A program made the translations under genes and the position numbers. From NCBI RefSeq assembly GCF_030538285.1, contig NZ_JAUNUG010000022.1, forward strand, positions 1 to 46,536: a stretch of DNA of 46,536 bases, written 5' to 3'. The stretch comes from Corynebacterium sp. GTDB taxonomy: Bacteria > Actinomycetota > Actinomycetes > Mycobacteriales > Mycobacteriaceae. The notes below the pieces were generated by a model that saw only the letters and a program-made list of their open reading frames with translations, made no database searches and had not been told where the DNA came from. The first letter of the stretch is position 1. Every line of letters starts with the position of its first letter. This document shows positions 1 to 46,536 of this stretch, piece after piece.

Positions 1-42
1 ATCCACTCCGGACAGCTGCACAACCGGATCAACGCACTCTAA
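1..42 (+). CDS. 3' end of an unidentified CDS (partial)
   Basis: Frame 1 is open from the first base to a TAA at 40-42 and would encode the last 13 residues (IHSGQLHNRINAL) of a protein starting outside the window. The tail is too short to assign to a family, and the reading frame could be accidental. The next 190 bases hold no convincing gene. Confidence 0.25.
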   Translation: MHSGQLHNRINAL

Positions 43-231
43 ATCGTGAAGAGCCCCAAATGTGAAGATGAGAGTTCCTCCACAACCATCGAAACACATC
101 AGGGACCTGCATCTTTAAGCCCACTAGCAACCTTGTCGCCTTGACCGTCGACCTCGGCCCACATGTCGCGGGCACAGTAGCAGTTGTAGTTGTCGTCGAC
201 GATGCGAGCCATCGCCGCACGGATTTGTCAG
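43..231. other. intergenic stretch without a recognised gene
   Basis: This stretch lies downstream of the surface protein gene that ends at 232 on the minus strand. It is less GC-rich than its surroundings. A 63-codon minus-strand frame exists, but its composition (Thr/Arg-rich, no ribosome site) does not look like a protein. No hairpin with a T-tract was seen. Confidence 0.4.
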
Positions 232-1965
232 CTACGCGCGACGCAGGCGCACCAGGATTCCACCGGCCACGAGCGCAGCGAGCGCCAGGGCCAGGACCAC
301 CTCGACATCCGCGCCGGTGCGGGCCAGCTCACGCTGCGGGGCTGCCGTCGGCTGGGGCTGCTGCTGGGTCTGGGTCTGCGGCTGCGGCTGCGGCTGCGGG
401 GTCGCGACAGTCTCCGGGGTCGCCGGACCCGGGTTGCTCGAGGCGTTCAGCGCCGGGGGCACGAGCAGCAGCGGCCACAGGGAGGATCCACCCGGCGGCG
501 GGGTCGGCTGGCAGGCCGGGCCCCCGAGGGGCTCGCCGATCGCCCAGTCTCCGCCGTTGACGCGGTAGAGGGTGGGCTGCGCGGGCGGCTGCTCCGGACG
601 GATCACTTGGATCTCACCGGTGGCGGCATCGAAGGCGACGGTGGCACCCTCCGTGCCGGTCCAGCCGGTCGCGGAGTCCCCCTCGAAGACATAGGTCCGC
701 TCGCGCAGGGTGGTCCCTTGTGCGGCGCGGAGCTCACGGAAGACGGAGACGAATCTACCTTCCTGCCTGACGGAAACATCCCGGGTATAGGCGCTGCCGT
801 CATCGGGCAGCTCGATGGCCTGCTCCGCTGCGATCTGCTCCCAGGGAGCACCTGCGGCGGGCTGCCAGTAGACGTCGATGCTCCACAGGGAGTCGCTGAC
901 GATGCGGCCCGAGGTGTCGGTGCGGACCACGCTCGGGCCGGCCCCGAGGGTACCGCGCTCGCCCTGGTCATAGCGCGAGCCGGCGGCCACCTCGTGCACC
1001 GGGCGATCAGCGGCCGTGCACACGGGCGTCGGGTTCTCGCAGTCGAAGGGGATGGCCATGAGTGTCTGGCGGAAGACGTTGCCGTCGGCGTCGACCCGCT
1101 CGCGGGTCTCGCCCAGCTGGTAGACGCCGCCGCCATACACCTTGGCACCCTCGGCATCAGCCTTCCACCAGACGGACTCGTCCTTGAGGCGGCAGCCTGG
1201 GGGAGCCATGCGGTTGATCAGCTCGAAATTGTGCGGGGCGTCGAACTCCATGTCGATCTTACTGGTGAGCATCCGACCGTCCCGGTCCATGTGGAGGCGA
1301 TAGTCATCGAGCGACGTGCAGGTCCAGTCCGGATCATTGTTGAAGCGGGTGCACGACTCGCCACCCCAGTAGGAGCCGGAGAGGGTCTGCCCCGTCGTGG
1401 CGTCGACGGCCACGAACGTCGGATAGTGACGCTGCTCGAGGACGATGGGATTGTCCTCGGTGCCGGGCACGCCTTGCCCTGCGTCATCGCGGTCGTACTC
1501 GATGACGAAGACGTTCGGCGCGACCTCCAGGACCGGTCCGGTGGCCTGCCACCCGTTGACGGTGGCGGTGAGGGTGATCGGCTCTGCGACGGGGAGGTAG
1601 CCGTCCGGCGGGTTGACCTCCGTCAGCACCAACTGATCGACGGGAACGCCATCCCGCAGCCCATCCGGGAAGGAGAACGCGACATCATGGGCGATCCAGG
1701 CGCCATCGACACTGACGCTGTAGGGCCCGCTCGGCGTGCCCTGCTCCCCGGTGATGAGGTTGTTCACCTGGACGTTGTAGGCGGCGTCCGAGACGGGTCG
1801 GCCGGTGGCTCGGTCAACGGCGATGACGGTGGGCGCCCGCTCAAACTCGCTCTGTGCGGCGATCTGCGCACGCTCAGGTCCCGCGGCGGGGTCGGCCGAC
1901 GCGGGGAGCGCGAGCCCGAAGAGCAGGGCCGTCGCGGTGAGCGCGGTGGCCAGGCGGCGAATCAT
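232..1965 (-). CDS. LARTG-anchored cell surface protein (paralogue A)
   Basis: 577-residue secreted protein. Residues 1-24 form a Sec signal peptide (RR, a hydrophobic stretch, then ALPASA). The middle holds beta-rich segments resembling prealbumin/Cna_B-like domains (VDRATGRPVSDAAYNV, VDATTGQTLSGSYWGG) with scattered Cys pairs (ESCTRF, DWTC). A Pro/Gln-rich spacer follows, encoded by a CGGCTG hexamer run near 374-398. The end is a sortase-type signal: LARTG, a hydrophobic helix and the RLRRA tail. LARTG replaces the classical LPXTG. Start is ATG with GAGGAG eight bases upstream. It is a close full-length paralogue of the gene at 3474-5309, so the two probably arose by duplication around the symporter gene. 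No sortase gene is visible in the window. Ligand and role are unknown; adhesin or wall protein is an inference. Confidence 0.85.
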   Translation of the reverse strand: MIRRLATALTATALLFGLALPASADPAAGPERAQIAAQSEFERAPTVIAVDRATGRPVSDAAYNVQVNNLITGEQGTPSGPYSVSVDGAWIAHDVAFSFPDGLRDGVPVDQLVLTEVNPPDGYLPVAEPITLTATVNGWQATGPVLEVAPNVFVIEYDRDDAGQGVPGTEDNPIVLEQRHYPTFVAVDATTGQTLSGSYWGGESCTRFNNDPDWTCTSLDDYRLHMDRDGRMLTSKIDMEFDAPHNFELINRMAPPGCRLKDESVWWKADAEGAKVYGGGVYQLGETRERVDADGNVFRQTLMAIPFDCENPTPVCTAADRPVHEVAAGSRYDQGERGTLGAGPSVVRTDTSGRIVSDSLWSIDVYWQPAAGAPWEQIAAEQAIELPDDGSAYTRDVSVRQEGRFVSVFRELRAAQGTTLRERTYVFEGDSATGWTGTEGATVAFDAATGEIQVIRPEQPPAQPTLYRVNGGDWAIGEPLGGPACQPTPPPGGSSLWPLLLVPPALNASSNPGPATPETVATPQPQPQPQTQTQQQPQPTAAPQRELARTGADVEVVLALALAALVAGGILVRLRRA

Positions 1966-2092
1966 GGATTCTCCTCAGGTGAAGCGAAGCGGTGTGCGAC
2001 GTCACAGCATCGCTCACCGCATGAACGCGCTCACCCTAACATGTTGTCCACACTATTCCGCAGCGGCCGGACCGGCATTTCTCAGCCGATTA

Positions 2093-3436
2093 TCAGGCCG
2101 AGGCGGCCGCCCGCTTCTCCGCCCCCGGGGTCTTCTTGGTGATGATCGGGACGACAATCACCGCCACGCCGATGAGCAGTGACGCCCAACCCAGGCCTGC
2201 GGTCAGCCCCGCCAGGACCGCAATCGGCGCGAGGATGGTCATGCCGATCTCGAAGGGAGCGAAGCCGACATAGGCCACGCCGTATTCGTTGAGGGTGCCG
2301 GATTTGAGCTTCGGGTCGACGATCTTGAGCAGCGCGATACCCGTGGCGACGGCCGCGGTCGCCCAGCCCCAGGAGAAGATTCCACGTTCCAGCCACTTCT
2401 CGCCGAAGAACTCCGGGGAGAGAACGAAGAAGATGAACAGGCAGTAGACCACACCAAGGACGAACAGGATGAGCAGCGGTACCCAGTAATCAGCGATGGC
2501 GGCAGGAACGATGGACGCGACACCGAAGGCGATGAGATAGTCAGTCGCCGCACCAGACATGGAGTTCACGGTGTTCTTGTCCAGGAAGTCCTTGCGCCCG
2601 ACTCCGGTGAGCAGCCCCCGGCCCAGCAGGCCGATGACGAAGGACATGGCGAACAGCGGGATGGACACGCTCGGGAAGAGGTCGTTGATGCCGCCGTTGA
2701 CCAGGTAGGCGACCAGCACGGTGAGCAGGACGAAGCCCAGGTGGAGGGCGAGCGGCTCGATAGACGAGGGGTTGGTCGTGGCGCGGCCGATCGACGGGCG
2801 CTCCTTGACATTATCGATGTAACCCGAACGCAGGTCCCAGGGCAGTTCACCCGGCATGGTGGAGGCACGTCCGGTGCGAATTCCCCAGTTGGCGAAGATA
2901 AGGCCACCGACGATGGCGGCCAGGGTACCCACCGTCGCGGCAGTGAAGCCGAGGGAGCTGGCGGCCACCGCGCCGGCCTCCTCCAGGGAGTGGCCGACGG
3001 CGGCGGCGGTACCGAAACCACCGACGAAGCCGACGGGCAGCATCATTCCGAACCAATCTTCAGTACCGAAGAGAGGCTTGAACAGGAACACGCCAAGCAG
3101 GATAAACAGCCCCCACTGCCCGAGAAACATACCGGTCGAGTACGACCACATGTTTCTGGCACCGGTACGCACCGAGGGAGTCAGATCCATTCCATAAGCC
3201 ATCGACGCGAAAACGAAGGCGATGAGGATGCCGGTGTAGGTACCGATCTGATCAGAGAAATTGATCCAGCCCAGCACCTGCGGGCCGAAAGCCAAGCCCA
3301 GCAGGCCCGCGGTGATCGACGCCGGCAGGAGCAGCTTCTGGAACAACCCCACCTTCCTACGCAGAAGGTTGCCGATGATCATGAGCAGGGAGATCCAGCC
3401 GACGTCGATAAGCAAGCTGTACGGGGTGTAATCCAT
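2093..3436 (-). CDS. gltS: sodium/glutamate symporter, GltS (ESS) family
   Basis: 447-residue polytopic membrane protein with about ten hydrophobic segments and the two GltS-type glycine-rich repeats (GFVGGFGTAAAVG near residue 130 and SGAATDYLIAFG in the second half). Family members import glutamate with Na+. Length is slightly above the usual ~400 because of a longer loop after residue 190 (ends near WDLRSGYIDN). Start ATG follows AGAGG very closely. It begins 37 bases after the stop of surface paralogue B, so readthrough from that gene is likely. A weak -10-like CATAGT lies just upstream. Substrate choice within the ESS family (glutamate or another dicarboxylate) cannot be fixed from sequence alone. 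Confidence 0.88.
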   Translation of the reverse strand: MDYTPYSLLIDVGWISLLMIIGNLLRRKVGLFQKLLLPASITAGLLGLAFGPQVLGWINFSDQIGTYTGILIAFVFASMAYGMDLTPSVRTGARNMWSYSTGMFLGQWGLFILLGVFLFKPLFGTEDWFGMMLPVGFVGGFGTAAAVGHSLEEAGAVAASSLGFTAATVGTLAAIVGGLIFANWGIRTGRASTMPGELPWDLRSGYIDNVKERPSIGRATTNPSSIEPLALHLGFVLLTVLVAYLVNGGINDLFPSVSIPLFAMSFVIGLLGRGLLTGVGRKDFLDKNTVNSMSGAATDYLIAFGVASIVPAAIADYWVPLLILFVLGVVYCLFIFFVLSPEFFGEKWLERGIFSWGWATAAVATGIALLKIVDPKLKSGTLNEYGVAYVGFAPFEIGMTILAPIAVLAGLTAGLGWASLLIGVAVIVVPIITKKTPGAEKRAAASA

Positions 3437-3473
3437 ACCTCTCAGACTATGCCAAGCTCGCTATTCGGTTGCC

Positions 3474-5309
3474 TTACACCCGGCGCAGGCGAACCACGAA
3501 CCCACCGACCACGATAAGCGCGACGGCCAACGCCAGGAGCACCGCGACATCCGCACCCGTGCGGGCGAGCTGACGCTCCTCAGCCGGCTGAACCTGGGGC
3601 TGAGCCTTCTCAGGTGCAGGCTCAGGCGCAATGGTCGTCTGCGCCGGGGCCTGCGGAGCCGGAGCCTGCTCCGGGTGCGCGGAGCTGTCCAGTTCCGGCG
3701 CACCCGGCAGCAGCGAGCTGGCCGCAATGCTGGAACCGATCAGTGCCGGAGGCAGCAGAAGTAGCGGCCACAGGGAGCTTCCGCTGGAGCCACCCGAAAC
3801 AGGGCAATCGAGGGGTTCACCGATGGCAAAATCGCTCTCGTTGACGCGGTAGAGAGTCTGCTGCTGCGGATCGAGAACGACCTCGTCGGTATTGATCTTG
3901 AGGTCGCCGGTGCTCTCGTCGAACACCAATGTCGCCCCCTCGAAAGCTTCCCAATCATTGCTCTCTCCTGCGGCTGACCCCACGAACACATACGTCTGCT
4001 CGCGCAGAGTAGTACCGATCGCCGAACGCACCTCACGAGCCTCCACCATGTAATTGCCCGAGCGCAGCGGCACGTCGCGGGTATAGAAGGTACCGTTAGC
4101 CTCCATGTCGATCAGCTGGTCCTGCGCGATGTGAGTCCACGAACCATCCTCAAGTTCCGCGTAGACGTTGACCTCAAAAACGGAACCGCTCACGATGCGA
4201 CCCGCGGCATCGGTACGCACCACGCTGGGGCCGAGACGGAAAGCGGTATCACCTCCGTCATAGCGCGAGTCAGTTTCCACCTCGTGGACCGGGCGATCCC
4301 CAGCACTACACACCGGAGTGGGGGTGGAACAATCGAAGGGAATAGCCAGCAGGGTGCGCCGATTCGGGTCGTCACCCTCAGATTCGACGGTGTCCCCGTA
4401 CTGGTACACGCCACCGCCGTAAACGGTGACGCCGTCCGCGTCCTGCTCCCAATACACGGGTTCCTCGACGAGCGAACACCCGGGAGGCGCCATTCGGTTC
4501 TCGAGGCGGAATTCGTGGGGCTGGTTGTACTCTAAATCGATGTTGTCAACGATATACGAACCGTCCACATCCATGTGGAGGCGATAGTCGTCCAAACTAA
4601 TGCAGGTCCAGTCGGGTTCATTACCGAAGCGTGTGCAGGACTCTCCGCCCCAGTAGGAACCAGCTATCGGCTGGCCAGTCGCAGAGTCGACGGCCACGAA
4701 AGTCGGGCCATGGTTCCGCCCGAGCCGAATCGGATCCTCCTCCGTTGCCCCGGTGGGGTCCGAGGCCTCACCGGGCTGGTAATTGATGACGAAGACATTG
4801 GGGGCAATTTCCTCGACAGGCCCCGCGGCCTCCCACCCATCGACAGTGGCGGTGATGGTCACCGGCTCTGTCAGCGGCAGGTAGCCAGGAGGAGGAGTCA
4901 CGCCAGTGAGGACAAACTCGTCAGCGGGCTCACCGTCGATGAGACCGTCTCCGCTGGATTGGAACTCGATCTCTCTCCAGAGCCAGGTTCCGTCGATGTT
5001 GCCGCGGTAGGGGCCAACAGACGCACCGTCCTCACCCGTGAGCAGGTCATTTCTTTGCACATTGTAGGTGGCACCGCTCAACGCCCGACCTGTCTTGGTA
5101 TCAACGGAAAACACGGTGGGGGTGATCCGGACTGCGACGGTCGCGTCCAGAACCTCTTCGTCTTCACCTTCTGACTGAGTGGGCCGAAGCAGCTGCGCTC
5201 CGTCGAGACTGCTCAATCCCAGGGGGTCAATCGTGGTGGCATGGGCTGGGGCGGCTAATCCTGCTATCAGGGCGACGGTGGCCGCCACAGCCGAGATTGT
5301 CCTTCTCAC
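3474..5309 (-). CDS. LARTG-anchored cell surface protein (paralogue B)
   Basis: 611 residues with the same plan as the protein at 232-1965. There is a signal peptide (MRRTISAVAATVALIAGLAA), then two to three beta-rich domains (VDTKTGRALSGATYNV, VDSATGQPIAGSYWGG, MDVDGSYIVDNIDLEY). A conserved CSAGDRPVHEV block, a hydrophobic LWPLLLLPPAL segment, a Pro/Ala/Gln spacer, LARTG, a membrane helix and RLRRV follow. It starts with GTG at 5309, supported by AAGGAG seven bases upstream. A good -10 (TATAGT, 5362-5357) lies about 50 bases upstream. The coding sequence is slightly less GC-rich than paralogue A. It probably heads a transcript that continues into gltS. Function unknown beyond wall anchoring. 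Confidence 0.86.
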   Translation of the reverse strand: MRRTISAVAATVALIAGLAAPAHATTIDPLGLSSLDGAQLLRPTQSEGEDEEVLDATVAVRITPTVFSVDTKTGRALSGATYNVQRNDLLTGEDGASVGPYRGNIDGTWLWREIEFQSSGDGLIDGEPADEFVLTGVTPPPGYLPLTEPVTITATVDGWEAAGPVEEIAPNVFVINYQPGEASDPTGATEEDPIRLGRNHGPTFVAVDSATGQPIAGSYWGGESCTRFGNEPDWTCISLDDYRLHMDVDGSYIVDNIDLEYNQPHEFRLENRMAPPGCSLVEEPVYWEQDADGVTVYGGGVYQYGDTVESEGDDPNRRTLLAIPFDCSTPTPVCSAGDRPVHEVETDSRYDGGDTAFRLGPSVVRTDAAGRIVSGSVFEVNVYAELEDGSWTHIAQDQLIDMEANGTFYTRDVPLRSGNYMVEAREVRSAIGTTLREQTYVFVGSAAGESNDWEAFEGATLVFDESTGDLKINTDEVVLDPQQQTLYRVNESDFAIGEPLDCPVSGGSSGSSLWPLLLLPPALIGSSIAASSLLPGAPELDSSAHPEQAPAPQAPAQTTIAPEPAPEKAQPQVQPAEERQLARTGADVAVLLALAVALIVVGGFVVRLRRV

Positions 5310-5356
5310 AGAAAACTCCTTCGTACAGGTCCGGACTTCCAGATTGGATTCAGGAA

Positions 5357-5362
5357 ACTATA
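5357..5362 (-). promoter_or_regulatory. candidate -10 element of surface paralogue B
   Basis: TATAGT on the minus strand, 48 bases upstream of the GTG start at 5309, agrees with the corynebacterial TANNNT -10 hexamer. No clear -35 at 16-18 bases was found. This is inference from sequence only. Confidence 0.35.
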
Positions 5363-5438
5363 CGGAGAGTAGCAAGTGCTGAGCGCAACCAAGATAGACA
5401 CACCAGTAACAACGACAACTTCGAACTACAAGCACAAC

Positions 5439-5467
5439 GTCCCGCCTCCCCAGCGAGGAGACGGGAC
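5439..5467 (-). terminator. hairpin terminator downstream of adhA
   Basis: An 11-pair stem with one G-T wobble (GTCCCGTCTCC against GGAGGCGGGAC on the minus strand) and a short loop starts 14 bases after the adhA stop codon. The tail (GTTGTGC) is poor in T, so it may be a weak or Rho-assisted terminator. Confidence 0.5.
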
Positions 5468-5481
5468 GCGGGCGCAGCAGC

Positions 5482-6513
5482 TTAGTACTTGATGGACATG
5501 CGACCTTCGATCTTGCCGTGGCGCATTTCCTCGAACACGGCATTGACGTCATCAAGCGAGCACTCCGACACGGTCGGCTTGATCATGCCGCGGGCGTAGA
5601 AGTCGAGCGCCTCCTCCAGGTCCTGGCGGGTACCGACGAGCGAACCACGGATCGTCAGCGCCTTGAACACGATCTCGAAGATCGGGGCCGGGAAGTCCCC
5701 CGGCGGCAGGCCATTGAACACGATGGTTCCGCCCTTGCGTGCCATGCCGATGGCCTGGCCGAACGCCGCCTCGTGGACCGCGGTGACCAGCACGCCGTGC
5801 GCTCCGCCACCGGTGTACTCCTGGACGGCCTCGGCCGGGTCGGAATGCTTGGCGTTGACTGTGAACTCTGCGCCGTGGCGAGTGGCCAGCTCGAGCTTGT
5901 CGTCAGCGATGTCAACCGCGATGACACGCATGCCCATGGCGACGGCGTACTGAACGGCGATATGGCCGAGGCCGCCGACACCGGAGATGACCATGAACTG
6001 GCCGGGCTTGGTCTCCGCGACCTTCAGTCCCTTGTAGACGGTGACGCCGGCACAGAGGATCGGGGCCACCTCCACCGGGTCGGAGCCCTCCGGGATGCGG
6101 GCGCAGTAGCGGGTATCGACGAGCATGTACTCGCCGAAGGAACCGTCTACGGTGTAGCCACCGTACTCGGCCTCGTTGCACAGGGTCTCCCAACCGGTGC
6201 GGCAGTGCTCGCAGGTGCCACAGGCGGACCAGAGCCAGACGTTGCCCACCATGTCACCTACCTTGACATCATGCTCGCCCGGGCCGAGCTCGACGATCTC
6301 GCCGACGCCCTCGTGTCCGGGCACGAACGGCGGCTCCGGCTTCACTGGCCAGTCACCCTCGGCGGCATGCAGGTCGGTGTGGCAGACGCCGGAGGCATGC
6401 AGCTTGACCAGGGCCTGGTGGCGGTCCGGCTGCGGCAGTTCAACCTCGCGAACATTAACTTCGGGGCCGAACTCGTCGACGACGGCGGCGCGGAAGGAAG
6501 TGGGTGCAGACAT
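5482..6513 (-). CDS. adhA: zinc-dependent alcohol dehydrogenase
   Basis: 343 residues, medium-chain dehydrogenase family; oxidises ethanol and other primary alcohols to aldehydes with NAD+. Catalytic zinc ligands are visible: Cys in SGVCHTDLHAAEGD (about residue 42) and His/Glu in PGHEGVGEIVE. The structural zinc lobe is CGTCEHCRTGWETLC, with four Cys. The Rossmann motif is GVGGLGHIAVQYA. I chose the ATG at 6513 because GAAAGGAAA lies just upstream and homologues start there. A longer frame to 6558 lacks a ribosome site. The promoter region shares the nonamer GTGTGGTGC (minus strand) with the aldehyde dehydrogenase gene at 15537-17057, suggesting common control of ethanol catabolism. It is divergent from the flavin monooxygenase operon. 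Confidence 0.93.
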   Translation of the reverse strand: MSAPTSFRAAVVDEFGPEVNVREVELPQPDRHQALVKLHASGVCHTDLHAAEGDWPVKPEPPFVPGHEGVGEIVELGPGEHDVKVGDMVGNVWLWSACGTCEHCRTGWETLCNEAEYGGYTVDGSFGEYMLVDTRYCARIPEGSDPVEVAPILCAGVTVYKGLKVAETKPGQFMVISGVGGLGHIAVQYAVAMGMRVIAVDIADDKLELATRHGAEFTVNAKHSDPAEAVQEYTGGGAHGVLVTAVHEAAFGQAIGMARKGGTIVFNGLPPGDFPAPIFEIVFKALTIRGSLVGTRQDLEEALDFYARGMIKPTVSECSLDDVNAVFEEMRHGKIEGRMSIKY

Positions 6514-6549
6514 GTAGTTTCCTTTCAGAAGGTGCAGGGAATGTGTTGC

Positions 6550-6558
6550 GCACCACAC
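6550..6558 (-). promoter_or_regulatory. shared element GTGTGGTGC upstream of adhA
   Basis: The minus strand reads GTGTGGTGC next to a -10-like TAGTGT, followed by GCAACAC to give an interrupted dyad. The same nonamer stands at 17092-17100 next to a -10-like TATGGT of the aldehyde dehydrogenase gene, there followed by AGACCAC. The binding protein is unknown. Confidence 0.35.
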
Positions 6559-6625
6559 TAATGCGGTCGAGGTATGACCACAATCACATTTTTCAATTCA
6601 CATAAAAGATTCAGGTTTCGCCCTC

Positions 6626-6643
6626 TTGTTGACATATCACCAA
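6626..6643. promoter_or_regulatory. RosR-type operator
   Basis: TTGTTGACATATCACCAA matches 17 of 18 positions of the published C. glutamicum RosR consensus TTGTTGAYRYRTCAACWA (one A to C change). It is part of a larger perfect dyad with 7-base arms CTTGTTG and CAACAAG. It overlaps the -35 hexamer TTGACA, so bound RosR, a peroxide-sensitive MarR-family protein, should block transcription. Known RosR targets include monooxygenase and FMN reductase genes, which fits the operon downstream. Confidence 0.8.
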
Positions 6644-6656
6644 CAAGCGGTACGGT
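6629..6656 (+). promoter_or_regulatory. promoter of the flavin monooxygenase operon (leaderless)
   Basis: Consensus -35 TTGACA (6629-6634), 16-base spacer, -10 TACGGT (6651-6656). The ATG at 6664 lies seven bases after the -10, the usual position of the transcript start, and no Shine-Dalgarno sequence precedes it. A leaderless mRNA is therefore inferred. Confidence 0.65.
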
Positions 6657-6663
6657 AGAAGCC

Positions 6664-7818
6664 ATGCATTACCGCGCCATCATCATCGGCGCCGGCCAGG
6701 CGGGTCTGGCGGCCGCCCACGAACTCCACCGCCGCGGATTCTCCCTGGGACCCGAAGGCGATGTCCTCATCCTCGACGCCAACGATGGCCCCGGCGGCGC
6801 TTGGCGCCACCGCTGGGACTCCCTCACCCTCGGCACCGCCCACGGCATCGCCGACCTCCCCGGCCTGCCCATGGACCGCCCCGACCCGCACACCCCGGCC
6901 TCGCACCTCGTCGCCGACTACTACGGCACCTACGAAGACACCTTCGACATGCAGGTACTGCGCCCCGCCCCGGTCCGCCGTGTCACGCCCGGCTTCCCCC
7001 TCACCGTCACGCTTATCGACGACCGCGTCTTCACCGCCGACCTCGTCCTCAACGCCACCGGCACCTGGGACAACCCTTTCATCCCCTACGTCCCCGGCAT
7101 CGAGAATTTCCGCGGCCGCCAGCTGCACACGAAGGACTACGTGCGGAAAGAGGACTTCGCCGGCCAGCGCACGCTGGTCGTCGGCGGCGGGCTGTCCGCC
7201 GTGCAGTTCCTCCTCGAACTCGCCCCCGTCACCGACACGATCTGGGCCACCCACCGCCCACCGAACTTCACCAGGCGGGAGTTCGACGCCGGCTGGGGCC
7301 TGGCCGTCGAGGATGCCGTCCGGGAGCGCACCTTCGCAGGGCAGCGCCCCGCCTCCGTGGTGCGCACCACCGGCATCCCACAGATCCCCGCCTACCTCGA
7401 GGGGGTCGCCGACGGCACCTTAATCTCCCGGGGCATGTTCGATCGCATCACAGAAAACGGCGTCGTGTTCGGACCGCCGAAAAGTGAAGCGGCGGCGGGT
7501 TACGGGCCGTCGAAAAGCAATGGACTCCAGGTCCCGGAATCCTGGGACCCGCTGCCGGTGGGCACGGAGATAGACGTCGACGTCATCTTCTGGAACACCG
7601 GCTTCCGCCCCGCGCTGCGCCACCTCGCACCCCTGAAACTGCGCGGCGCGGCAGGCGGGATCCGGATGCTCGACGAAGTCACCCCCGCAGCCGACAATCG
7701 CGTCCTCCTCGTCGGCTACGGCTCCACCGCCTCCACCGTCGGCGCCACCCGGGCGGGCCGTCTCGCCGGACGCCGTGCCGCCCACCTCCTGAAACAGAAA
7801 GTAGACTCAGCCTCGTGA
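6664..7818 (+). CDS. FAD-dependent NAD(P)-binding oxidoreductase (flavin-containing monooxygenase type)
   Basis: 384 residues. The N-terminal FAD-binding motif is GAGQAGLAAAHELHRRG (from residue 9) and the second nucleotide-binding motif is VVGGGLSAVQFLLEL (around residue 178). A conserved GTWDNPFIPYVPG segment, typical of single-component flavin monooxygenases, lies between them. The reaction is probably NADPH-dependent oxygenation of a small organic substrate, which cannot be named. The ATG at 6664 is chosen over an upstream in-frame ATG at 6574 because the promoter and operator lie between them. Its stop overlaps the next gene by four bases (GTGA). RosR control would link it to peroxide stress. 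Confidence 0.85.
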   Translation: MHYRAIIIGAGQAGLAAAHELHRRGFSLGPEGDVLILDANDGPGGAWRHRWDSLTLGTAHGIADLPGLPMDRPDPHTPASHLVADYYGTYEDTFDMQVLRPAPVRRVTPGFPLTVTLIDDRVFTADLVLNATGTWDNPFIPYVPGIENFRGRQLHTKDYVRKEDFAGQRTLVVGGGLSAVQFLLELAPVTDTIWATHRPPNFTRREFDAGWGLAVEDAVRERTFAGQRPASVVRTTGIPQIPAYLEGVADGTLISRGMFDRITENGVVFGPPKSEAAAGYGPSKSNGLQVPESWDPLPVGTEIDVDVIFWNTGFRPALRHLAPLKLRGAAGGIRMLDEVTPAADNRVLLVGYGSTASTVGATRAGRLAGRRAAHLLKQKVDSAS

Positions 7819-8882
7819 AAGCCTTCGGATTCTTAAGCTTCGGCCACTACGCCATCGGCAACCAGCCCGGCCCCGACGCCGCCGCCACCCTCCAGCAGGC
7901 GCTTGAGCTGGCCGTCGCCGCCGACGAGATCGGCGTCAATGGCGCCTACTTCCGCGTCCACCACTTCGCCCCGCAAGGTGCCTCCCCCATGCCGCTGCTC
8001 GGCGCGATCGTCGGCGCCACCAAACACATCGAGGTAGGCACCGGCGTCCTCGACATGCGCTACGAGAATCCGCTGCACCTCGCCGAAGAGGCCGCCGCAC
8101 TCAACCTGCTTTCCGACGCCCGCCTCGCCCTCGGCGTCTCCCGCGGATCACCGGAACCCGCCCAGCGCGGCTGGGAAGCCTTCGGCTATCACGCCGAACA
8201 TCCCAACGGTTCGGATATAGCCCGCGCCAAGTTCGAGCAGTTTCTCAACGCCATCGACGGCTACGCCGTCACCGAGGCCGCCCCCGCGGAAGAGCAGTAC
8301 CCGCGCATGTACCAACCCGGCACCCCACTGCCGGTGTTCCCCCACTCCCCCGGGCTGCGCCGCCACGTCTGGTGGGGTGCCGGCTCCCACGCCACCGCCG
8401 AGCAGGCCGCCCGCGACGGCGTCAACCTCATGAGCTCCACCCTCGTCTCCGAGGCCGACGGCTCCTCCCTCGGTGACCTCCAGGCCGAGCAGATCGCTCG
8501 TTACCGCGCCGAATGGGTCGAGGCCGGACACGATTGGACCCCGCGCGTGTCCGTCTCCCGCTCGGTGTTTCCCATCGTGGATGACCAGTCCCGCCAGATG
8601 TTCGGCATGCAGGCCACCGGCCGCGACCAGATCGGCTCCCTCGGCGAAGGCACGCCCGTCACCTTCGGCCGCACCTACGCCGCCGAGCCGGACGTACTCA
8701 TCGAGCAGTTGCGTGCCGATGCCGCCATCATGGCCGCCGACACACTGATGCTGACCATTCCGAACCAGATGGGCGTGGAGGTCAACCTGTCGATCCTGCA
8801 GTCCTTCGCCGAGCACGTCGCCCCGGCACTGGGTTGGATCCCGGCCACCAAGGGACGCGTGGAGGGTTACCCGGTGGCCTAA
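7815..8882 (+). CDS. luciferase-like FMN-dependent monooxygenase
   Basis: 355 residues, bacterial luciferase-like (LLM class) TIM-barrel. Typical segments are GAYFRVHHFAPQGASPMPLLGAI, the GTGVLDMRYENPLHLAEEAA block and LALGVSRGSPEPA. Such enzymes use reduced FMN supplied by a separate reductase to oxygenate aldehydes, alkanes, nitriloacetate-like or thiol compounds; the substrate is unknown here. Starts with GTG at 7815, overlapping the upstream stop (GTGA), so the pair is translationally coupled and shares the RosR-type promoter. A long hairpin follows the stop. No FMN reductase gene is adjacent, so flavin must come from elsewhere. Confidence 0.85.
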   Translation: MKAFGFLSFGHYAIGNQPGPDAAATLQQALELAVAADEIGVNGAYFRVHHFAPQGASPMPLLGAIVGATKHIEVGTGVLDMRYENPLHLAEEAAALNLLSDARLALGVSRGSPEPAQRGWEAFGYHAEHPNGSDIARAKFEQFLNAIDGYAVTEAAPAEEQYPRMYQPGTPLPVFPHSPGLRRHVWWGAGSHATAEQAARDGVNLMSSTLVSEADGSSLGDLQAEQIARYRAEWVEAGHDWTPRVSVSRSVFPIVDDQSRQMFGMQATGRDQIGSLGEGTPVTFGRTYAAEPDVLIEQLRADAAIMAADTLMLTIPNQMGVEVNLSILQSFAEHVAPALGWIPATKGRVEGYPVA

Positions 8883-8884
8883 AC

Positions 8885-8979
8885 CCCCTCGGTGTTCCCA
8901 CGTACCTTTATCCACCGCGCTACGTTTCCGCAGGTCGCATTAAAGGGCCCGCCCTTATGTGCGTGGGAACACCGAGGGG
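8885..8979. terminator. long-arm inverted repeat between convergent genes
   Basis: Perfect 18-base arms (8885-8902 CCCCTCGGTGTTCCCACG and 8962-8979) separated by 59 bases, with a small inner hairpin (AAGGG/CCCTT) around 8943-8956. It starts two bases after the monooxygenase stop and ends six bases before the stop of the opposing lipoprotein gene. It therefore probably terminates transcription from both sides. No T-tract is present. Confidence 0.6.
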
Positions 8980-8985
8980 AGGGGC

Positions 8986-9909
8986 CTAGGCGTGCTCGTT
9001 GACGAAGTCGCGGGCAATGGCCGGGGGCTCGGCCTTCTCTTCGCCGATGTTCCGCAGGTTGAGATCGACGAGCACCTCGGTGCTCAGCTCCGCCGAGATA
9101 CCGTTAATAGCGTTGATCGCCTCCCGGGGGATGGCATCGGCGCGCATGAGCGGCAGGACGTTCTGGGGGAGGATGAGCCGCTCGGGATCCTCGAGGGTGA
9201 CAAGGTCGACCTCGTTGCCGGCGGCGTCGAGAAGCGGGGAGGTGGTGTAGATATCGGCGACCTCAGCCGCTCCCTCCACCACGGCGGCGATGGTGAGCGG
9301 TCCACCGCCATCAGAAATCGGGACCACGGAGACCTTGTCTGCGTCCACGCCGTAGACCGAGGCCAGGCCAGGCGGACCATAGGGGCGCTCGGCGAACTCC
9401 GGGTTAGCGGCGATGCGTACCTGCTCGAGTTTATCCAGGTCACCGAGAGTTTCCAGCCCGTACTCCTCGGCGAGCTCCCGGGTGACACGGTAGGAGTCCT
9501 TAGACTCACCCTCGGCGATGTCTCCGGCGACAAGGCCCTCCGGGAGAACTTCCTGGAGAGCGGCGAGGGCTTGCGAGGTCGCAGTCCCCGCCTCGAGCTC
9601 CGCCCCGTAGTACTGGGCGAGGTTGCCGGAGTACTCGGGAACGAGGTCGATGCTGCCCTCTTCGAGGGCCTGGAGGTAGACCTCGCGGGAGCCGATGCCG
9701 GAGTTGACCTCGACGTCGAATCCGGCGTCCTCGAGGGCGGCGGCCCAGATCTGCCCGATGATCTCCGATTCGGGGAAGTTGGCGGTGCCGATGGTGATGG
9801 TTTCGGTATCTGCCTCCGGCGTGGTCGCCAAGGGGTCATCCGCGGAGGAGCAGGAGCTGAGCGCGAGGGCGGCGACAGCGAACAGGGTGGTGGTGAGTCT
9901 CAGTTTCAT
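8986..9909 (-). CDS. ABC importer substrate-binding lipoprotein, OpuCC/OsmF/EgtU type
   Basis: 307 residues. Lipoprotein signal with lipobox ALSSC (Cys20). The mature part starts ITIGTANFPESEIIGQIWAAALE and contains SGIGSREVYLQALEEGSIDLVPEYSGNLAQYY, hallmarks of the quaternary-amine binding family. Ligand is probably a trimethylammonium compound (glycine betaine, choline, carnitine) or ergothioneine; sequence alone does not decide. The ATG at 9909 overlaps the stop of the permease gene (ATGA). It is the last gene of a four-gene operon. A much longer open frame to 10938 is only the antiphase reading of the two permease genes. Confidence 0.88.
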   Translation of the reverse strand: MKLRLTTTLFAVAALALSSCSSADDPLATTPEADTETITIGTANFPESEIIGQIWAAALEDAGFDVEVNSGIGSREVYLQALEEGSIDLVPEYSGNLAQYYGAELEAGTATSQALAALQEVLPEGLVAGDIAEGESKDSYRVTRELAEEYGLETLGDLDKLEQVRIAANPEFAERPYGPPGLASVYGVDADKVSVVPISDGGGPLTIAAVVEGAAEVADIYTTSPLLDAAGNEVDLVTLEDPERLILPQNVLPLMRADAIPREAINAINGISAELSTEVLVDLNLRNIGEEKAEPPAIARDFVNEHA

Positions 9910-10571
9910 ATGATTTGTCCTTTCGGTTGGAGTGATTTCTGCACAAGGGCCAGGATGAGATCGACGATGAGAGCCAGCGCGGTGACCAGCACCGCCCCGG
10001 CCAGCATCTGCGGGTAATCGCGGAGGGCCAGGCCGTCGATGAGATAGCGGCCCAGGCCGGACAACCCGATGTAGGCGACGATAGTGGCGGTCGCCAGCAC
10101 CTGGACCACACACGAGCGCAGGCCACCGATCATGACGGGCAGAGCCAGCGGGACCTCGACGCGCCGCAGGATCTGCGCCTCGCTGTATCCGGTGGCCCGC
10201 GCGGAGTCCACGACCTGGCGGGGTACGGCGACCATTCCGGCGACGATGCCCGCCAGCAAGGGGGGAACAGCGAGAATGATGAGCACAATCGTCGCGGGAA
10301 CCAACGGTAGGCGCACACCCATCGACATGGACACGGTAAGCCACGTGAGCAGGCCCAACGACGGCAACGCACGCAACGCACCGGCGAGGGACAACACCAC
10401 GTCCGCACCCCGCCGCGTATGCCCCACCCACAGGCCCAACGGCAAAGCGATGAGCAAGGATAACCCCACCGCCAGTGCCGTATAGCCGAGGTGGTCCAGG
10501 GTGCGGGAGAGAATAAGCGGCCACCGCTGCGCATCGGCGAGGAACGCCCACATGGGCTGCAGTTGATTCAT
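9906..10571 (-). CDS. ABC importer permease (distal, OpuC-type)
   Basis: 221 residues, five to six hydrophobic segments and the EAA-type permease loop around ATGYSEAQILRRVEVPLALPVMIGG, which contacts the ATPase. Start chosen at 10571 (MNQLQ) because that ATG overlaps the upstream stop (ATGA); an in-frame ATG at 10589 would overlap more. It forms the transmembrane channel with the next permease. Pairing of two different permeases is usual for OpuC/EgtU-type importers. Confidence 0.87.
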   Translation of the reverse strand: MNQLQPMWAFLADAQRWPLILSRTLDHLGYTALAVGLSLLIALPLGLWVGHTRRGADVVLSLAGALRALPSLGLLTWLTVSMSMGVRLPLVPATIVLIILAVPPLLAGIVAGMVAVPRQVVDSARATGYSEAQILRRVEVPLALPVMIGGLRSCVVQVLATATIVAYIGLSGLGRYLIDGLALRDYPQMLAGAVLVTALALIVDLILALVQKSLQPKGQII

Positions 10572-11212
10572 CCCACCCTCCGGGCCCACGGCATGAGGAG
10601 GCGGCCTGCGAGGACGAGTGCGGCGTCGATAAGCATGGCGAGGACGACGGTGCCGACGAGGCCGACGATGATCTGCGTCGGGAACGAACGCTGGAAGCCT
10701 TCAGTAAACAGCGTGCCCAGCGAGGCGACACCGATGAGCGCGCCGACGGAGACGAGCGAGATCGTCGACGCCGAGACAACCCGGATGCCAGCCAGTAGCG
10801 CTGGTCCAGCCAGGGGCAGCTCAACGCTGAGCACGCGTTTCCACGCCGGATAGCCTGTGGCGATCGCTGCCTGCCGCACATCACCGGGCACGGTGCCGAA
10901 GGCGTCCGCCGTGGCGCGGACCTGCAGCGCCAGGCCATAAAGTGTCATGGCGACGATGACGTTGAGCGGAGAAAGGATCGACGTTCCCAGAAAAAGCGGC
11001 ATGACCACGAATAACGCCAGCGAAGGAATGACATACAGCAGACCGGTGAGCACCACGATCACCTCGCGCGCCCAGCAGTGCCGGTGCGCGAACCAGCCGA
11101 TCGGCAAGGCGATGACAAACGACGCCACAATCGCCGGCCACGACAGCGAAAAGTGCGCCCACGCGAGATCCCCGATCCGCCCGGCATTGTCGACGACCCA
11201 ATTCCACCTCAT
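10568..11212 (-). CDS. ABC importer permease (proximal, OpuC-type)
   Basis: 214 residues with the permease loop around ATGYPAWKRVLSVELPLAGPALLAGI near residue 125. Start ATG at 11212 overlaps the ATPase stop (ATGA), which decides it against the longer in-frame start at 11260. The C-terminal LLMPWARRVG runs directly into the next start. It carries one of the GCTTATCGAC motifs (10625-10634, coding Leu-Ile-Asp). Confidence 0.87.
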   Translation of the reverse strand: MRWNWVVDNAGRIGDLAWAHFSLSWPAIVASFVIALPIGWFAHRHCWAREVIVVLTGLLYVIPSLALFVVMPLFLGTSILSPLNVIVAMTLYGLALQVRATADAFGTVPGDVRQAAIATGYPAWKRVLSVELPLAGPALLAGIRVVSASTISLVSVGALIGVASLGTLFTEGFQRSFPTQIIVGLVGTVVLAMLIDAALVLAGRLLMPWARRVG

Positions 11213-12015
11213 TCCAACACCCCGCGTACCCGGCCACTGCTGTCCACGACGACCTGGCACCCGTCCCGCTTCTCGACGCGCAACCGCCGTCCCTTTGCCC
11301 CCGTGAACTCGCGGACCTGCTCGTTGGCGGGGCTAGTAAGAAACTCCTCCGGCGCCCCGACCTGTTCGATCCGGGCCTGCTCGCCGAGGAGGACGACGGT
11401 GTCGCCGAGGAGGAAGGCCTCGTCGATGTCGTGGGTGACCATGAGGATGGTTTTCGCCATGCGTTCCTGCAGGGAGAGGATCTCCTCCTGCAGGCCGCGG
11501 CGCACGACGGGGTCGACGGCGCCGAAGGGCTCATCCATGAGGAGAATGTCCGGGTCGGCGACCAGGCCGCGGGCCACGCCGACGCGCTGGGCCTGCCCGC
11601 CAGACAATTCCGCCGGGTAACGCCCGCCCAGCGCCGGGTCGAGGCCGACGAGCCGAAGCATCTCGGCGGCGCGCTCCCGGGCCTCCTTCCTGCGCGTGCC
11701 GTTCAACTGGGCGATGGCAGCCACGTTGTCCAGCACCGTGCGGTGCGGCAGAAGCCCGGAGTGCTGCATGACGTAACCGATGGAACGCCGCAGCTGCACC
11801 GGATCAACCTGGCTGACGTCTTTTCCGCGTACGCGGACGGTGCCGCTGTCGGCAGGCACCATGCGGTTGACCATCCGCAGCAGAGTCGTCTTCCCGCATC
11901 CGGAAGGCCCGACGAAGACGGTGGTGGAACCGGATTCGACGTGGTGGGTAAAGTCGGCGACCGCCGGGTGGGAGCTGCCCGGGTAGGTGCGGGAGACGCG
12001 GTCGAACTCGATCAT
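11209..12015 (-). CDS. ABC importer ATPase, ProV/OpuCA-like
   Basis: 268 residues. Walker A GPSGCGKTT (about 36-44), signature LSGGQAQRVGVARG, Walker B ILLMDEPFGAVDP and a switch His (THDIDEAFLLGD) are intact. It lacks the tandem CBS domains that follow the ATPase in classical OpuA proteins, so osmotic gating through CBS is absent. Start ATG at 12015, preceded by AAGGTG. It is the first gene of the operon ATPase-permease-permease-binding protein. A minus-strand TAGAAT (12059-12054) is a good -10, giving a leader of about 33 bases. It is divergent from the flavohemoprotein gene. Confidence 0.9.
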   Translation of the reverse strand: MIEFDRVSRTYPGSSHPAVADFTHHVESGSTTVFVGPSGCGKTTLLRMVNRMVPADSGTVRVRGKDVSQVDPVQLRRSIGYVMQHSGLLPHRTVLDNVAAIAQLNGTRRKEARERAAEMLRLVGLDPALGGRYPAELSGGQAQRVGVARGLVADPDILLMDEPFGAVDPVVRRGLQEEILSLQERMAKTILMVTHDIDEAFLLGDTVVLLGEQARIEQVGAPEEFLTSPANEQVREFTGAKGRRLRVEKRDGCQVVVDSSGRVRGVLE

Positions 12016-12053
12016 CGCGGGGCACCTTGCCGGGTCGGGGACATGTTCATGCA

Positions 12054-12059
12054 ATTCTA
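12054..12059 (-). promoter_or_regulatory. -10 element of the ABC importer operon
   Basis: TAGAAT on the minus strand, 39 bases upstream of the ATPase start. The -35 region is not obvious because it falls in a C-rich stretch. Confidence 0.45.
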
Positions 12060-12120
12060 GCCACGCTTCAGCCCCCTCCCCCTTGACCACCTCCATCCCC
12101 AGCCGGGCACAATAGAGTCC

Positions 12121-13290
12121 ATGCAGACCCTGACCGAGACTGGCACCGCCCTCCGCGAACGCAGCACAGAGTTCCGGGATGCCGTCCAACAGCGTCTTTA
12201 CCAGGATGTTCTTGAGTCCCGGCAGGTCTTTCCCATCTCTTTGCTCCACACGCACCTGGAGCTCGCCGCTGCGTGTGCCTGGGTTCTGGAGCGTACCCCC
12301 GCCACGGGTGAGGTGCCCCAGGAAGTTCTCGATCGGTTGCAGGGCCTCGGTCGGGATCATCGTCGCCACGGTTTCCCGGCAGAGATTTACCCTGCTTTCG
12401 CGGTTGCGCTTTCTCATGGCCTGCACTCCCTGGATTTCCCGCAGGCTGATGCTGCCGCCCAGGTGCTCGAGACAGTGTGCACGGTGATGGCGGCTGCCGC
12501 CCAGGATGCGGATCATCAGGGGCTGGCCCCGGCATTTTCGGCGGAGGTCCTGGAGGTGCAGCGCCGCACCCGCCACCTCTCCGTCGTCCGCCTGGAGGCT
12601 GGCGTACCTATCCCTTACCGCGCCGGCCAGCACCTGCCGGTGACCACGTCTTATCTGCCGGGTGTGTGGCGGATGTTCTCCCCCGCGCTGCCGAGTAATG
12701 AGTTCGGGCAGGTGGAGTTCCATATCCGCATGCTGGAGGGTTCGGATATTTCTCAGCTCATGGCTACCCCGAAGCCCGGGGACTATTGGTTGTTCGGCCA
12801 GCCGCGCGGCACGCTGCAGCTGACGGGTGAGCGGGATGTCCTCATGATCGCCCACGGCACGGGGTTGGCGCCGCTGCGGGCGATGCTCTACGACATGCTC
12901 ACGTGGGAGCATCGTCCCCGCGTGCACCTATTTTTCGCGGCGGAGTACCCGGGTGAGCTCTATGACCTCATGGGACTGTGGAACCTGGCAATCTTTAGCC
13001 ACTGGCTGTCCGTGGTGCCGGTGGTCCAGCACGAGAAGGACCCGTGGTGGGTCGGCGCGACGGAGCATTCCCGCGCGCCTTTCGGTCTGCACCAGCAGGA
13101 GACGGCGTCCGTGTGCCAGTTGGTGTCTTCGTATGGCGCGTGGGCGGACCGGGATGTGCTGGTGGTGGGTAATGCGCAGCAGGTGGAGAATTCGGTGCGC
13201 ACTCTGGTGGCGGGTGGGACCCCGCCCGAGCTCATCCAGACGGAGGTGTGGGCGCGCGCCGATCAGTGGCCGTCACAGGACGGGCAGTGA
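12121..13290 (+). CDS. hmp: flavohemoprotein (globin plus FAD/NAD reductase)
   Basis: 389 residues. The N-terminal globin domain runs about 1-130, with proximal His80 in LGRDHRRHGF. An FNR-type reductase follows: flavin site YRAGQHLP...WRMFSPA (Phe in place of the usual Tyr in RxYS) and the NAD(P) motif AHGTGLAPLRAM near 243. Family members oxidise nitric oxide to nitrate or act as electron-transfer flavohemoproteins. ATG at 12121 has no ribosome site, and a -10-like CACAAT lies seven bases upstream, with TTGACC 19 bases before that, so a leaderless transcript is possible. The 3' end overlaps the opposing amidase gene by 18 bases. Confidence 0.82.
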   Translation: MQTLTETGTALRERSTEFRDAVQQRLYQDVLESRQVFPISLLHTHLELAAACAWVLERTPATGEVPQEVLDRLQGLGRDHRRHGFPAEIYPAFAVALSHGLHSLDFPQADAAAQVLETVCTVMAAAAQDADHQGLAPAFSAEVLEVQRRTRHLSVVRLEAGVPIPYRAGQHLPVTTSYLPGVWRMFSPALPSNEFGQVEFHIRMLEGSDISQLMATPKPGDYWLFGQPRGTLQLTGERDVLMIAHGTGLAPLRAMLYDMLTWEHRPRVHLFFAAEYPGELYDLMGLWNLAIFSHWLSVVPVVQHEKDPWWVGATEHSRAPFGLHQQETASVCQLVSSYGAWADRDVLVVGNAQQVENSVRTLVAGGTPPELIQTEVWARADQWPSQDGQ

Positions 13291-14076
13291 TTTCCGGGCT
13301 TTGTCGACTTCTTCCATGTCGAGATCGTAGGTGAGGATTTCTGGTTCGTAGCCGGCTTCTGCTTCTCGACGCCCCGTCGGCCCCACCACGCACGAATGCC
13401 CGATGCCGGTCGGTCCGCTGGGTTCACCGCCGTCTTCGGCACCGCCGGGGCGGGCCTGGCCGGCGGCGACGATCCACGCGGTGGAGTCCAGAGCGCGTGC
13501 GGCGGTGAGGATGCGCCACTGTTCGAGTTTTCCGGGGCCGTCCATCCAGCTGGTGGGCACGACGATGACCTGCGCGCCCTGGCGCGCCAGGTCACGGAAC
13601 TGCTCGGGGAAGCGGATGTCGTAGCAGGTGGCCACACCGACGGTGACGCCGTCAACGTCAAAGGTCACCAGGTCCTCACCGGGTTTGACGGTGTCGGATT
13701 CCTGATAGGAGTAGGCGTCGAAGGTGTTGATCTTGTCGTAGCCCTCGTGGTGCTCCGGGCCGGTGATCAGCGCAGTGTTGTACACGCGGTTGATCTTCTT
13801 GCCCTCGCGCTCGACAGTGTCGGCGGGCCGGAACATGCCGGCGACGACGGTGACGCCGAGCTCGCGTGCGGCGTCGCGAAGCCCGGTGGCGAACTCCCCG
13901 TCGAGCTCCTGGGCGTGTTTATCGAGGCGCCCAGATTCGAAAGCCTGGCTCGTGGCCTCGGGGAATACGATCAGGCGCGCGCCTTGCTCGGCGGCCTCGC
14001 GCATCTTCTGCTTGGCAAGTGCCAAATTGTTCAGGATATCCGGTCCGCTGGTTATCTGCACGGCTGCGATCTTCAT
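13273..14076 (-). CDS. carbon-nitrogen hydrolase (nitrilase superfamily, Nit-like amidase)
   Basis: 267 residues. The catalytic triad is visible as Glu40 (VFPEAT), Lys115 (GYDKINTFD) and Cys151 (VGVATCYDIRFPEQF). The DIRFPE and INTFDAYSYQESD segments are typical of the Nit1/Nit2 branch (omega-amidase or deaminated glutathione amidase). This branch fits better than nitrilase or carbamoylase, but the exact substrate is inferred only by family. Start ATG at 14076 (MKIAAVQ). Two inverted perfect DnaA boxes lie 14 bases upstream. Confidence 0.85.
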   Translation of the reverse strand: MKIAAVQITSGPDILNNLALAKQKMREAAEQGARLIVFPEATSQAFESGRLDKHAQELDGEFATGLRDAARELGVTVVAGMFRPADTVEREGKKINRVYNTALITGPEHHEGYDKINTFDAYSYQESDTVKPGEDLVTFDVDGVTVGVATCYDIRFPEQFRDLARQGAQVIVVPTSWMDGPGKLEQWRILTAARALDSTAWIVAAGQARPGGAEDGGEPSGPTGIGHSCVVGPTGRREAEAGYEPEILTYDLDMEEVDKARKSLPVL

Positions 14077-14089
14077 GGCACCCACACTA

Positions 14090-14114
14090 TGTGGATAACT
14101 GGTAGTTATCCACA
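14090..14114. promoter_or_regulatory. inverted pair of perfect DnaA boxes
   Basis: TGTGGATAACT (14090-14100), GGT, AGTTATCCACA (14104-14114) form a perfect dyad with 11-base arms. Each arm contains the consensus DnaA box TTATCCACA, one per strand (14098-14090 and 14106-14114). It lies between divergent genes starting at 14076 and 14168. It could make either promoter DnaA-responsive or titrate DnaA. Confidence 0.6.
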
Positions 14115-14167
14115 GGTTGGCGCACCCCGCGTTCGACTAATCCGCCACTTGGCCGGACACTGGCGCC

Positions 14168-14407
14168 ATGGACCACCTGCACCTGTCCCCCTCCATCGCC
14201 GATCACCTGCTAACCCTCCTCGCCCGCACCACCTCCCCATCCACCCCGTCCCTGGCCCCCGGTTCGCGCACCGCCGCTGCGCTGGAACGCGCCGGCCTGA
14301 GCTGGTCCGACGCGCATCAGCGCGCCGAGTCCGCGTTACTTGATCACGCCCGGGACGTGCGGCGCTTCGCCGAGCGCGTCGTCGAGGTTGATCGGGGGTT
14401 GTTCTGA
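14168..14407 (+). CDS. small helical protein coupled to a DUF1023-type hydrolase
   Basis: 79 residues, predicted mostly alpha-helical (LSPSIADHLLTLLART; WSDAHQRAESALLDHARDVRRFAERVVEVD), no signal peptide. Size, helix content and position resemble the small WXG100/EspC-like proteins that often precede DUF1023 hydrolases in actinobacteria, but no WXG motif is present. The stop and next start share one base (TGATG), so the two are co-translated. No ribosome site precedes the ATG. I do not recognise the family with certainty. Confidence 0.6.
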   Translation: MDHLHLSPSIADHLLTLLARTTSPSTPSLAPGSRTAAALERAGLSWSDAHQRAESALLDHARDVRRFAERVVEVDRGLF

Positions 14408-15567
14408 TGCTTCTCGACGTCACCTCCCTCCGCCGCCTCTCCCACCAGCTCACCAACCATGCCGCCTGGCTCAGCGAGCAGCATTCCTGGCTGGCCCGTT
14501 CCTTCGACGCCCTGGAGGGGACGGGGTTTTCCGGGCCCGCAGCCACCGCGGCCGTGGGCCGACTGCATCGGCTGGCGACCCCCCTTTCCCGGCCCCCGGA
14601 GCAGATGCTGCGGGTCGCGCACGTGCTGTCGGTGACCGCCGCCCTGCAGGAGGAATTGGACGCGGCGGCTTCCCGGGCTGCGCTGCTGGCCAGACAACAC
14701 CCGGCTGCGGCGGGTGCGCTGGCCCTGCTCATGCGCGACTTAAGGGGCTTGGGGGATGTGCTGGATGCCACCTGCGCTCGCAGCATTGACTTGTTGTGCA
14801 CTGAGATCCCGGTGGACACACCCCGCCGCTGGTCCGCCGACCCGGACCTAGGGCTAGCTGCTCTCGACCAACGCAACCGCCTGGAATCCGGCTTAGATTT
14901 ACCCCCTGACGTGCAACTGCTGGAGGTTGACGGGCACCGCCTCGTCGCCGCCGTCGGTGATCTCGAGCACGCCGAATCGGTGACCACCCTCGTGCTGGGC
15001 ACCGGTTCCTCCGCAGCCGAGCGCCTGCCCGTGCACTTGGACCGCGCCCGCACCATTTCGGCCGCCACCGGTGGGGCGGCAGTGGTGTGGTTGGGTTATC
15101 CGGCCCCGCCCGGCGTGGCCCACGCGCTGGCCCAGGAACCGGCCCGGGCGGCGGGCGGCGAGCTGCAGGCCTTCCAGAAAGAACTCACCCGCCGTTTCCC
15201 CCGCCAGCGCCGTATCGTGCTCGGCTACTCCTACGGTGGGATGGTTGCCGCACAGGCCGCGGCGCGGGGGGAGGGCATGTACGCGGATCGGCTGGTGTTC
15301 GTGGGGAGCCCGGGGGTGGGCGTCGATAAGGCGGCGCAGCTGACCTTGCTCGGCGATGATCCGCAGATCCACGCCATGACGAACCCCTCCGACCCGGTGA
15401 AACTGGTCGGAGGGGTGCATGGCCCGGACCCCGCGGCCCCGGGGTTCGGGGCGCGAGTGCTGTCCGGGGACCCGGAGGGCACCCACAGCAGCTACTGGGA
15501 GGATCCCCTACTGCTGGGTGTCCTGCAGGGCTGGGCTCAGAAGAAGCCGAGCGCGTTGTCGGAGTAG
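14407..15567 (+). CDS. alpha/beta hydrolase, DUF1023 type, with N-terminal helical domain
   Basis: 386 residues. Residues 1-140 are Ala/Leu-rich helices, a T7S-substrate-like coiled region. The rest is an alpha/beta hydrolase with nucleophile Ser275 in GYSYGG, an acid probably in [11 protein letters not shown] and His in [17 protein letters not shown] near the active site is characteristic of DUF1023. No signal peptide, so it would be cytosolic or exported by a non-Sec route. Substrate unknown. Co-translated with the preceding 79-residue protein. The 3' end overlaps the opposing aldehyde dehydrogenase gene by 31 bases. Confidence 0.78.
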
Positions 15568-17057
15568 GAGACCAGGAGGTTCTTGGTCTGCTGGTAGTGG
15601 GCGAGCATCATGAGGTGGTTCTCACGGCCGATACCGGACTCCTTGTAGCCGCCGAAAGCCGCGTGAGCAGGGTAGTTATGGTACTGGTTCACCCAGACAC
15701 GACCGGCGTGGATCTCGCGGCCGGCGCGGTAGGCGGTACGCCCGTGGCGCGACCACACACCGGCGCCGAGGCCGTAGTTGGTGTCGTTGGCGATCTTGAT
15801 GGCCTCATCGAAGTCCTTGAACGTGACCACGGAGAGCACGGGACCGAAGATCTCCTCCTGGAAGATGCGCATGTCGTTGGTGCCCTTGAACACCGTCGGC
15901 TCGATGTAGAAGCCGTTGTCCAGGCCCTCGATCTTGTTGATGTTGCCGCCGGTGAGGGTTTCCGCGCCCTCCTTCGGGCCGATCTCCAGGTACTCGGAGA
16001 TCTTGTCCATCTGCTCCTGCGAGGCCTGCGCGCCCATCTGGGTGTCGGTGTCCAGCGGATTGCCCTGCTTGATCTTCTTCACGCGCTCGATGCCCTTGGC
16101 CAGGAACTCATCGGCGATGGACTCGTGGACCAGCGCACGCGAGGGGCAGGTGCAGATCTCACCCTGGTTGAGGGCGAACATGGCGAAGCCCTCGAGGCAC
16201 TTGTCCAGGAAAGCGTCATCCTCATCCATGATGTCGCCGAAGAAGATGGACGGGGACTTGCCGCCCAGCTCGAGGGTGACGGGGATGATCTTCTCGGCTG
16301 CGGCCTTGTTGATGATCTTGCCCACCGCGGTGGAGCCGGTGAACGCGATCTTGGCGATGCGATCCGAGGTCGACAGTGCGACGCCCGCCTCCTCGCCGAG
16401 CCCGTTGACGATGTTGAGCACACCCGCCGGCAGCAGATCCTGGATGATCTCCACGAGGTAGAGCAGGGAGGCTGGGGTCTGCTCCGCCGGCTTGAGGACG
16501 ATCGCGTTGCCAGCCGCCAGGGCCGGCGCAATCTTCCAGGTGGCCATGAGGATGGGGAAGTTCCACGGGATAATCTGGCCGACCACACCCAGCGGCTCGT
16601 GGAAGTGGTACGCCACGGTGTCGTGGTCGATCTGGGACAGACGCCCCTCCTGGGCGCGGGTGGCGCCGGCGAAGTAGCGGAAGTGGTCGATGGCCAGCGG
16701 GATGTCGGCGGCGAGGGTCTCACGGACGGCCTTGCCGTTGTCCCAGGTCTCGGCGACGGCGATTTCCTCGAGGTGCTCCTCCATCCGGTCGGCGATGCGG
16801 TGGAGAATGAGCGCGCGCTCCGCCGGGGAGGTGCGGCCCCAGGCGGGGGCAGCCTTGTGGGCGGCGTCGAGGGCGAGCTCCATGTCGGCGGCCTTACCGC
16901 GCGCGACCTGGCAGAAGACCTCGCCGGTCACCGGGGTGATGTTGTCCATGTACTCACCGTCGACCGGGGCGACCCATTCGCCGCCGATGAAGTTGTCGTA
17001 GCGCTCGCGGTAGTTGACGATCGAGCCTTCGGTACCCGGGTTCGCATACACAGTCAT
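15537..17057 (-). CDS. ald: NAD-dependent aldehyde dehydrogenase (acetaldehyde type)
   Basis: About 506 residues, ALDH superfamily. [17 protein letters not shown], the catalytic Glu in TLELGGKSP (about 265) and the nucleophile Cys in [10 protein letters not shown] (about 304) are present. [13 protein letters not shown] and the C-terminal [15 protein letters not shown] motif follow. The high similarity to ethanol-induced ald and the nearby adhA suggest oxidation of acetaldehyde to acetate. I prefer the ATG at 17057: AAAGGG stands eight bases upstream of it, but only one or two bases before the alternative ATG at 17063. It lies downstream of hspR but is separated from it by a good terminator. 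Confidence 0.92.
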
Positions 17058-17091
17058 GGTCATGCCCTTTCACTGATGGTTTAAGTGGTCT

Positions 17092-17100
17092 GCACCACAC
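17092..17100 (-). promoter_or_regulatory. shared element GTGTGGTGC upstream of ald
   Basis: Minus strand TATGGTGTGGTGCAGACCAC: a -10-like TATGGT followed by the nonamer also found upstream of adhA (6550-6558). It also forms the dyad GTGGT-GCAG-ACCAC, which could be an operator at the transcript start. Confidence 0.4.
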
Positions 17101-17144
17101 CATACAGTGACCCGTGCCACTTTTGTGAACTTTCTTCTGTGCAA

Positions 17145-17188
17145 TCACAAAACCGCCCGTTCCCCCTGTTCAGGGGACCGGGCGGCCC
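17145..17188 (-). terminator. intrinsic terminator of the dnaK-hspR operon
   Basis: On the minus strand, CCGCCCGGTCCCC pairs with GGGGGAACGGGCGG (17185-17153) around a TGAACA loop, followed by TTTTGTG. It starts 4-7 bases after the hspR stop and separates hspR from ald. Confidence 0.85.
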
Positions 17189-17191
17189 TAC

Positions 17192-17596
17192 TTATCGACG
17201 TCGCGTCCGCCGCCGCGGCTCCCACATCACCAACGCTGTCGAACGTGGTACATGGACAAGTTCACCCCGCGGCCGGGGCTGCTGTTCACTGCGCTCACGC
17301 AGCTGTTCCACCTCGGCGCGCAGGCGGTCGACCTCTTCGGTCAGTTCAATGATCGCCTTGATCCCGGCGAGGTTGACACCCTCCTCTTGACTGAGCTGCT
17401 GGATGCGCCGCAGCAGGGAGATGTCCTTGCGGGAGTAGCGGCGCCCGCCACCGCGGGTGCGTTCCGGCGACACCAACCCCATCCGATCGTAGGTACGCAG
17501 GGTCTGCGCATGCATCCCGGCGAGTTCGGCGGCCACCGAGATGACGAACACCTCTCCCAGGTCATCCGTCGATGATTTGTCCTTTCTCATGGTCAT
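17192..17596 (-). CDS. hspR: HspR, MerR-family heat shock repressor
   Basis: 134 residues. N-terminal MerR helix-turn-helix and wing: FVISVAAELAGMHAQTLRTYDRMGLVSPERTRGGGRRYSRKD (split here as residues 17-58). A coiled-coil dimerisation helix rich in Glu/Arg follows, then a basic tail WEPRRRTRRR. HspR represses the dnaK operon by binding HAIR dyads, with DnaK as co-repressor; a HAIR site is present at 21581-21601. Start ATG at 17596, with an alternative at 17590; neither has a clear ribosome site, consistent with coupling to dnaJ 25 bases upstream. The TAA stop lies inside a one-mismatch copy of the window-wide motif. Confidence 0.9.
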   Translation of the reverse strand: MTMRKDKSSTDDLGEVFVISVAAELAGMHAQTLRTYDRMGLVSPERTRGGGRRYSRKDISLLRRIQQLSQEEGVNLAGIKAIIELTEEVDRLRAEVEQLRERSEQQPRPRGELVHVPRSTALVMWEPRRRTRRR

Positions 17597-17621
17597 GGTT
17601 CGCGCACCGCCTTGTTACGCG

Positions 17622-18815
17622 TCACTTGTTGCCGGCCCACCCGGCACGCGGGTTGAAACCGGAGTTCTTCTCGGCCTGCGCATATTCACGCAGGGCGCTG
17701 GTGGCGGCAGCGTCGAGATCCTTCGGCACGGCCACCTCCACCGTCACCATCAGGTCACCGGCATTGCTGCCGGTCTTGGGCACGCCACGGCCCCGGATCC
17801 GGAGGGTCCGGCCATTAGGGGTGCCTGCGGGTACCTTGACGCGCACCGGCGCATCGAGGGTGGGCACTGTGATGGTGTCACCGAGCGCCAGCTCGGCAAA
17901 GGAGACGGGAACGGTGACCTCGAGATCATCACCGGAACGGGTGAACACCGCGTCGTCACGCACGTGGACGGTGACGAACAGGTCTCCCGCCGGCTTGCCC
18001 TGCGGGCCCGCCTCACCCTGCCCGGCGAGGCGCACCTTCTGGCCGTCGATGACACCGGCCGGGATGCGCACCGTCAGGGAGCGGGTGCGCCTGACCGTGC
18101 CGGAACCATGGCAAGTGCCACACGGGTCGGTGATCACCTGGCCCGTGCCACCGCATCCGGTGCACGGCGCGCTGAACCCGAAAGCACCGCGGTTCTCCGA
18201 GGTGAAACCGGAACCCTGGCACTGTGCACAGGTCTCGGGGTTACCGGACTTCGAGCCGGAACCGTGGCAGGTGTTACATGGTGCGTCGCCGGTCAGCTGG
18301 AGCGGGATCGTCGTGCCCTTGGCCGCTTCACGGAAGTCAAGGGTGATTTCGGTCTCGACATCCGCTCCCCGCGTCGGCCGAGCTGCGTGGCGAGGAGCGC
18401 CGCCGCGGTTGAAAATGCCACCGAAGATATCGCCCAGACCGCCGTCCGCAGAAAATCCTCCACCGGATCCTCGTCCGAAGATGTCCGAGGCGTCGAATCC
18501 TTCCTGCGCCTGGCGAAACCCGCCGGGGAACCCGGCACCTCCGCCTCCGCCGAAGCCTCCGAAGCCGCCGCCGGAGCGGAGCATCGCCTTCAGCTGGTCG
18601 TATTCCTTGCGCTTATCCTCGTCACCGAGCACGTCATAGGCCTCAGCGGCCTTCTTGAAACGGTCCTCGGCAGCCTTGTCACCCGGGTTCTTATCGGGGT
18701 GATTCTCGCGCGCCAGCTTTCGGTAGGCCTTCTTGATGTCGTCGGCAGTGGCGGACGAGGAGACCCCCAGATCCGCGTAGTAATTCTTGTCTGCCCATTC
18801 TCGTTGCACGCTCAC
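17622..18815 (-). CDS. dnaJ: DnaJ co-chaperone
   Basis: 397 residues. J domain 8-75 with His39-Pro40-Asp41 (ENHPDKN), a Gly/Phe-rich linker ([17 protein letters not shown]) and four zinc-finger repeats ([32 protein letters not shown]). The C-terminal substrate-binding region ends PRAGWAGNK. Stimulates DnaK ATPase and delivers substrates. A strong ribosome site (AAAGGAGGAG) precedes the start. It is separated from grpE by 139 bases containing a terminator-like hairpin and an AT-rich stretch, unusual within this operon. HspR follows 25 bases downstream. Confidence 0.96.
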
Positions 18816-18872
18816 TGGGCATCTCCTCCTTTCAGGATGAGAAAGTTGTTGTTTCTAATTATGTTTTATCGC

Positions 18873-18932
18873 TAACTAAAAGGGAGCACCGCCGCCCGAG
18901 GGCGACTGAAGATGCGTCTCGGACGGCGGTGC
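18873..18932 (-). terminator. terminator-like hairpin between grpE and dnaJ
   Basis: Minus-strand arms 18932-18918 (GCACCGCCGTCCGAG) and 18900-18886 pair over 15 positions with one wobble around a 17-base loop, followed by TCCCTTTTAGTT. It begins about 20 bases after the grpE stop, so it may terminate or attenuate readthrough into dnaJ-hspR. Confidence 0.7.
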
Positions 18933-18954
18933 AGGTGGGCGGGGAAGCTCCCCG

Positions 18955-19640
18955 CTACTCGGTGGCCTCAGCTGCCCCGGTGGCCGGATCAGCGATGATG
19001 ACCATCGCGTTGCGGACGACCTTGTCGCCCACGCGGTAACCGCGGCGCAGGACGGTACCCAGCGCCTTGTCCTCGCCGGAGGACAGATCCTGGACAGCCT
19101 CGTGGATCTCCGGGTCGAAAGCTTCACCTTCTTCGCCGAAGGGGATGAGCTTCAGGCCGGTGACCGTGTCAGTGAACTTGTCGGCGAAGGCCTTGAGCGG
19201 GCCCTCCTGCAGATCACCGTGCTGACGGGCCAGATCGAGGTCATCGAGGATTGGCAGCAGCTTGGCCAGCACCGACGCCTTGGCGGTGTCGATGATGCCC
19301 TGGCGGTCACGCTCAGTACGCCGCCGGTAGTTGGCGTACTCCGCGCTCACGCGCTGCAGATCTTCGGTGCGCTCAGCCAGCTGCGCCTCCACGTCGGAGA
19401 CCTCCCCGTCACCGTCGGCATCCGGATCGATGTCGGCCAATGCCTCCTCGATCTCTGCCTCCAGTTCCGGGTCGATGGCCTCCGCTGGGACAGGCTCCTC
19501 CTCGACGGTGGCTTCAGGATCCTCGTCCTGGGTACGGGCGGCCTCCTCGGCGGCGGCTTCCGCGCGGTCGGCCGAGGTGGCCTCCGGGTCGGTGTGCTCC
19601 GGATCGCCCGGGTTGTCAGGCATCTGGTTGGGATGGGTCA

Positions 19641-19641
<1 letters not shown>
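18955..19641 (-). CDS. grpE: GrpE nucleotide exchange factor
   Basis: 228 residues. A long acidic, disordered N-terminus (residues 1-85, rich in Glu/Asp/Ala), then a coiled coil ([27 protein letters not shown]). The GrpE core follows with [26 protein letters not shown] and the C-terminal [18 protein letters not shown]. It releases ADP from DnaK. The ATG at 19641 overlaps the dnaK stop by one base (TAATG), so translation is coupled. The N-terminal acidic region is longer than in E. coli GrpE but usual for actinobacteria. Confidence 0.95.
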
Positions 19642-21497
<1,856 letters not shown>

Positions 21498-21580
21498 ATT
21501 GTTCATTTCCTCCTGTTATGCGGGATTTCTTTAAGTTGACTGCCATCAACTCAACTTCTGGAGACCAACGTACCAGAAGC

Positions 21581-21601
21581 CTTGAGCCTGGAGCACTCAA
21601 C
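21581..21601. promoter_or_regulatory. HAIR element (HspR operator) of dnaK
   Basis: CTTGAGC-N7-ACTCAAC matches the HspR inverted repeat CTTGAGT-N7-ACTCAAG at 12 of 14 positions with the correct spacing. It lies just downstream of the inferred start point of the SigH-type promoter, so HspR would block early elongation or open complex formation. Confidence 0.8.
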
Positions 21602-21613
21602 CTGACATCCCTT

Positions 21614-21641
21614 ACAACGGGCGACCTTCTAGAGTTGTTCC
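21614..21641 (-). promoter_or_regulatory. SigH-type promoter of dnaK
   Basis: Minus strand GGAAC (21641-21637), an 18-base spacer, then GTT (21618-21616) within CGTTGT fits the corynebacterial SigH consensus GGAAT/C-N18-GTT. The transcript would start near 21607 and carry a leader of about 110 bases. Confidence 0.7.
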
Positions 21642-21672
21642 CACCCGGCTCAACTATTTTTCTTTTCCCAGC

Positions 21673-22719
21673 TCAGAGCAGCCTTTCCGCCTCTCCCCAC
21701 GCACTCCACGGCGCAATGACCCACGCCAACGCCTTCGTCCACTGGGCAGCAATGACGGCCACCTGACCGTCGTCATCCCACCCATGGTGCAGGATGTGCA
21801 CCAGGTCGAAAGCCTCCAACACCTGCGTACGCCCCCGCAATCCCGGCGAGCGCACCAACAACGTCGCCGCAGTCTCCCCCTCCAAGACAGTCGGCGCAGC
21901 CTCCACGAACACCCGCTCGGCAAAATCCCACGCCCTCGTACGCTGCGGCGGCAAATCCACCAACCCCACCACCCACGCCAACGCCTCCACCGCCCACGCC
22001 GAACGAGCAAACAGCTCCGCCTCCGCCCGCAGCGAATCCGCCAACTCCACCCGCCCACCCGCCTCAAAAGCCTGCGCCCGCGCCACCCCGACATCCCCCA
22101 GGAAGTCACGCTCACGTGGGGTGAGGGAGGCGTCGATAAGCTCCCGGGCCGCCACCAGATCATCCGCCTGCGGCACAGCCCCAGCGCTCACCTGCCGCGC
22201 GGCGCCCACCAGCACACGCAACGCCGCCAGCCGATGCACCACCTGCACATGCTCCCGCAACCGCACCTCCTCCTCCGCCGGAACCACCGGGATCTCCTCA
22301 TCCAGCACCAGACCCGACTGCCGCAATGTGCGCAGATTCTTCTGCCGCCGGTGATACGCCACCGGATGCACCGGCACCTTCACCCCCTTGCCCGGAGCCG
22401 CCAAATTCTCCCCATCTATGTTGCGGAACGGCCCATTTCCTACCCGAAACACACAAAACTGCCCCCACCCAGCAAACTCCGTCAACTGCCGCGCCGAATA
22501 TTCCTCATCACGATAAAAGCGGTACACCACCTGCGACCGAGAAATATGCCGCGCCAGCGGGTGTACCCGCACCACGTCAGGCCCTGTCACCGTCAACCCA
22601 GCCTCCGCCAGGTCACGCAGCGCCTCCTCAATGAACACCCCCAGATCCTGCGGGGAGGTAAACACCTCACCCGACACGGCGACCGGCATCGGCACGGTGG
22701 AGAACACGAGGACATCCAT
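21673..22719 (-). CDS. DUF4272 family protein
   Basis: 348 residues. The second half carries the DUF4272-like segments VAYHRRQKNLRTLRQSGLVLDEEIP, RVLVGAARQ and WAVEALAWVVGLVDLPP. The first ~110 residues form an alpha/beta domain of unknown role. No signal peptide or membrane segment, so cytosolic. Molecular function of the family is unknown. ATG at 22719 is the first Met in frame, but AGGAGG lies 19 bases upstream and is ideally spaced from an in-frame TTG at 22731 (LHGCMDV), which may be the true start. It sits 37 bases behind the AbiEi-like gene on the same strand. Confidence 0.7.
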   Translation of the reverse strand: MDVLVFSTVPMPVAVSGEVFTSPQDLGVFIEEALRDLAEAGLTVTGPDVVRVHPLARHISRSQVVYRFYRDEEYSARQLTEFAGWGQFCVFRVGNGPFRNIDGENLAAPGKGVKVPVHPVAYHRRQKNLRTLRQSGLVLDEEIPVVPAEEEVRLREHVQVVHRLAALRVLVGAARQVSAGAVPQADDLVAARELIDASLTPRERDFLGDVGVARAQAFEAGGRVELADSLRAEAELFARSAWAVEALAWVVGLVDLPPQRTRAWDFAERVFVEAAPTVLEGETAATLLVRSPGLRGRTQVLEAFDLVHILHHGWDDDGQVAVIAAQWTKALAWVIAPWSAWGEAERLL

Positions 22720-22756
22720 GCACCCATGCAACCAGAACCTCCTGATCGCGGCACGC

Positions 22757-23743
22757 TCAGCACTCCCAGGCCAGACACAGCCCCGTCCACAGGTGATCCG
22801 GATAAGGGACAGCCACTCCGCGCAGCTGCTCGATGTGCTCACTGATAAGTCGAGCGGCCGTGCCATTGCGCAACGTCTCATCACAGATATACAGCGTCGT
22901 GAGCCCGTTGATGCGGTACTCCTCACCCTGGCGGTGCTCCTTTGCCCGCGTCGCGTCCGGATTCGCAGCGTCGAGGACATATTTCTCGCGGCCGTCATAC
23001 TCGATGACCAGACACAACTCCGGGAAGAAGAAATCCACCCGGCCAATCCACAGACCACTCCGTGAAGAAATATCAGCCTGCTGCCACGGCACCCCCACGC
23101 CCAGCTCATGAAAAAGCAGTTTGAGATCAGTTTCCCGCGGGCTCTCCGAACCCAACGACGCCAATAACGCCGCCTGCCGGATCTTGGCAATCCCATGGAC
23201 CCCCGTTATCTCCGCCACACGGGTTCGGATATCCGTCGGCGTGAACAACTCCTCCTGCAGGCCGTAATCCAAGGCCCGCACCGCTTCCTGCACATTCCCC
23301 CACCGCGCCAGGTCGAGCGCGGTGGTCAGGGCGTCCGTGACGCGGACGGTGCCGAACTCGGTGGCCTTCTCCTCGATCGCGGTGACGTGATGCCCGGCTA
23401 GCGGGCGGTGGATCACCTTGGCGGTATTCCTAGTGCGTGCTCGCTCCGCGGCGACTTCGACCGGGCGCCTAGTCACTGCGAGGGGAGAATCCACGATAGG
23501 AAACCCCCATAGTAGGGCTGCCGAACGCCCCACAACCACGGATTTTCCGGCCACGTGAGCGGCAGCGACGATGCGGAGTTCCACCTCCTCGTCTGGCTCC
23601 AGGTCCTCGTATTCCTCACGCAGCATGAACAACCCCCGCTCGATCCGTACGTAGATGCCTTGTTTCCACTCCCGGTACAACCGGCGTCGTTGTGCGGCTG
23701 TCATGCCCTCGACGCTGATGACCGGCCCCCCGACCTGATTCAT
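22757..23743 (-). CDS. AbiEi-like / DUF559 protein (winged helix plus nuclease-like C-terminus), copy 1
   Basis: 328 residues. The N-terminal ~70 residues look like the AbiEi-type winged helix (EGMTAAQRRRLYREWKQGIYVRIERGLFML), followed by the AbiEi-like body (VVGRSAALLWGFP, VTDALTTALDLARWG). The C-terminus resembles the DUF559/Vsr-like restriction-endonuclease fold (RVDFFFPELCLVIEYDGREKY, with Asp and Glu-x-Asp in the expected spacing). Such stand-alone proteins are common in corynebacteria and are annotated as antitoxin-like or nuclease-like without proven function. No AbiEii nucleotidyltransferase partner is adjacent. Start ATG at 23743 with GGGAG upstream. A similar protein lies at 30069-31007. 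Confidence 0.7.
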   Translation of the reverse strand: MNQVGGPVISVEGMTAAQRRRLYREWKQGIYVRIERGLFMLREEYEDLEPDEEVELRIVAAAHVAGKSVVVGRSAALLWGFPIVDSPLAVTRRPVEVAAERARTRNTAKVIHRPLAGHHVTAIEEKATEFGTVRVTDALTTALDLARWGNVQEAVRALDYGLQEELFTPTDIRTRVAEITGVHGIAKIRQAALLASLGSESPRETDLKLLFHELGVGVPWQQADISSRSGLWIGRVDFFFPELCLVIEYDGREKYVLDAANPDATRAKEHRQGEEYRINGLTTLYICDETLRNGTAARLISEHIEQLRGVAVPYPDHLWTGLCLAWEC

Positions 23744-23787
23744 GAGGGCAGTCTCCCACGGATCGGTCTGACCCGCCGGGCAAGAGC

Positions 23788-23885
23788 GGGGCTGTCATAA
23801 CGGTTCTTGAAGATTTTCCGGCTCCTCTAAAAGCCCAGGTCGGATTCGGGCCCTGAAGATCTTTAAGAACCGTTGTGACAACCCC
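23788..23885. repeat. large inverted repeat with 31-base arms
   Basis: Arms 23788-23818 and 23855-23885 agree at 27 of 31 positions around a 36-base loop. All four differences are transitions, and three of them give G-U pairs in a plus-strand RNA. It lies between the divergent AbiEi-like gene and putA. It contains no coding sequence. It may be a miniature mobile element, a transcription barrier or an RNA structure. Confidence 0.75.
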
Positions 23886-23903
23886 CTCCACCCCAACCAT
23901 CCC

Positions 23904-23909
23904 TATACT
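23904..23909 (+). promoter_or_regulatory. candidate -10 element for putA
   Basis: TATACT, close to consensus, 200 bases upstream of putA; no good -35 at normal spacing. A second candidate -10 (TACGAT, 23970-23975) lies nearer. Both lie upstream of the short leader reading frame. Confidence 0.35.
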
Positions 23910-23931
23910 GGCCGGGAGAGTAATTACCATC

Positions 23932-23950
23932 ACATTCCTCGCGGGAATGT
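23932..23950. promoter_or_regulatory. palindrome in the putA promoter region
   Basis: ACATTCC-TCGCG-GGAATGT has perfect 7-base arms. It lies between the two candidate -10 elements and could be an operator. No known corynebacterial regulator is matched. Confidence 0.4.
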
Positions 23951-24003
23951 ACGCCGCACCACCCCGCGGTACGATCCCCGCCGAATAAGAAAGGGCCCGC
24001 GAC

Positions 24004-24063
24004 GTGAACCCGCAACGCACCCGGACCCGGCACATCAGTGACCGCCCGCCGGTGGTCGGCTGA
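24004..24063 (+). CDS. possible leader peptide upstream of putA
   Basis: GTG start with AAGAAAGGG eight bases upstream, 19 codons, TGA at 24061-24063, 45 bases before putA. It encodes an Arg/Pro-rich peptide (NPQRTRTRHISDRPPVVG after the start). Its ribosome site is better than expected for a random frame. It contains three Pro codons in the last third, which could in principle report on proline or arginine supply. It could also be a chance reading frame. Confidence 0.3.
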   Translation: MNPQRTRTRHISDRPPVVG

Positions 24064-24108
24064 GTCCACACCCGACCCAGCCCACCCCACCCCGCAAAGG
24101 AAACACTG

Positions 24109-27100
24109 ATGCCCCAGCATGTCCCGGTCGAGCAGGTACTCGATCCCGCCATCGCCCGCGCCCAGGAGTGGCTCGCCGCCACCTCCGATTCCGACGGCAC
24201 CTCCGCCACCGAACGCCTCGCTGATCTGGTCCGCGACCCGGCCGGTGTCACCTTCACCATGGATTTCGTCGACCGGGTGGCCCGCCCGGAGGATAACGCC
24301 ACTGCGGCGAACGCCCTGCGCAAGCTCGATACGCCCCCGGATTTCCTGGGGCGTTTCAACCAGACCGCTCTGCAGCTCGGTGGGATTGTCGGCCCGAAGT
24401 TGCCCGGCATCGTCATGCCGGTGGCGCGGGCTCGGATGCGTCAGATGGTCGGCCACCTGGTGCTCGACGCCGACGGCAAAGCCCTGGACAAACTCCTCGA
24501 TCAGGCCGCTGAAGACGGTGTTCAGCTCAATCTCAACTTGCTCGGTGAGGCGGTGCTGGGTGATGAGGAAGCCGCCCGCCGCGCGGAGCGCACCCTCGCG
24601 CTGATCAACAACCCGAAGGTCACCTATGTCTCTGTGAAGGCTTCGAGCCTGGTCGCGCAACTGAATCCGTGGGACCTGGAGGGCAACCTCGTGCGGCTCA
24701 AGGAGCAGTTGCGTCCGATGTATCGGGCGGCCGCCGCGGAGGGGACCTTCATCAACCTGGACATGGAGGAGTACCAGGATCTCCGTCTGACCATCCGTCT
24801 GTTCACGGAACTGCTCAGCGAGGAGGAGTTCGCAGACCTGGAGGCCGGCATCGTCCTGCAGGCCTACCTCCCGGATAGTTATGACGCTCTGGTCGAGCTC
24901 GCGGAGTTCGCCGCCACCCGTTCCACGCCGATCAAGATCCGCCTGGTCAAGGGTGCGAACCTCTCGATGGAGAAGGTGGAGGCGGAGCTGCACGGCTGGG
25001 AGCAGGCCCCGTATTTGTCGAAGCCGGAGGTGGACGCGAATTATGTGCACTTACTGGATTACATCCTCACCCCGGAGCACGCGCCGCATGTGCGGATCGG
25101 CGTGGCTAGCCACAACCTGTACACGGTGGCGCTGGCGTGGGAGTTGGCGCAGGCCCGCGGGGTAACCGAGCAGATTGACGCGGAGATGTTGCAGGGTATG
25201 GCGCCTGCCCAGCAGAAGGCGGTGCGTGAGGTCGTCGGCCGGATGATTTTGTACACCCCGGTGGTGCACCGGGAGGATTTCGATGTGGCGGTGTCCTACC
25301 TGGTCCGCCGCCTGGAGGAGAATGCGGCGGAGGAGAATTTCCTCCACGCGTTGTTCGCCCCGGGCGAGGGGATGTCAACGCAGGAGCAGTGGCTTATCGA
25401 CGCCGTCCGCAACCCCGTTTCCACCACCCCGCGCCGCACACAGAATCGCCTGACGGAGACCGGTCGCACGGTGCAGGGCCGTTTTGAGAACGAGCCGGAC
25501 ACGGACCCGGCGCTGCGCGCCAACCGGGAGTGGGCGTTGGAGCGTTTGGCCGCGGAGCCCCACTCCGTGGAGGCTGAGGAGGTCAGCGACCCGACGGCCA
25601 TCGACGCAGCTGTGGCCCGCGCCCGCGAGCTGGCCCCCGAGTGGGCGGGGCGCACAGGTCATGAGCGCGCGGAGGTGCTGGAGTCGATCGCGGATGAGTT
25701 GGCGAAGGCACGCGGTGAGCTGATCACCATCATGGCGCATGAGGCTGGCAAGACGGTGGATCAGTCGGATCCCGAGATCTCGGAGGCCATCGATTTCGCC
25801 GCCTACTACGGCGAGCAGGCCCGCAATCTCGACCGAGCCCGCAGCGCCTTCACCCCGCACGCCCTGACGGTGGTGGTGCCGCCGTGGAACTTCCCCGTCG
25901 CGATCCCGACGGGTGGTGTGACGGCGGCGTTGGCGGCGGGTTCGGCGGTGATCATCAAGCCGGCGCCGCAGACGGTGGCGTGTGCGGAGGTGATGGTGCA
26001 GGCGGTGCACCGGGGCCTGGTGCGCCACGGCATCGACACCGATCTGGTGCAGTTCCTCCGTGCAGATGAGGGTGATGCTGGTCAGCGCCTCATCTCGCAT
26101 GAGGGTGTTGATCACGTCATTCTCACGGGCGCCTCGGAGACGGCGAAGTTGTTCCGCTCCTGGAATCCGCGGATGAATATCAGTGCGGAGACCTCAGGCA
26201 AGAACGCTATCATCGTCACCCCGTCCGCCGATCCGGATCTGGCGGTGGCGGATATCTACCACTCGGCGTTCGGGCACTCGGGCCAGAAGTGTTCGGCCAG
26301 TTCGCTGCTCATTCTCGTCGGACAGGCGGGCGAGTCGCGGCGGATCCGTGAACAGCTTGTCGACGCCGTCTCCACCCTCCGCGTCGGCCCCGGCACCGAC
26401 ATCTCCACGACGATGAACGGGTTGATCGAAGCGCCCGGCGAGAAGCTGGAGCGGGGCCTGAGCACCCTGGATAACGGCGAGTCCTGGCTGCTCAAGCCTG
26501 AGATGCTCGATGAGGAGGGGAAGTTCTGGAGCCCGGGCATCCGCGATAATGTCCGCCCCGGTTCGTGGTTCCACCGCACGGAGTGCTTCGGTCCGGTGAT
26601 GGGCATCATGTACGCCTCCAGCCTGGAGGAGGCGGTGGAGTGGCAAAACGATACGGGCTTCGGCCTGACCGGCGGTATCCACTCGCTTGACGACGACGAG
26701 GTCGACTACTGGGTCGAGCACGTCGAGGTCGGCAACGCTTATGTCAACCGCGGCATCACCGGCGCGATCGTCCAGCGCCAGCCCTTCGGCGGCTGGAAGG
26801 ATTCGGTCATCGGATCAGGCGCGAAGGCGGGTGGCCCGAACTACGTCGCGCAGTTCGGCACGTGGGTAGACGGTGATCTTGACCACGGGCAGGTGCAGTT
26901 GAGCGCGGGCGTCGAGAAGCTGCTGGCGCAGGCCCCCGCCGACCCTTGGCTGCGCGCCGCCGCGGAGCTCGATGAGTCGGCGTGGCGCGAGGAGTTCAGC
27001 CGCGAGCACGATCTCACCGGGCTGGCCGCGGAGGCGAATATTCTGCGCTACCGGCCGTTGCCGGAGCCGCTGCCGGTGTACATCGGTAAGGGCGCAAACG

Positions 27101-27375
27101 AGCGCGATATCTGGCGTTTGAAGCTGGCGGCGGAGCGGGCGGGGACGTCGATAAGCGAGGATGTGACATTCGTTCCCGGCGGCCGCATCCGGGCGCTCGG
27201 CGAGGTGCCGGAGGACCTCTACGAGAAGGCCGCAGAAGTCGGCGCCGTCATCCTCGATGCCCCCGTGCTGGCCGACGGCCGCCGCGAACTCCTGCCCTTC
27301 CTCCGCGAGCAGGCACTATCGGTGACGCTGCACCGTTTCGGCGTCCTGCGGAAAGTGGGCAGCATCCGGCAGTGA
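24109..27375 (+). CDS. putA: PutA, bifunctional proline dehydrogenase / pyrroline-5-carboxylate dehydrogenase
   Basis: 1088 residues. The N-terminal FAD proline dehydrogenase barrel (about 1-430) includes IRLVKGANLSMEKVEAELHGW and VRIGVASHNLYT. The aldehyde dehydrogenase module (about 500-980) has VVPPWNFPVAIPTGG, catalytic Glu in SAETSGKNA and nucleophile Cys near residue 727 (GHSGQKCSASS). A ~100-residue C-terminal extension follows. There is no N-terminal ribbon-helix-helix, so it is not a self-regulating PutA. Converts proline to glutamate through P5C with electrons to the quinone pool. AAAGGAAA precedes the ATG. It is preceded by a long leader with a palindrome and a possible short peptide frame. 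Confidence 0.95.
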   Translation: MPQHVPVEQVLDPAIARAQEWLAATSDSDGTSATERLADLVRDPAGVTFTMDFVDRVARPEDNATAANALRKLDTPPDFLGRFNQTALQLGGIVGPKLPGIVMPVARARMRQMVGHLVLDADGKALDKLLDQAAEDGVQLNLNLLGEAVLGDEEAARRAERTLALINNPKVTYVSVKASSLVAQLNPWDLEGNLVRLKEQLRPMYRAAAAEGTFINLDMEEYQDLRLTIRLFTELLSEEEFADLEAGIVLQAYLPDSYDALVELAEFAATRSTPIKIRLVKGANLSMEKVEAELHGWEQAPYLSKPEVDANYVHLLDYILTPEHAPHVRIGVASHNLYTVALAWELAQARGVTEQIDAEMLQGMAPAQQKAVREVVGRMILYTPVVHREDFDVAVSYLVRRLEENAAEENFLHALFAPGEGMSTQEQWLIDAVRNPVSTTPRRTQNRLTETGRTVQGRFENEPDTDPALRANREWALERLAAEPHSVEAEEVSDPTAIDAAVARARELAPEWAGRTGHERAEVLESIADELAKARGELITIMAHEAGKTVDQSDPEISEAIDFAAYYGEQARNLDRARSAFTPHALTVVVPPWNFPVAIPTGGVTAALAAGSAVIIKPAPQTVACAEVMVQAVHRGLVRHGIDTDLVQFLRADEGDAGQRLISHEGVDHVILTGASETAKLFRSWNPRMNISAETSGKNAIIVTPSADPDLAVADIYHSAFGHSGQKCSASSLLILVGQAGESRRIREQLVDAVSTLRVGPGTDISTTMNGLIEAPGEKLERGLSTLDNGESWLLKPEMLDEEGKFWSPGIRDNVRPGSWFHRTECFGPVMGIMYASSLEEAVEWQNDTGFGLTGGIHSLDDDEVDYWVEHVEVGNAYVNRGITGAIVQRQPFGGWKDSVIGSGAKAGGPNYVAQFGTWVDGDLDHGQVQLSAGVEKLLAQAPADPWLRAAAELDESAWREEFSREHDLTGLAAEANILRYRPLPEPLPVYIGKGANERDIWRLKLAAERAGTSISEDVTFVPGGRIRALGEVPEDLYEKAAEVGAVILDAPVLADGRRELLPFLREQALSVTLHRFGVLRKVGSIRQ

Positions 27376-27409
27376 TAAATGAAGGTTTTTGGGGCACAAT
27401 GAAGTTCTG

Positions 27410-28825
27410 ATGAGCACACCTATTGATCCCCAGAAACCGGGCCCCGAGGGCACCGACCCCCGCGACCTGACCGAGATGGTCTCGGACTACGCCGAGCTGT
27501 CCGACGAACCCCGCGACGCCAACTCACCCAACGACGCCCCGGAAGTCACCGACCGGGCGGTCTTCATCGGCCGTGACGGTCGGTGGGCCGCCGGGTGGGC
27601 GCTGCGCTTCATCATCTTTGTGGTGGCGGCGTTCATCCTGGGCAGGATCCTCGGCTACGTGTGGGCCGGACTGCTGCCGATTCTGCTGGCGCTGCTGGTG
27701 TGTACCGTGCTGTGGCCGCCGGTGAAGTTCCTGCGCGACAAGCTGAAGTTCCCGGCGGCATTGGCCACGGTGGTCACGCTCGTCGGTTTCTTCGCGCTCA
27801 TTGGCGGCATCTTCGCGGCGATGGCGCCCATCGTGCGCGATCAGGGTGCGGCGCTGGTGAAGCAGGCGCAGGACGGGATGAACCAGTTGTCGGACTGGGT
27901 GCAGGGCCCGCCGCTCAACGTCGATACCTCGCAGTTCGACCAGGTGCTCAACGACATCACCGGCTTCCTGCAGGAACGTTCCTCGCAGATCGCCTCGGGC
28001 GTGTTCACGGGCCTGGGGGCGGCGACGTCGGTTGTGGTGACGATGGTGGTCATGCTCGTGCTCACCTTCTTCTTCCTCAAGGACGGCGACCGTTTCCTGC
28101 CGTGGATGCGCGGTTTCACCGGCTCGAACGCCGGCTGGCACCTCACTGAGGTGATGACCCGTTCGTGGAATACGCTGGCCGGTTTCATCCGTACCCAGGC
28201 GATTGTCTCGCTTGTCGACGCCGTCTTCATCGGCATCGGCCTCGTCCTCCTCGGCGTGCCCCTGGCGTTCGTGCTGGCCGTGATCACGTTCTTCGCCGGC
28301 TTCATCCCGATCGTCGGTGCGTTCACCGCGGGTGCGCTGGCGGTGATCATCGCGCTGGTGAGTAACGGTGTGACTAACGCGCTGCTGGTGTTGCTGCTCA
28401 TCATCGCGGTGCAGCAGATCGAGGGCAACATCCTCCAGCCGGTGCTGCAGTCCAAGGCGATGAACCTGCACGCCGCGGTGGTGCTGCTGTCCGTGACCCT
28501 GGGTTCAACGCTCTTCGGCATCGTCGGCGCGTTCCTCGCCGTGCCGATCGCCGCGGTCGCCGCCGTGTGGTTCCGCTACCACTCCGAGCTGGTGGCCCTG
28601 CGCGCCGGCGAGATCACCATCGATGACATCGAGATCGCCACCGCCAAGGGCTCCAACCTCACTTCCTGGGAGGCGTTCACCGCGGTGCGCGAGCGCCTGG
28701 TCACCATGACCCCGACGCTGGGGCGCCGCAAGAACGCCGGCACCGTGGATGAGGATGTCGAGAGCAACGCCGAGCACAACGAGAAGCCCCGTTGGCGGAT
28801 GGTCAATAACTCGGACCCCTCTTAG
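27410..28825 (+). CDS. AI-2E family (DUF20) permease
   Basis: 471 residues. A hydrophilic N-terminus of ~60 residues, then seven to eight membrane segments (LRFIIFVVAAFILGRILGYV; AALATVVTLVGFFALIGGIF; VLAVITFFAGFIPIVGAFTAG) and the family motif FIPIVGAF. The C-terminus is charged. Family roles vary (autoinducer export, Na+/H+ exchange, unknown transport), so no substrate is claimed. Start is taken at 27410 (MSTPIDPQ), 34 bases after putA. A -10-like CACAAT ends nine bases before it and no ribosome site is evident, so a leaderless transcript is possible. Confidence 0.85.
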   Translation: MSTPIDPQKPGPEGTDPRDLTEMVSDYAELSDEPRDANSPNDAPEVTDRAVFIGRDGRWAAGWALRFIIFVVAAFILGRILGYVWAGLLPILLALLVCTVLWPPVKFLRDKLKFPAALATVVTLVGFFALIGGIFAAMAPIVRDQGAALVKQAQDGMNQLSDWVQGPPLNVDTSQFDQVLNDITGFLQERSSQIASGVFTGLGAATSVVVTMVVMLVLTFFFLKDGDRFLPWMRGFTGSNAGWHLTEVMTRSWNTLAGFIRTQAIVSLVDAVFIGIGLVLLGVPLAFVLAVITFFAGFIPIVGAFTAGALAVIIALVSNGVTNALLVLLLIIAVQQIEGNILQPVLQSKAMNLHAAVVLLSVTLGSTLFGIVGAFLAVPIAAVAAVWFRYHSELVALRAGEITIDDIEIATAKGSNLTSWEAFTAVRERLVTMTPTLGRRKNAGTVDEDVESNAEHNEKPRWRMVNNSDPS

Positions 28826-28826
28826 C

Positions 28827-29522
28827 GTGCGAGCGCTCATCATCGGCGCAGGACCCGCCGGCCTCACCGCCGCGCTGGTCCTGCGCCGTTTTGGTTGGCA
28901 TGTCCGGCTAGTCGAAGAAGCGCCGCGCCTGCGGACCTCCGGCTTTTCGGTGCGGGTGGGGGTGCGCGGGCAGCAGGTGCTGGCATCGCTTATCGACGTC
29001 CCCACAGCGGACGGTCCGGTCGAGATCTGGCGCGGCGACCTCGTGCGCCTGCTGGCCCGGGATGTTGGGGAGATCGACTTCGGGGTGTGTGCCGAAACGG
29101 TGCCCCACGAGGGCTGGGATGTGGTGCTCGGCGCCGACGGCATCGATTCCCCCACCCGCGGGCGTCTCGGCCTGGACGGGCGTGTGCCCACCGGCCGCTC
29201 CTTGGCCCTCTACCGCGGTGATCCTCTCACCGGGCCGGTCATCTTCCCCACCGGTGGGTCCCCGGGTGGGGATCCCTGGCGCGTCGACGAGATCTGCCAG
29301 ATCGTGCTCCCCCGCTGGTCGCACGGCAATGTCATGCTCATCGGCGATGCGGCCGCCGCCTGCGGAGCCACCACCGGCTACGGCACGACGGTGGCGCTGG
29401 TCATGGGGTTCGAGGTGGCACGCGGCCTGACGGAGGGATTAACCCTGGACGAGGTCGAGGCGCAGTTACGCCCGTGGGTCACAGAGCAGCAAGCAGCCGC
29501 TCGACGGCATCTGCTAGCTTGA
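28827..29522 (+). CDS. compact FAD-dependent oxidoreductase (PHBH-like, shortened)
   Basis: 231 residues, about 150 fewer than typical aromatic-ring hydroxylases. The N-terminal dinucleotide motif is GAGPAGLTAALVLRRFGW. A DVVLGADGIDSPTRG segment corresponds to the DG motif, and the FAD-ribityl motif is NVMLIGDAAAACGATTGYGT. The large central beta-sheet substrate domain is reduced to a few strands. Both FAD motifs are intact, so it may be active. Start GTG at 28827, one base after the upstream TAG, so it is co-transcribed and probably coupled. It overlaps the convergent nucleosidase gene by 44 bases. Confidence 0.75.
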   Translation: MRALIIGAGPAGLTAALVLRRFGWHVRLVEEAPRLRTSGFSVRVGVRGQQVLASLIDVPTADGPVEIWRGDLVRLLARDVGEIDFGVCAETVPHEGWDVVLGADGIDSPTRGRLGLDGRVPTGRSLALYRGDPLTGPVIFPTGGSPGGDPWRVDEICQIVLPRWSHGNVMLIGDAAAACGATTGYGTTVALVMGFEVARGLTEGLTLDEVEAQLRPWVTEQQAAARRHLLA

Positions 29523-30057
29523 CCGCACTACCCTCCACGGCCTCGGCCCACTCGGGGGCGGTGTCCTCATCTGCGCGGTCGCTGATCTGCTTGAGCAGGG
29601 TGATGGGCACGTCGAAACGGTGGGCGACGGCGGCCAGGGCGTAACCCTCCATGTCCACCAGGCCGGCGACCTGTGCGATGCGCTCGCGGGTGGCGGAGTC
29701 CTCGACGAAGGTGTCACCGGTGGCCAGCTGCCCGGTCGGGAACAGGCCCGTGACCTGGGGGGTGATCACGCGCGGGAAAGCATCGAAGGCGATGTCCGAG
29801 GTGAACTCCACGTTGAAGTCGTGCTTGTGCACGCGGTCGATCTCGTAGACGCCGTTGGGGATCTCATCCCGCAGCGCGCCACAGGTGCCCACGTTGATGA
29901 TGCGCTCCGGCAGCTGTCCCGCGGCCCGGCGCGCGCACAGTTCCTCGGTGAGCGTGATTGCGGCGGGCAGGGTGCCGATGCCGGTCACCAGCAGATCCGC
30001 CCCCTCCGGCAGGTGGGCGGCTTCCTCGGACACGGCGGCGACAAAGAGAACACTCAT
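29479..30057 (-). CDS. nucleosidase of the phosphorylase superfamily (futalosine/MTA-SAH type)
   Basis: 192 residues. Phosphorylase/nucleosidase fold with VTGIGTLPAAITL near the N-terminus, VGTCGALRDEI, the ribose-contacting VDMEGYALAAVA and the catalytic Asp motif QISDRAD. It is shorter than E. coli MTA/SAH nucleosidase. Actinobacterial members of this size act on futalosine-like or adenine nucleosides; the substrate is not decided here. Start ATG at 30057. It follows the AbiEi-like gene on the minus strand with an 11-base gap, so the two probably share a transcript. Confidence 0.8.
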   Translation of the reverse strand: MSVLFVAAVSEEAAHLPEGADLLVTGIGTLPAAITLTEELCARRAAGQLPERIINVGTCGALRDEIPNGVYEIDRVHKHDFNVEFTSDIAFDAFPRVITPQVTGLFPTGQLATGDTFVEDSATRERIAQVAGLVDMEGYALAAVAHRFDVPITLLKQISDRADEDTAPEWAEAVEGSAVKLADAVERLLAAL

Positions 30058-30068
30058 GGGCCCCGATC

Positions 30069-31007
30069 CTACTCACGGTGGATCTGCGGCAGATCCCAGC
30101 GGTGCCACAATCCCAGCCGGTGCAGCATCGTCCGGTACGCCTGCAGGCTGATTACCTCCTTCCACCCGAAACGGTCGGGCTGGGTGGGTAAGTTGTCGGA
30201 TCTTTCCTTCTCCTTCTGCAGGTTGAACTCCTGCTCCTGCGCGGAGTCCCCGTACTTCCCTCGCCCGTCCAGCTCCATGAGCTTGTCCGTCCCCTCGACC
30301 TGGAAGTCCACCACGTAGACCTTCCCGTTCTTGCCCCGCACACTCACCTGTGGGATGAGCGTGAAGTCCCCGAAGAGCACCGTCTGCGCCAGGAACGCCG
30401 CCTCCAGCGCCGACTCCACCGCATCCGTCGCTGTCTCCACGATGAGCGCCCAATGCGCCAGGCCCTCTTTGCCGGTGGTGTCGTAGGCCGCCAGCTCCTC
30501 ACGGGTGACCAGTTTCTGCCTAAGCGCACTACAAGCAGCCACAAACCCGGCCCCGAAGCCGTGGATCCGGGTGAGGTCAGCGATGGTGCGCTCAATCGTG
30601 GTGGCATTGAAGTGGGTGCCGGTAACCTCCGCGTCGGAAAGGTTGTGGTGTATCTCTTTGATCCCCCGCCGGGGGCGCCCGCCGTTGCGCCGGTACAGCA
30701 TCTGCTGGCGGGGTACCACGCTGTACCGCCACAACCCCCAGGCCGCAGCGGCAGAGTACCCGGCCAACACGCGCCCCGATGCCATCCCCAGCGCCTTCGC
30801 CTGCAGGTCAAAGCGCTCCCATGGCTTTAATTCCTCATATGTCGCCGCCTCGACGTATACACCCCGCTCGAGTCGCACGATGACCTTCTGTCTCTCCAGC
30901 GCGCGCAGTACCGCTGACGCGTCTGGCAGGTGTTTCTGCTCGTTGCGCAACAGCAGCCCGTCGCTTCGTCTGGTGCAGCGCGCCAACCCCGCCCCGATGT
31001 CCCCCAT
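30069..31007 (-). CDS. AbiEi-like / DUF559-type protein, copy 2
   Basis: 312 residues, same architecture as the protein at 22757-23743 but distant in sequence. A winged-helix-like start (AVLRALERQKVIVRLERGVYV) is followed by SGRVLAGYSAAAAWGLW. The C-terminal nuclease-like segment is KVYVVDFQVEGTDKLMELDGRGKYG. The Asp and Glu-x-Asp pattern persists. The ATG at 31007 (MGDIGAG) is preceded by AGGAGGG at eight bases and is chosen over an in-frame ATG at 31055. No toxin partner is adjacent. Function unproven. Confidence 0.7.
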   Translation of the reverse strand: MGDIGAGLARCTRRSDGLLLRNEQKHLPDASAVLRALERQKVIVRLERGVYVEAATYEELKPWERFDLQAKALGMASGRVLAGYSAAAAWGLWRYSVVPRQQMLYRRNGGRPRRGIKEIHHNLSDAEVTGTHFNATTIERTIADLTRIHGFGAGFVAACSALRQKLVTREELAAYDTTGKEGLAHWALIVETATDAVESALEAAFLAQTVLFGDFTLIPQVSVRGKNGKVYVVDFQVEGTDKLMELDGRGKYGDSAQEQEFNLQKEKERSDNLPTQPDRFGWKEVISLQAYRTMLHRLGLWHRWDLPQIHRE

Positions 31008-31116
31008 GTCCCTGCCCTCCTGTGCCGTTGTTCCACAGTTATTGGACTGCCTCAAGGCATCAAAGGTTCCCTCCGCTCGGGAAAAATCCGGGGCAGGAAT
31101 TATGTCACAGCTCTTT

Positions 31117-31174
31117 CAGGGGCTATGCGTACTTACCGGTGGTTCAAACCACCCAGAAGTACTCTTAGCCCCTG
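31117..31174. repeat. stepped 58-base imperfect palindrome
   Basis: CAGGGGCTA / TAGCCCCTG (9 pairs), a 3x3 mismatch, GTACTT / AAGTAC (6 pairs), a 3x3 mismatch, then GGTGGT / ACCACC with a 4-base loop. It lies between the M20 amidohydrolase gene (ends 31204) and the AbiEi-like gene (starts 31007). Without a T-tract it is not a classical terminator; a structured RNA element or protein-binding site is possible. Confidence 0.65.
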
Positions 31175-31203
31175 TAAGAACTGAGGTTCGGCCCCGGCGA
31201 GCC

Positions 31204-32568
31204 CTACCCCAGCTCCTCCGCCACGCTGAAACGCCCGCCGGCCGCCTCGAACTCGGCGACGGCCGCGGCGGCGAGCACGTCGTCGGCAAGCACATCGACG
31301 GCGACCTGCGCCAACCCGGCGGCCGAATCCACGGCCGCGCGGGTGGCCTCCTCACCCGCCGCCCACGAGGCAAACGCCGCGGTGTGCAGCGCGACGTCGG
31401 GCGGCGAGACCTTCACCATCGGGTGGATGCCCGGCACCAGTTGCGAGACGTTGCCGAAGTCGGTCGACGCCGCCAAGGAATCCGGCACCACGCCCGCCGG
31501 CACCACCATGCGCCCGCGCAGCGCCTGCGTGCGCGTCCACCGTTCGGCGAGCACCTCGTTGTTGCGGATGGGCAACGTCGCGGGATGTACGTCCCAGGTC
31601 TTGTCCACCTGGCAGCCGGTCATGAGGGCGGCGCCGTCGAGGATGTCGTCGACACGCGCGGATAGGTCGACGAGCGAGTCGGTGAGCAGGGAGCGCACGT
31701 AGATGTCCAGCGATGCTTGTTCGGGGATGACGCTGGGGCGTTGCCCGCCGTCGGTGATCACGGCGTGCAGCCGGTCCGAGGGCGCCATCTGCTGCCGCAG
31801 CAGGCCCATCGCCTGGTAGGCGAGCGTCGCGGCGTCGAGGGCGTTGCGTCCCATGAATGGCTGGGAGCTGGCATGCGCCGCCACGCCGCGGAAGGTGGCG
31901 TGCAGGGTGCGGCGGCCGAGCCAGTAGTGGCTGGAGATGTCGTAGCCGAAGGGGTGGACCATGATGGCGATGTCGATGTCGTCGAGCATGCCCCCGCGGA
32001 TCATGTATTCCTTGCCGGAGTGCCCCTCTTCGGCGGGCGTGCCGAGGAGCACGAGGCGGCCGTCGATACCGGCGGCCTGCGCGGCGTCGATGGCCGCGAG
32101 GAAGCCGCCGACACCGGCGGCGGCGATGATGTTGTGTCCGCAGGCGTGGCCGATGCCGGGCAGGGCGTCGTATTCGGCCATGATCGCGACGGTGCGGTGC
32201 GCACCCGCGCGATACCCCAGCGAGGTCCATTCGGTGCGCAGCGCGGTGCCGACATCATGGGAGCCCTGCTCGACGCGACAACCGCGTGCCTCCAGTACCG
32301 CGCTCAGCGTCGCCTGCGCGTGCACCTCCTCAAAGGCCAGCTCGGGGTGGGCGTGCAGGTTGCACAGCAGGTCAGTGAGTGTCGGCTCCAGTGCTTCCGC
32401 GCTTATCGACGCCGCCCTCCACGCTTCATCTTGCCTGGGGTAAGCGTCGAGAAGCAGGGGTTGGGCCGTGGTCGCAGCCTCGGCGACCTCCGCCATGCGG
32501 GCGGTGATGCCGGCGGCGGCGTGGTCGAGGAAAGCGGTGGACGGAGTGGTGGTGTCGCCAGAAGTCAT
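31204..32568 (-). CDS. abgB: M20 family amidohydrolase, AbgB-like
   Basis: 454 residues. Zinc ligands are seen in GIGHACGHNII and PAEEGHSGKEYMI, and the dimerisation (lid) domain starts HATFRGVAAHASSQP. Family members hydrolyse N-acyl or p-aminobenzoyl amino acids. The adjacent AbgT-type transporter, 16 bases upstream on the same strand, makes p-aminobenzoyl-glutamate or another amidated amino acid the likely substrate. AbgB normally pairs with AbgA, which is absent, so it may act alone. A rare ATA Ile codon falls exactly in a copy of the window-wide motif (32401-32410). Confidence 0.82.
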   Translation of the reverse strand: MTSGDTTTPSTAFLDHAAAGITARMAEVAEAATTAQPLLLDAYPRQDEAWRAASISAEALEPTLTDLLCNLHAHPELAFEEVHAQATLSAVLEARGCRVEQGSHDVGTALRTEWTSLGYRAGAHRTVAIMAEYDALPGIGHACGHNIIAAAGVGGFLAAIDAAQAAGIDGRLVLLGTPAEEGHSGKEYMIRGGMLDDIDIAIMVHPFGYDISSHYWLGRRTLHATFRGVAAHASSQPFMGRNALDAATLAYQAMGLLRQQMAPSDRLHAVITDGGQRPSVIPEQASLDIYVRSLLTDSLVDLSARVDDILDGAALMTGCQVDKTWDVHPATLPIRNNEVLAERWTRTQALRGRMVVPAGVVPDSLAASTDFGNVSQLVPGIHPMVKVSPPDVALHTAAFASWAAGEEATRAAVDSAAGLAQVAVDVLADDVLAAAAVAEFEAAGGRFSVAEELG

Positions 32569-32584
32569 CGTTATCCCACGCTAC

Positions 32585-34183
32585 CTAGTTGAGGAAGATC
32601 TGCGCGCCCGGGCCGAGCGGCAGGTCAAGGAAGTACCAGACGCCGAGGAGGGAAGCCCAGGCCACCCAGAACGGGATGACGTACGGCAACAGGCGGGACA
32701 TGAGGGTGCCCAGGCCGGCGTCGGGTTCGTAGCGGCGCAGCAGCCCGAGGATGACGATCATGTAGGGGTTGAGCGGGGTGATCACCTGGGTGGCGGAGTC
32801 GCCGACGCGGAAGGCGGCCTGCGTGAAGGCGGGCTCGAAGCCGATGAGGGCGAACATGGGCACGAAGACGGCGGCCATGAGGGTCCACATCGCGGAGCCG
32901 GAGATGATGAGCAGGTTGAGCAGGGACGCCAGGATGATGAAGGCGAGGATCGCGCCGAAGCCGGTGAGCCCGACGGATTCGAGGAAGGCCGCGCCCTTGA
33001 CTGCGGTCCACGTGCCGATGCCGGTCCAGGCGAACAGGGCGACGAACTGGCCGAGGATGAACGCCAGGACCAAAAAGCTCATCATGTCTTTGAGGGCCAG
33101 GCCCATCATCTCGACGATGTCGGCGACGGATGTCACGGTGCCCACGAACAGGCCGTAGACAATGCCGAGCACCATGAAGTAGGCGAAGACGATGAACACG
33201 ATCGACTGCAGCAGCGGCGACTGCGGGAGGAAGCCGCCTTCCTCATTGCGCCACGGGGAGTTGGGGATGAGGAAGGCCCAGAGGAATATCACCGTGAGGA
33301 AGAGTGCGGCGACCAGCGAGGCCCACAGGCCCTTGGTTTCCTGCTTACTGAGGGTGGCGGAGAGCTCGTTGCCCTCGGCGTCGCGGTCGCCGCGGGTGGC
33401 GGCGTCTTCGCCGTCGGCCAGCGTTTCTTCTGTGGGGATCTCCTGGCGGACCATGCGCGGTTCGAGGACCCGGTCGGTGACGAAACCGGCGATGAGGCCG
33501 AGGGCGATGGCGGAGACGATGTTGAAGTAGTAGTTGGAGACCGGGTTGACCTCGGTGGTGGCGATCCCGGGCAGGGATTCCATGACGGCGTTGGTGATGC
33601 CCGCGAACAGCGCGTCGAGGCTGGTGGGGACCAGTGCGGTGGAGTAGCCGGCGCCCACCGCCGCGAAACCGCCGAGCAGTCCGGCGACGGGGTGGCGGCC
33701 GGCGGCCTTGAACACCATGGCGGCCAGGGGCGGGACGACGACGAAGGCGGCGTCGGCCATGATTGAGGCCGTGACGCCGACGATGCCGACCGCGTAAGGC
33801 AGGATCCATTTCTTCGCCGAGCCGAAGAGCTTACGGATCAGCGCGGAGAGCATGCCTGTGCGTTCCGCGACGCCGGTGGCCAGCAGGATCGGCAGGACAG
33901 TGACCAGGGGTGGGAAGCCGATGTAGTTGGCGCCCATGGTGGTGGTCAGCCAGGTCAGGCCTTCGCCGGTGAACAGACCGCGGATGATGAGGTCCTCATC
34001 GGAGCCGGGCACCGCGACCTGGATGTTCTGCAGCGCCATGATGGTGGAGGCGACGCCGGTGATGAGGAAAAGCCCGAGGAAGAGGGTGAAGGGCTCGGGC
34101 AGCTTGTTGCCGAGGGTCTCGATGCCGGTAAGTATCCGGTCGCCGATCCCGCCCTGCTTCTTGTCGCTGGTCTTTGTGGTCAT
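32585..34183 (-). CDS. abgT: AbgT family transporter
   Basis: 532 residues, about 12 membrane segments. It begins GIGDRILTGIETLGNKLPEPFTLFLGLFL and contains PPLAAMVFKAAGRHPVAGLLGGFAAVGAGYSTALV (residues ~130-165), characteristic of AbgT. Imports p-aminobenzoyl-glutamate; some members export sulfonamides. The ATG at 34183 follows GGGAGGT almost without spacing; earlier in-frame Met residues lack ribosome sites. It is upstream of and co-oriented with the M20 amidohydrolase. Its divergent neighbour has a McbR box about 93 bases upstream of this start, so sulfur-linked control is possible but unproven. Confidence 0.9.
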   Translation of the reverse strand: MTTKTSDKKQGGIGDRILTGIETLGNKLPEPFTLFLGLFLITGVASTIMALQNIQVAVPGSDEDLIIRGLFTGEGLTWLTTTMGANYIGFPPLVTVLPILLATGVAERTGMLSALIRKLFGSAKKWILPYAVGIVGVTASIMADAAFVVVPPLAAMVFKAAGRHPVAGLLGGFAAVGAGYSTALVPTSLDALFAGITNAVMESLPGIATTEVNPVSNYYFNIVSAIALGLIAGFVTDRVLEPRMVRQEIPTEETLADGEDAATRGDRDAEGNELSATLSKQETKGLWASLVAALFLTVIFLWAFLIPNSPWRNEEGGFLPQSPLLQSIVFIVFAYFMVLGIVYGLFVGTVTSVADIVEMMGLALKDMMSFLVLAFILGQFVALFAWTGIGTWTAVKGAAFLESVGLTGFGAILAFIILASLLNLLIISGSAMWTLMAAVFVPMFALIGFEPAFTQAAFRVGDSATQVITPLNPYMIVILGLLRRYEPDAGLGTLMSRLLPYVIPFWVAWASLLGVWYFLDLPLGPGAQIFLN

Positions 34184-34275
34184 ACCTCCCAATGTTGCAC
34201 AAGTCACATTCCAGCGCATGCACCTTTTGGATGAATGCACCCATTGCCAAATAGACCGCTCTGTACTATTGTTTG

Positions 34276-34291
34276 TAGACAGTTCAGTCTA
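34276..34291. promoter_or_regulatory. McbR box (perfect) of the mini-Fpr/SUMT operon
   Basis: TAGAC-AGTTCA-GTCTA is an exact match to the McbR operator TAGAC-N6-GTCTA. It overlaps the inferred transcript start downstream of -10 candidates TACTAT (34264-34269) or TATTGT (34267-34272). A degenerate second box (TAGAC-CGCTCT-GTACTA, 34252-34268) lies just upstream. Confidence 0.85.
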
Positions 34292-34307
34292 GCGAAAGGA
34301 AGAGACC

Positions 34308-34778
34308 ATGCCCGCATCCACCCAGCGGCCCCTGCGCATCGCAGTCATCAGCGACGGAGCTGCCGGCATGTGCCTCGCCGAAAGCCTGCTCGCCGCGCCC
34401 GTTTATGTCGACCTCATCACCGCGCGCACGGCCCCCGCCGGACTCTTGCACTCCACACCGGTCGGCGACCAGGCCCCGCGCCTGCGCCTGATTGGCAACG
34501 TGCGCGTCGGCGTCGACGTGCACATCGACGAGCTCCACGAGCTTTACGACGCCGTCGTCACCCCCGACATGGCCCCCGCCGCGGCGCTCGCCTCCGCCGA
34601 GATCACCGCCGCCGTGTTCCCCGAGCGCCCGCAGGACACCCCGCCGCGCCTCTTAGAGCTTCTCGACGCCCGCGGCGTCGCCGTCACCTCCTGGCAGGGC
34701 TGGACCGCAGGTGCCACCGAAAGCACCGACTGGGCCGCAGTCGAGCTGTCCTCCCGCGGCGTCCCGGTGTGCATGTGA
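34308..34778 (+). CDS. miniature ferredoxin-NADP reductase-like protein of unknown function
   Basis: 156 residues. The N-terminus aligns with the FprA-type reductase at 42244-43644 (LRIAVISDGAAGM against LRVAVIGAGPAGI; VDLITARTAPAGLL against IDLIERLPAPFGLI; HIDELHELYDAVV against TVEELQEHYDAIV). The C-terminus also aligns (LLELLDARGVAVTSWQGW against LQLLDARGIPVTTWEGW). The whole middle, with the NADP-binding domain, is missing, and the FAD motif GAGPAG is reduced to SDGAAG, so catalysis is unlikely. Ribosome site AAAGGAAGAG. The stop overlaps the SUMT start (GTGA), implying tight co-production under a McbR box. A regulatory or scaffolding role in siroheme/sulfite metabolism is only inference. 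Confidence 0.8.
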   Translation: MPASTQRPLRIAVISDGAAGMCLAESLLAAPVYVDLITARTAPAGLLHSTPVGDQAPRLRLIGNVRVGVDVHIDELHELYDAVVTPDMAPAAALASAEITAAVFPERPQDTPPRLLELLDARGVAVTSWQGWTAGATESTDWAAVELSSRGVPVCM

Positions 34779-35503
34779 GCACCGGCCACGTCACCCTCGT
34801 CGGCGGTGGCCCCGGCGCCTGGGACCTCATCACCCTGCGCGGCATGCGTGCCCTGCAGGACGCTGACGTCATCCTCACCGACCACCTCGGCCCCACCGAC
34901 GAGCTCGGACAACTCTGCGACACCGCAGACAAGACCGTCATCGACGTCTCTAAACTCCCCTACGGCCGCCAGGTCGCGCAGGAGGAGACCAACCGTCTCC
35001 TCATCGAGCACGCCCAGGCCGGCCGCCATGTCGTGCGCCTTAAAGGCGGCGACCCCTATGTCTTCGGCCGTGGCCACGAGGAAGTGGAGGCCTGCCGGGA
35101 ACACGCGATCCCCTGCGCCGTCATCCCCGGGGTGACCAGCGCGATCTCCGTGCCCGCCGCGGTGGGCATCCCCGTCACCCAGCGGGGCGTGGTCCACTCC
35201 TTCACGGTTGTCTCCGGCCACCTGCCCCCGGGACATCCCAATTCGCTCGTCGACTGGCCGTCCCTGGCCCGGGCGGGAGGCACGATATCTGTGATCATGG
35301 GTGTCAAGCATGTCGCCGCGATCACGCAGGCGCTTCTCGACGCCGGGCTGCCCCCGCTGACCCCAGCCGCCGTCATCCAGGAGGGCACCACCGATCAGCA
35401 GCGCAGCGTCCGCTGCACCCTGGGCACCCTGGCCCGGACGATGGAAGAGCATGGCATCTCCTCCCCGGCGGTTTACGTCATCGGCGACGTCGCCGGGCTG
35501 TGA
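34775..35503 (+). CDS. cobA: uroporphyrinogen-III C-methyltransferase (SUMT)
   Basis: 242 residues. N-terminal SAM-binding motif HVTLVGGGPGAWDLITLRGMRAL, then PYGRQVAQEETNRLL, VRLKGGDPYVFGRGHEE and PGVTSAISVPAAVGIPVTQRG: the complete set of SUMT motifs. Makes precorrin-2, the precursor of siroheme needed by CysI. No fused oxidase/chelatase or uroporphyrinogen synthase domain. Start GTG at 34775 within GTGA of the preceding gene. Convergent with the exporter gene, whose stop is one base away. The chelatase that completes siroheme is encoded at 36423-37058. Confidence 0.93.
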   Translation: MSTGHVTLVGGGPGAWDLITLRGMRALQDADVILTDHLGPTDELGQLCDTADKTVIDVSKLPYGRQVAQEETNRLLIEHAQAGRHVVRLKGGDPYVFGRGHEEVEACREHAIPCAVIPGVTSAISVPAAVGIPVTQRGVVHSFTVVSGHLPPGHPNSLVDWPSLARAGGTISVIMGVKHVAAITQALLDAGLPPLTPAAVIQEGTTDQQRSVRCTLGTLARTMEEHGISSPAVYVIGDVAGL

Positions 35504-35504
35504 G

Positions 35505-36413
35505 TTACCGCACCCGCACCTGCTGCCCCTGAGGTTCACTGCTCGAGCCCGTGACCGGCTCGCCTTGAGCGGCCCGCGCCTGGGCGGCACGCCGGTACCC
35601 CACGAAGGACAGTGCCAGACCGACGAGCACCACCAGGAGCACCCCGACCCCGCCGACGGGCAGAACCTTCGGCAGGTTGATCGCCACGAGCAGGGTTCCC
35701 ACCACCCCGCCGAGCACCGTCGGGTTAGTGCGGGTGACCAGCCAGGCAGCCAGCGGCGCGGCGATGACGCCGCCGATCAGCAGTGCCGCGACCGCGGCGA
35801 GGTTGGCCACCAGATCATCCCACAGTCCGAAGACAAATCCGAGGGTGGCGGCCGCGGTGACCAGGAACTCCGCCGTATTGACGGTGCCGACAATGCGGCG
35901 CGGCTCCGTCCGCCCCAGCGTCAGGAGGGTCGAGGTGGTCACCGGCCCCCACCCACCGCCGCCGGAGGCGTCGATGAAACCGCCGAACAGGCCGAGCCCG
36001 CCGAGGAATCCCCGGGAGTGCTCACCCCCCGATCCGCGGCGGACGCGGCCGCGGGAGAAACGCCACACGAGGTTGACACCGATGAGGCTGAGGATTGTGG
36101 CGGTGAGCGGGACAGCGGCCTCCGTCGACAGATTGGAGAGCACGGTTGCGCCGGCGAAGGCGCCGATGGCACCGGGGATGGCCAGGCGGCGGACGACTTT
36201 CCAGTCGACGTTGCCGAAGCGCCAGTGGGAGAAGCCGGACGCCAGAGTGGTGCCCAGTTCGGCAGTGTGCACGACGGCGCTGGCCTGCGCGGGACCGAGT
36301 CCGGCCAGGGCGATGAGGATGGTGGTGGAGGTGACGCCGAAGCCCATCCCGAGGCCACCGTCGACAAGTTGCGCGGCCAGTCCCGCAAGGGCGATGAGCA
36401 AAAGTGTGGTCAT
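35505..36413 (-). CDS. cysZ: TauE/SafE family sulfite/sulfonate exporter, CysZ-like
   Basis: 302 residues, about eight hydrophobic segments and the TauE start LAGLAAQLVDGGLGMGFGVTS, with a second copy of the motif in GGFIDASGGGGWGPV. In C. glutamicum the last gene of the sulfite-reduction operon encodes such a protein and is implicated in sulfate uptake; others export sulfite. The direction here is not decidable. Follows the chelatase gene by nine bases and closes the cys operon. Confidence 0.85.
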   Translation of the reverse strand: MTTLLLIALAGLAAQLVDGGLGMGFGVTSTTILIALAGLGPAQASAVVHTAELGTTLASGFSHWRFGNVDWKVVRRLAIPGAIGAFAGATVLSNLSTEAAVPLTATILSLIGVNLVWRFSRGRVRRGSGGEHSRGFLGGLGLFGGFIDASGGGGWGPVTTSTLLTLGRTEPRRIVGTVNTAEFLVTAAATLGFVFGLWDDLVANLAAVAALLIGGVIAAPLAAWLVTRTNPTVLGGVVGTLLVAINLPKVLPVGGVGVLLVVLVGLALSFVGYRRAAQARAAQGEPVTGSSSEPQGQQVRVR

Positions 36414-36422
36414 GGTGGGGTC

Positions 36423-37058
36423 CTAGGTGAGGGCAGCGCGGTAGCGCGCGGCGACGATGTCGGCCAGCGCGGCGCCGAGCGGCGGGTCGGCGCTGACGCC
36501 GGGGGTGAGCAAGCGGTCGAGGAGCAGGGCCTCGGTGACGAACAGCGGGATGAGGTGGGTCTCCCCGTAGGTCACGTCACCCGTCGCCCGGCGCACCCCC
36601 ACCTGCCGTCCGAGGCGGGCGGCCACACGCTGGGCCAACGCCCCTACTGCCTCTTCCGCCGTCGGATCGGAGGATCCGACGTGCGCGAGGGTGAGGCTGC
36701 GACCCGGCGCGGGGCGGGTGTGGGCCGCCAGGACCTCTGCGATGTCCTCGCCGGTGCCCAGGCCGCGCGCCGGAAGTAGGTCGAGCCCGCTTAACTCCTG
36801 TGCCGCCTGCAGGGCAGCGGGAACATCGTGACGCGCATGGAAGCCATCCGTGAACAGCAGCGGCACGACCACGGCGCGACGGTGGCCTGCCGCGGCGAGT
36901 GAGGCGGCGGCGTCGATAAGCGAGGGGGAATTGAATTCCAGGTGGGCGGCGCGGGCGGTGACGCCCAGCCTCTCCCCCGCGACCGCGGTGAGTCGGTCGA
37001 TGCCGGCGGCGGCGCGCGGGTGGCGGGAGCCGTGGGAGAGGGTGAGCAGGGCGGTCAT
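36423..37058 (-). CDS. cysY: sirohydrochlorin chelatase (CbiX/SirB-like)
   Basis: 211 residues, class II chelatase with two half-domains. LTLSHGSRHPRAAAGIDRL supplies the metal/tetrapyrrole His, with FTDGFHARHDVP in the middle and LAHVGSSDP opening the second half. Inserts Fe2+ into sirohydrochlorin for CysI. The start overlaps the cysN stop by one base (TGATG). Carries the motif copy at 36912-36921 in a Leu-Ile-Asp context. Confidence 0.88.
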   Translation of the reverse strand: MTALLTLSHGSRHPRAAAGIDRLTAVAGERLGVTARAAHLEFNSPSLIDAAASLAAAGHRRAVVVPLLFTDGFHARHDVPAALQAAQELSGLDLLPARGLGTGEDIAEVLAAHTRPAPGRSLTLAHVGSSDPTAEEAVGALAQRVAARLGRQVGVRRATGDVTYGETHLIPLFVTEALLLDRLLTPGVSADPPLGAALADIVAARYRAALT

Positions 37059-38326
37059 CAGCGCAGGCGGTGGCCGACCAGCCCGGCGGCGAGGGTGTCG
37101 CCGCTGGCCTGGTTGATGAGCAGGAAGGAGCCGACGGCGCCGCGGGCGGCGTAGGGCTCGACGGGGAGGTCGGCGGCGACGTCGATACGCACGTGGGCGA
37201 TGTCGTTGAGTCCGCAGGCGGCGGGGGCAATGTCGTCGGAGAGACCGTCGATATCGAGGACCCGGTCGACCGAGGTCACCCGGCCGCGCACGAGCGAAGT
37301 GCCGTAGCGCACCTTCACGGGATCCCCGGGGCGCAGGCTCCGTTCAGAAAGGCCGACGATGGTGGCGTCGAAGGAGCGGGCCGATTCCGGGCGGTCCCCG
37401 CCGGCGATGAGGTCGCCACGAATGAGGTCGATGTCATCGGCCAGGCGCAGGACCACGGAGTCCCCGGTGGCGGCCTGCTCCACCGGGCCGTCGGCGGTGT
37501 CGATGTGGGTGATAGTGCTGGTTCGGCCCTCGGGGAGGTGGACGGTGTCGCCAACGGCGACGGTGCCGGCGTCGATACGCCCGGCATAGCCGCGGTAGTC
37601 CGTGGAGTGCTCGCGGATGACGTACTGGATGGGCAGGCGGAAGCCCAGGTCATGGGCGCGTCCGCGGTGGACGTCGATGCTCTCGAGCAGCTCGAGGACA
37701 GTGGGTCCGGTGTACCAGGGCATGTGGGAGGAGGGTTCAACGACGTTGTCGCCGAGCAGAGCGGAGACGGGGATGACGTGGGCGTCCTCGACACCGACGT
37801 CTTCCGCCAGGGAGCGGAACTCCGACTCGATACCCCGGAAGACCTCCTCGGACCAGTCGACGAGGTCGATCTTGTTGACGGCCAGGAGAACGGAGCGCAC
37901 TCCGAGCAGGGCCGCGACGGTGAGGTGGCGGCGGGTCTGCTCGACGACGCCGTGGCGGGCGTCGACCAGCAGGACAACCACCTGGGACGTGGAGACACCG
38001 GTGACGGTGTTGCGGGTGTACTGCACGTGACCGGGGGTGTCGGCGAGGATGAAGGTACGGCGGTCGGTGGCGAAGTAGCGGTAGGCGACGTCGATGGTGA
38101 TGCCCTGTTCGCGTTCGGCGCGCAGGCCGTCGACCAGCAGGGAGAGATCCAGACCCGCGAAGCCGCGGTCGGCGGAGGTGCGTTCCACGGAGGCGAGGGT
38201 GTCGGCCAGGACAGAGCGGGTGTCGTGGAGGAGGCGGCCCACGAGGGTGGACTTGCCGTCGTCGACGGAGCCGGCGGTGCACAGGCGCAGCGTTTCTCGG
38301 GTGCGCAGGATGGTGGCGGTGGTCAT
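37058..38326 (-). CDS. cysN: sulfate adenylyltransferase large subunit (GTPase)
   Basis: 422 residues. EF-Tu-like GTPase with P-loop GSVDDGKST (about 18-26), DTPGH, NKID, then beta-barrel domains. It ends without an APS kinase domain, consistent with the APS-reductase route. GTP hydrolysis drives ATP plus sulfate to APS together with CysD. It overlaps cysD by one base (TGATG). Confidence 0.96.
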   Translation of the reverse strand: MTTATILRTRETLRLCTAGSVDDGKSTLVGRLLHDTRSVLADTLASVERTSADRGFAGLDLSLLVDGLRAEREQGITIDVAYRYFATDRRTFILADTPGHVQYTRNTVTGVSTSQVVVLLVDARHGVVEQTRRHLTVAALLGVRSVLLAVNKIDLVDWSEEVFRGIESEFRSLAEDVGVEDAHVIPVSALLGDNVVEPSSHMPWYTGPTVLELLESIDVHRGRAHDLGFRLPIQYVIREHSTDYRGYAGRIDAGTVAVGDTVHLPEGRTSTITHIDTADGPVEQAATGDSVVLRLADDIDLIRGDLIAGGDRPESARSFDATIVGLSERSLRPGDPVKVRYGTSLVRGRVTSVDRVLDIDGLSDDIAPAACGLNDIAHVRIDVAADLPVEPYAARGAVGSFLLINQASGDTLAAGLVGHRLR

Positions 38327-39240
38327 CAGAAGTAGCCTTCCTTCTTGCGGTCCTCCATGGCGGACTCGCTGAGACGGTCGTCGGCGCGGGTGGCGCCGCG
38401 TTCGGTGAGGGTGGAGGTGGCGATCTCGGCGATGACCTCGTCGATGGTGGAGGCCTCCGAGAGCACCGCGCCGGTGCAGGACATGTCGCCAACGGTGCGG
38501 TAGCGCACCCGCCGGATCTCGGGCTGCTCACCGGAGCGGGGCTCGCCCCAGTCGCCGGCGGTCAGCCACATGCCGTCACGCTCGAAAACCTCGCGGTCAT
38601 GGGCGAAGTAGATGGAGGGCAGTTCGATGCCGCGGGCGCCGATGTACTCCCAGATGTCGGCCTCCGTCCAGTTGGAGATGGGGAACACGCGGATGTTCTC
38701 GCCCGGCAGGTGGCCACCGTTGTAGAGGTGCCACAGCTCGGGTCGCTGGCGGCGCGGATCCCAGCCGCCGAAGGAGTCACGCACGGAGAAGACGCGTTCC
38801 TTGGCGCGGGCGCGTTCCTCATCGCGGCGGGCACCGCCGAGCACGGCCGTGTACCCCTGTTCGGCGATGGTCTCCACGAGCGGGACGGTCTGCAGCGGGT
38901 TACGCGTGCCGTCGGGGCGTTCGACGAGGTCACCGCGGTCAATCCAGTCCTGGACGTGGGCCACGCGCAGCCGGGCACCGGTGCGCTCGACGAGGCGGTC
39001 GCGGAAGTCGATCACCTCGGGGAAGTTGTGGCCGGTGTCGACGTGGAGCAGTTCGAAGGGGACGGCCGCCGGAGCGAAGGCACGGCGGGCGAGTTCGAAG
39101 ACGACGACGGAGTCCTTGCCCCCGGAGAACAGCAGCCCGATCTTGTCGAACTGGCCCGCGACCTCGCGGAGGATGTGGATGGACTCGTTTTCCAGGTCCT
39201 GCAGGTGTGGGGAGAGTCGGGTGGAAATGGCTGTGGTCAT
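38326..39240 (-). CDS. cysD: sulfate adenylyltransferase small subunit
   Basis: 304 residues. PP-loop ATP pyrophosphatase motif LLFSGGKDSVVV near residue 36, HVDTGHNFPEVI, and the conserved RRDEERARAKERVFS and WTEADIWEYI segments. Works with CysN to make APS. Start ATG at 39240 overlaps the cysH stop (ATGA). An apparent extension to 39579 is only antiphase cysH sequence. Confidence 0.96.
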   Translation of the reverse strand: MTTAISTRLSPHLQDLENESIHILREVAGQFDKIGLLFSGGKDSVVVFELARRAFAPAAVPFELLHVDTGHNFPEVIDFRDRLVERTGARLRVAHVQDWIDRGDLVERPDGTRNPLQTVPLVETIAEQGYTAVLGGARRDEERARAKERVFSVRDSFGGWDPRRQRPELWHLYNGGHLPGENIRVFPISNWTEADIWEYIGARGIELPSIYFAHDREVFERDGMWLTAGDWGEPRSGEQPEIRRVRYRTVGDMSCTGAVLSEASTIDEVIAEIATSTLTERGATRADDRLSESAMEDRKKEGYF

Positions 39241-40001
39241 GAGTGAAGTCCGCATTCTGTCTTGTTCTGACCGGCCCAACGGCCGGCGCGGGGATCCTCC
39301 CCGTCGGCGACGGGGAGTGTGCAGGTGGCGCACCCGATGGAGGGGTAGCCCTGCCGGGTGAGGGGGTGGATGATGAGGTCGCGTTCGTCGATGAACCGTT
39401 CGGTGTCCTCCATCGACCAGGTGACCAGCGGGGAGATTTTCAGGCGGCCGGTCGCGTCGAGGCTCAGTGCCGGGGCGTTGGCGCGCGTCGGGCCGTCGGC
39501 GCGCCGCAGCCCGGTGACCCACCCCGCGTAGGGGGTGAGGTTCACGGCCAGGGGTTCGACCTTGCGCATGCGACAGCACGCGGCCGGATTGTTCCGGTAG
39601 AGGTTCGCGCCGTAGGTCGCGTCCTGCTCGCCGCGGGTGAGCGTCGGCCGGGCGGTGACCAGGGTCTGCGGGTAGCGGGCGTCGACGGCGGCCGCGACGT
39701 CGAGGGTCTCCGGGAAGTGGTAGCCGGTGTCCAGGAAGAGCAGGTCAGCCTCGGGCAGGTGCCACGCGGCGAGTTCAGCGAGGACGGTGTTCTCCATGGA
39801 CAGGGTCACCGCGATCGCGCCGGGCGCGTGCTCCCGGGCCCAGGCGAGGATGGTGGCGGCGGGTGCGTCGTACAGCTCCGCGGCATGCTTATCGACGAGC
39901 CGCGCATTCTCCTCCCGCACTTCCTCCGGCAGGTCACCGGTGGTGGTGGGGCCTGGTGGGCTGAGCTGCGGGTCGCGGGCGTCGAGGTTGAGCAGGTTCA
40001 T
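39237..40001 (-). CDS. cysH: adenylylsulfate (APS) reductase
   Basis: 254 residues. The 4Fe-4S cysteines CC (AACCRMRK) and CxxC (IGCATCTLP) mark it as an APS rather than PAPS reductase. The catalytic Cys lies in KTECGLH at the C-terminus. LDTGYHFPETL is the substrate loop. Reduces APS to sulfite with thioredoxin. Overlaps cysX upstream and cysD downstream by four bases each (ATGA). Confidence 0.96.
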   Translation of the reverse strand: MNLLNLDARDPQLSPPGPTTTGDLPEEVREENARLVDKHAAELYDAPAATILAWAREHAPGAIAVTLSMENTVLAELAAWHLPEADLLFLDTGYHFPETLDVAAAVDARYPQTLVTARPTLTRGEQDATYGANLYRNNPAACCRMRKVEPLAVNLTPYAGWVTGLRRADGPTRANAPALSLDATGRLKISPLVTWSMEDTERFIDERDLIIHPLTRQGYPSIGCATCTLPVADGEDPRAGRWAGQNKTECGLHS

Positions 40002-40246
40002 CGGGTCACCTCCTGGTGGCCGTGTCGGTGCAGGGAGGCCTGGATAGCCTCGCTGGTGGAGGGGGCGGGGGCGGGGCGGTGCTCGGGGTCGTCCTGGCCG
40101 TGGTAGCGGACGGAGAAGACGCGGGTGCAGTCACGGCACAGCCAGGCGAAGTCGTCGGCTTCGTCGGGGAAGAGTTCCTCGCCGGCGCAGTACGGGCAGT
40201 GCAGCGGGTGGTTGCGGTTGGGGTTGGGGGCACGGCGGAAACTCAC
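39998..40246 (-). CDS. cysX: CysX, small ferredoxin-like electron carrier
   Basis: 82 residues from a GTG start inside the cysI stop (GTGA). Two CxxC pairs, CPYC (about 17-20) and CRDC (about 37-40), could bind one Fe-S cluster or zinc. A Pro/His-rich tail follows (GQDDPEHRPAPAP). In C. glutamicum the gene at this position is thought to pass electrons from Fpr2 to CysI. The four-Cys pattern is also compatible with a zinc ribbon. Confidence 0.85.
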   Translation of the reverse strand: MSFRRAPNPNRNHPLHCPYCAGEELFPDEADDFAWLCRDCTRVFSVRYHGQDDPEHRPAPAPSTSEAIQASLHRHGHQEVTR

Positions 40247-41916
40247 GTCAGGTCCTCCTCGGCGGCGCGCTGCACCCATTCCTGGAAGGTCTCACCTGCG
40301 GTGCGCTGCTCCTTGAAGTGGGTGACCACGCGGGTGACGTAGTCGCCGACCTCGGTGGCCAGGACCTTGTGTCCGCGCAGCTTGCGGCCGAAGTTGGCGC
40401 CGATGTTCATGGAGCCGCCGAGGTGGACCTGGAAACCTTCGACGCGGTTGCCCTCGGCGTCAGTGACGGTCTGCCCCTTGAAGCCGATGTCCGCGACCTG
40501 GGTGCGGGCGCAGGAGTTGGGGCAGCCGTTGAGGGCGATGCGGACGGGGACATCGATGTCGCCGATGCGTTCCTCGAGTTCGTCGACGAGCTCGACGGCA
40601 CGGGACTTGGTGGTGGCGTGGGCCAGTTTGCAGAACTCCAGGCCGGTGCACGAGATGATGTTGCGGCGCCATTCGCTGGGCTTCGAGTAGAGGCCGGTCT
40701 CGTCGAGGGCAGCGGCCAGGTCGGCTAAGTCGCTGCGTTCGACGTCGAGGAAGAGCAGCTCCTTTTCCGCGGTGGTGCGGATGCGGGTGATGCCGAAGCG
40801 CTCGGCGACATCGGCGATGGCGATGAGCTGCTCACCTGTCGTGTGACCGACGGTGGGTTTAACGCCGAGATAGAACTTGCCGTCCTTCTGCGGGTGGATG
40901 CCGATGTGGTCGCGGTAACCGGGGTTGATGGGCTGGTGCGGGCCGTCGATAAGCTGGTGCCCGAGGTACTCGGTTTCCAGCACCTCCCGGAACTTCTCCA
41001 CTCCCCATTCCGCCACGAGGAACTTCAGCCGCGCCCGGTTGCGCAGGCGTCGATAACCGTAGTCGCGGAAGATGCGGGCCACACCGGCCCACACGTCCGG
41101 GACCTCATCGAGCGGGATCCACGCACCGAGGGATTGCGCGAGCATCGGGTTGGTGGACAGGCCACCGCCGACGAAGCACTCGAAACCGGGTCCGTGCTCT
41201 GGGTGGACGGAACCGATGAAGGCGACGTCCTGGATTTCGTGGGTGACGTCCTGGCGCGAGTGCCCGGAGATGGCGGACTTGAACTTGCGCGGCAGGTTGT
41301 GGAATTCGGGGTTGGGCAGGTGCTCGCGCTGAATGCGCTCGATGGCCGGGGTGGCGTCGATGATCTCCTCCGCGGCAACGCCCGCCACCGGGGAGCCGAG
41401 GATGATGCGCGGCACGTCGCCGCAGCCCAGCAGGGGGCTCAGTCCCACGGTGTCTAGCTTTTCCCAGATCGCCGGAATGTCCTCGATCCGCAGCCAGTGC
41501 AGCTGGATGTTCTGGCGGTCGGTGAAGTCGGCGGTGGAGCGGGCGTAGTCGCGGGAGATCTCACCGACGGCGCGGAGACGCTCGGGGGTGACCAGGCCGC
41601 CGTCGAAACGCACGCGCATCATGAAGTACTTGTCCTGGAGCTCGGCGTCGGGCACCTGGCCGGTCAGTTCCCCGCCGAGGTCCTGTCGGCGCTGGGTGTA
41701 CAGGCCGAGCCATTTGAAGCGGGGGGCGATGTCGTCGGCGGGGATCGAGTCGAATCCCTGCTTCGAGTAGATGTCGATCACGCGGTGGTAAACGTCGAGG
41801 ACCTCACCGTCCTGTTTGACCTCCTCGACGTGGTTGAGGGGCGCGGTGCCGTCAATTTTCCACTGGCCTTCCGGCTTGCGGACCCGCTGGCGGCGCGTGG
41901 TGGTGGCCGTTGTCAT
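40243..41916 (-). CDS. cysI: ferredoxin-type sulfite reductase
   Basis: 557 residues. Siroheme/4Fe-4S motifs CTGLEFCKLA (C-x5-C) and NGCPNSCAR (C-x3-C) near residues 420-470. The N-terminal repeat includes FMMRVRFDGGLVTPERL and QNIQLHWLRIEDIP. Reduces sulfite to sulfide with electrons from reduced ferredoxin/CysX. First gene of the minus-strand operon cysI-X-H-D-N-chelatase-exporter, in which every junction overlaps except the last. A McbR-like box lies 14-29 bases upstream. It faces fpr2 across a 327-base control region. Confidence 0.96.
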   Translation of the reverse strand: MTTATTTRRQRVRKPEGQWKIDGTAPLNHVEEVKQDGEVLDVYHRVIDIYSKQGFDSIPADDIAPRFKWLGLYTQRRQDLGGELTGQVPDAELQDKYFMMRVRFDGGLVTPERLRAVGEISRDYARSTADFTDRQNIQLHWLRIEDIPAIWEKLDTVGLSPLLGCGDVPRIILGSPVAGVAAEEIIDATPAIERIQREHLPNPEFHNLPRKFKSAISGHSRQDVTHEIQDVAFIGSVHPEHGPGFECFVGGGLSTNPMLAQSLGAWIPLDEVPDVWAGVARIFRDYGYRRLRNRARLKFLVAEWGVEKFREVLETEYLGHQLIDGPHQPINPGYRDHIGIHPQKDGKFYLGVKPTVGHTTGEQLIAIADVAERFGITRIRTTAEKELLFLDVERSDLADLAAALDETGLYSKPSEWRRNIISCTGLEFCKLAHATTKSRAVELVDELEERIGDIDVPVRIALNGCPNSCARTQVADIGFKGQTVTDAEGNRVEGFQVHLGGSMNIGANFGRKLRGHKVLATEVGDYVTRVVTHFKEQRTAGETFQEWVQRAAEEDLT

Positions 41917-41929
41917 GAGATGCTCCCTA

Positions 41930-41945
41930 TATACCGATCTGTCTA
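41930..41945. promoter_or_regulatory. McbR-like box of cysI
   Basis: Minus strand TAGAC-AGATCG-GTATA matches the McbR half-sites at 9 of 10 bases. It lies 14 bases upstream of the cysI ATG, downstream of a -10-like TAACAA. Confidence 0.7.
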
Positions 41946-42175
41946 CTCAATTTGTTAGCAGTGCGCTTATCAACGTCCCGCACTCCGCCCTTCAGAGCGA
42001 TTGACAGGCAGTCAAGCAGACAACTTGGTTCACCACAACGGCCACGCCTGTAAGGGGTACCTACGAAAAGCCCATCGGCGCTGCAAACAGCATTTATGTT
42101 CGCTTTTCATTCATTGAATTGAATTGTTTTCCTCTTTTTCTCCAAGCCAGGGATGAATGAAAGAAAGCGGATTCG

Positions 42176-42203
42176 TTGCATTTCTCCGGATCCCTGCTAG
42201 TTT
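42176..42203 (+). promoter_or_regulatory. promoter of fpr2
   Basis: -35 TTGCAT (42176-42181), 16-base spacer, -10 TAGTTT (42198-42203). The McbR-like box begins three bases after the -10, covering the start point. Confidence 0.55.
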
Positions 42204-42205
42204 CA

Positions 42206-42221
42206 CAGACCAGTCAGTCTA
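42206..42221. promoter_or_regulatory. McbR-like box of fpr2
   Basis: CAGAC-CAGTCA-GTCTA, 9 of 10 half-site positions, overlapping the transcript start of fpr2. It mirrors the box of the divergent cysI operon. Confidence 0.75.
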
Positions 42222-42243
42222 GGAACCAACCCGAAAGGTCACC

Positions 42244-43644
42244 ATGAGCCATCCCACCCCTGAGACCGCCCTCCGCGTCGCCGTCATCGGCGCCGGCCCC
42301 GCCGGCATCTACGCCTCCGATCTGCTGTCGAAGAACGCCACATCGATCGGTCGCGAGATCCACATCGACCTCATCGAAAGGCTGCCCGCCCCCTTCGGCC
42401 TCATCCGCTACGGTGTCGCCCCTGATCATCCGCGCATCAAGGGCATCGTCACCTCGCTGCACAAGGTCCTCGACCGCCCGGAGATCCGCTTCCTGGGCAA
42501 CATCGAGATCGGCAAGGACGTCACGGTCGAGGAGCTGCAGGAGCATTACGACGCCATCGTGTTCGCCACCGGCGCCGACCAGGACCGGGACCTGGACATC
42601 CCGGGTGCCGACGCCGAAGGCTCCTACGGCGCGGCCGACTTCGTGGGCTTCTACGACGGCAACCCGGACTTCCCCCGCACATGGGACCTCTCTGCACAGT
42701 CCGTGGCCGTCATCGGCGTGGGCAACGTCGGCCTCGACGTCGCCCGTGTGCTGGCGAAGACCGCCGAGGAACTCAACGTCACGGAGATCCCGGAGAACGT
42801 CTACGAGACGCTGCGCACCAACCAGGCCACCGAGGTCCACGTCTTCGGACGCCGGGGCCCCGCCCAGGCAAAGTTCACCCCGCAGGAGCTCAAGGAGCTC
42901 GACCACTCCCCCACCGTCAACGTCGTCGTCGATCCGGAGGACATCGACTATGACGAGGCCAGCATCCAGGCACGCAGCAGTTCCAAGTCCCAGGATCTGG
43001 TCTGCCAGATCCTCGAGGGCTACGCCATCCGTGAGCCGAAACCCGCCCCGCATACCCTCCAAATCCATCTTTTCGAATCGCCGGTGGAGATCCTCACCCA
43101 CGAAGGCCGCGTCGTCGGCCTGCGTACCGAACGCACGGAACTCGACGGCTCCGGCCACGTCCGCGGCACTGGCACCTTCACTGACTGGCCGGTCCAGGCC
43201 ATCTACCGCGCCGTCGGCTACCGCTCCGAGCCGGTCGCCGGTGTGCCGTTCAACCACGCCGAGCACGTCATCCCCAATGACGGCGGCCGCGTTCTCCACA
43301 ACGCTGGCACCGCGGTTTCCGGCCTGTATACCACCGGTTGGGTCAAGCGCGGCCCGATCGGCCTGATCGGCAACACCAAGTCCGACGCCAAGGAGACCAC
43401 CGACCTTCTGCTGGCCGATGCCGCCGCCGGTCACCTCACCGCACCCACCGAGTCGGCCGACGCCATTCTCCAGCTTCTCGACGCCCGCGGCATCCCCGTC
43501 ACCACCTGGGAGGGCTGGCTCCGACTGGACGCCGAGGAGCGCCGCCTGGGCGAAGAATCCGGCATCGAAGGCCGCGAACGCCGCAAGATCGTCGAATGGG
43601 AGGACATGGTCTCGCACGCCCACCTGGCACCGGCCCGCGTGTAG
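42244..43644 (+). CDS. fpr2: ferredoxin/adrenodoxin-type NADP+ reductase
   Basis: 466 residues. FAD motif AVIGAGPAGIYASDLL, substrate segment PFGLIRYGVAPDHPRIKGIV and NADP motif AVIGVGNVGLDVARVL near 160, then RRGPAQAKFT. FAD C-terminal motif GLYTTGWVKRGPIGLIGNTK. The C-terminal 60 residues (LLDARGIPVTTWEGW onward) are also present in the mini-protein at 34308-34778. Transfers electrons from NADPH to ferredoxin/CysX for sulfite reduction. Ribosome site AAAGG. Confidence 0.94.
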   Translation: MSHPTPETALRVAVIGAGPAGIYASDLLSKNATSIGREIHIDLIERLPAPFGLIRYGVAPDHPRIKGIVTSLHKVLDRPEIRFLGNIEIGKDVTVEELQEHYDAIVFATGADQDRDLDIPGADAEGSYGAADFVGFYDGNPDFPRTWDLSAQSVAVIGVGNVGLDVARVLAKTAEELNVTEIPENVYETLRTNQATEVHVFGRRGPAQAKFTPQELKELDHSPTVNVVVDPEDIDYDEASIQARSSSKSQDLVCQILEGYAIREPKPAPHTLQIHLFESPVEILTHEGRVVGLRTERTELDGSGHVRGTGTFTDWPVQAIYRAVGYRSEPVAGVPFNHAEHVIPNDGGRVLHNAGTAVSGLYTTGWVKRGPIGLIGNTKSDAKETTDLLLADAAAGHLTAPTESADAILQLLDARGIPVTTWEGWLRLDAEERRLGEESGIEGRERRKIVEWEDMVSHAHLAPARV

Positions 43645-43866
43645 AGATATGTGCCCGAAAGGACGCTGATCGGCGCCCACCCAAGCCGCCACATGCGCGA
43701 ATCTGCATGATTCACTCTTCCTCTAGCGCCGCGCTGACCTGCGACAATGGCGAGGTTAGCAAATTGTTATCGCTGCGCACCCCTTCAAATTCGGCACTGT
43801 TGATGTGATGGCTGTTACCCTTAAGTACGGAAAGTTCAACAGCAAAACATAAAAAGGAGAAACACC
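43645..43866. other. intergenic region after fpr2 with possible promoter
   Basis: 222 bases. No terminator hairpin of note follows fpr2. A weak promoter for the 27-residue peptide may be TTGATG (43800-43805), 16 bases, TAAGTA (43822-43827). No operator was recognised. Confidence 0.3.
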
Positions 43867-43950
43867 ATGCGCGGAAGCGGACTCATCTGGACCATCGTCG
43901 GCATCCTGGCGATCATCGCCCTGATCATCTGGATCATGTCGGCAATGTAG
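43867..43950 (+). CDS. 27-residue single-span membrane peptide
   Basis: Begins MRGSGLIWTIVGILAIIALI and continues IWIMSAM. One hydrophobic helix almost spans the peptide, with Arg2 giving an inside-positive N-terminus. A strong ribosome site (AAAAAGGAG, about eight bases before ATG) and a perfect terminator ten bases after the stop show it is a real expression unit despite its size. Similar tiny membrane peptides occur in corynebacteria without assigned function. It is a stand-alone transcript. Confidence 0.8.
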   Translation: MRGSGLIWTIVGILAIIALIIWIMSAM

Positions 43951-43959
43951 TTTCCCGGA

Positions 43960-43995
43960 GGCGGGCAGACCCACAGTCTGCCCGCCTTCTTTATT
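43960..43995 (+). terminator. intrinsic terminator of the small membrane peptide gene
   Basis: Perfect 11-pair stem GGCGGGCAGAC / GTCTGCCCGCC with loop CCACA, followed by TTCTTTATT. Confidence 0.9.
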
Positions 43996-44008
43996 CCTCA
44001 CCCCAAGA

Positions 44009-44052
44009 CACCTGTCCCCGGCCCCGCTCATGAAAGCGGCCGGGGATAGGTG
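44009..44052. repeat. second strong hairpin after the small peptide gene
   Basis: CACCTGTCCCCGGCC.. pairs with ..GGCCGGGGATAGGTG over 18 positions with one G-T wobble and a two-base bulge (loop around CATGA). It lies 14 bases after the preceding terminator. It could be a back-up terminator or part of a short RNA ending at 44060. Confidence 0.6.
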
Positions 44053-44123
44053 CTTTCAAGGGGAAGTGGGAGACTCCCGCCAACCTCCCGAGGAGCGCGC
44101 CCGCAGTGAGGTAACCTCGCGGG

Positions 44124-44552
44124 ATGAGATTGTGGTCGCTGCATCCCCGCTATCTGGATCAGAAGGGTTTGGTGGCGTGCTGGCGGGAGACACTGCTCGC
44201 TCAGAAGGTTCTCACCGGAAACACTCGAGGTTATCGGAATCATCCGCAGCTGACCCGTTTCCGTGCTCACGAGGATCCGCTCCTCGCCGTCAGTGTCTAC
44301 CTGCAGGGTCTCCACGAGGATTCCGTGGCTCGTGGGTACAACTTCGATGCGGGCAAGATTCTGCGCCGAGGCAAGGTGTCGCTTATCGACGTCACCTACG
44401 GGCAACTCGCCCATGAGCTGGCCCATCTGCGGGACAAGCTGGTGCAGCGAGCTCCCGAGCGGGTGGTCGATCTACCATCACCCGAAGAAATAGAACCGCA
44501 CCCGCTGTTCCGGATCATCCCCGGCCCAGTTGAGGACTGGGAACGGGTGTAG
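44124..44552 (+). CDS. pyrimidine dimer DNA glycosylase family protein
   Basis: 142 residues matching the Pyr_excise family: MRLWSLHPRYLDQKGLVACW, LLAQKVLTGNTRGYRNHPQLTRF and the LAHELAHLRDKL helix. T4 endonuclease V-like enzymes cut at UV-induced pyrimidine dimers. Activity in bacterial members is assumed rather than proven. The ATG lies six bases after a -10-like TAACCT inside the palindrome GAGGTAACCTC, and no ribosome site is clear, so leaderless expression is possible. Contains motif copy 44381-44390 (Leu-Ile-Asp). Convergent with the next gene, stops seven bases apart. Confidence 0.85.
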   Translation: MRLWSLHPRYLDQKGLVACWRETLLAQKVLTGNTRGYRNHPQLTRFRAHEDPLLAVSVYLQGLHEDSVARGYNFDAGKILRRGKVSLIDVTYGQLAHELAHLRDKLVQRAPERVVDLPSPEEIEPHPLFRIIPGPVEDWERV

Positions 44553-44558
44553 ATCCCA

Positions 44559-44789
44559 TTACTTCGGCATCTTCGTCAAATGCCACGCCCCGCACTCGCA
44601 CCTGTACACCCGCAAAGGCAGCTGTGATGACCCCCGCTTCCGCCACGCCAACCCTAATGCGCGATCCGCTTCATCCCTATTGGTGTACTTGCGCTTGAGC
44701 GGAGTCGGACACTCCGCATATTCGGGTAGACGGGCCTTCTCCTCCTGCCGGAGTTTCGCCAGTCGCTTCTGCCGCCGAGTGCGAGTCAA
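44559..44789 (-). CDS. small basic protein with zinc-ribbon-like Cys cluster
   Basis: 76 residues from a TTG start at 44789 (AAGGGAAAAC just upstream). Very basic N-terminus (TRTRRQKRLAKLRQ), Cys in AECPTPLKRKY and CECGAWHLT near the C-terminus, resembling a degenerate zinc ribbon. Possibly nucleic-acid binding. Family not recognised with confidence, though the CxCGxWHLT ending is typical of small actinobacterial proteins. Confidence 0.6.
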   Translation of the reverse strand: MTRTRRQKRLAKLRQEEKARLPEYAECPTPLKRKYTNRDEADRALGLAWRKRGSSQLPLRVYRCECGAWHLTKMPK

Positions 44790-45028
44790 AGTTTTCCCTT
44801 AACAGTCCTTGGTATGTACGCGGGAGGATACGACCGTTAGCGAACATGCTGCGGCCACTGCCCCGACAGTATGTTCTATACTCATCACCCACTCGATGCT
44901 CCTGCCACCGCTAACACAATTCTTTCACCCCTCCCCCACCCCACCGATCCACCGTGTGAGCTGCGGGCTAGACGGTGAGCACCGCGGCGTCGATAAGCGG
45001 CGAAGCAGGACGTGTCAGCCCCTCCCTT
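44790..45028. other. intergenic region before the Fe-S oxidoreductase
   Basis: No gene seen. Contains GAACAT/ATGTTC inverted half-sites about 25 bases apart near 44843-44878, a TATACT hexamer nearby, a pyrimidine-rich stretch, and the window motif copy at 44989-44998. Confidence 0.4.
44989..44998 (-). repeat. GCTTATCGAC motif (intergenic copy; full list given here)
   Basis: Exact 10-base copies start at 3404, 7011, 10625, 22132, 25392, 27147, 28988, 32401, 36912, 39887, 40945, 44381 and 44989. Copies at 7011, 25392, 28988, 32401, 39887 and 44381 read GCTTATCGAC on the plus strand; the rest do so on the minus strand. All 13 are followed by G. One-mismatch copies start at 15322, 17190, 41049 and 41965. 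This copy lies between genes, about 30 bases upstream of a -10 hexamer. Confidence 0.85.
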
Positions 45029-45034
45029 TAGACT
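45029..45034 (+). promoter_or_regulatory. -10 element of the Fe-S oxidoreductase gene (leaderless)
   Basis: TAGACT, six bases before the ATG at 45041, with no ribosome site between them. This is the placement of a leaderless start. The -35 region is poor. Confidence 0.5.
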
Positions 45035-45040
45035 AGGCAC

Positions 45041-46536
45041 ATGATTCCGGTTGATCAGGCCACCTCCTCCAGCACGATCGCGTTGGGCGTCATCGGCCTC
45101 GTTCTCTCACTTCCGGCGTGGCTGCTGTTTCTGCGCGCGGGCTGGAAGATGTTCAGCTTTGTGCGCACAGGCCAGCCGCTGCCGGCCGGGTGGCGAACGA
45201 ATAGCCCGTGGCAGCGTCTGTCGCGCGTGGTCATCGAGGTGTTCGGGCACACGCATTTCAAGGGTCGCCCGGTGGTCAATGTGGCGCACTGGCTGGTCAT
45301 GGTCGGTTTCCTCTTTGGTGTGCTGGTGTGGTTTGAGGCGTACATCCAGACGTTCAATCCGGCGGGCGGGTGGCCGTGGTTGGGGTCGTGGGGTGTGTAC
45401 CGGTTTGTGGAGGAGGTGCTGGCGGTCGGCACGATCGCTGGCATTGTCGCGCTGATTGTCATCCGGCTGCGGCAGGGAACTGATTCCCGAGCTTCGCGTT
45501 TCTTCGGCTCGAATCACACGGCGGCCCGCGCGATCGAGACGATTGTGCTGCTTGAGGGCCTGGGCATGCTGCTGGTGAAGGCGGGCAAGATCGCCACGTT
45601 CGGGGGCGGCCACCCGGTGGCGGACTTTGTGTCCCTGCACCTGGCGAACCTACTGCCGGCCTCGCCGGTGATGGTGTCGGGGTTTGCGCTGCTCAAGCTG
45701 CTCGGCGGCATGGCGTTCCTGCTGCTCATGGCCCGCAACCTCGACTGGGGTGTGGGCTGGCACCGCTTCCTGTCCTATTTCAACATCTACTTCCAGACGA
45801 ACCCGGACGGCCGCAAGGCCACCGGCCGCCTCAAGCCGATGACCTCGGGCGGGAAGATGCTCACGCTGGAGAATACGGAGGAGGAGGATACGCTGGGCGT
45901 CGGCAAGCTGGGTGATGCCTCGTGGAAGATGCTTCTCGACACCGCCACCTGCACCGACTGCGGTCGCTGCCAGGATCTGTGCCCCGCCTGGAACACCGGC
46001 AAGCCGCTCAACCCGAAGCTGCTCATGACTGATATCCGCGACGCGGCGTTCAACCCGCACGCGGGGCAGGATGTGCTGAGCATGGCCAACGTCATTTCCG
46101 ACGATGTGCTGTGGGCCTGTACCAACTGCGGTGCCTGCGTCGACCAGTGCCCGGTGGACATTGAGCATCTCGACCACGTCGCTGACCTGCGTCGTTTCCG
46201 GGTGCTCGCCGATTCGGAGTTCCCCTCCGAGCTCACCGGCCTGTTCAAGAACCTCGAGTCCAAGGGCAACCCGTGGGGTCGCAACAAGGCCGAGCGCGCG
46301 TCCTGGGTGGATGCGGCGCGCGCCGACGGCATCCCCATCCCCGTCGTCGGTGATGACATCGATGACCTGTCGGACACCGAGTACCTTTTCTGGGTCGGCT
46401 GCGCTGGCGCCTTCGATGAGGACGGGGTGCGCACCACCCGCGCGGTCGTGGAGCTGCTGCATACCGCGGGCGTGAAATTCGCGGTCCTGTCCACCGGCGA
46501 GACCTGCACCGGTGACCCCGCCCGCCGCGCGGGTAA
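45041..46536 (+). CDS. membrane-bound Fe-S oxidoreductase, HdrD/GlcF-like (5' part, runs off the window)
   Basis: 498 codons visible, no stop before the end. Five to six membrane helices form a NarI-like cytochrome domain in the first 250 residues (LPAWLLFLRAGWKMFSFVRTG; HWLVMVGFLFGVLVWFEAY). Two 4Fe-4S motifs, CTDCGRCQDLCP and CTNCGACVDQCP, follow. A cysteine-rich CCG-type domain starts at FWVGCAGAFDEDG with a further Cys in STGETCTGDPARR. Related proteins pass electrons between the quinone pool and soluble partners; the specific donor is unknown. Confidence 0.88.
   Translation, partial: MIPVDQATSSSTIALGVIGLVLSLPAWLLFLRAGWKMFSFVRTGQPLPAGWRTNSPWQRLSRVVIEVFGHTHFKGRPVVNVAHWLVMVGFLFGVLVWFEAYIQTFNPAGGWPWLGSWGVYRFVEEVLAVGTIAGIVALIVIRLRQGTDSRASRFFGSNHTAARAIETIVLLEGLGMLLVKAGKIATFGGGHPVADFVSLHLANLLPASPVMVSGFALLKLLGGMAFLLLMARNLDWGVGWHRFLSYFNIYFQTNPDGRKATGRLKPMTSGGKMLTLENTEEEDTLGVGKLGDASWKMLLDTATCTDCGRCQDLCPAWNTGKPLNPKLLMTDIRDAAFNPHAGQDVLSMANVISDDVLWACTNCGACVDQCPVDIEHLDHVADLRRFRVLADSEFPSELTGLFKNLESKGNPWGRNKAERASWVDAARADGIPIPVVGDDIDDLSDTEYLFWVGCAGAFDEDGVRTTRAVVELLHTAGVKFAVLSTGETCTGDPARRAG

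Follow-up and report, generated by a model that had tools for sequence, protein, structure and literature searches.

What does a short DNA word do that recurs throughout a 46,536-nucleotide Corynebacterium sp. contig (NZ_JAUNUG010000022.1; hereafter the window), on both strands, in every reading frame and also between genes? A first-pass annotation had reported 13 exact copies of GCTTATCGACG, six on the plus and seven on the minus strand, and our recount agrees; some of its coordinates were off by one (the first copy lies at 3403-3413 and the last at 44988-44998). Its figure of four one-mismatch relatives was an undercount, as the window holds 19. Allowing up to one mismatch, 32 copies are present where 0.68 are expected, and 100 dinucleotide shuffles gave a maximum of 4. 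Since 13 of the 19 relatives are altered at the fifth base (GCTTCTCGACG ten times, GCTTGTCGACG twice and GCTTTTCGACG once), the word is better written as GCTTNTCGACG, of which there are 26 copies in the window (Table 1). The 'YC' said to follow the word is real, with C at +12 in 23 of the 26. The dispersed word is confirmed, and the earlier account understated it.

Nine exact copies had been described as reading Leu-Ile-Asp, which we also find: eight within gene calls and one at 44381, in an ORF (44124-44552) which the gene caller overlooked and which carries a pyrimidine-dimer glycosylase domain (Pyr_excise). The copy placed at 44989 (exact start 44988) looks intergenic, as claimed, and is the sole window site that does. 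The name cysH at 39887 fits the PAPS reductase domain found there, and the gene named M20 gave no Pfam match at our domain cut-off of 1e-8.

Table 1. Copies of the word in the window, with position, strand and context.
Word	Position	Strand	Context
GCTTATCGACG	3403..3413	-	sense, L-I-D frame
GCTTATCGACG	7011..7021	+	sense, oxidoreductase gene
GCTTTTCGACG	7508..7518	-	antisense, in the oxidoreductase gene that also holds 7011..7021
GCTTCTCGACG	9225..9235	-	sense, OpuAC-type gene
GCTTATCGACG	10624..10634	-	sense, transport permease gene
GCTTCTCGACG	11268..11278	+	antisense
GCTTCTCGACG	13361..13371	+	antisense
GCTTCTCGACG	14409..14419	+	sense, predicted start of hydrolase gene
GCTTCTCGACG	19805..19815	+	antisense, inside HSP70 gene
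GCTTATCGACG	22131..22141	-	sense
GCTTATCGACG	25392..25402	+	sense, gene named putA at first pass
GCTTGTCGACG	26355..26365	+	sense
GCTTCTCGACG	26910..26920	-	antisense
GCTTATCGACG	27146..27156	-	antisense
GCTTGTCGACG	28210..28220	+	sense
GCTTATCGACG	28988..28998	+	sense
GCTTATCGACG	32401..32411	+	antisense; inverted pair, first member (partner 32445-32455)
GCTTCTCGACG	32445..32455	-	sense; inverted pair, second member (partner 32401-32411)
GCTTCTCGACG	34658..34668	+	sense
GCTTCTCGACG	35332..35342	+	sense
GCTTATCGACG	36911..36921	-	sense
GCTTATCGACG	39887..39897	+	antisense, inside PAPS reductase gene
GCTTATCGACG	40944..40954	-	sense
GCTTCTCGACG	43473..43483	+	sense, oxidoreductase gene
GCTTATCGACG	44381..44391	+	sense, L-I-D frame, ORF 44124-44552 (Pyr_excise)
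GCTTATCGACG	44988..44998	-	intergenic

The source genome as a whole contains 1,533 copies of GCTTNTCGACG, approximately one per 1.9 kb, against 19 of a reversed-word control. Codon usage, or a favoured Leu-Ile-Asp tripeptide, might produce such a word, and the sense Leu-x-Asp frame does account for 136 of the 284 sites in samples of three genomes. However, enrichment is not limited to that frame, as 148 of the 284 are antisense, in a different frame or where no gene was called, and synonymous-codon shuffles yield about one tenth of the count or less: 2.1 coding copies are expected against 32 observed, far above the codon-aware expectation, and 10.6 against 121 in a sample of a second genome. 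Codon bias or the tripeptide is therefore rejected as the cause, and we give that explanation virtually no credence. In the window and one 20-kb stretch, CTT-ATC-GAC makes up 12 of the 17 codings of Leu-Ile-Asp, though CTT supplies 105 of 1,942 Leu codons. Where the protein is shared by related species, 48 of 57 sites retain the DNA word, against 18.7 expected, and the C-rich tract downstream of the word is also found at the 58 sites outside called genes. The codon shuffles and the spread over frames support the original suggestion of a cause in DNA and not in protein, and the results together show constraint or drive at the DNA level.

The word is a trait of the genus. Most Corynebacterium genomes carry hundreds to more than 1,000 copies, with at least 100 in 169 of 242 genomes (reversed control at most 36), and GCTTATCGACG occurs 0-7 times in other genera of the family (85 genomes, 30 genera). 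Among 80 genomes tested, GCTTGCCGATG replaces or joins the main word in 14, with 133-478 copies (reversed control 0-2 there), and ATGACGCCGCG reaches 353 copies in one of 54 genomes, the next highest having 22. These variant words appear to be species dialects; ATGACGCCGCG resembles the main word only partly, and its dialect label is therefore a guess. Fifty of the 242 genomes have fewer than 40 main-word copies and neither other word in number. To regard genomes poor in the main word as simple losses is partly wrong, as several bear another word. A further five (G028, G032, G128, G157, G186) hold 29-37 copies of GCTTGCCGATG, low but above reversed controls of 0-6, and two (G043, G232) have weakly enriched words at most in the 139 kb examined in each.

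The foreign DNA sampled is nearly free of the word, with 0 copies in 120 kb of a mobile island (34.4 expected) and one in 86 kb of three phage samples (24.7 expected). The island has a GC content of 47-50%, lower than that of the core (mostly 52-56%), and this may in part account for its depletion. Given the high copy number, the species versions and the near absence from phages and the island, the word may be a tag that lets these bacteria recognise DNA of their own kind and take it up.

One rival is a recombination signal of the Chi type, recognised by AdnAB or by a different end-processing helicase-nuclease. Such a signal would protect self DNA and promote repair, and Chi sites are likewise rich in the core, poor in phages and variable between species. 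However, E. coli Chi is strongly biased to the leading strand (about 75%), whereas 124 of the 225 sites in samples of two genomes are leading and 101 lagging; this 55% does not differ significantly from 50% (p = 0.14) and is far from 75% (p = 1e-10). Known Chi words are 5-8 nt, shorter than the present word with its C tract, and the excess of close inverted pairs is unexpected for Chi; we consider such a signal unlikely. Neighbours starting less than 45 nt apart number 8 of 221 for plus then minus, 4 of 221 for minus then plus and 0 of 284 on the same strand, and these 12 close inverted pairs, against no same-strand pair among 854 sites, are an excess, yet few. Only the L031 pair folds into a perfect hairpin with a T5 run after it, and the L145 pair is followed by a short pyrimidine run (possible terminator).

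A site for chromosome organisation or segregation, bound by a nucleoid-associated protein or an FtsK/SMC-type loader, would accord with roughly one word per 2-3 kb and with counts that are near Poisson in 20 stretches of 20 kb spaced evenly along one genome (G009; variance/mean 1.01). Regular spacing was rejected, the arrangement being near random (CV 0.93 vs 0.96). The strong ori-ter polarity expected of a KOPS-like FtsK guide is absent from the same two-genome samples, and because of their leading to lagging ratio the polar version of the segregation role listed at first pass is disfavoured. The core word is also long, related species have variant words and the range is confined to the genus, all of which make this explanation very unlikely. 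A DNA methyltransferase or a repair system might also maintain the word, as has been proposed for HIP1 of cyanobacteria, likewise a short word highly repeated across a bacterial group and very abundant without a known uptake role. In contrast to HIP1, a palindrome tied to methyltransferases (PMC4390886, partial text), the Corynebacterium word is non-palindromic and flanked by a long asymmetric tract rich in C, and we judge this account highly improbable.

Among the roles first listed, an uptake signal best fits the abundance, the dialects, the scarcity in phages and the island and the lack of significant polarity. We consider it likely that HGCTTATCGACG plus the C-rich downstream tract, with a core tolerant at two central bases (GCTTNNCGACG), is the Corynebacterium DNA uptake sequence, acting through the following Tad/Com mechanism. 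Word-bearing DNA would be favoured by a receptor at the cell surface, probably ComEA or a pilin-like component of the Tad/Flp pilus; the Tad pilus, ComEA and ComEC would import this DNA, and DprA/RecA would recombine it. The word would accumulate wherever the gene tolerates it because copies bearing it enter more often, and receptor drift between lineages would give rise to dialects. Uptake bias with mutation has been argued to be sufficient for such accumulation (PMC1939737, partial text). Uptake itself, its preference for the word and the identity of the protein that reads the word are the inferred parts of this proposal.

The genus has predicted genes of a DNA-uptake apparatus (pilus, ComEA, ComEC and DprA). 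ComEC is matched in 241 of 242 Corynebacterium genomes, a TadA-type ATPase lies above the cut-off in 43 of 44, and DprA and prepilin peptidase are each present in 10 of 10; a ComEA match accompanies 31 of 40 ComEC loci by gene calls, and Pfam domains place ComEA and a Tad cluster in the source genome. In three genomes rich in the word (G014, G091, G229) the ComEC match is split in two pieces. The idea that motif-poor genomes are set apart by whether they have ComEC or TadA is unsupported, both being near-universal where searched (ComEC in 49 of 50 motif-poor genomes, TadA in all 14 tested). A receptor search over three genomes, G106 with the main word against G001 and G102 with GCTTGCCGATG, found no Com/Tad protein that stood out; ComEA and a TadG-like protein were among the less conserved, as were unrelated neighbours. 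Our literature search turned up no account of natural transformation in this genus. Micrococcus luteus, an actinobacterium, has the same candidate gene set (Tad cluster, ComEA, ComEC, DprA), and its transformation depends on Tad genes and comEC; the available text of that paper mentions neither an uptake sequence nor an uptake signal (PMC4322843, partial text).

A 2025 paper states that such words are known only from Neisseriaceae and Pasteurellaceae. The DUS of Neisseriaceae is likewise a short high-copy word, with lineage-following dialects, sites in and between genes and inverted pairs, which there are linked to terminators (PMC3630211, partial text). Its receptor is ComP. Corynebacterium, a member of the Actinomycetota with a mycolic-acid envelope, differs in its word (GCTT..CGAYG), in its pilus genes, which are of Tad/Flp and not type IVa, and in having few terminator-like pairs. 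The USS of Pasteurellaceae has a longer flank beside its core, and the present word similarly joins a core to a longer degenerate flank and shows a reading-frame preference. In both, this preference comes without general genome orientation bias (for USS, PMC2346458, partial text), and in H. influenzae USS pairs often make terminator stems (PMC5217627, partial text). Such stems are rare in the Corynebacterium sample, and word, flank, phylum and pilus type differ as well.

We lean, more cautiously, towards a broader reading in which Corynebacterium, C. glutamicum included, would be naturally transformable. The word would then be a third, independent self-DNA recognition system, the first outside the two proteobacterial families; its reader would be a Tad-type pilus, in cells with an outer layer of mycolic acids, and dialects such as GCTTNNCGACG in C. 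tuberculostearicum and GCTTGCCGATG in C. macginleyi, both human-associated, would be partial genetic barriers between neighbouring species. If this is true, a third instance, from a different phylum, would show repeated evolution of self-recognition in transformation, and natural competence would be predicted in a genus of industrial and medical importance. Dialects would help to define gene-exchange partners among co-living corynebacteria, and a lack of the word would flag DNA acquired recently. Since this one genus offers 242 genomes and several words, receptor-word coevolution would become testable.

The first-pass annotation had counted 13 exact copies of GCTTATCGACG in the window, six on the plus and seven on the minus strand, all of which were recovered, but its four one-mismatch copies became 19, and exact and one-mismatch copies together number 32 against 0.68 expected. 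Because the fifth base is the sole difference in 13 of these 19, the word is written GCTTNTCGACG (the main word). It occurs 26 times in the window; the fifth base is A in 13 copies, C in 10, G in two and T in one, and 23 of the 26 have C at +12. The 2.95-Mb genome that contains the window holds 772 forward and 761 reverse copies against 19 of the word read backwards, and has the highest main-word count among the 242 Corynebacterium genomes searched.

Codon use does not explain this abundance, which upholds the earlier proposal of selection on DNA. For the window and one 20-kb stretch, shuffling synonymous codons within genes predicts 2.1 coding copies (maximum of 200 shuffles, 5), and 32 are observed; for a 400-kb sample of another genome, G009, it predicts 10.6 (maximum 19), and 121 are observed. 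In the G009 sample, CTT-ATC-GAC codes for 46 of 60 Leu-Ile-Asp tripeptides, and CTT makes up 661 of 9,770 Leu codons. The enrichment also extends beyond the Leu-Ile-Asp frame, as had been claimed: samples of three genomes gave 284 sites, of which 136 encode Leu-x-Asp in the sense frame. The other 148 comprise 90 that are coding in a different frame or on the opposite strand and 58 that fall outside the genes called by a simple caller that missed some. Across 20 pairs of related loci, the ten fixed bases were kept at 48 of 57 protein-unchanged sites, where frame-matched windows predict 18.7.

The main word tolerates change at its fifth and sixth bases (sixth base in the G009 sample: T 147, A 37, C 17, G 9). 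G is rare directly 5' of it, and it is followed by a C-rich tract of about 15 nt, stronger than upstream, that is found too at the 58 sites falling outside the gene calls. The word is non-palindromic, and its leading to lagging ratio was 124:101 in samples of two genomes (G009 76:71; G065, which we take to be C. glutamicum ATCC 13032, 48:30). That the word acts as a Chi signal, or as a segregation signal, is disfavoured mainly because polarity is missing.

Neighbouring copies starting less than 45 nt apart were arranged plus then minus in eight cases, minus then plus in four and on the same strand in none (854 sites, 143 loci); the pairs at loci L037 and L040 appear to be one site in two related species. 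In the stretch L031, a plus then minus pair makes a perfect hairpin followed by TTTTT, whose stem reaches past the word both outwards and inwards; this is apparently a terminator made of word copies. A pair of the same arrangement at L145 gives a hairpin followed by TCTTTCT; among the 12 close inverted pairs, no others had the look of a terminator.

Coordinates of individual features
Sequence	Position	Feature
L031	15605-15660	hairpin of two word copies
G065	1.785-1.955 Mb	presumed prophage CGP3
G065:C1 (L225)	600001-620000	core stretch, partly N
G124:C1	543012-543797	ComEC match with one internal TGA

At least 100 main-word copies occur in 169 of the 242 genomes, 40-99 in 12 and fewer in 61, and the reversed control never exceeds 36; GCTTATCGACG occurs 0-7 times in 85 genomes from 30 other genera of the family. 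Named loci with the main word include those of C. glaucum, C. urinipleomorphum, C. tuscaniense, C. oculi, C. mastitidis, C. gallinarum and C. silvaticum, and those around C. tuberculostearicum carry a version of it that leaves the two central bases free. Motif-poor genomes are scattered over several places on a four-protein, 40-locus tree, one tip of which is misplaced, we think through missing data.

Four motif-poor genomes (G001, G012, G043 and G232) were sampled at 139 kb each for other words. G001 was enriched in GCTTGCCGATG, which has in common with the main word the frame GCTT..CGA.G, then C; +12 is C at 92% of 72 GCTTNNCGATG sites. GCTTGCCGATG was counted genome-wide in 80 genomes, namely the 61 low ones, 11 of those 12 that have 40-99 main-word copies, five with 111-154 and three controls. 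Fourteen of the 80 carry 133-478 copies; 13 of these 14 have fewer than 100 main-word copies and the remaining one, G024, has 117. Named loci of C. macginleyi relatives carry 3-4 copies per 21 kb; the C. macginleyi locus has one, and the whole genome taken as that species (G102) 172. ATGACGCCGCG occurs 353 times in G012, the next highest of 54 genomes having 22, and in the coding part of the G012 sample (L012, L118, L136-L140) CCTCCTACGA and neighbouring 10-mers appeared 13-14 times against about one expected. Enriched words were weak at most in G043 and G232. After GCTTGCCGATG and ATGACGCCGCG are assigned, nine genomes with 54-96 main-word copies are left, and none of the three words occurs in number in 50 genomes with fewer than 40. 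Separately, about 20 copies of GCGGAGAATT/ATACCTCCGC in 20 kb of L017 and 12-16 of TACCCGGACG/TGACCTACCC in 20 kb of L032 are probably CRISPR or other arrays.

The foreign DNA sampled is poor in the word. The sampled core of G065 has 78 copies in 272 kb, counting the rest of L225, in which 8,000 of 20,000 bases are N, and six stretches (120 kb) of the presumed prophage, which also encodes a conjugative coupling protein, have none against 34.4 expected. The sampled parts of three phages of C. glutamicum (BFK20, phi674 and phi673) hold one copy in 86 kb against 24.7 expected.

As for candidate uptake machinery, ComEC was matched in 241 of the 242 genomes, the exception being the draft G186 (31 main-word copies), where a gap may be responsible. 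In G014, G091 and G229, all motif-rich (209, 256 and 826 copies), the match is split in two with weaker E-values (5e-25, 5e-17 and 2e-26), possibly through recent breaks or frameshifts. The match in G124, taken as C. otitidis and with the main word at background (36 copies), is the only stop-bearing one noticed among about 150 listed; its region is also in L025/L220. A TadA-type ATPase was above the cut-off in 43 of 44 genomes, and DprA and prepilin peptidase were each found in 10 of 10. In the window's own genome, ComEA (helix-hairpin-helix) directly precedes ComEC. The pilus cluster of this genome comprises a ParA-like gene (a weak match under the cut-off, placed where TadZ would be), TadA, two T2SSF genes, a DUF4244 protein interpreted as the Flp pilin, a small TadE-like gene that had no Pfam match and one TadE/G-like gene. 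Among both motif-rich and motif-poor genomes the Flp-like pilin turns up again, as does the TadG-like protein with its pair of spaced cysteines. Transformation of Micrococcus luteus requires comEC and tad genes, and the available text of that study describes the combination of tad with comEA/comEC as frequent in actinobacteria (PMC4322843).

No report of the word as a motif, uptake sequence or frequent word in Corynebacterium or Actinobacteria was found in the literature covered; most subscription journals and all bioRxiv preprints lie outside that coverage, and the word may have been described there or in other places before. In its available text, a spaced-motif study that included three Corynebacterium genomes reports CRISPR patterns (PMC5217627), and another source, also available in part, notes that uptake-sequence distributions serve to find mobile elements (PMC7371117). 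About 50 genomes with machinery genes and without a recognised word may have further dialects, may have ceased to prefer any word, or may use the pilus for something else. Uptake sequences, as described in the texts available, have a terminator-pair habit that the Corynebacterium word matches weakly, but their abundance, dialects and frame preference without genome polarity are all shared by it, and by this analogy the word is a candidate DNA uptake sequence.
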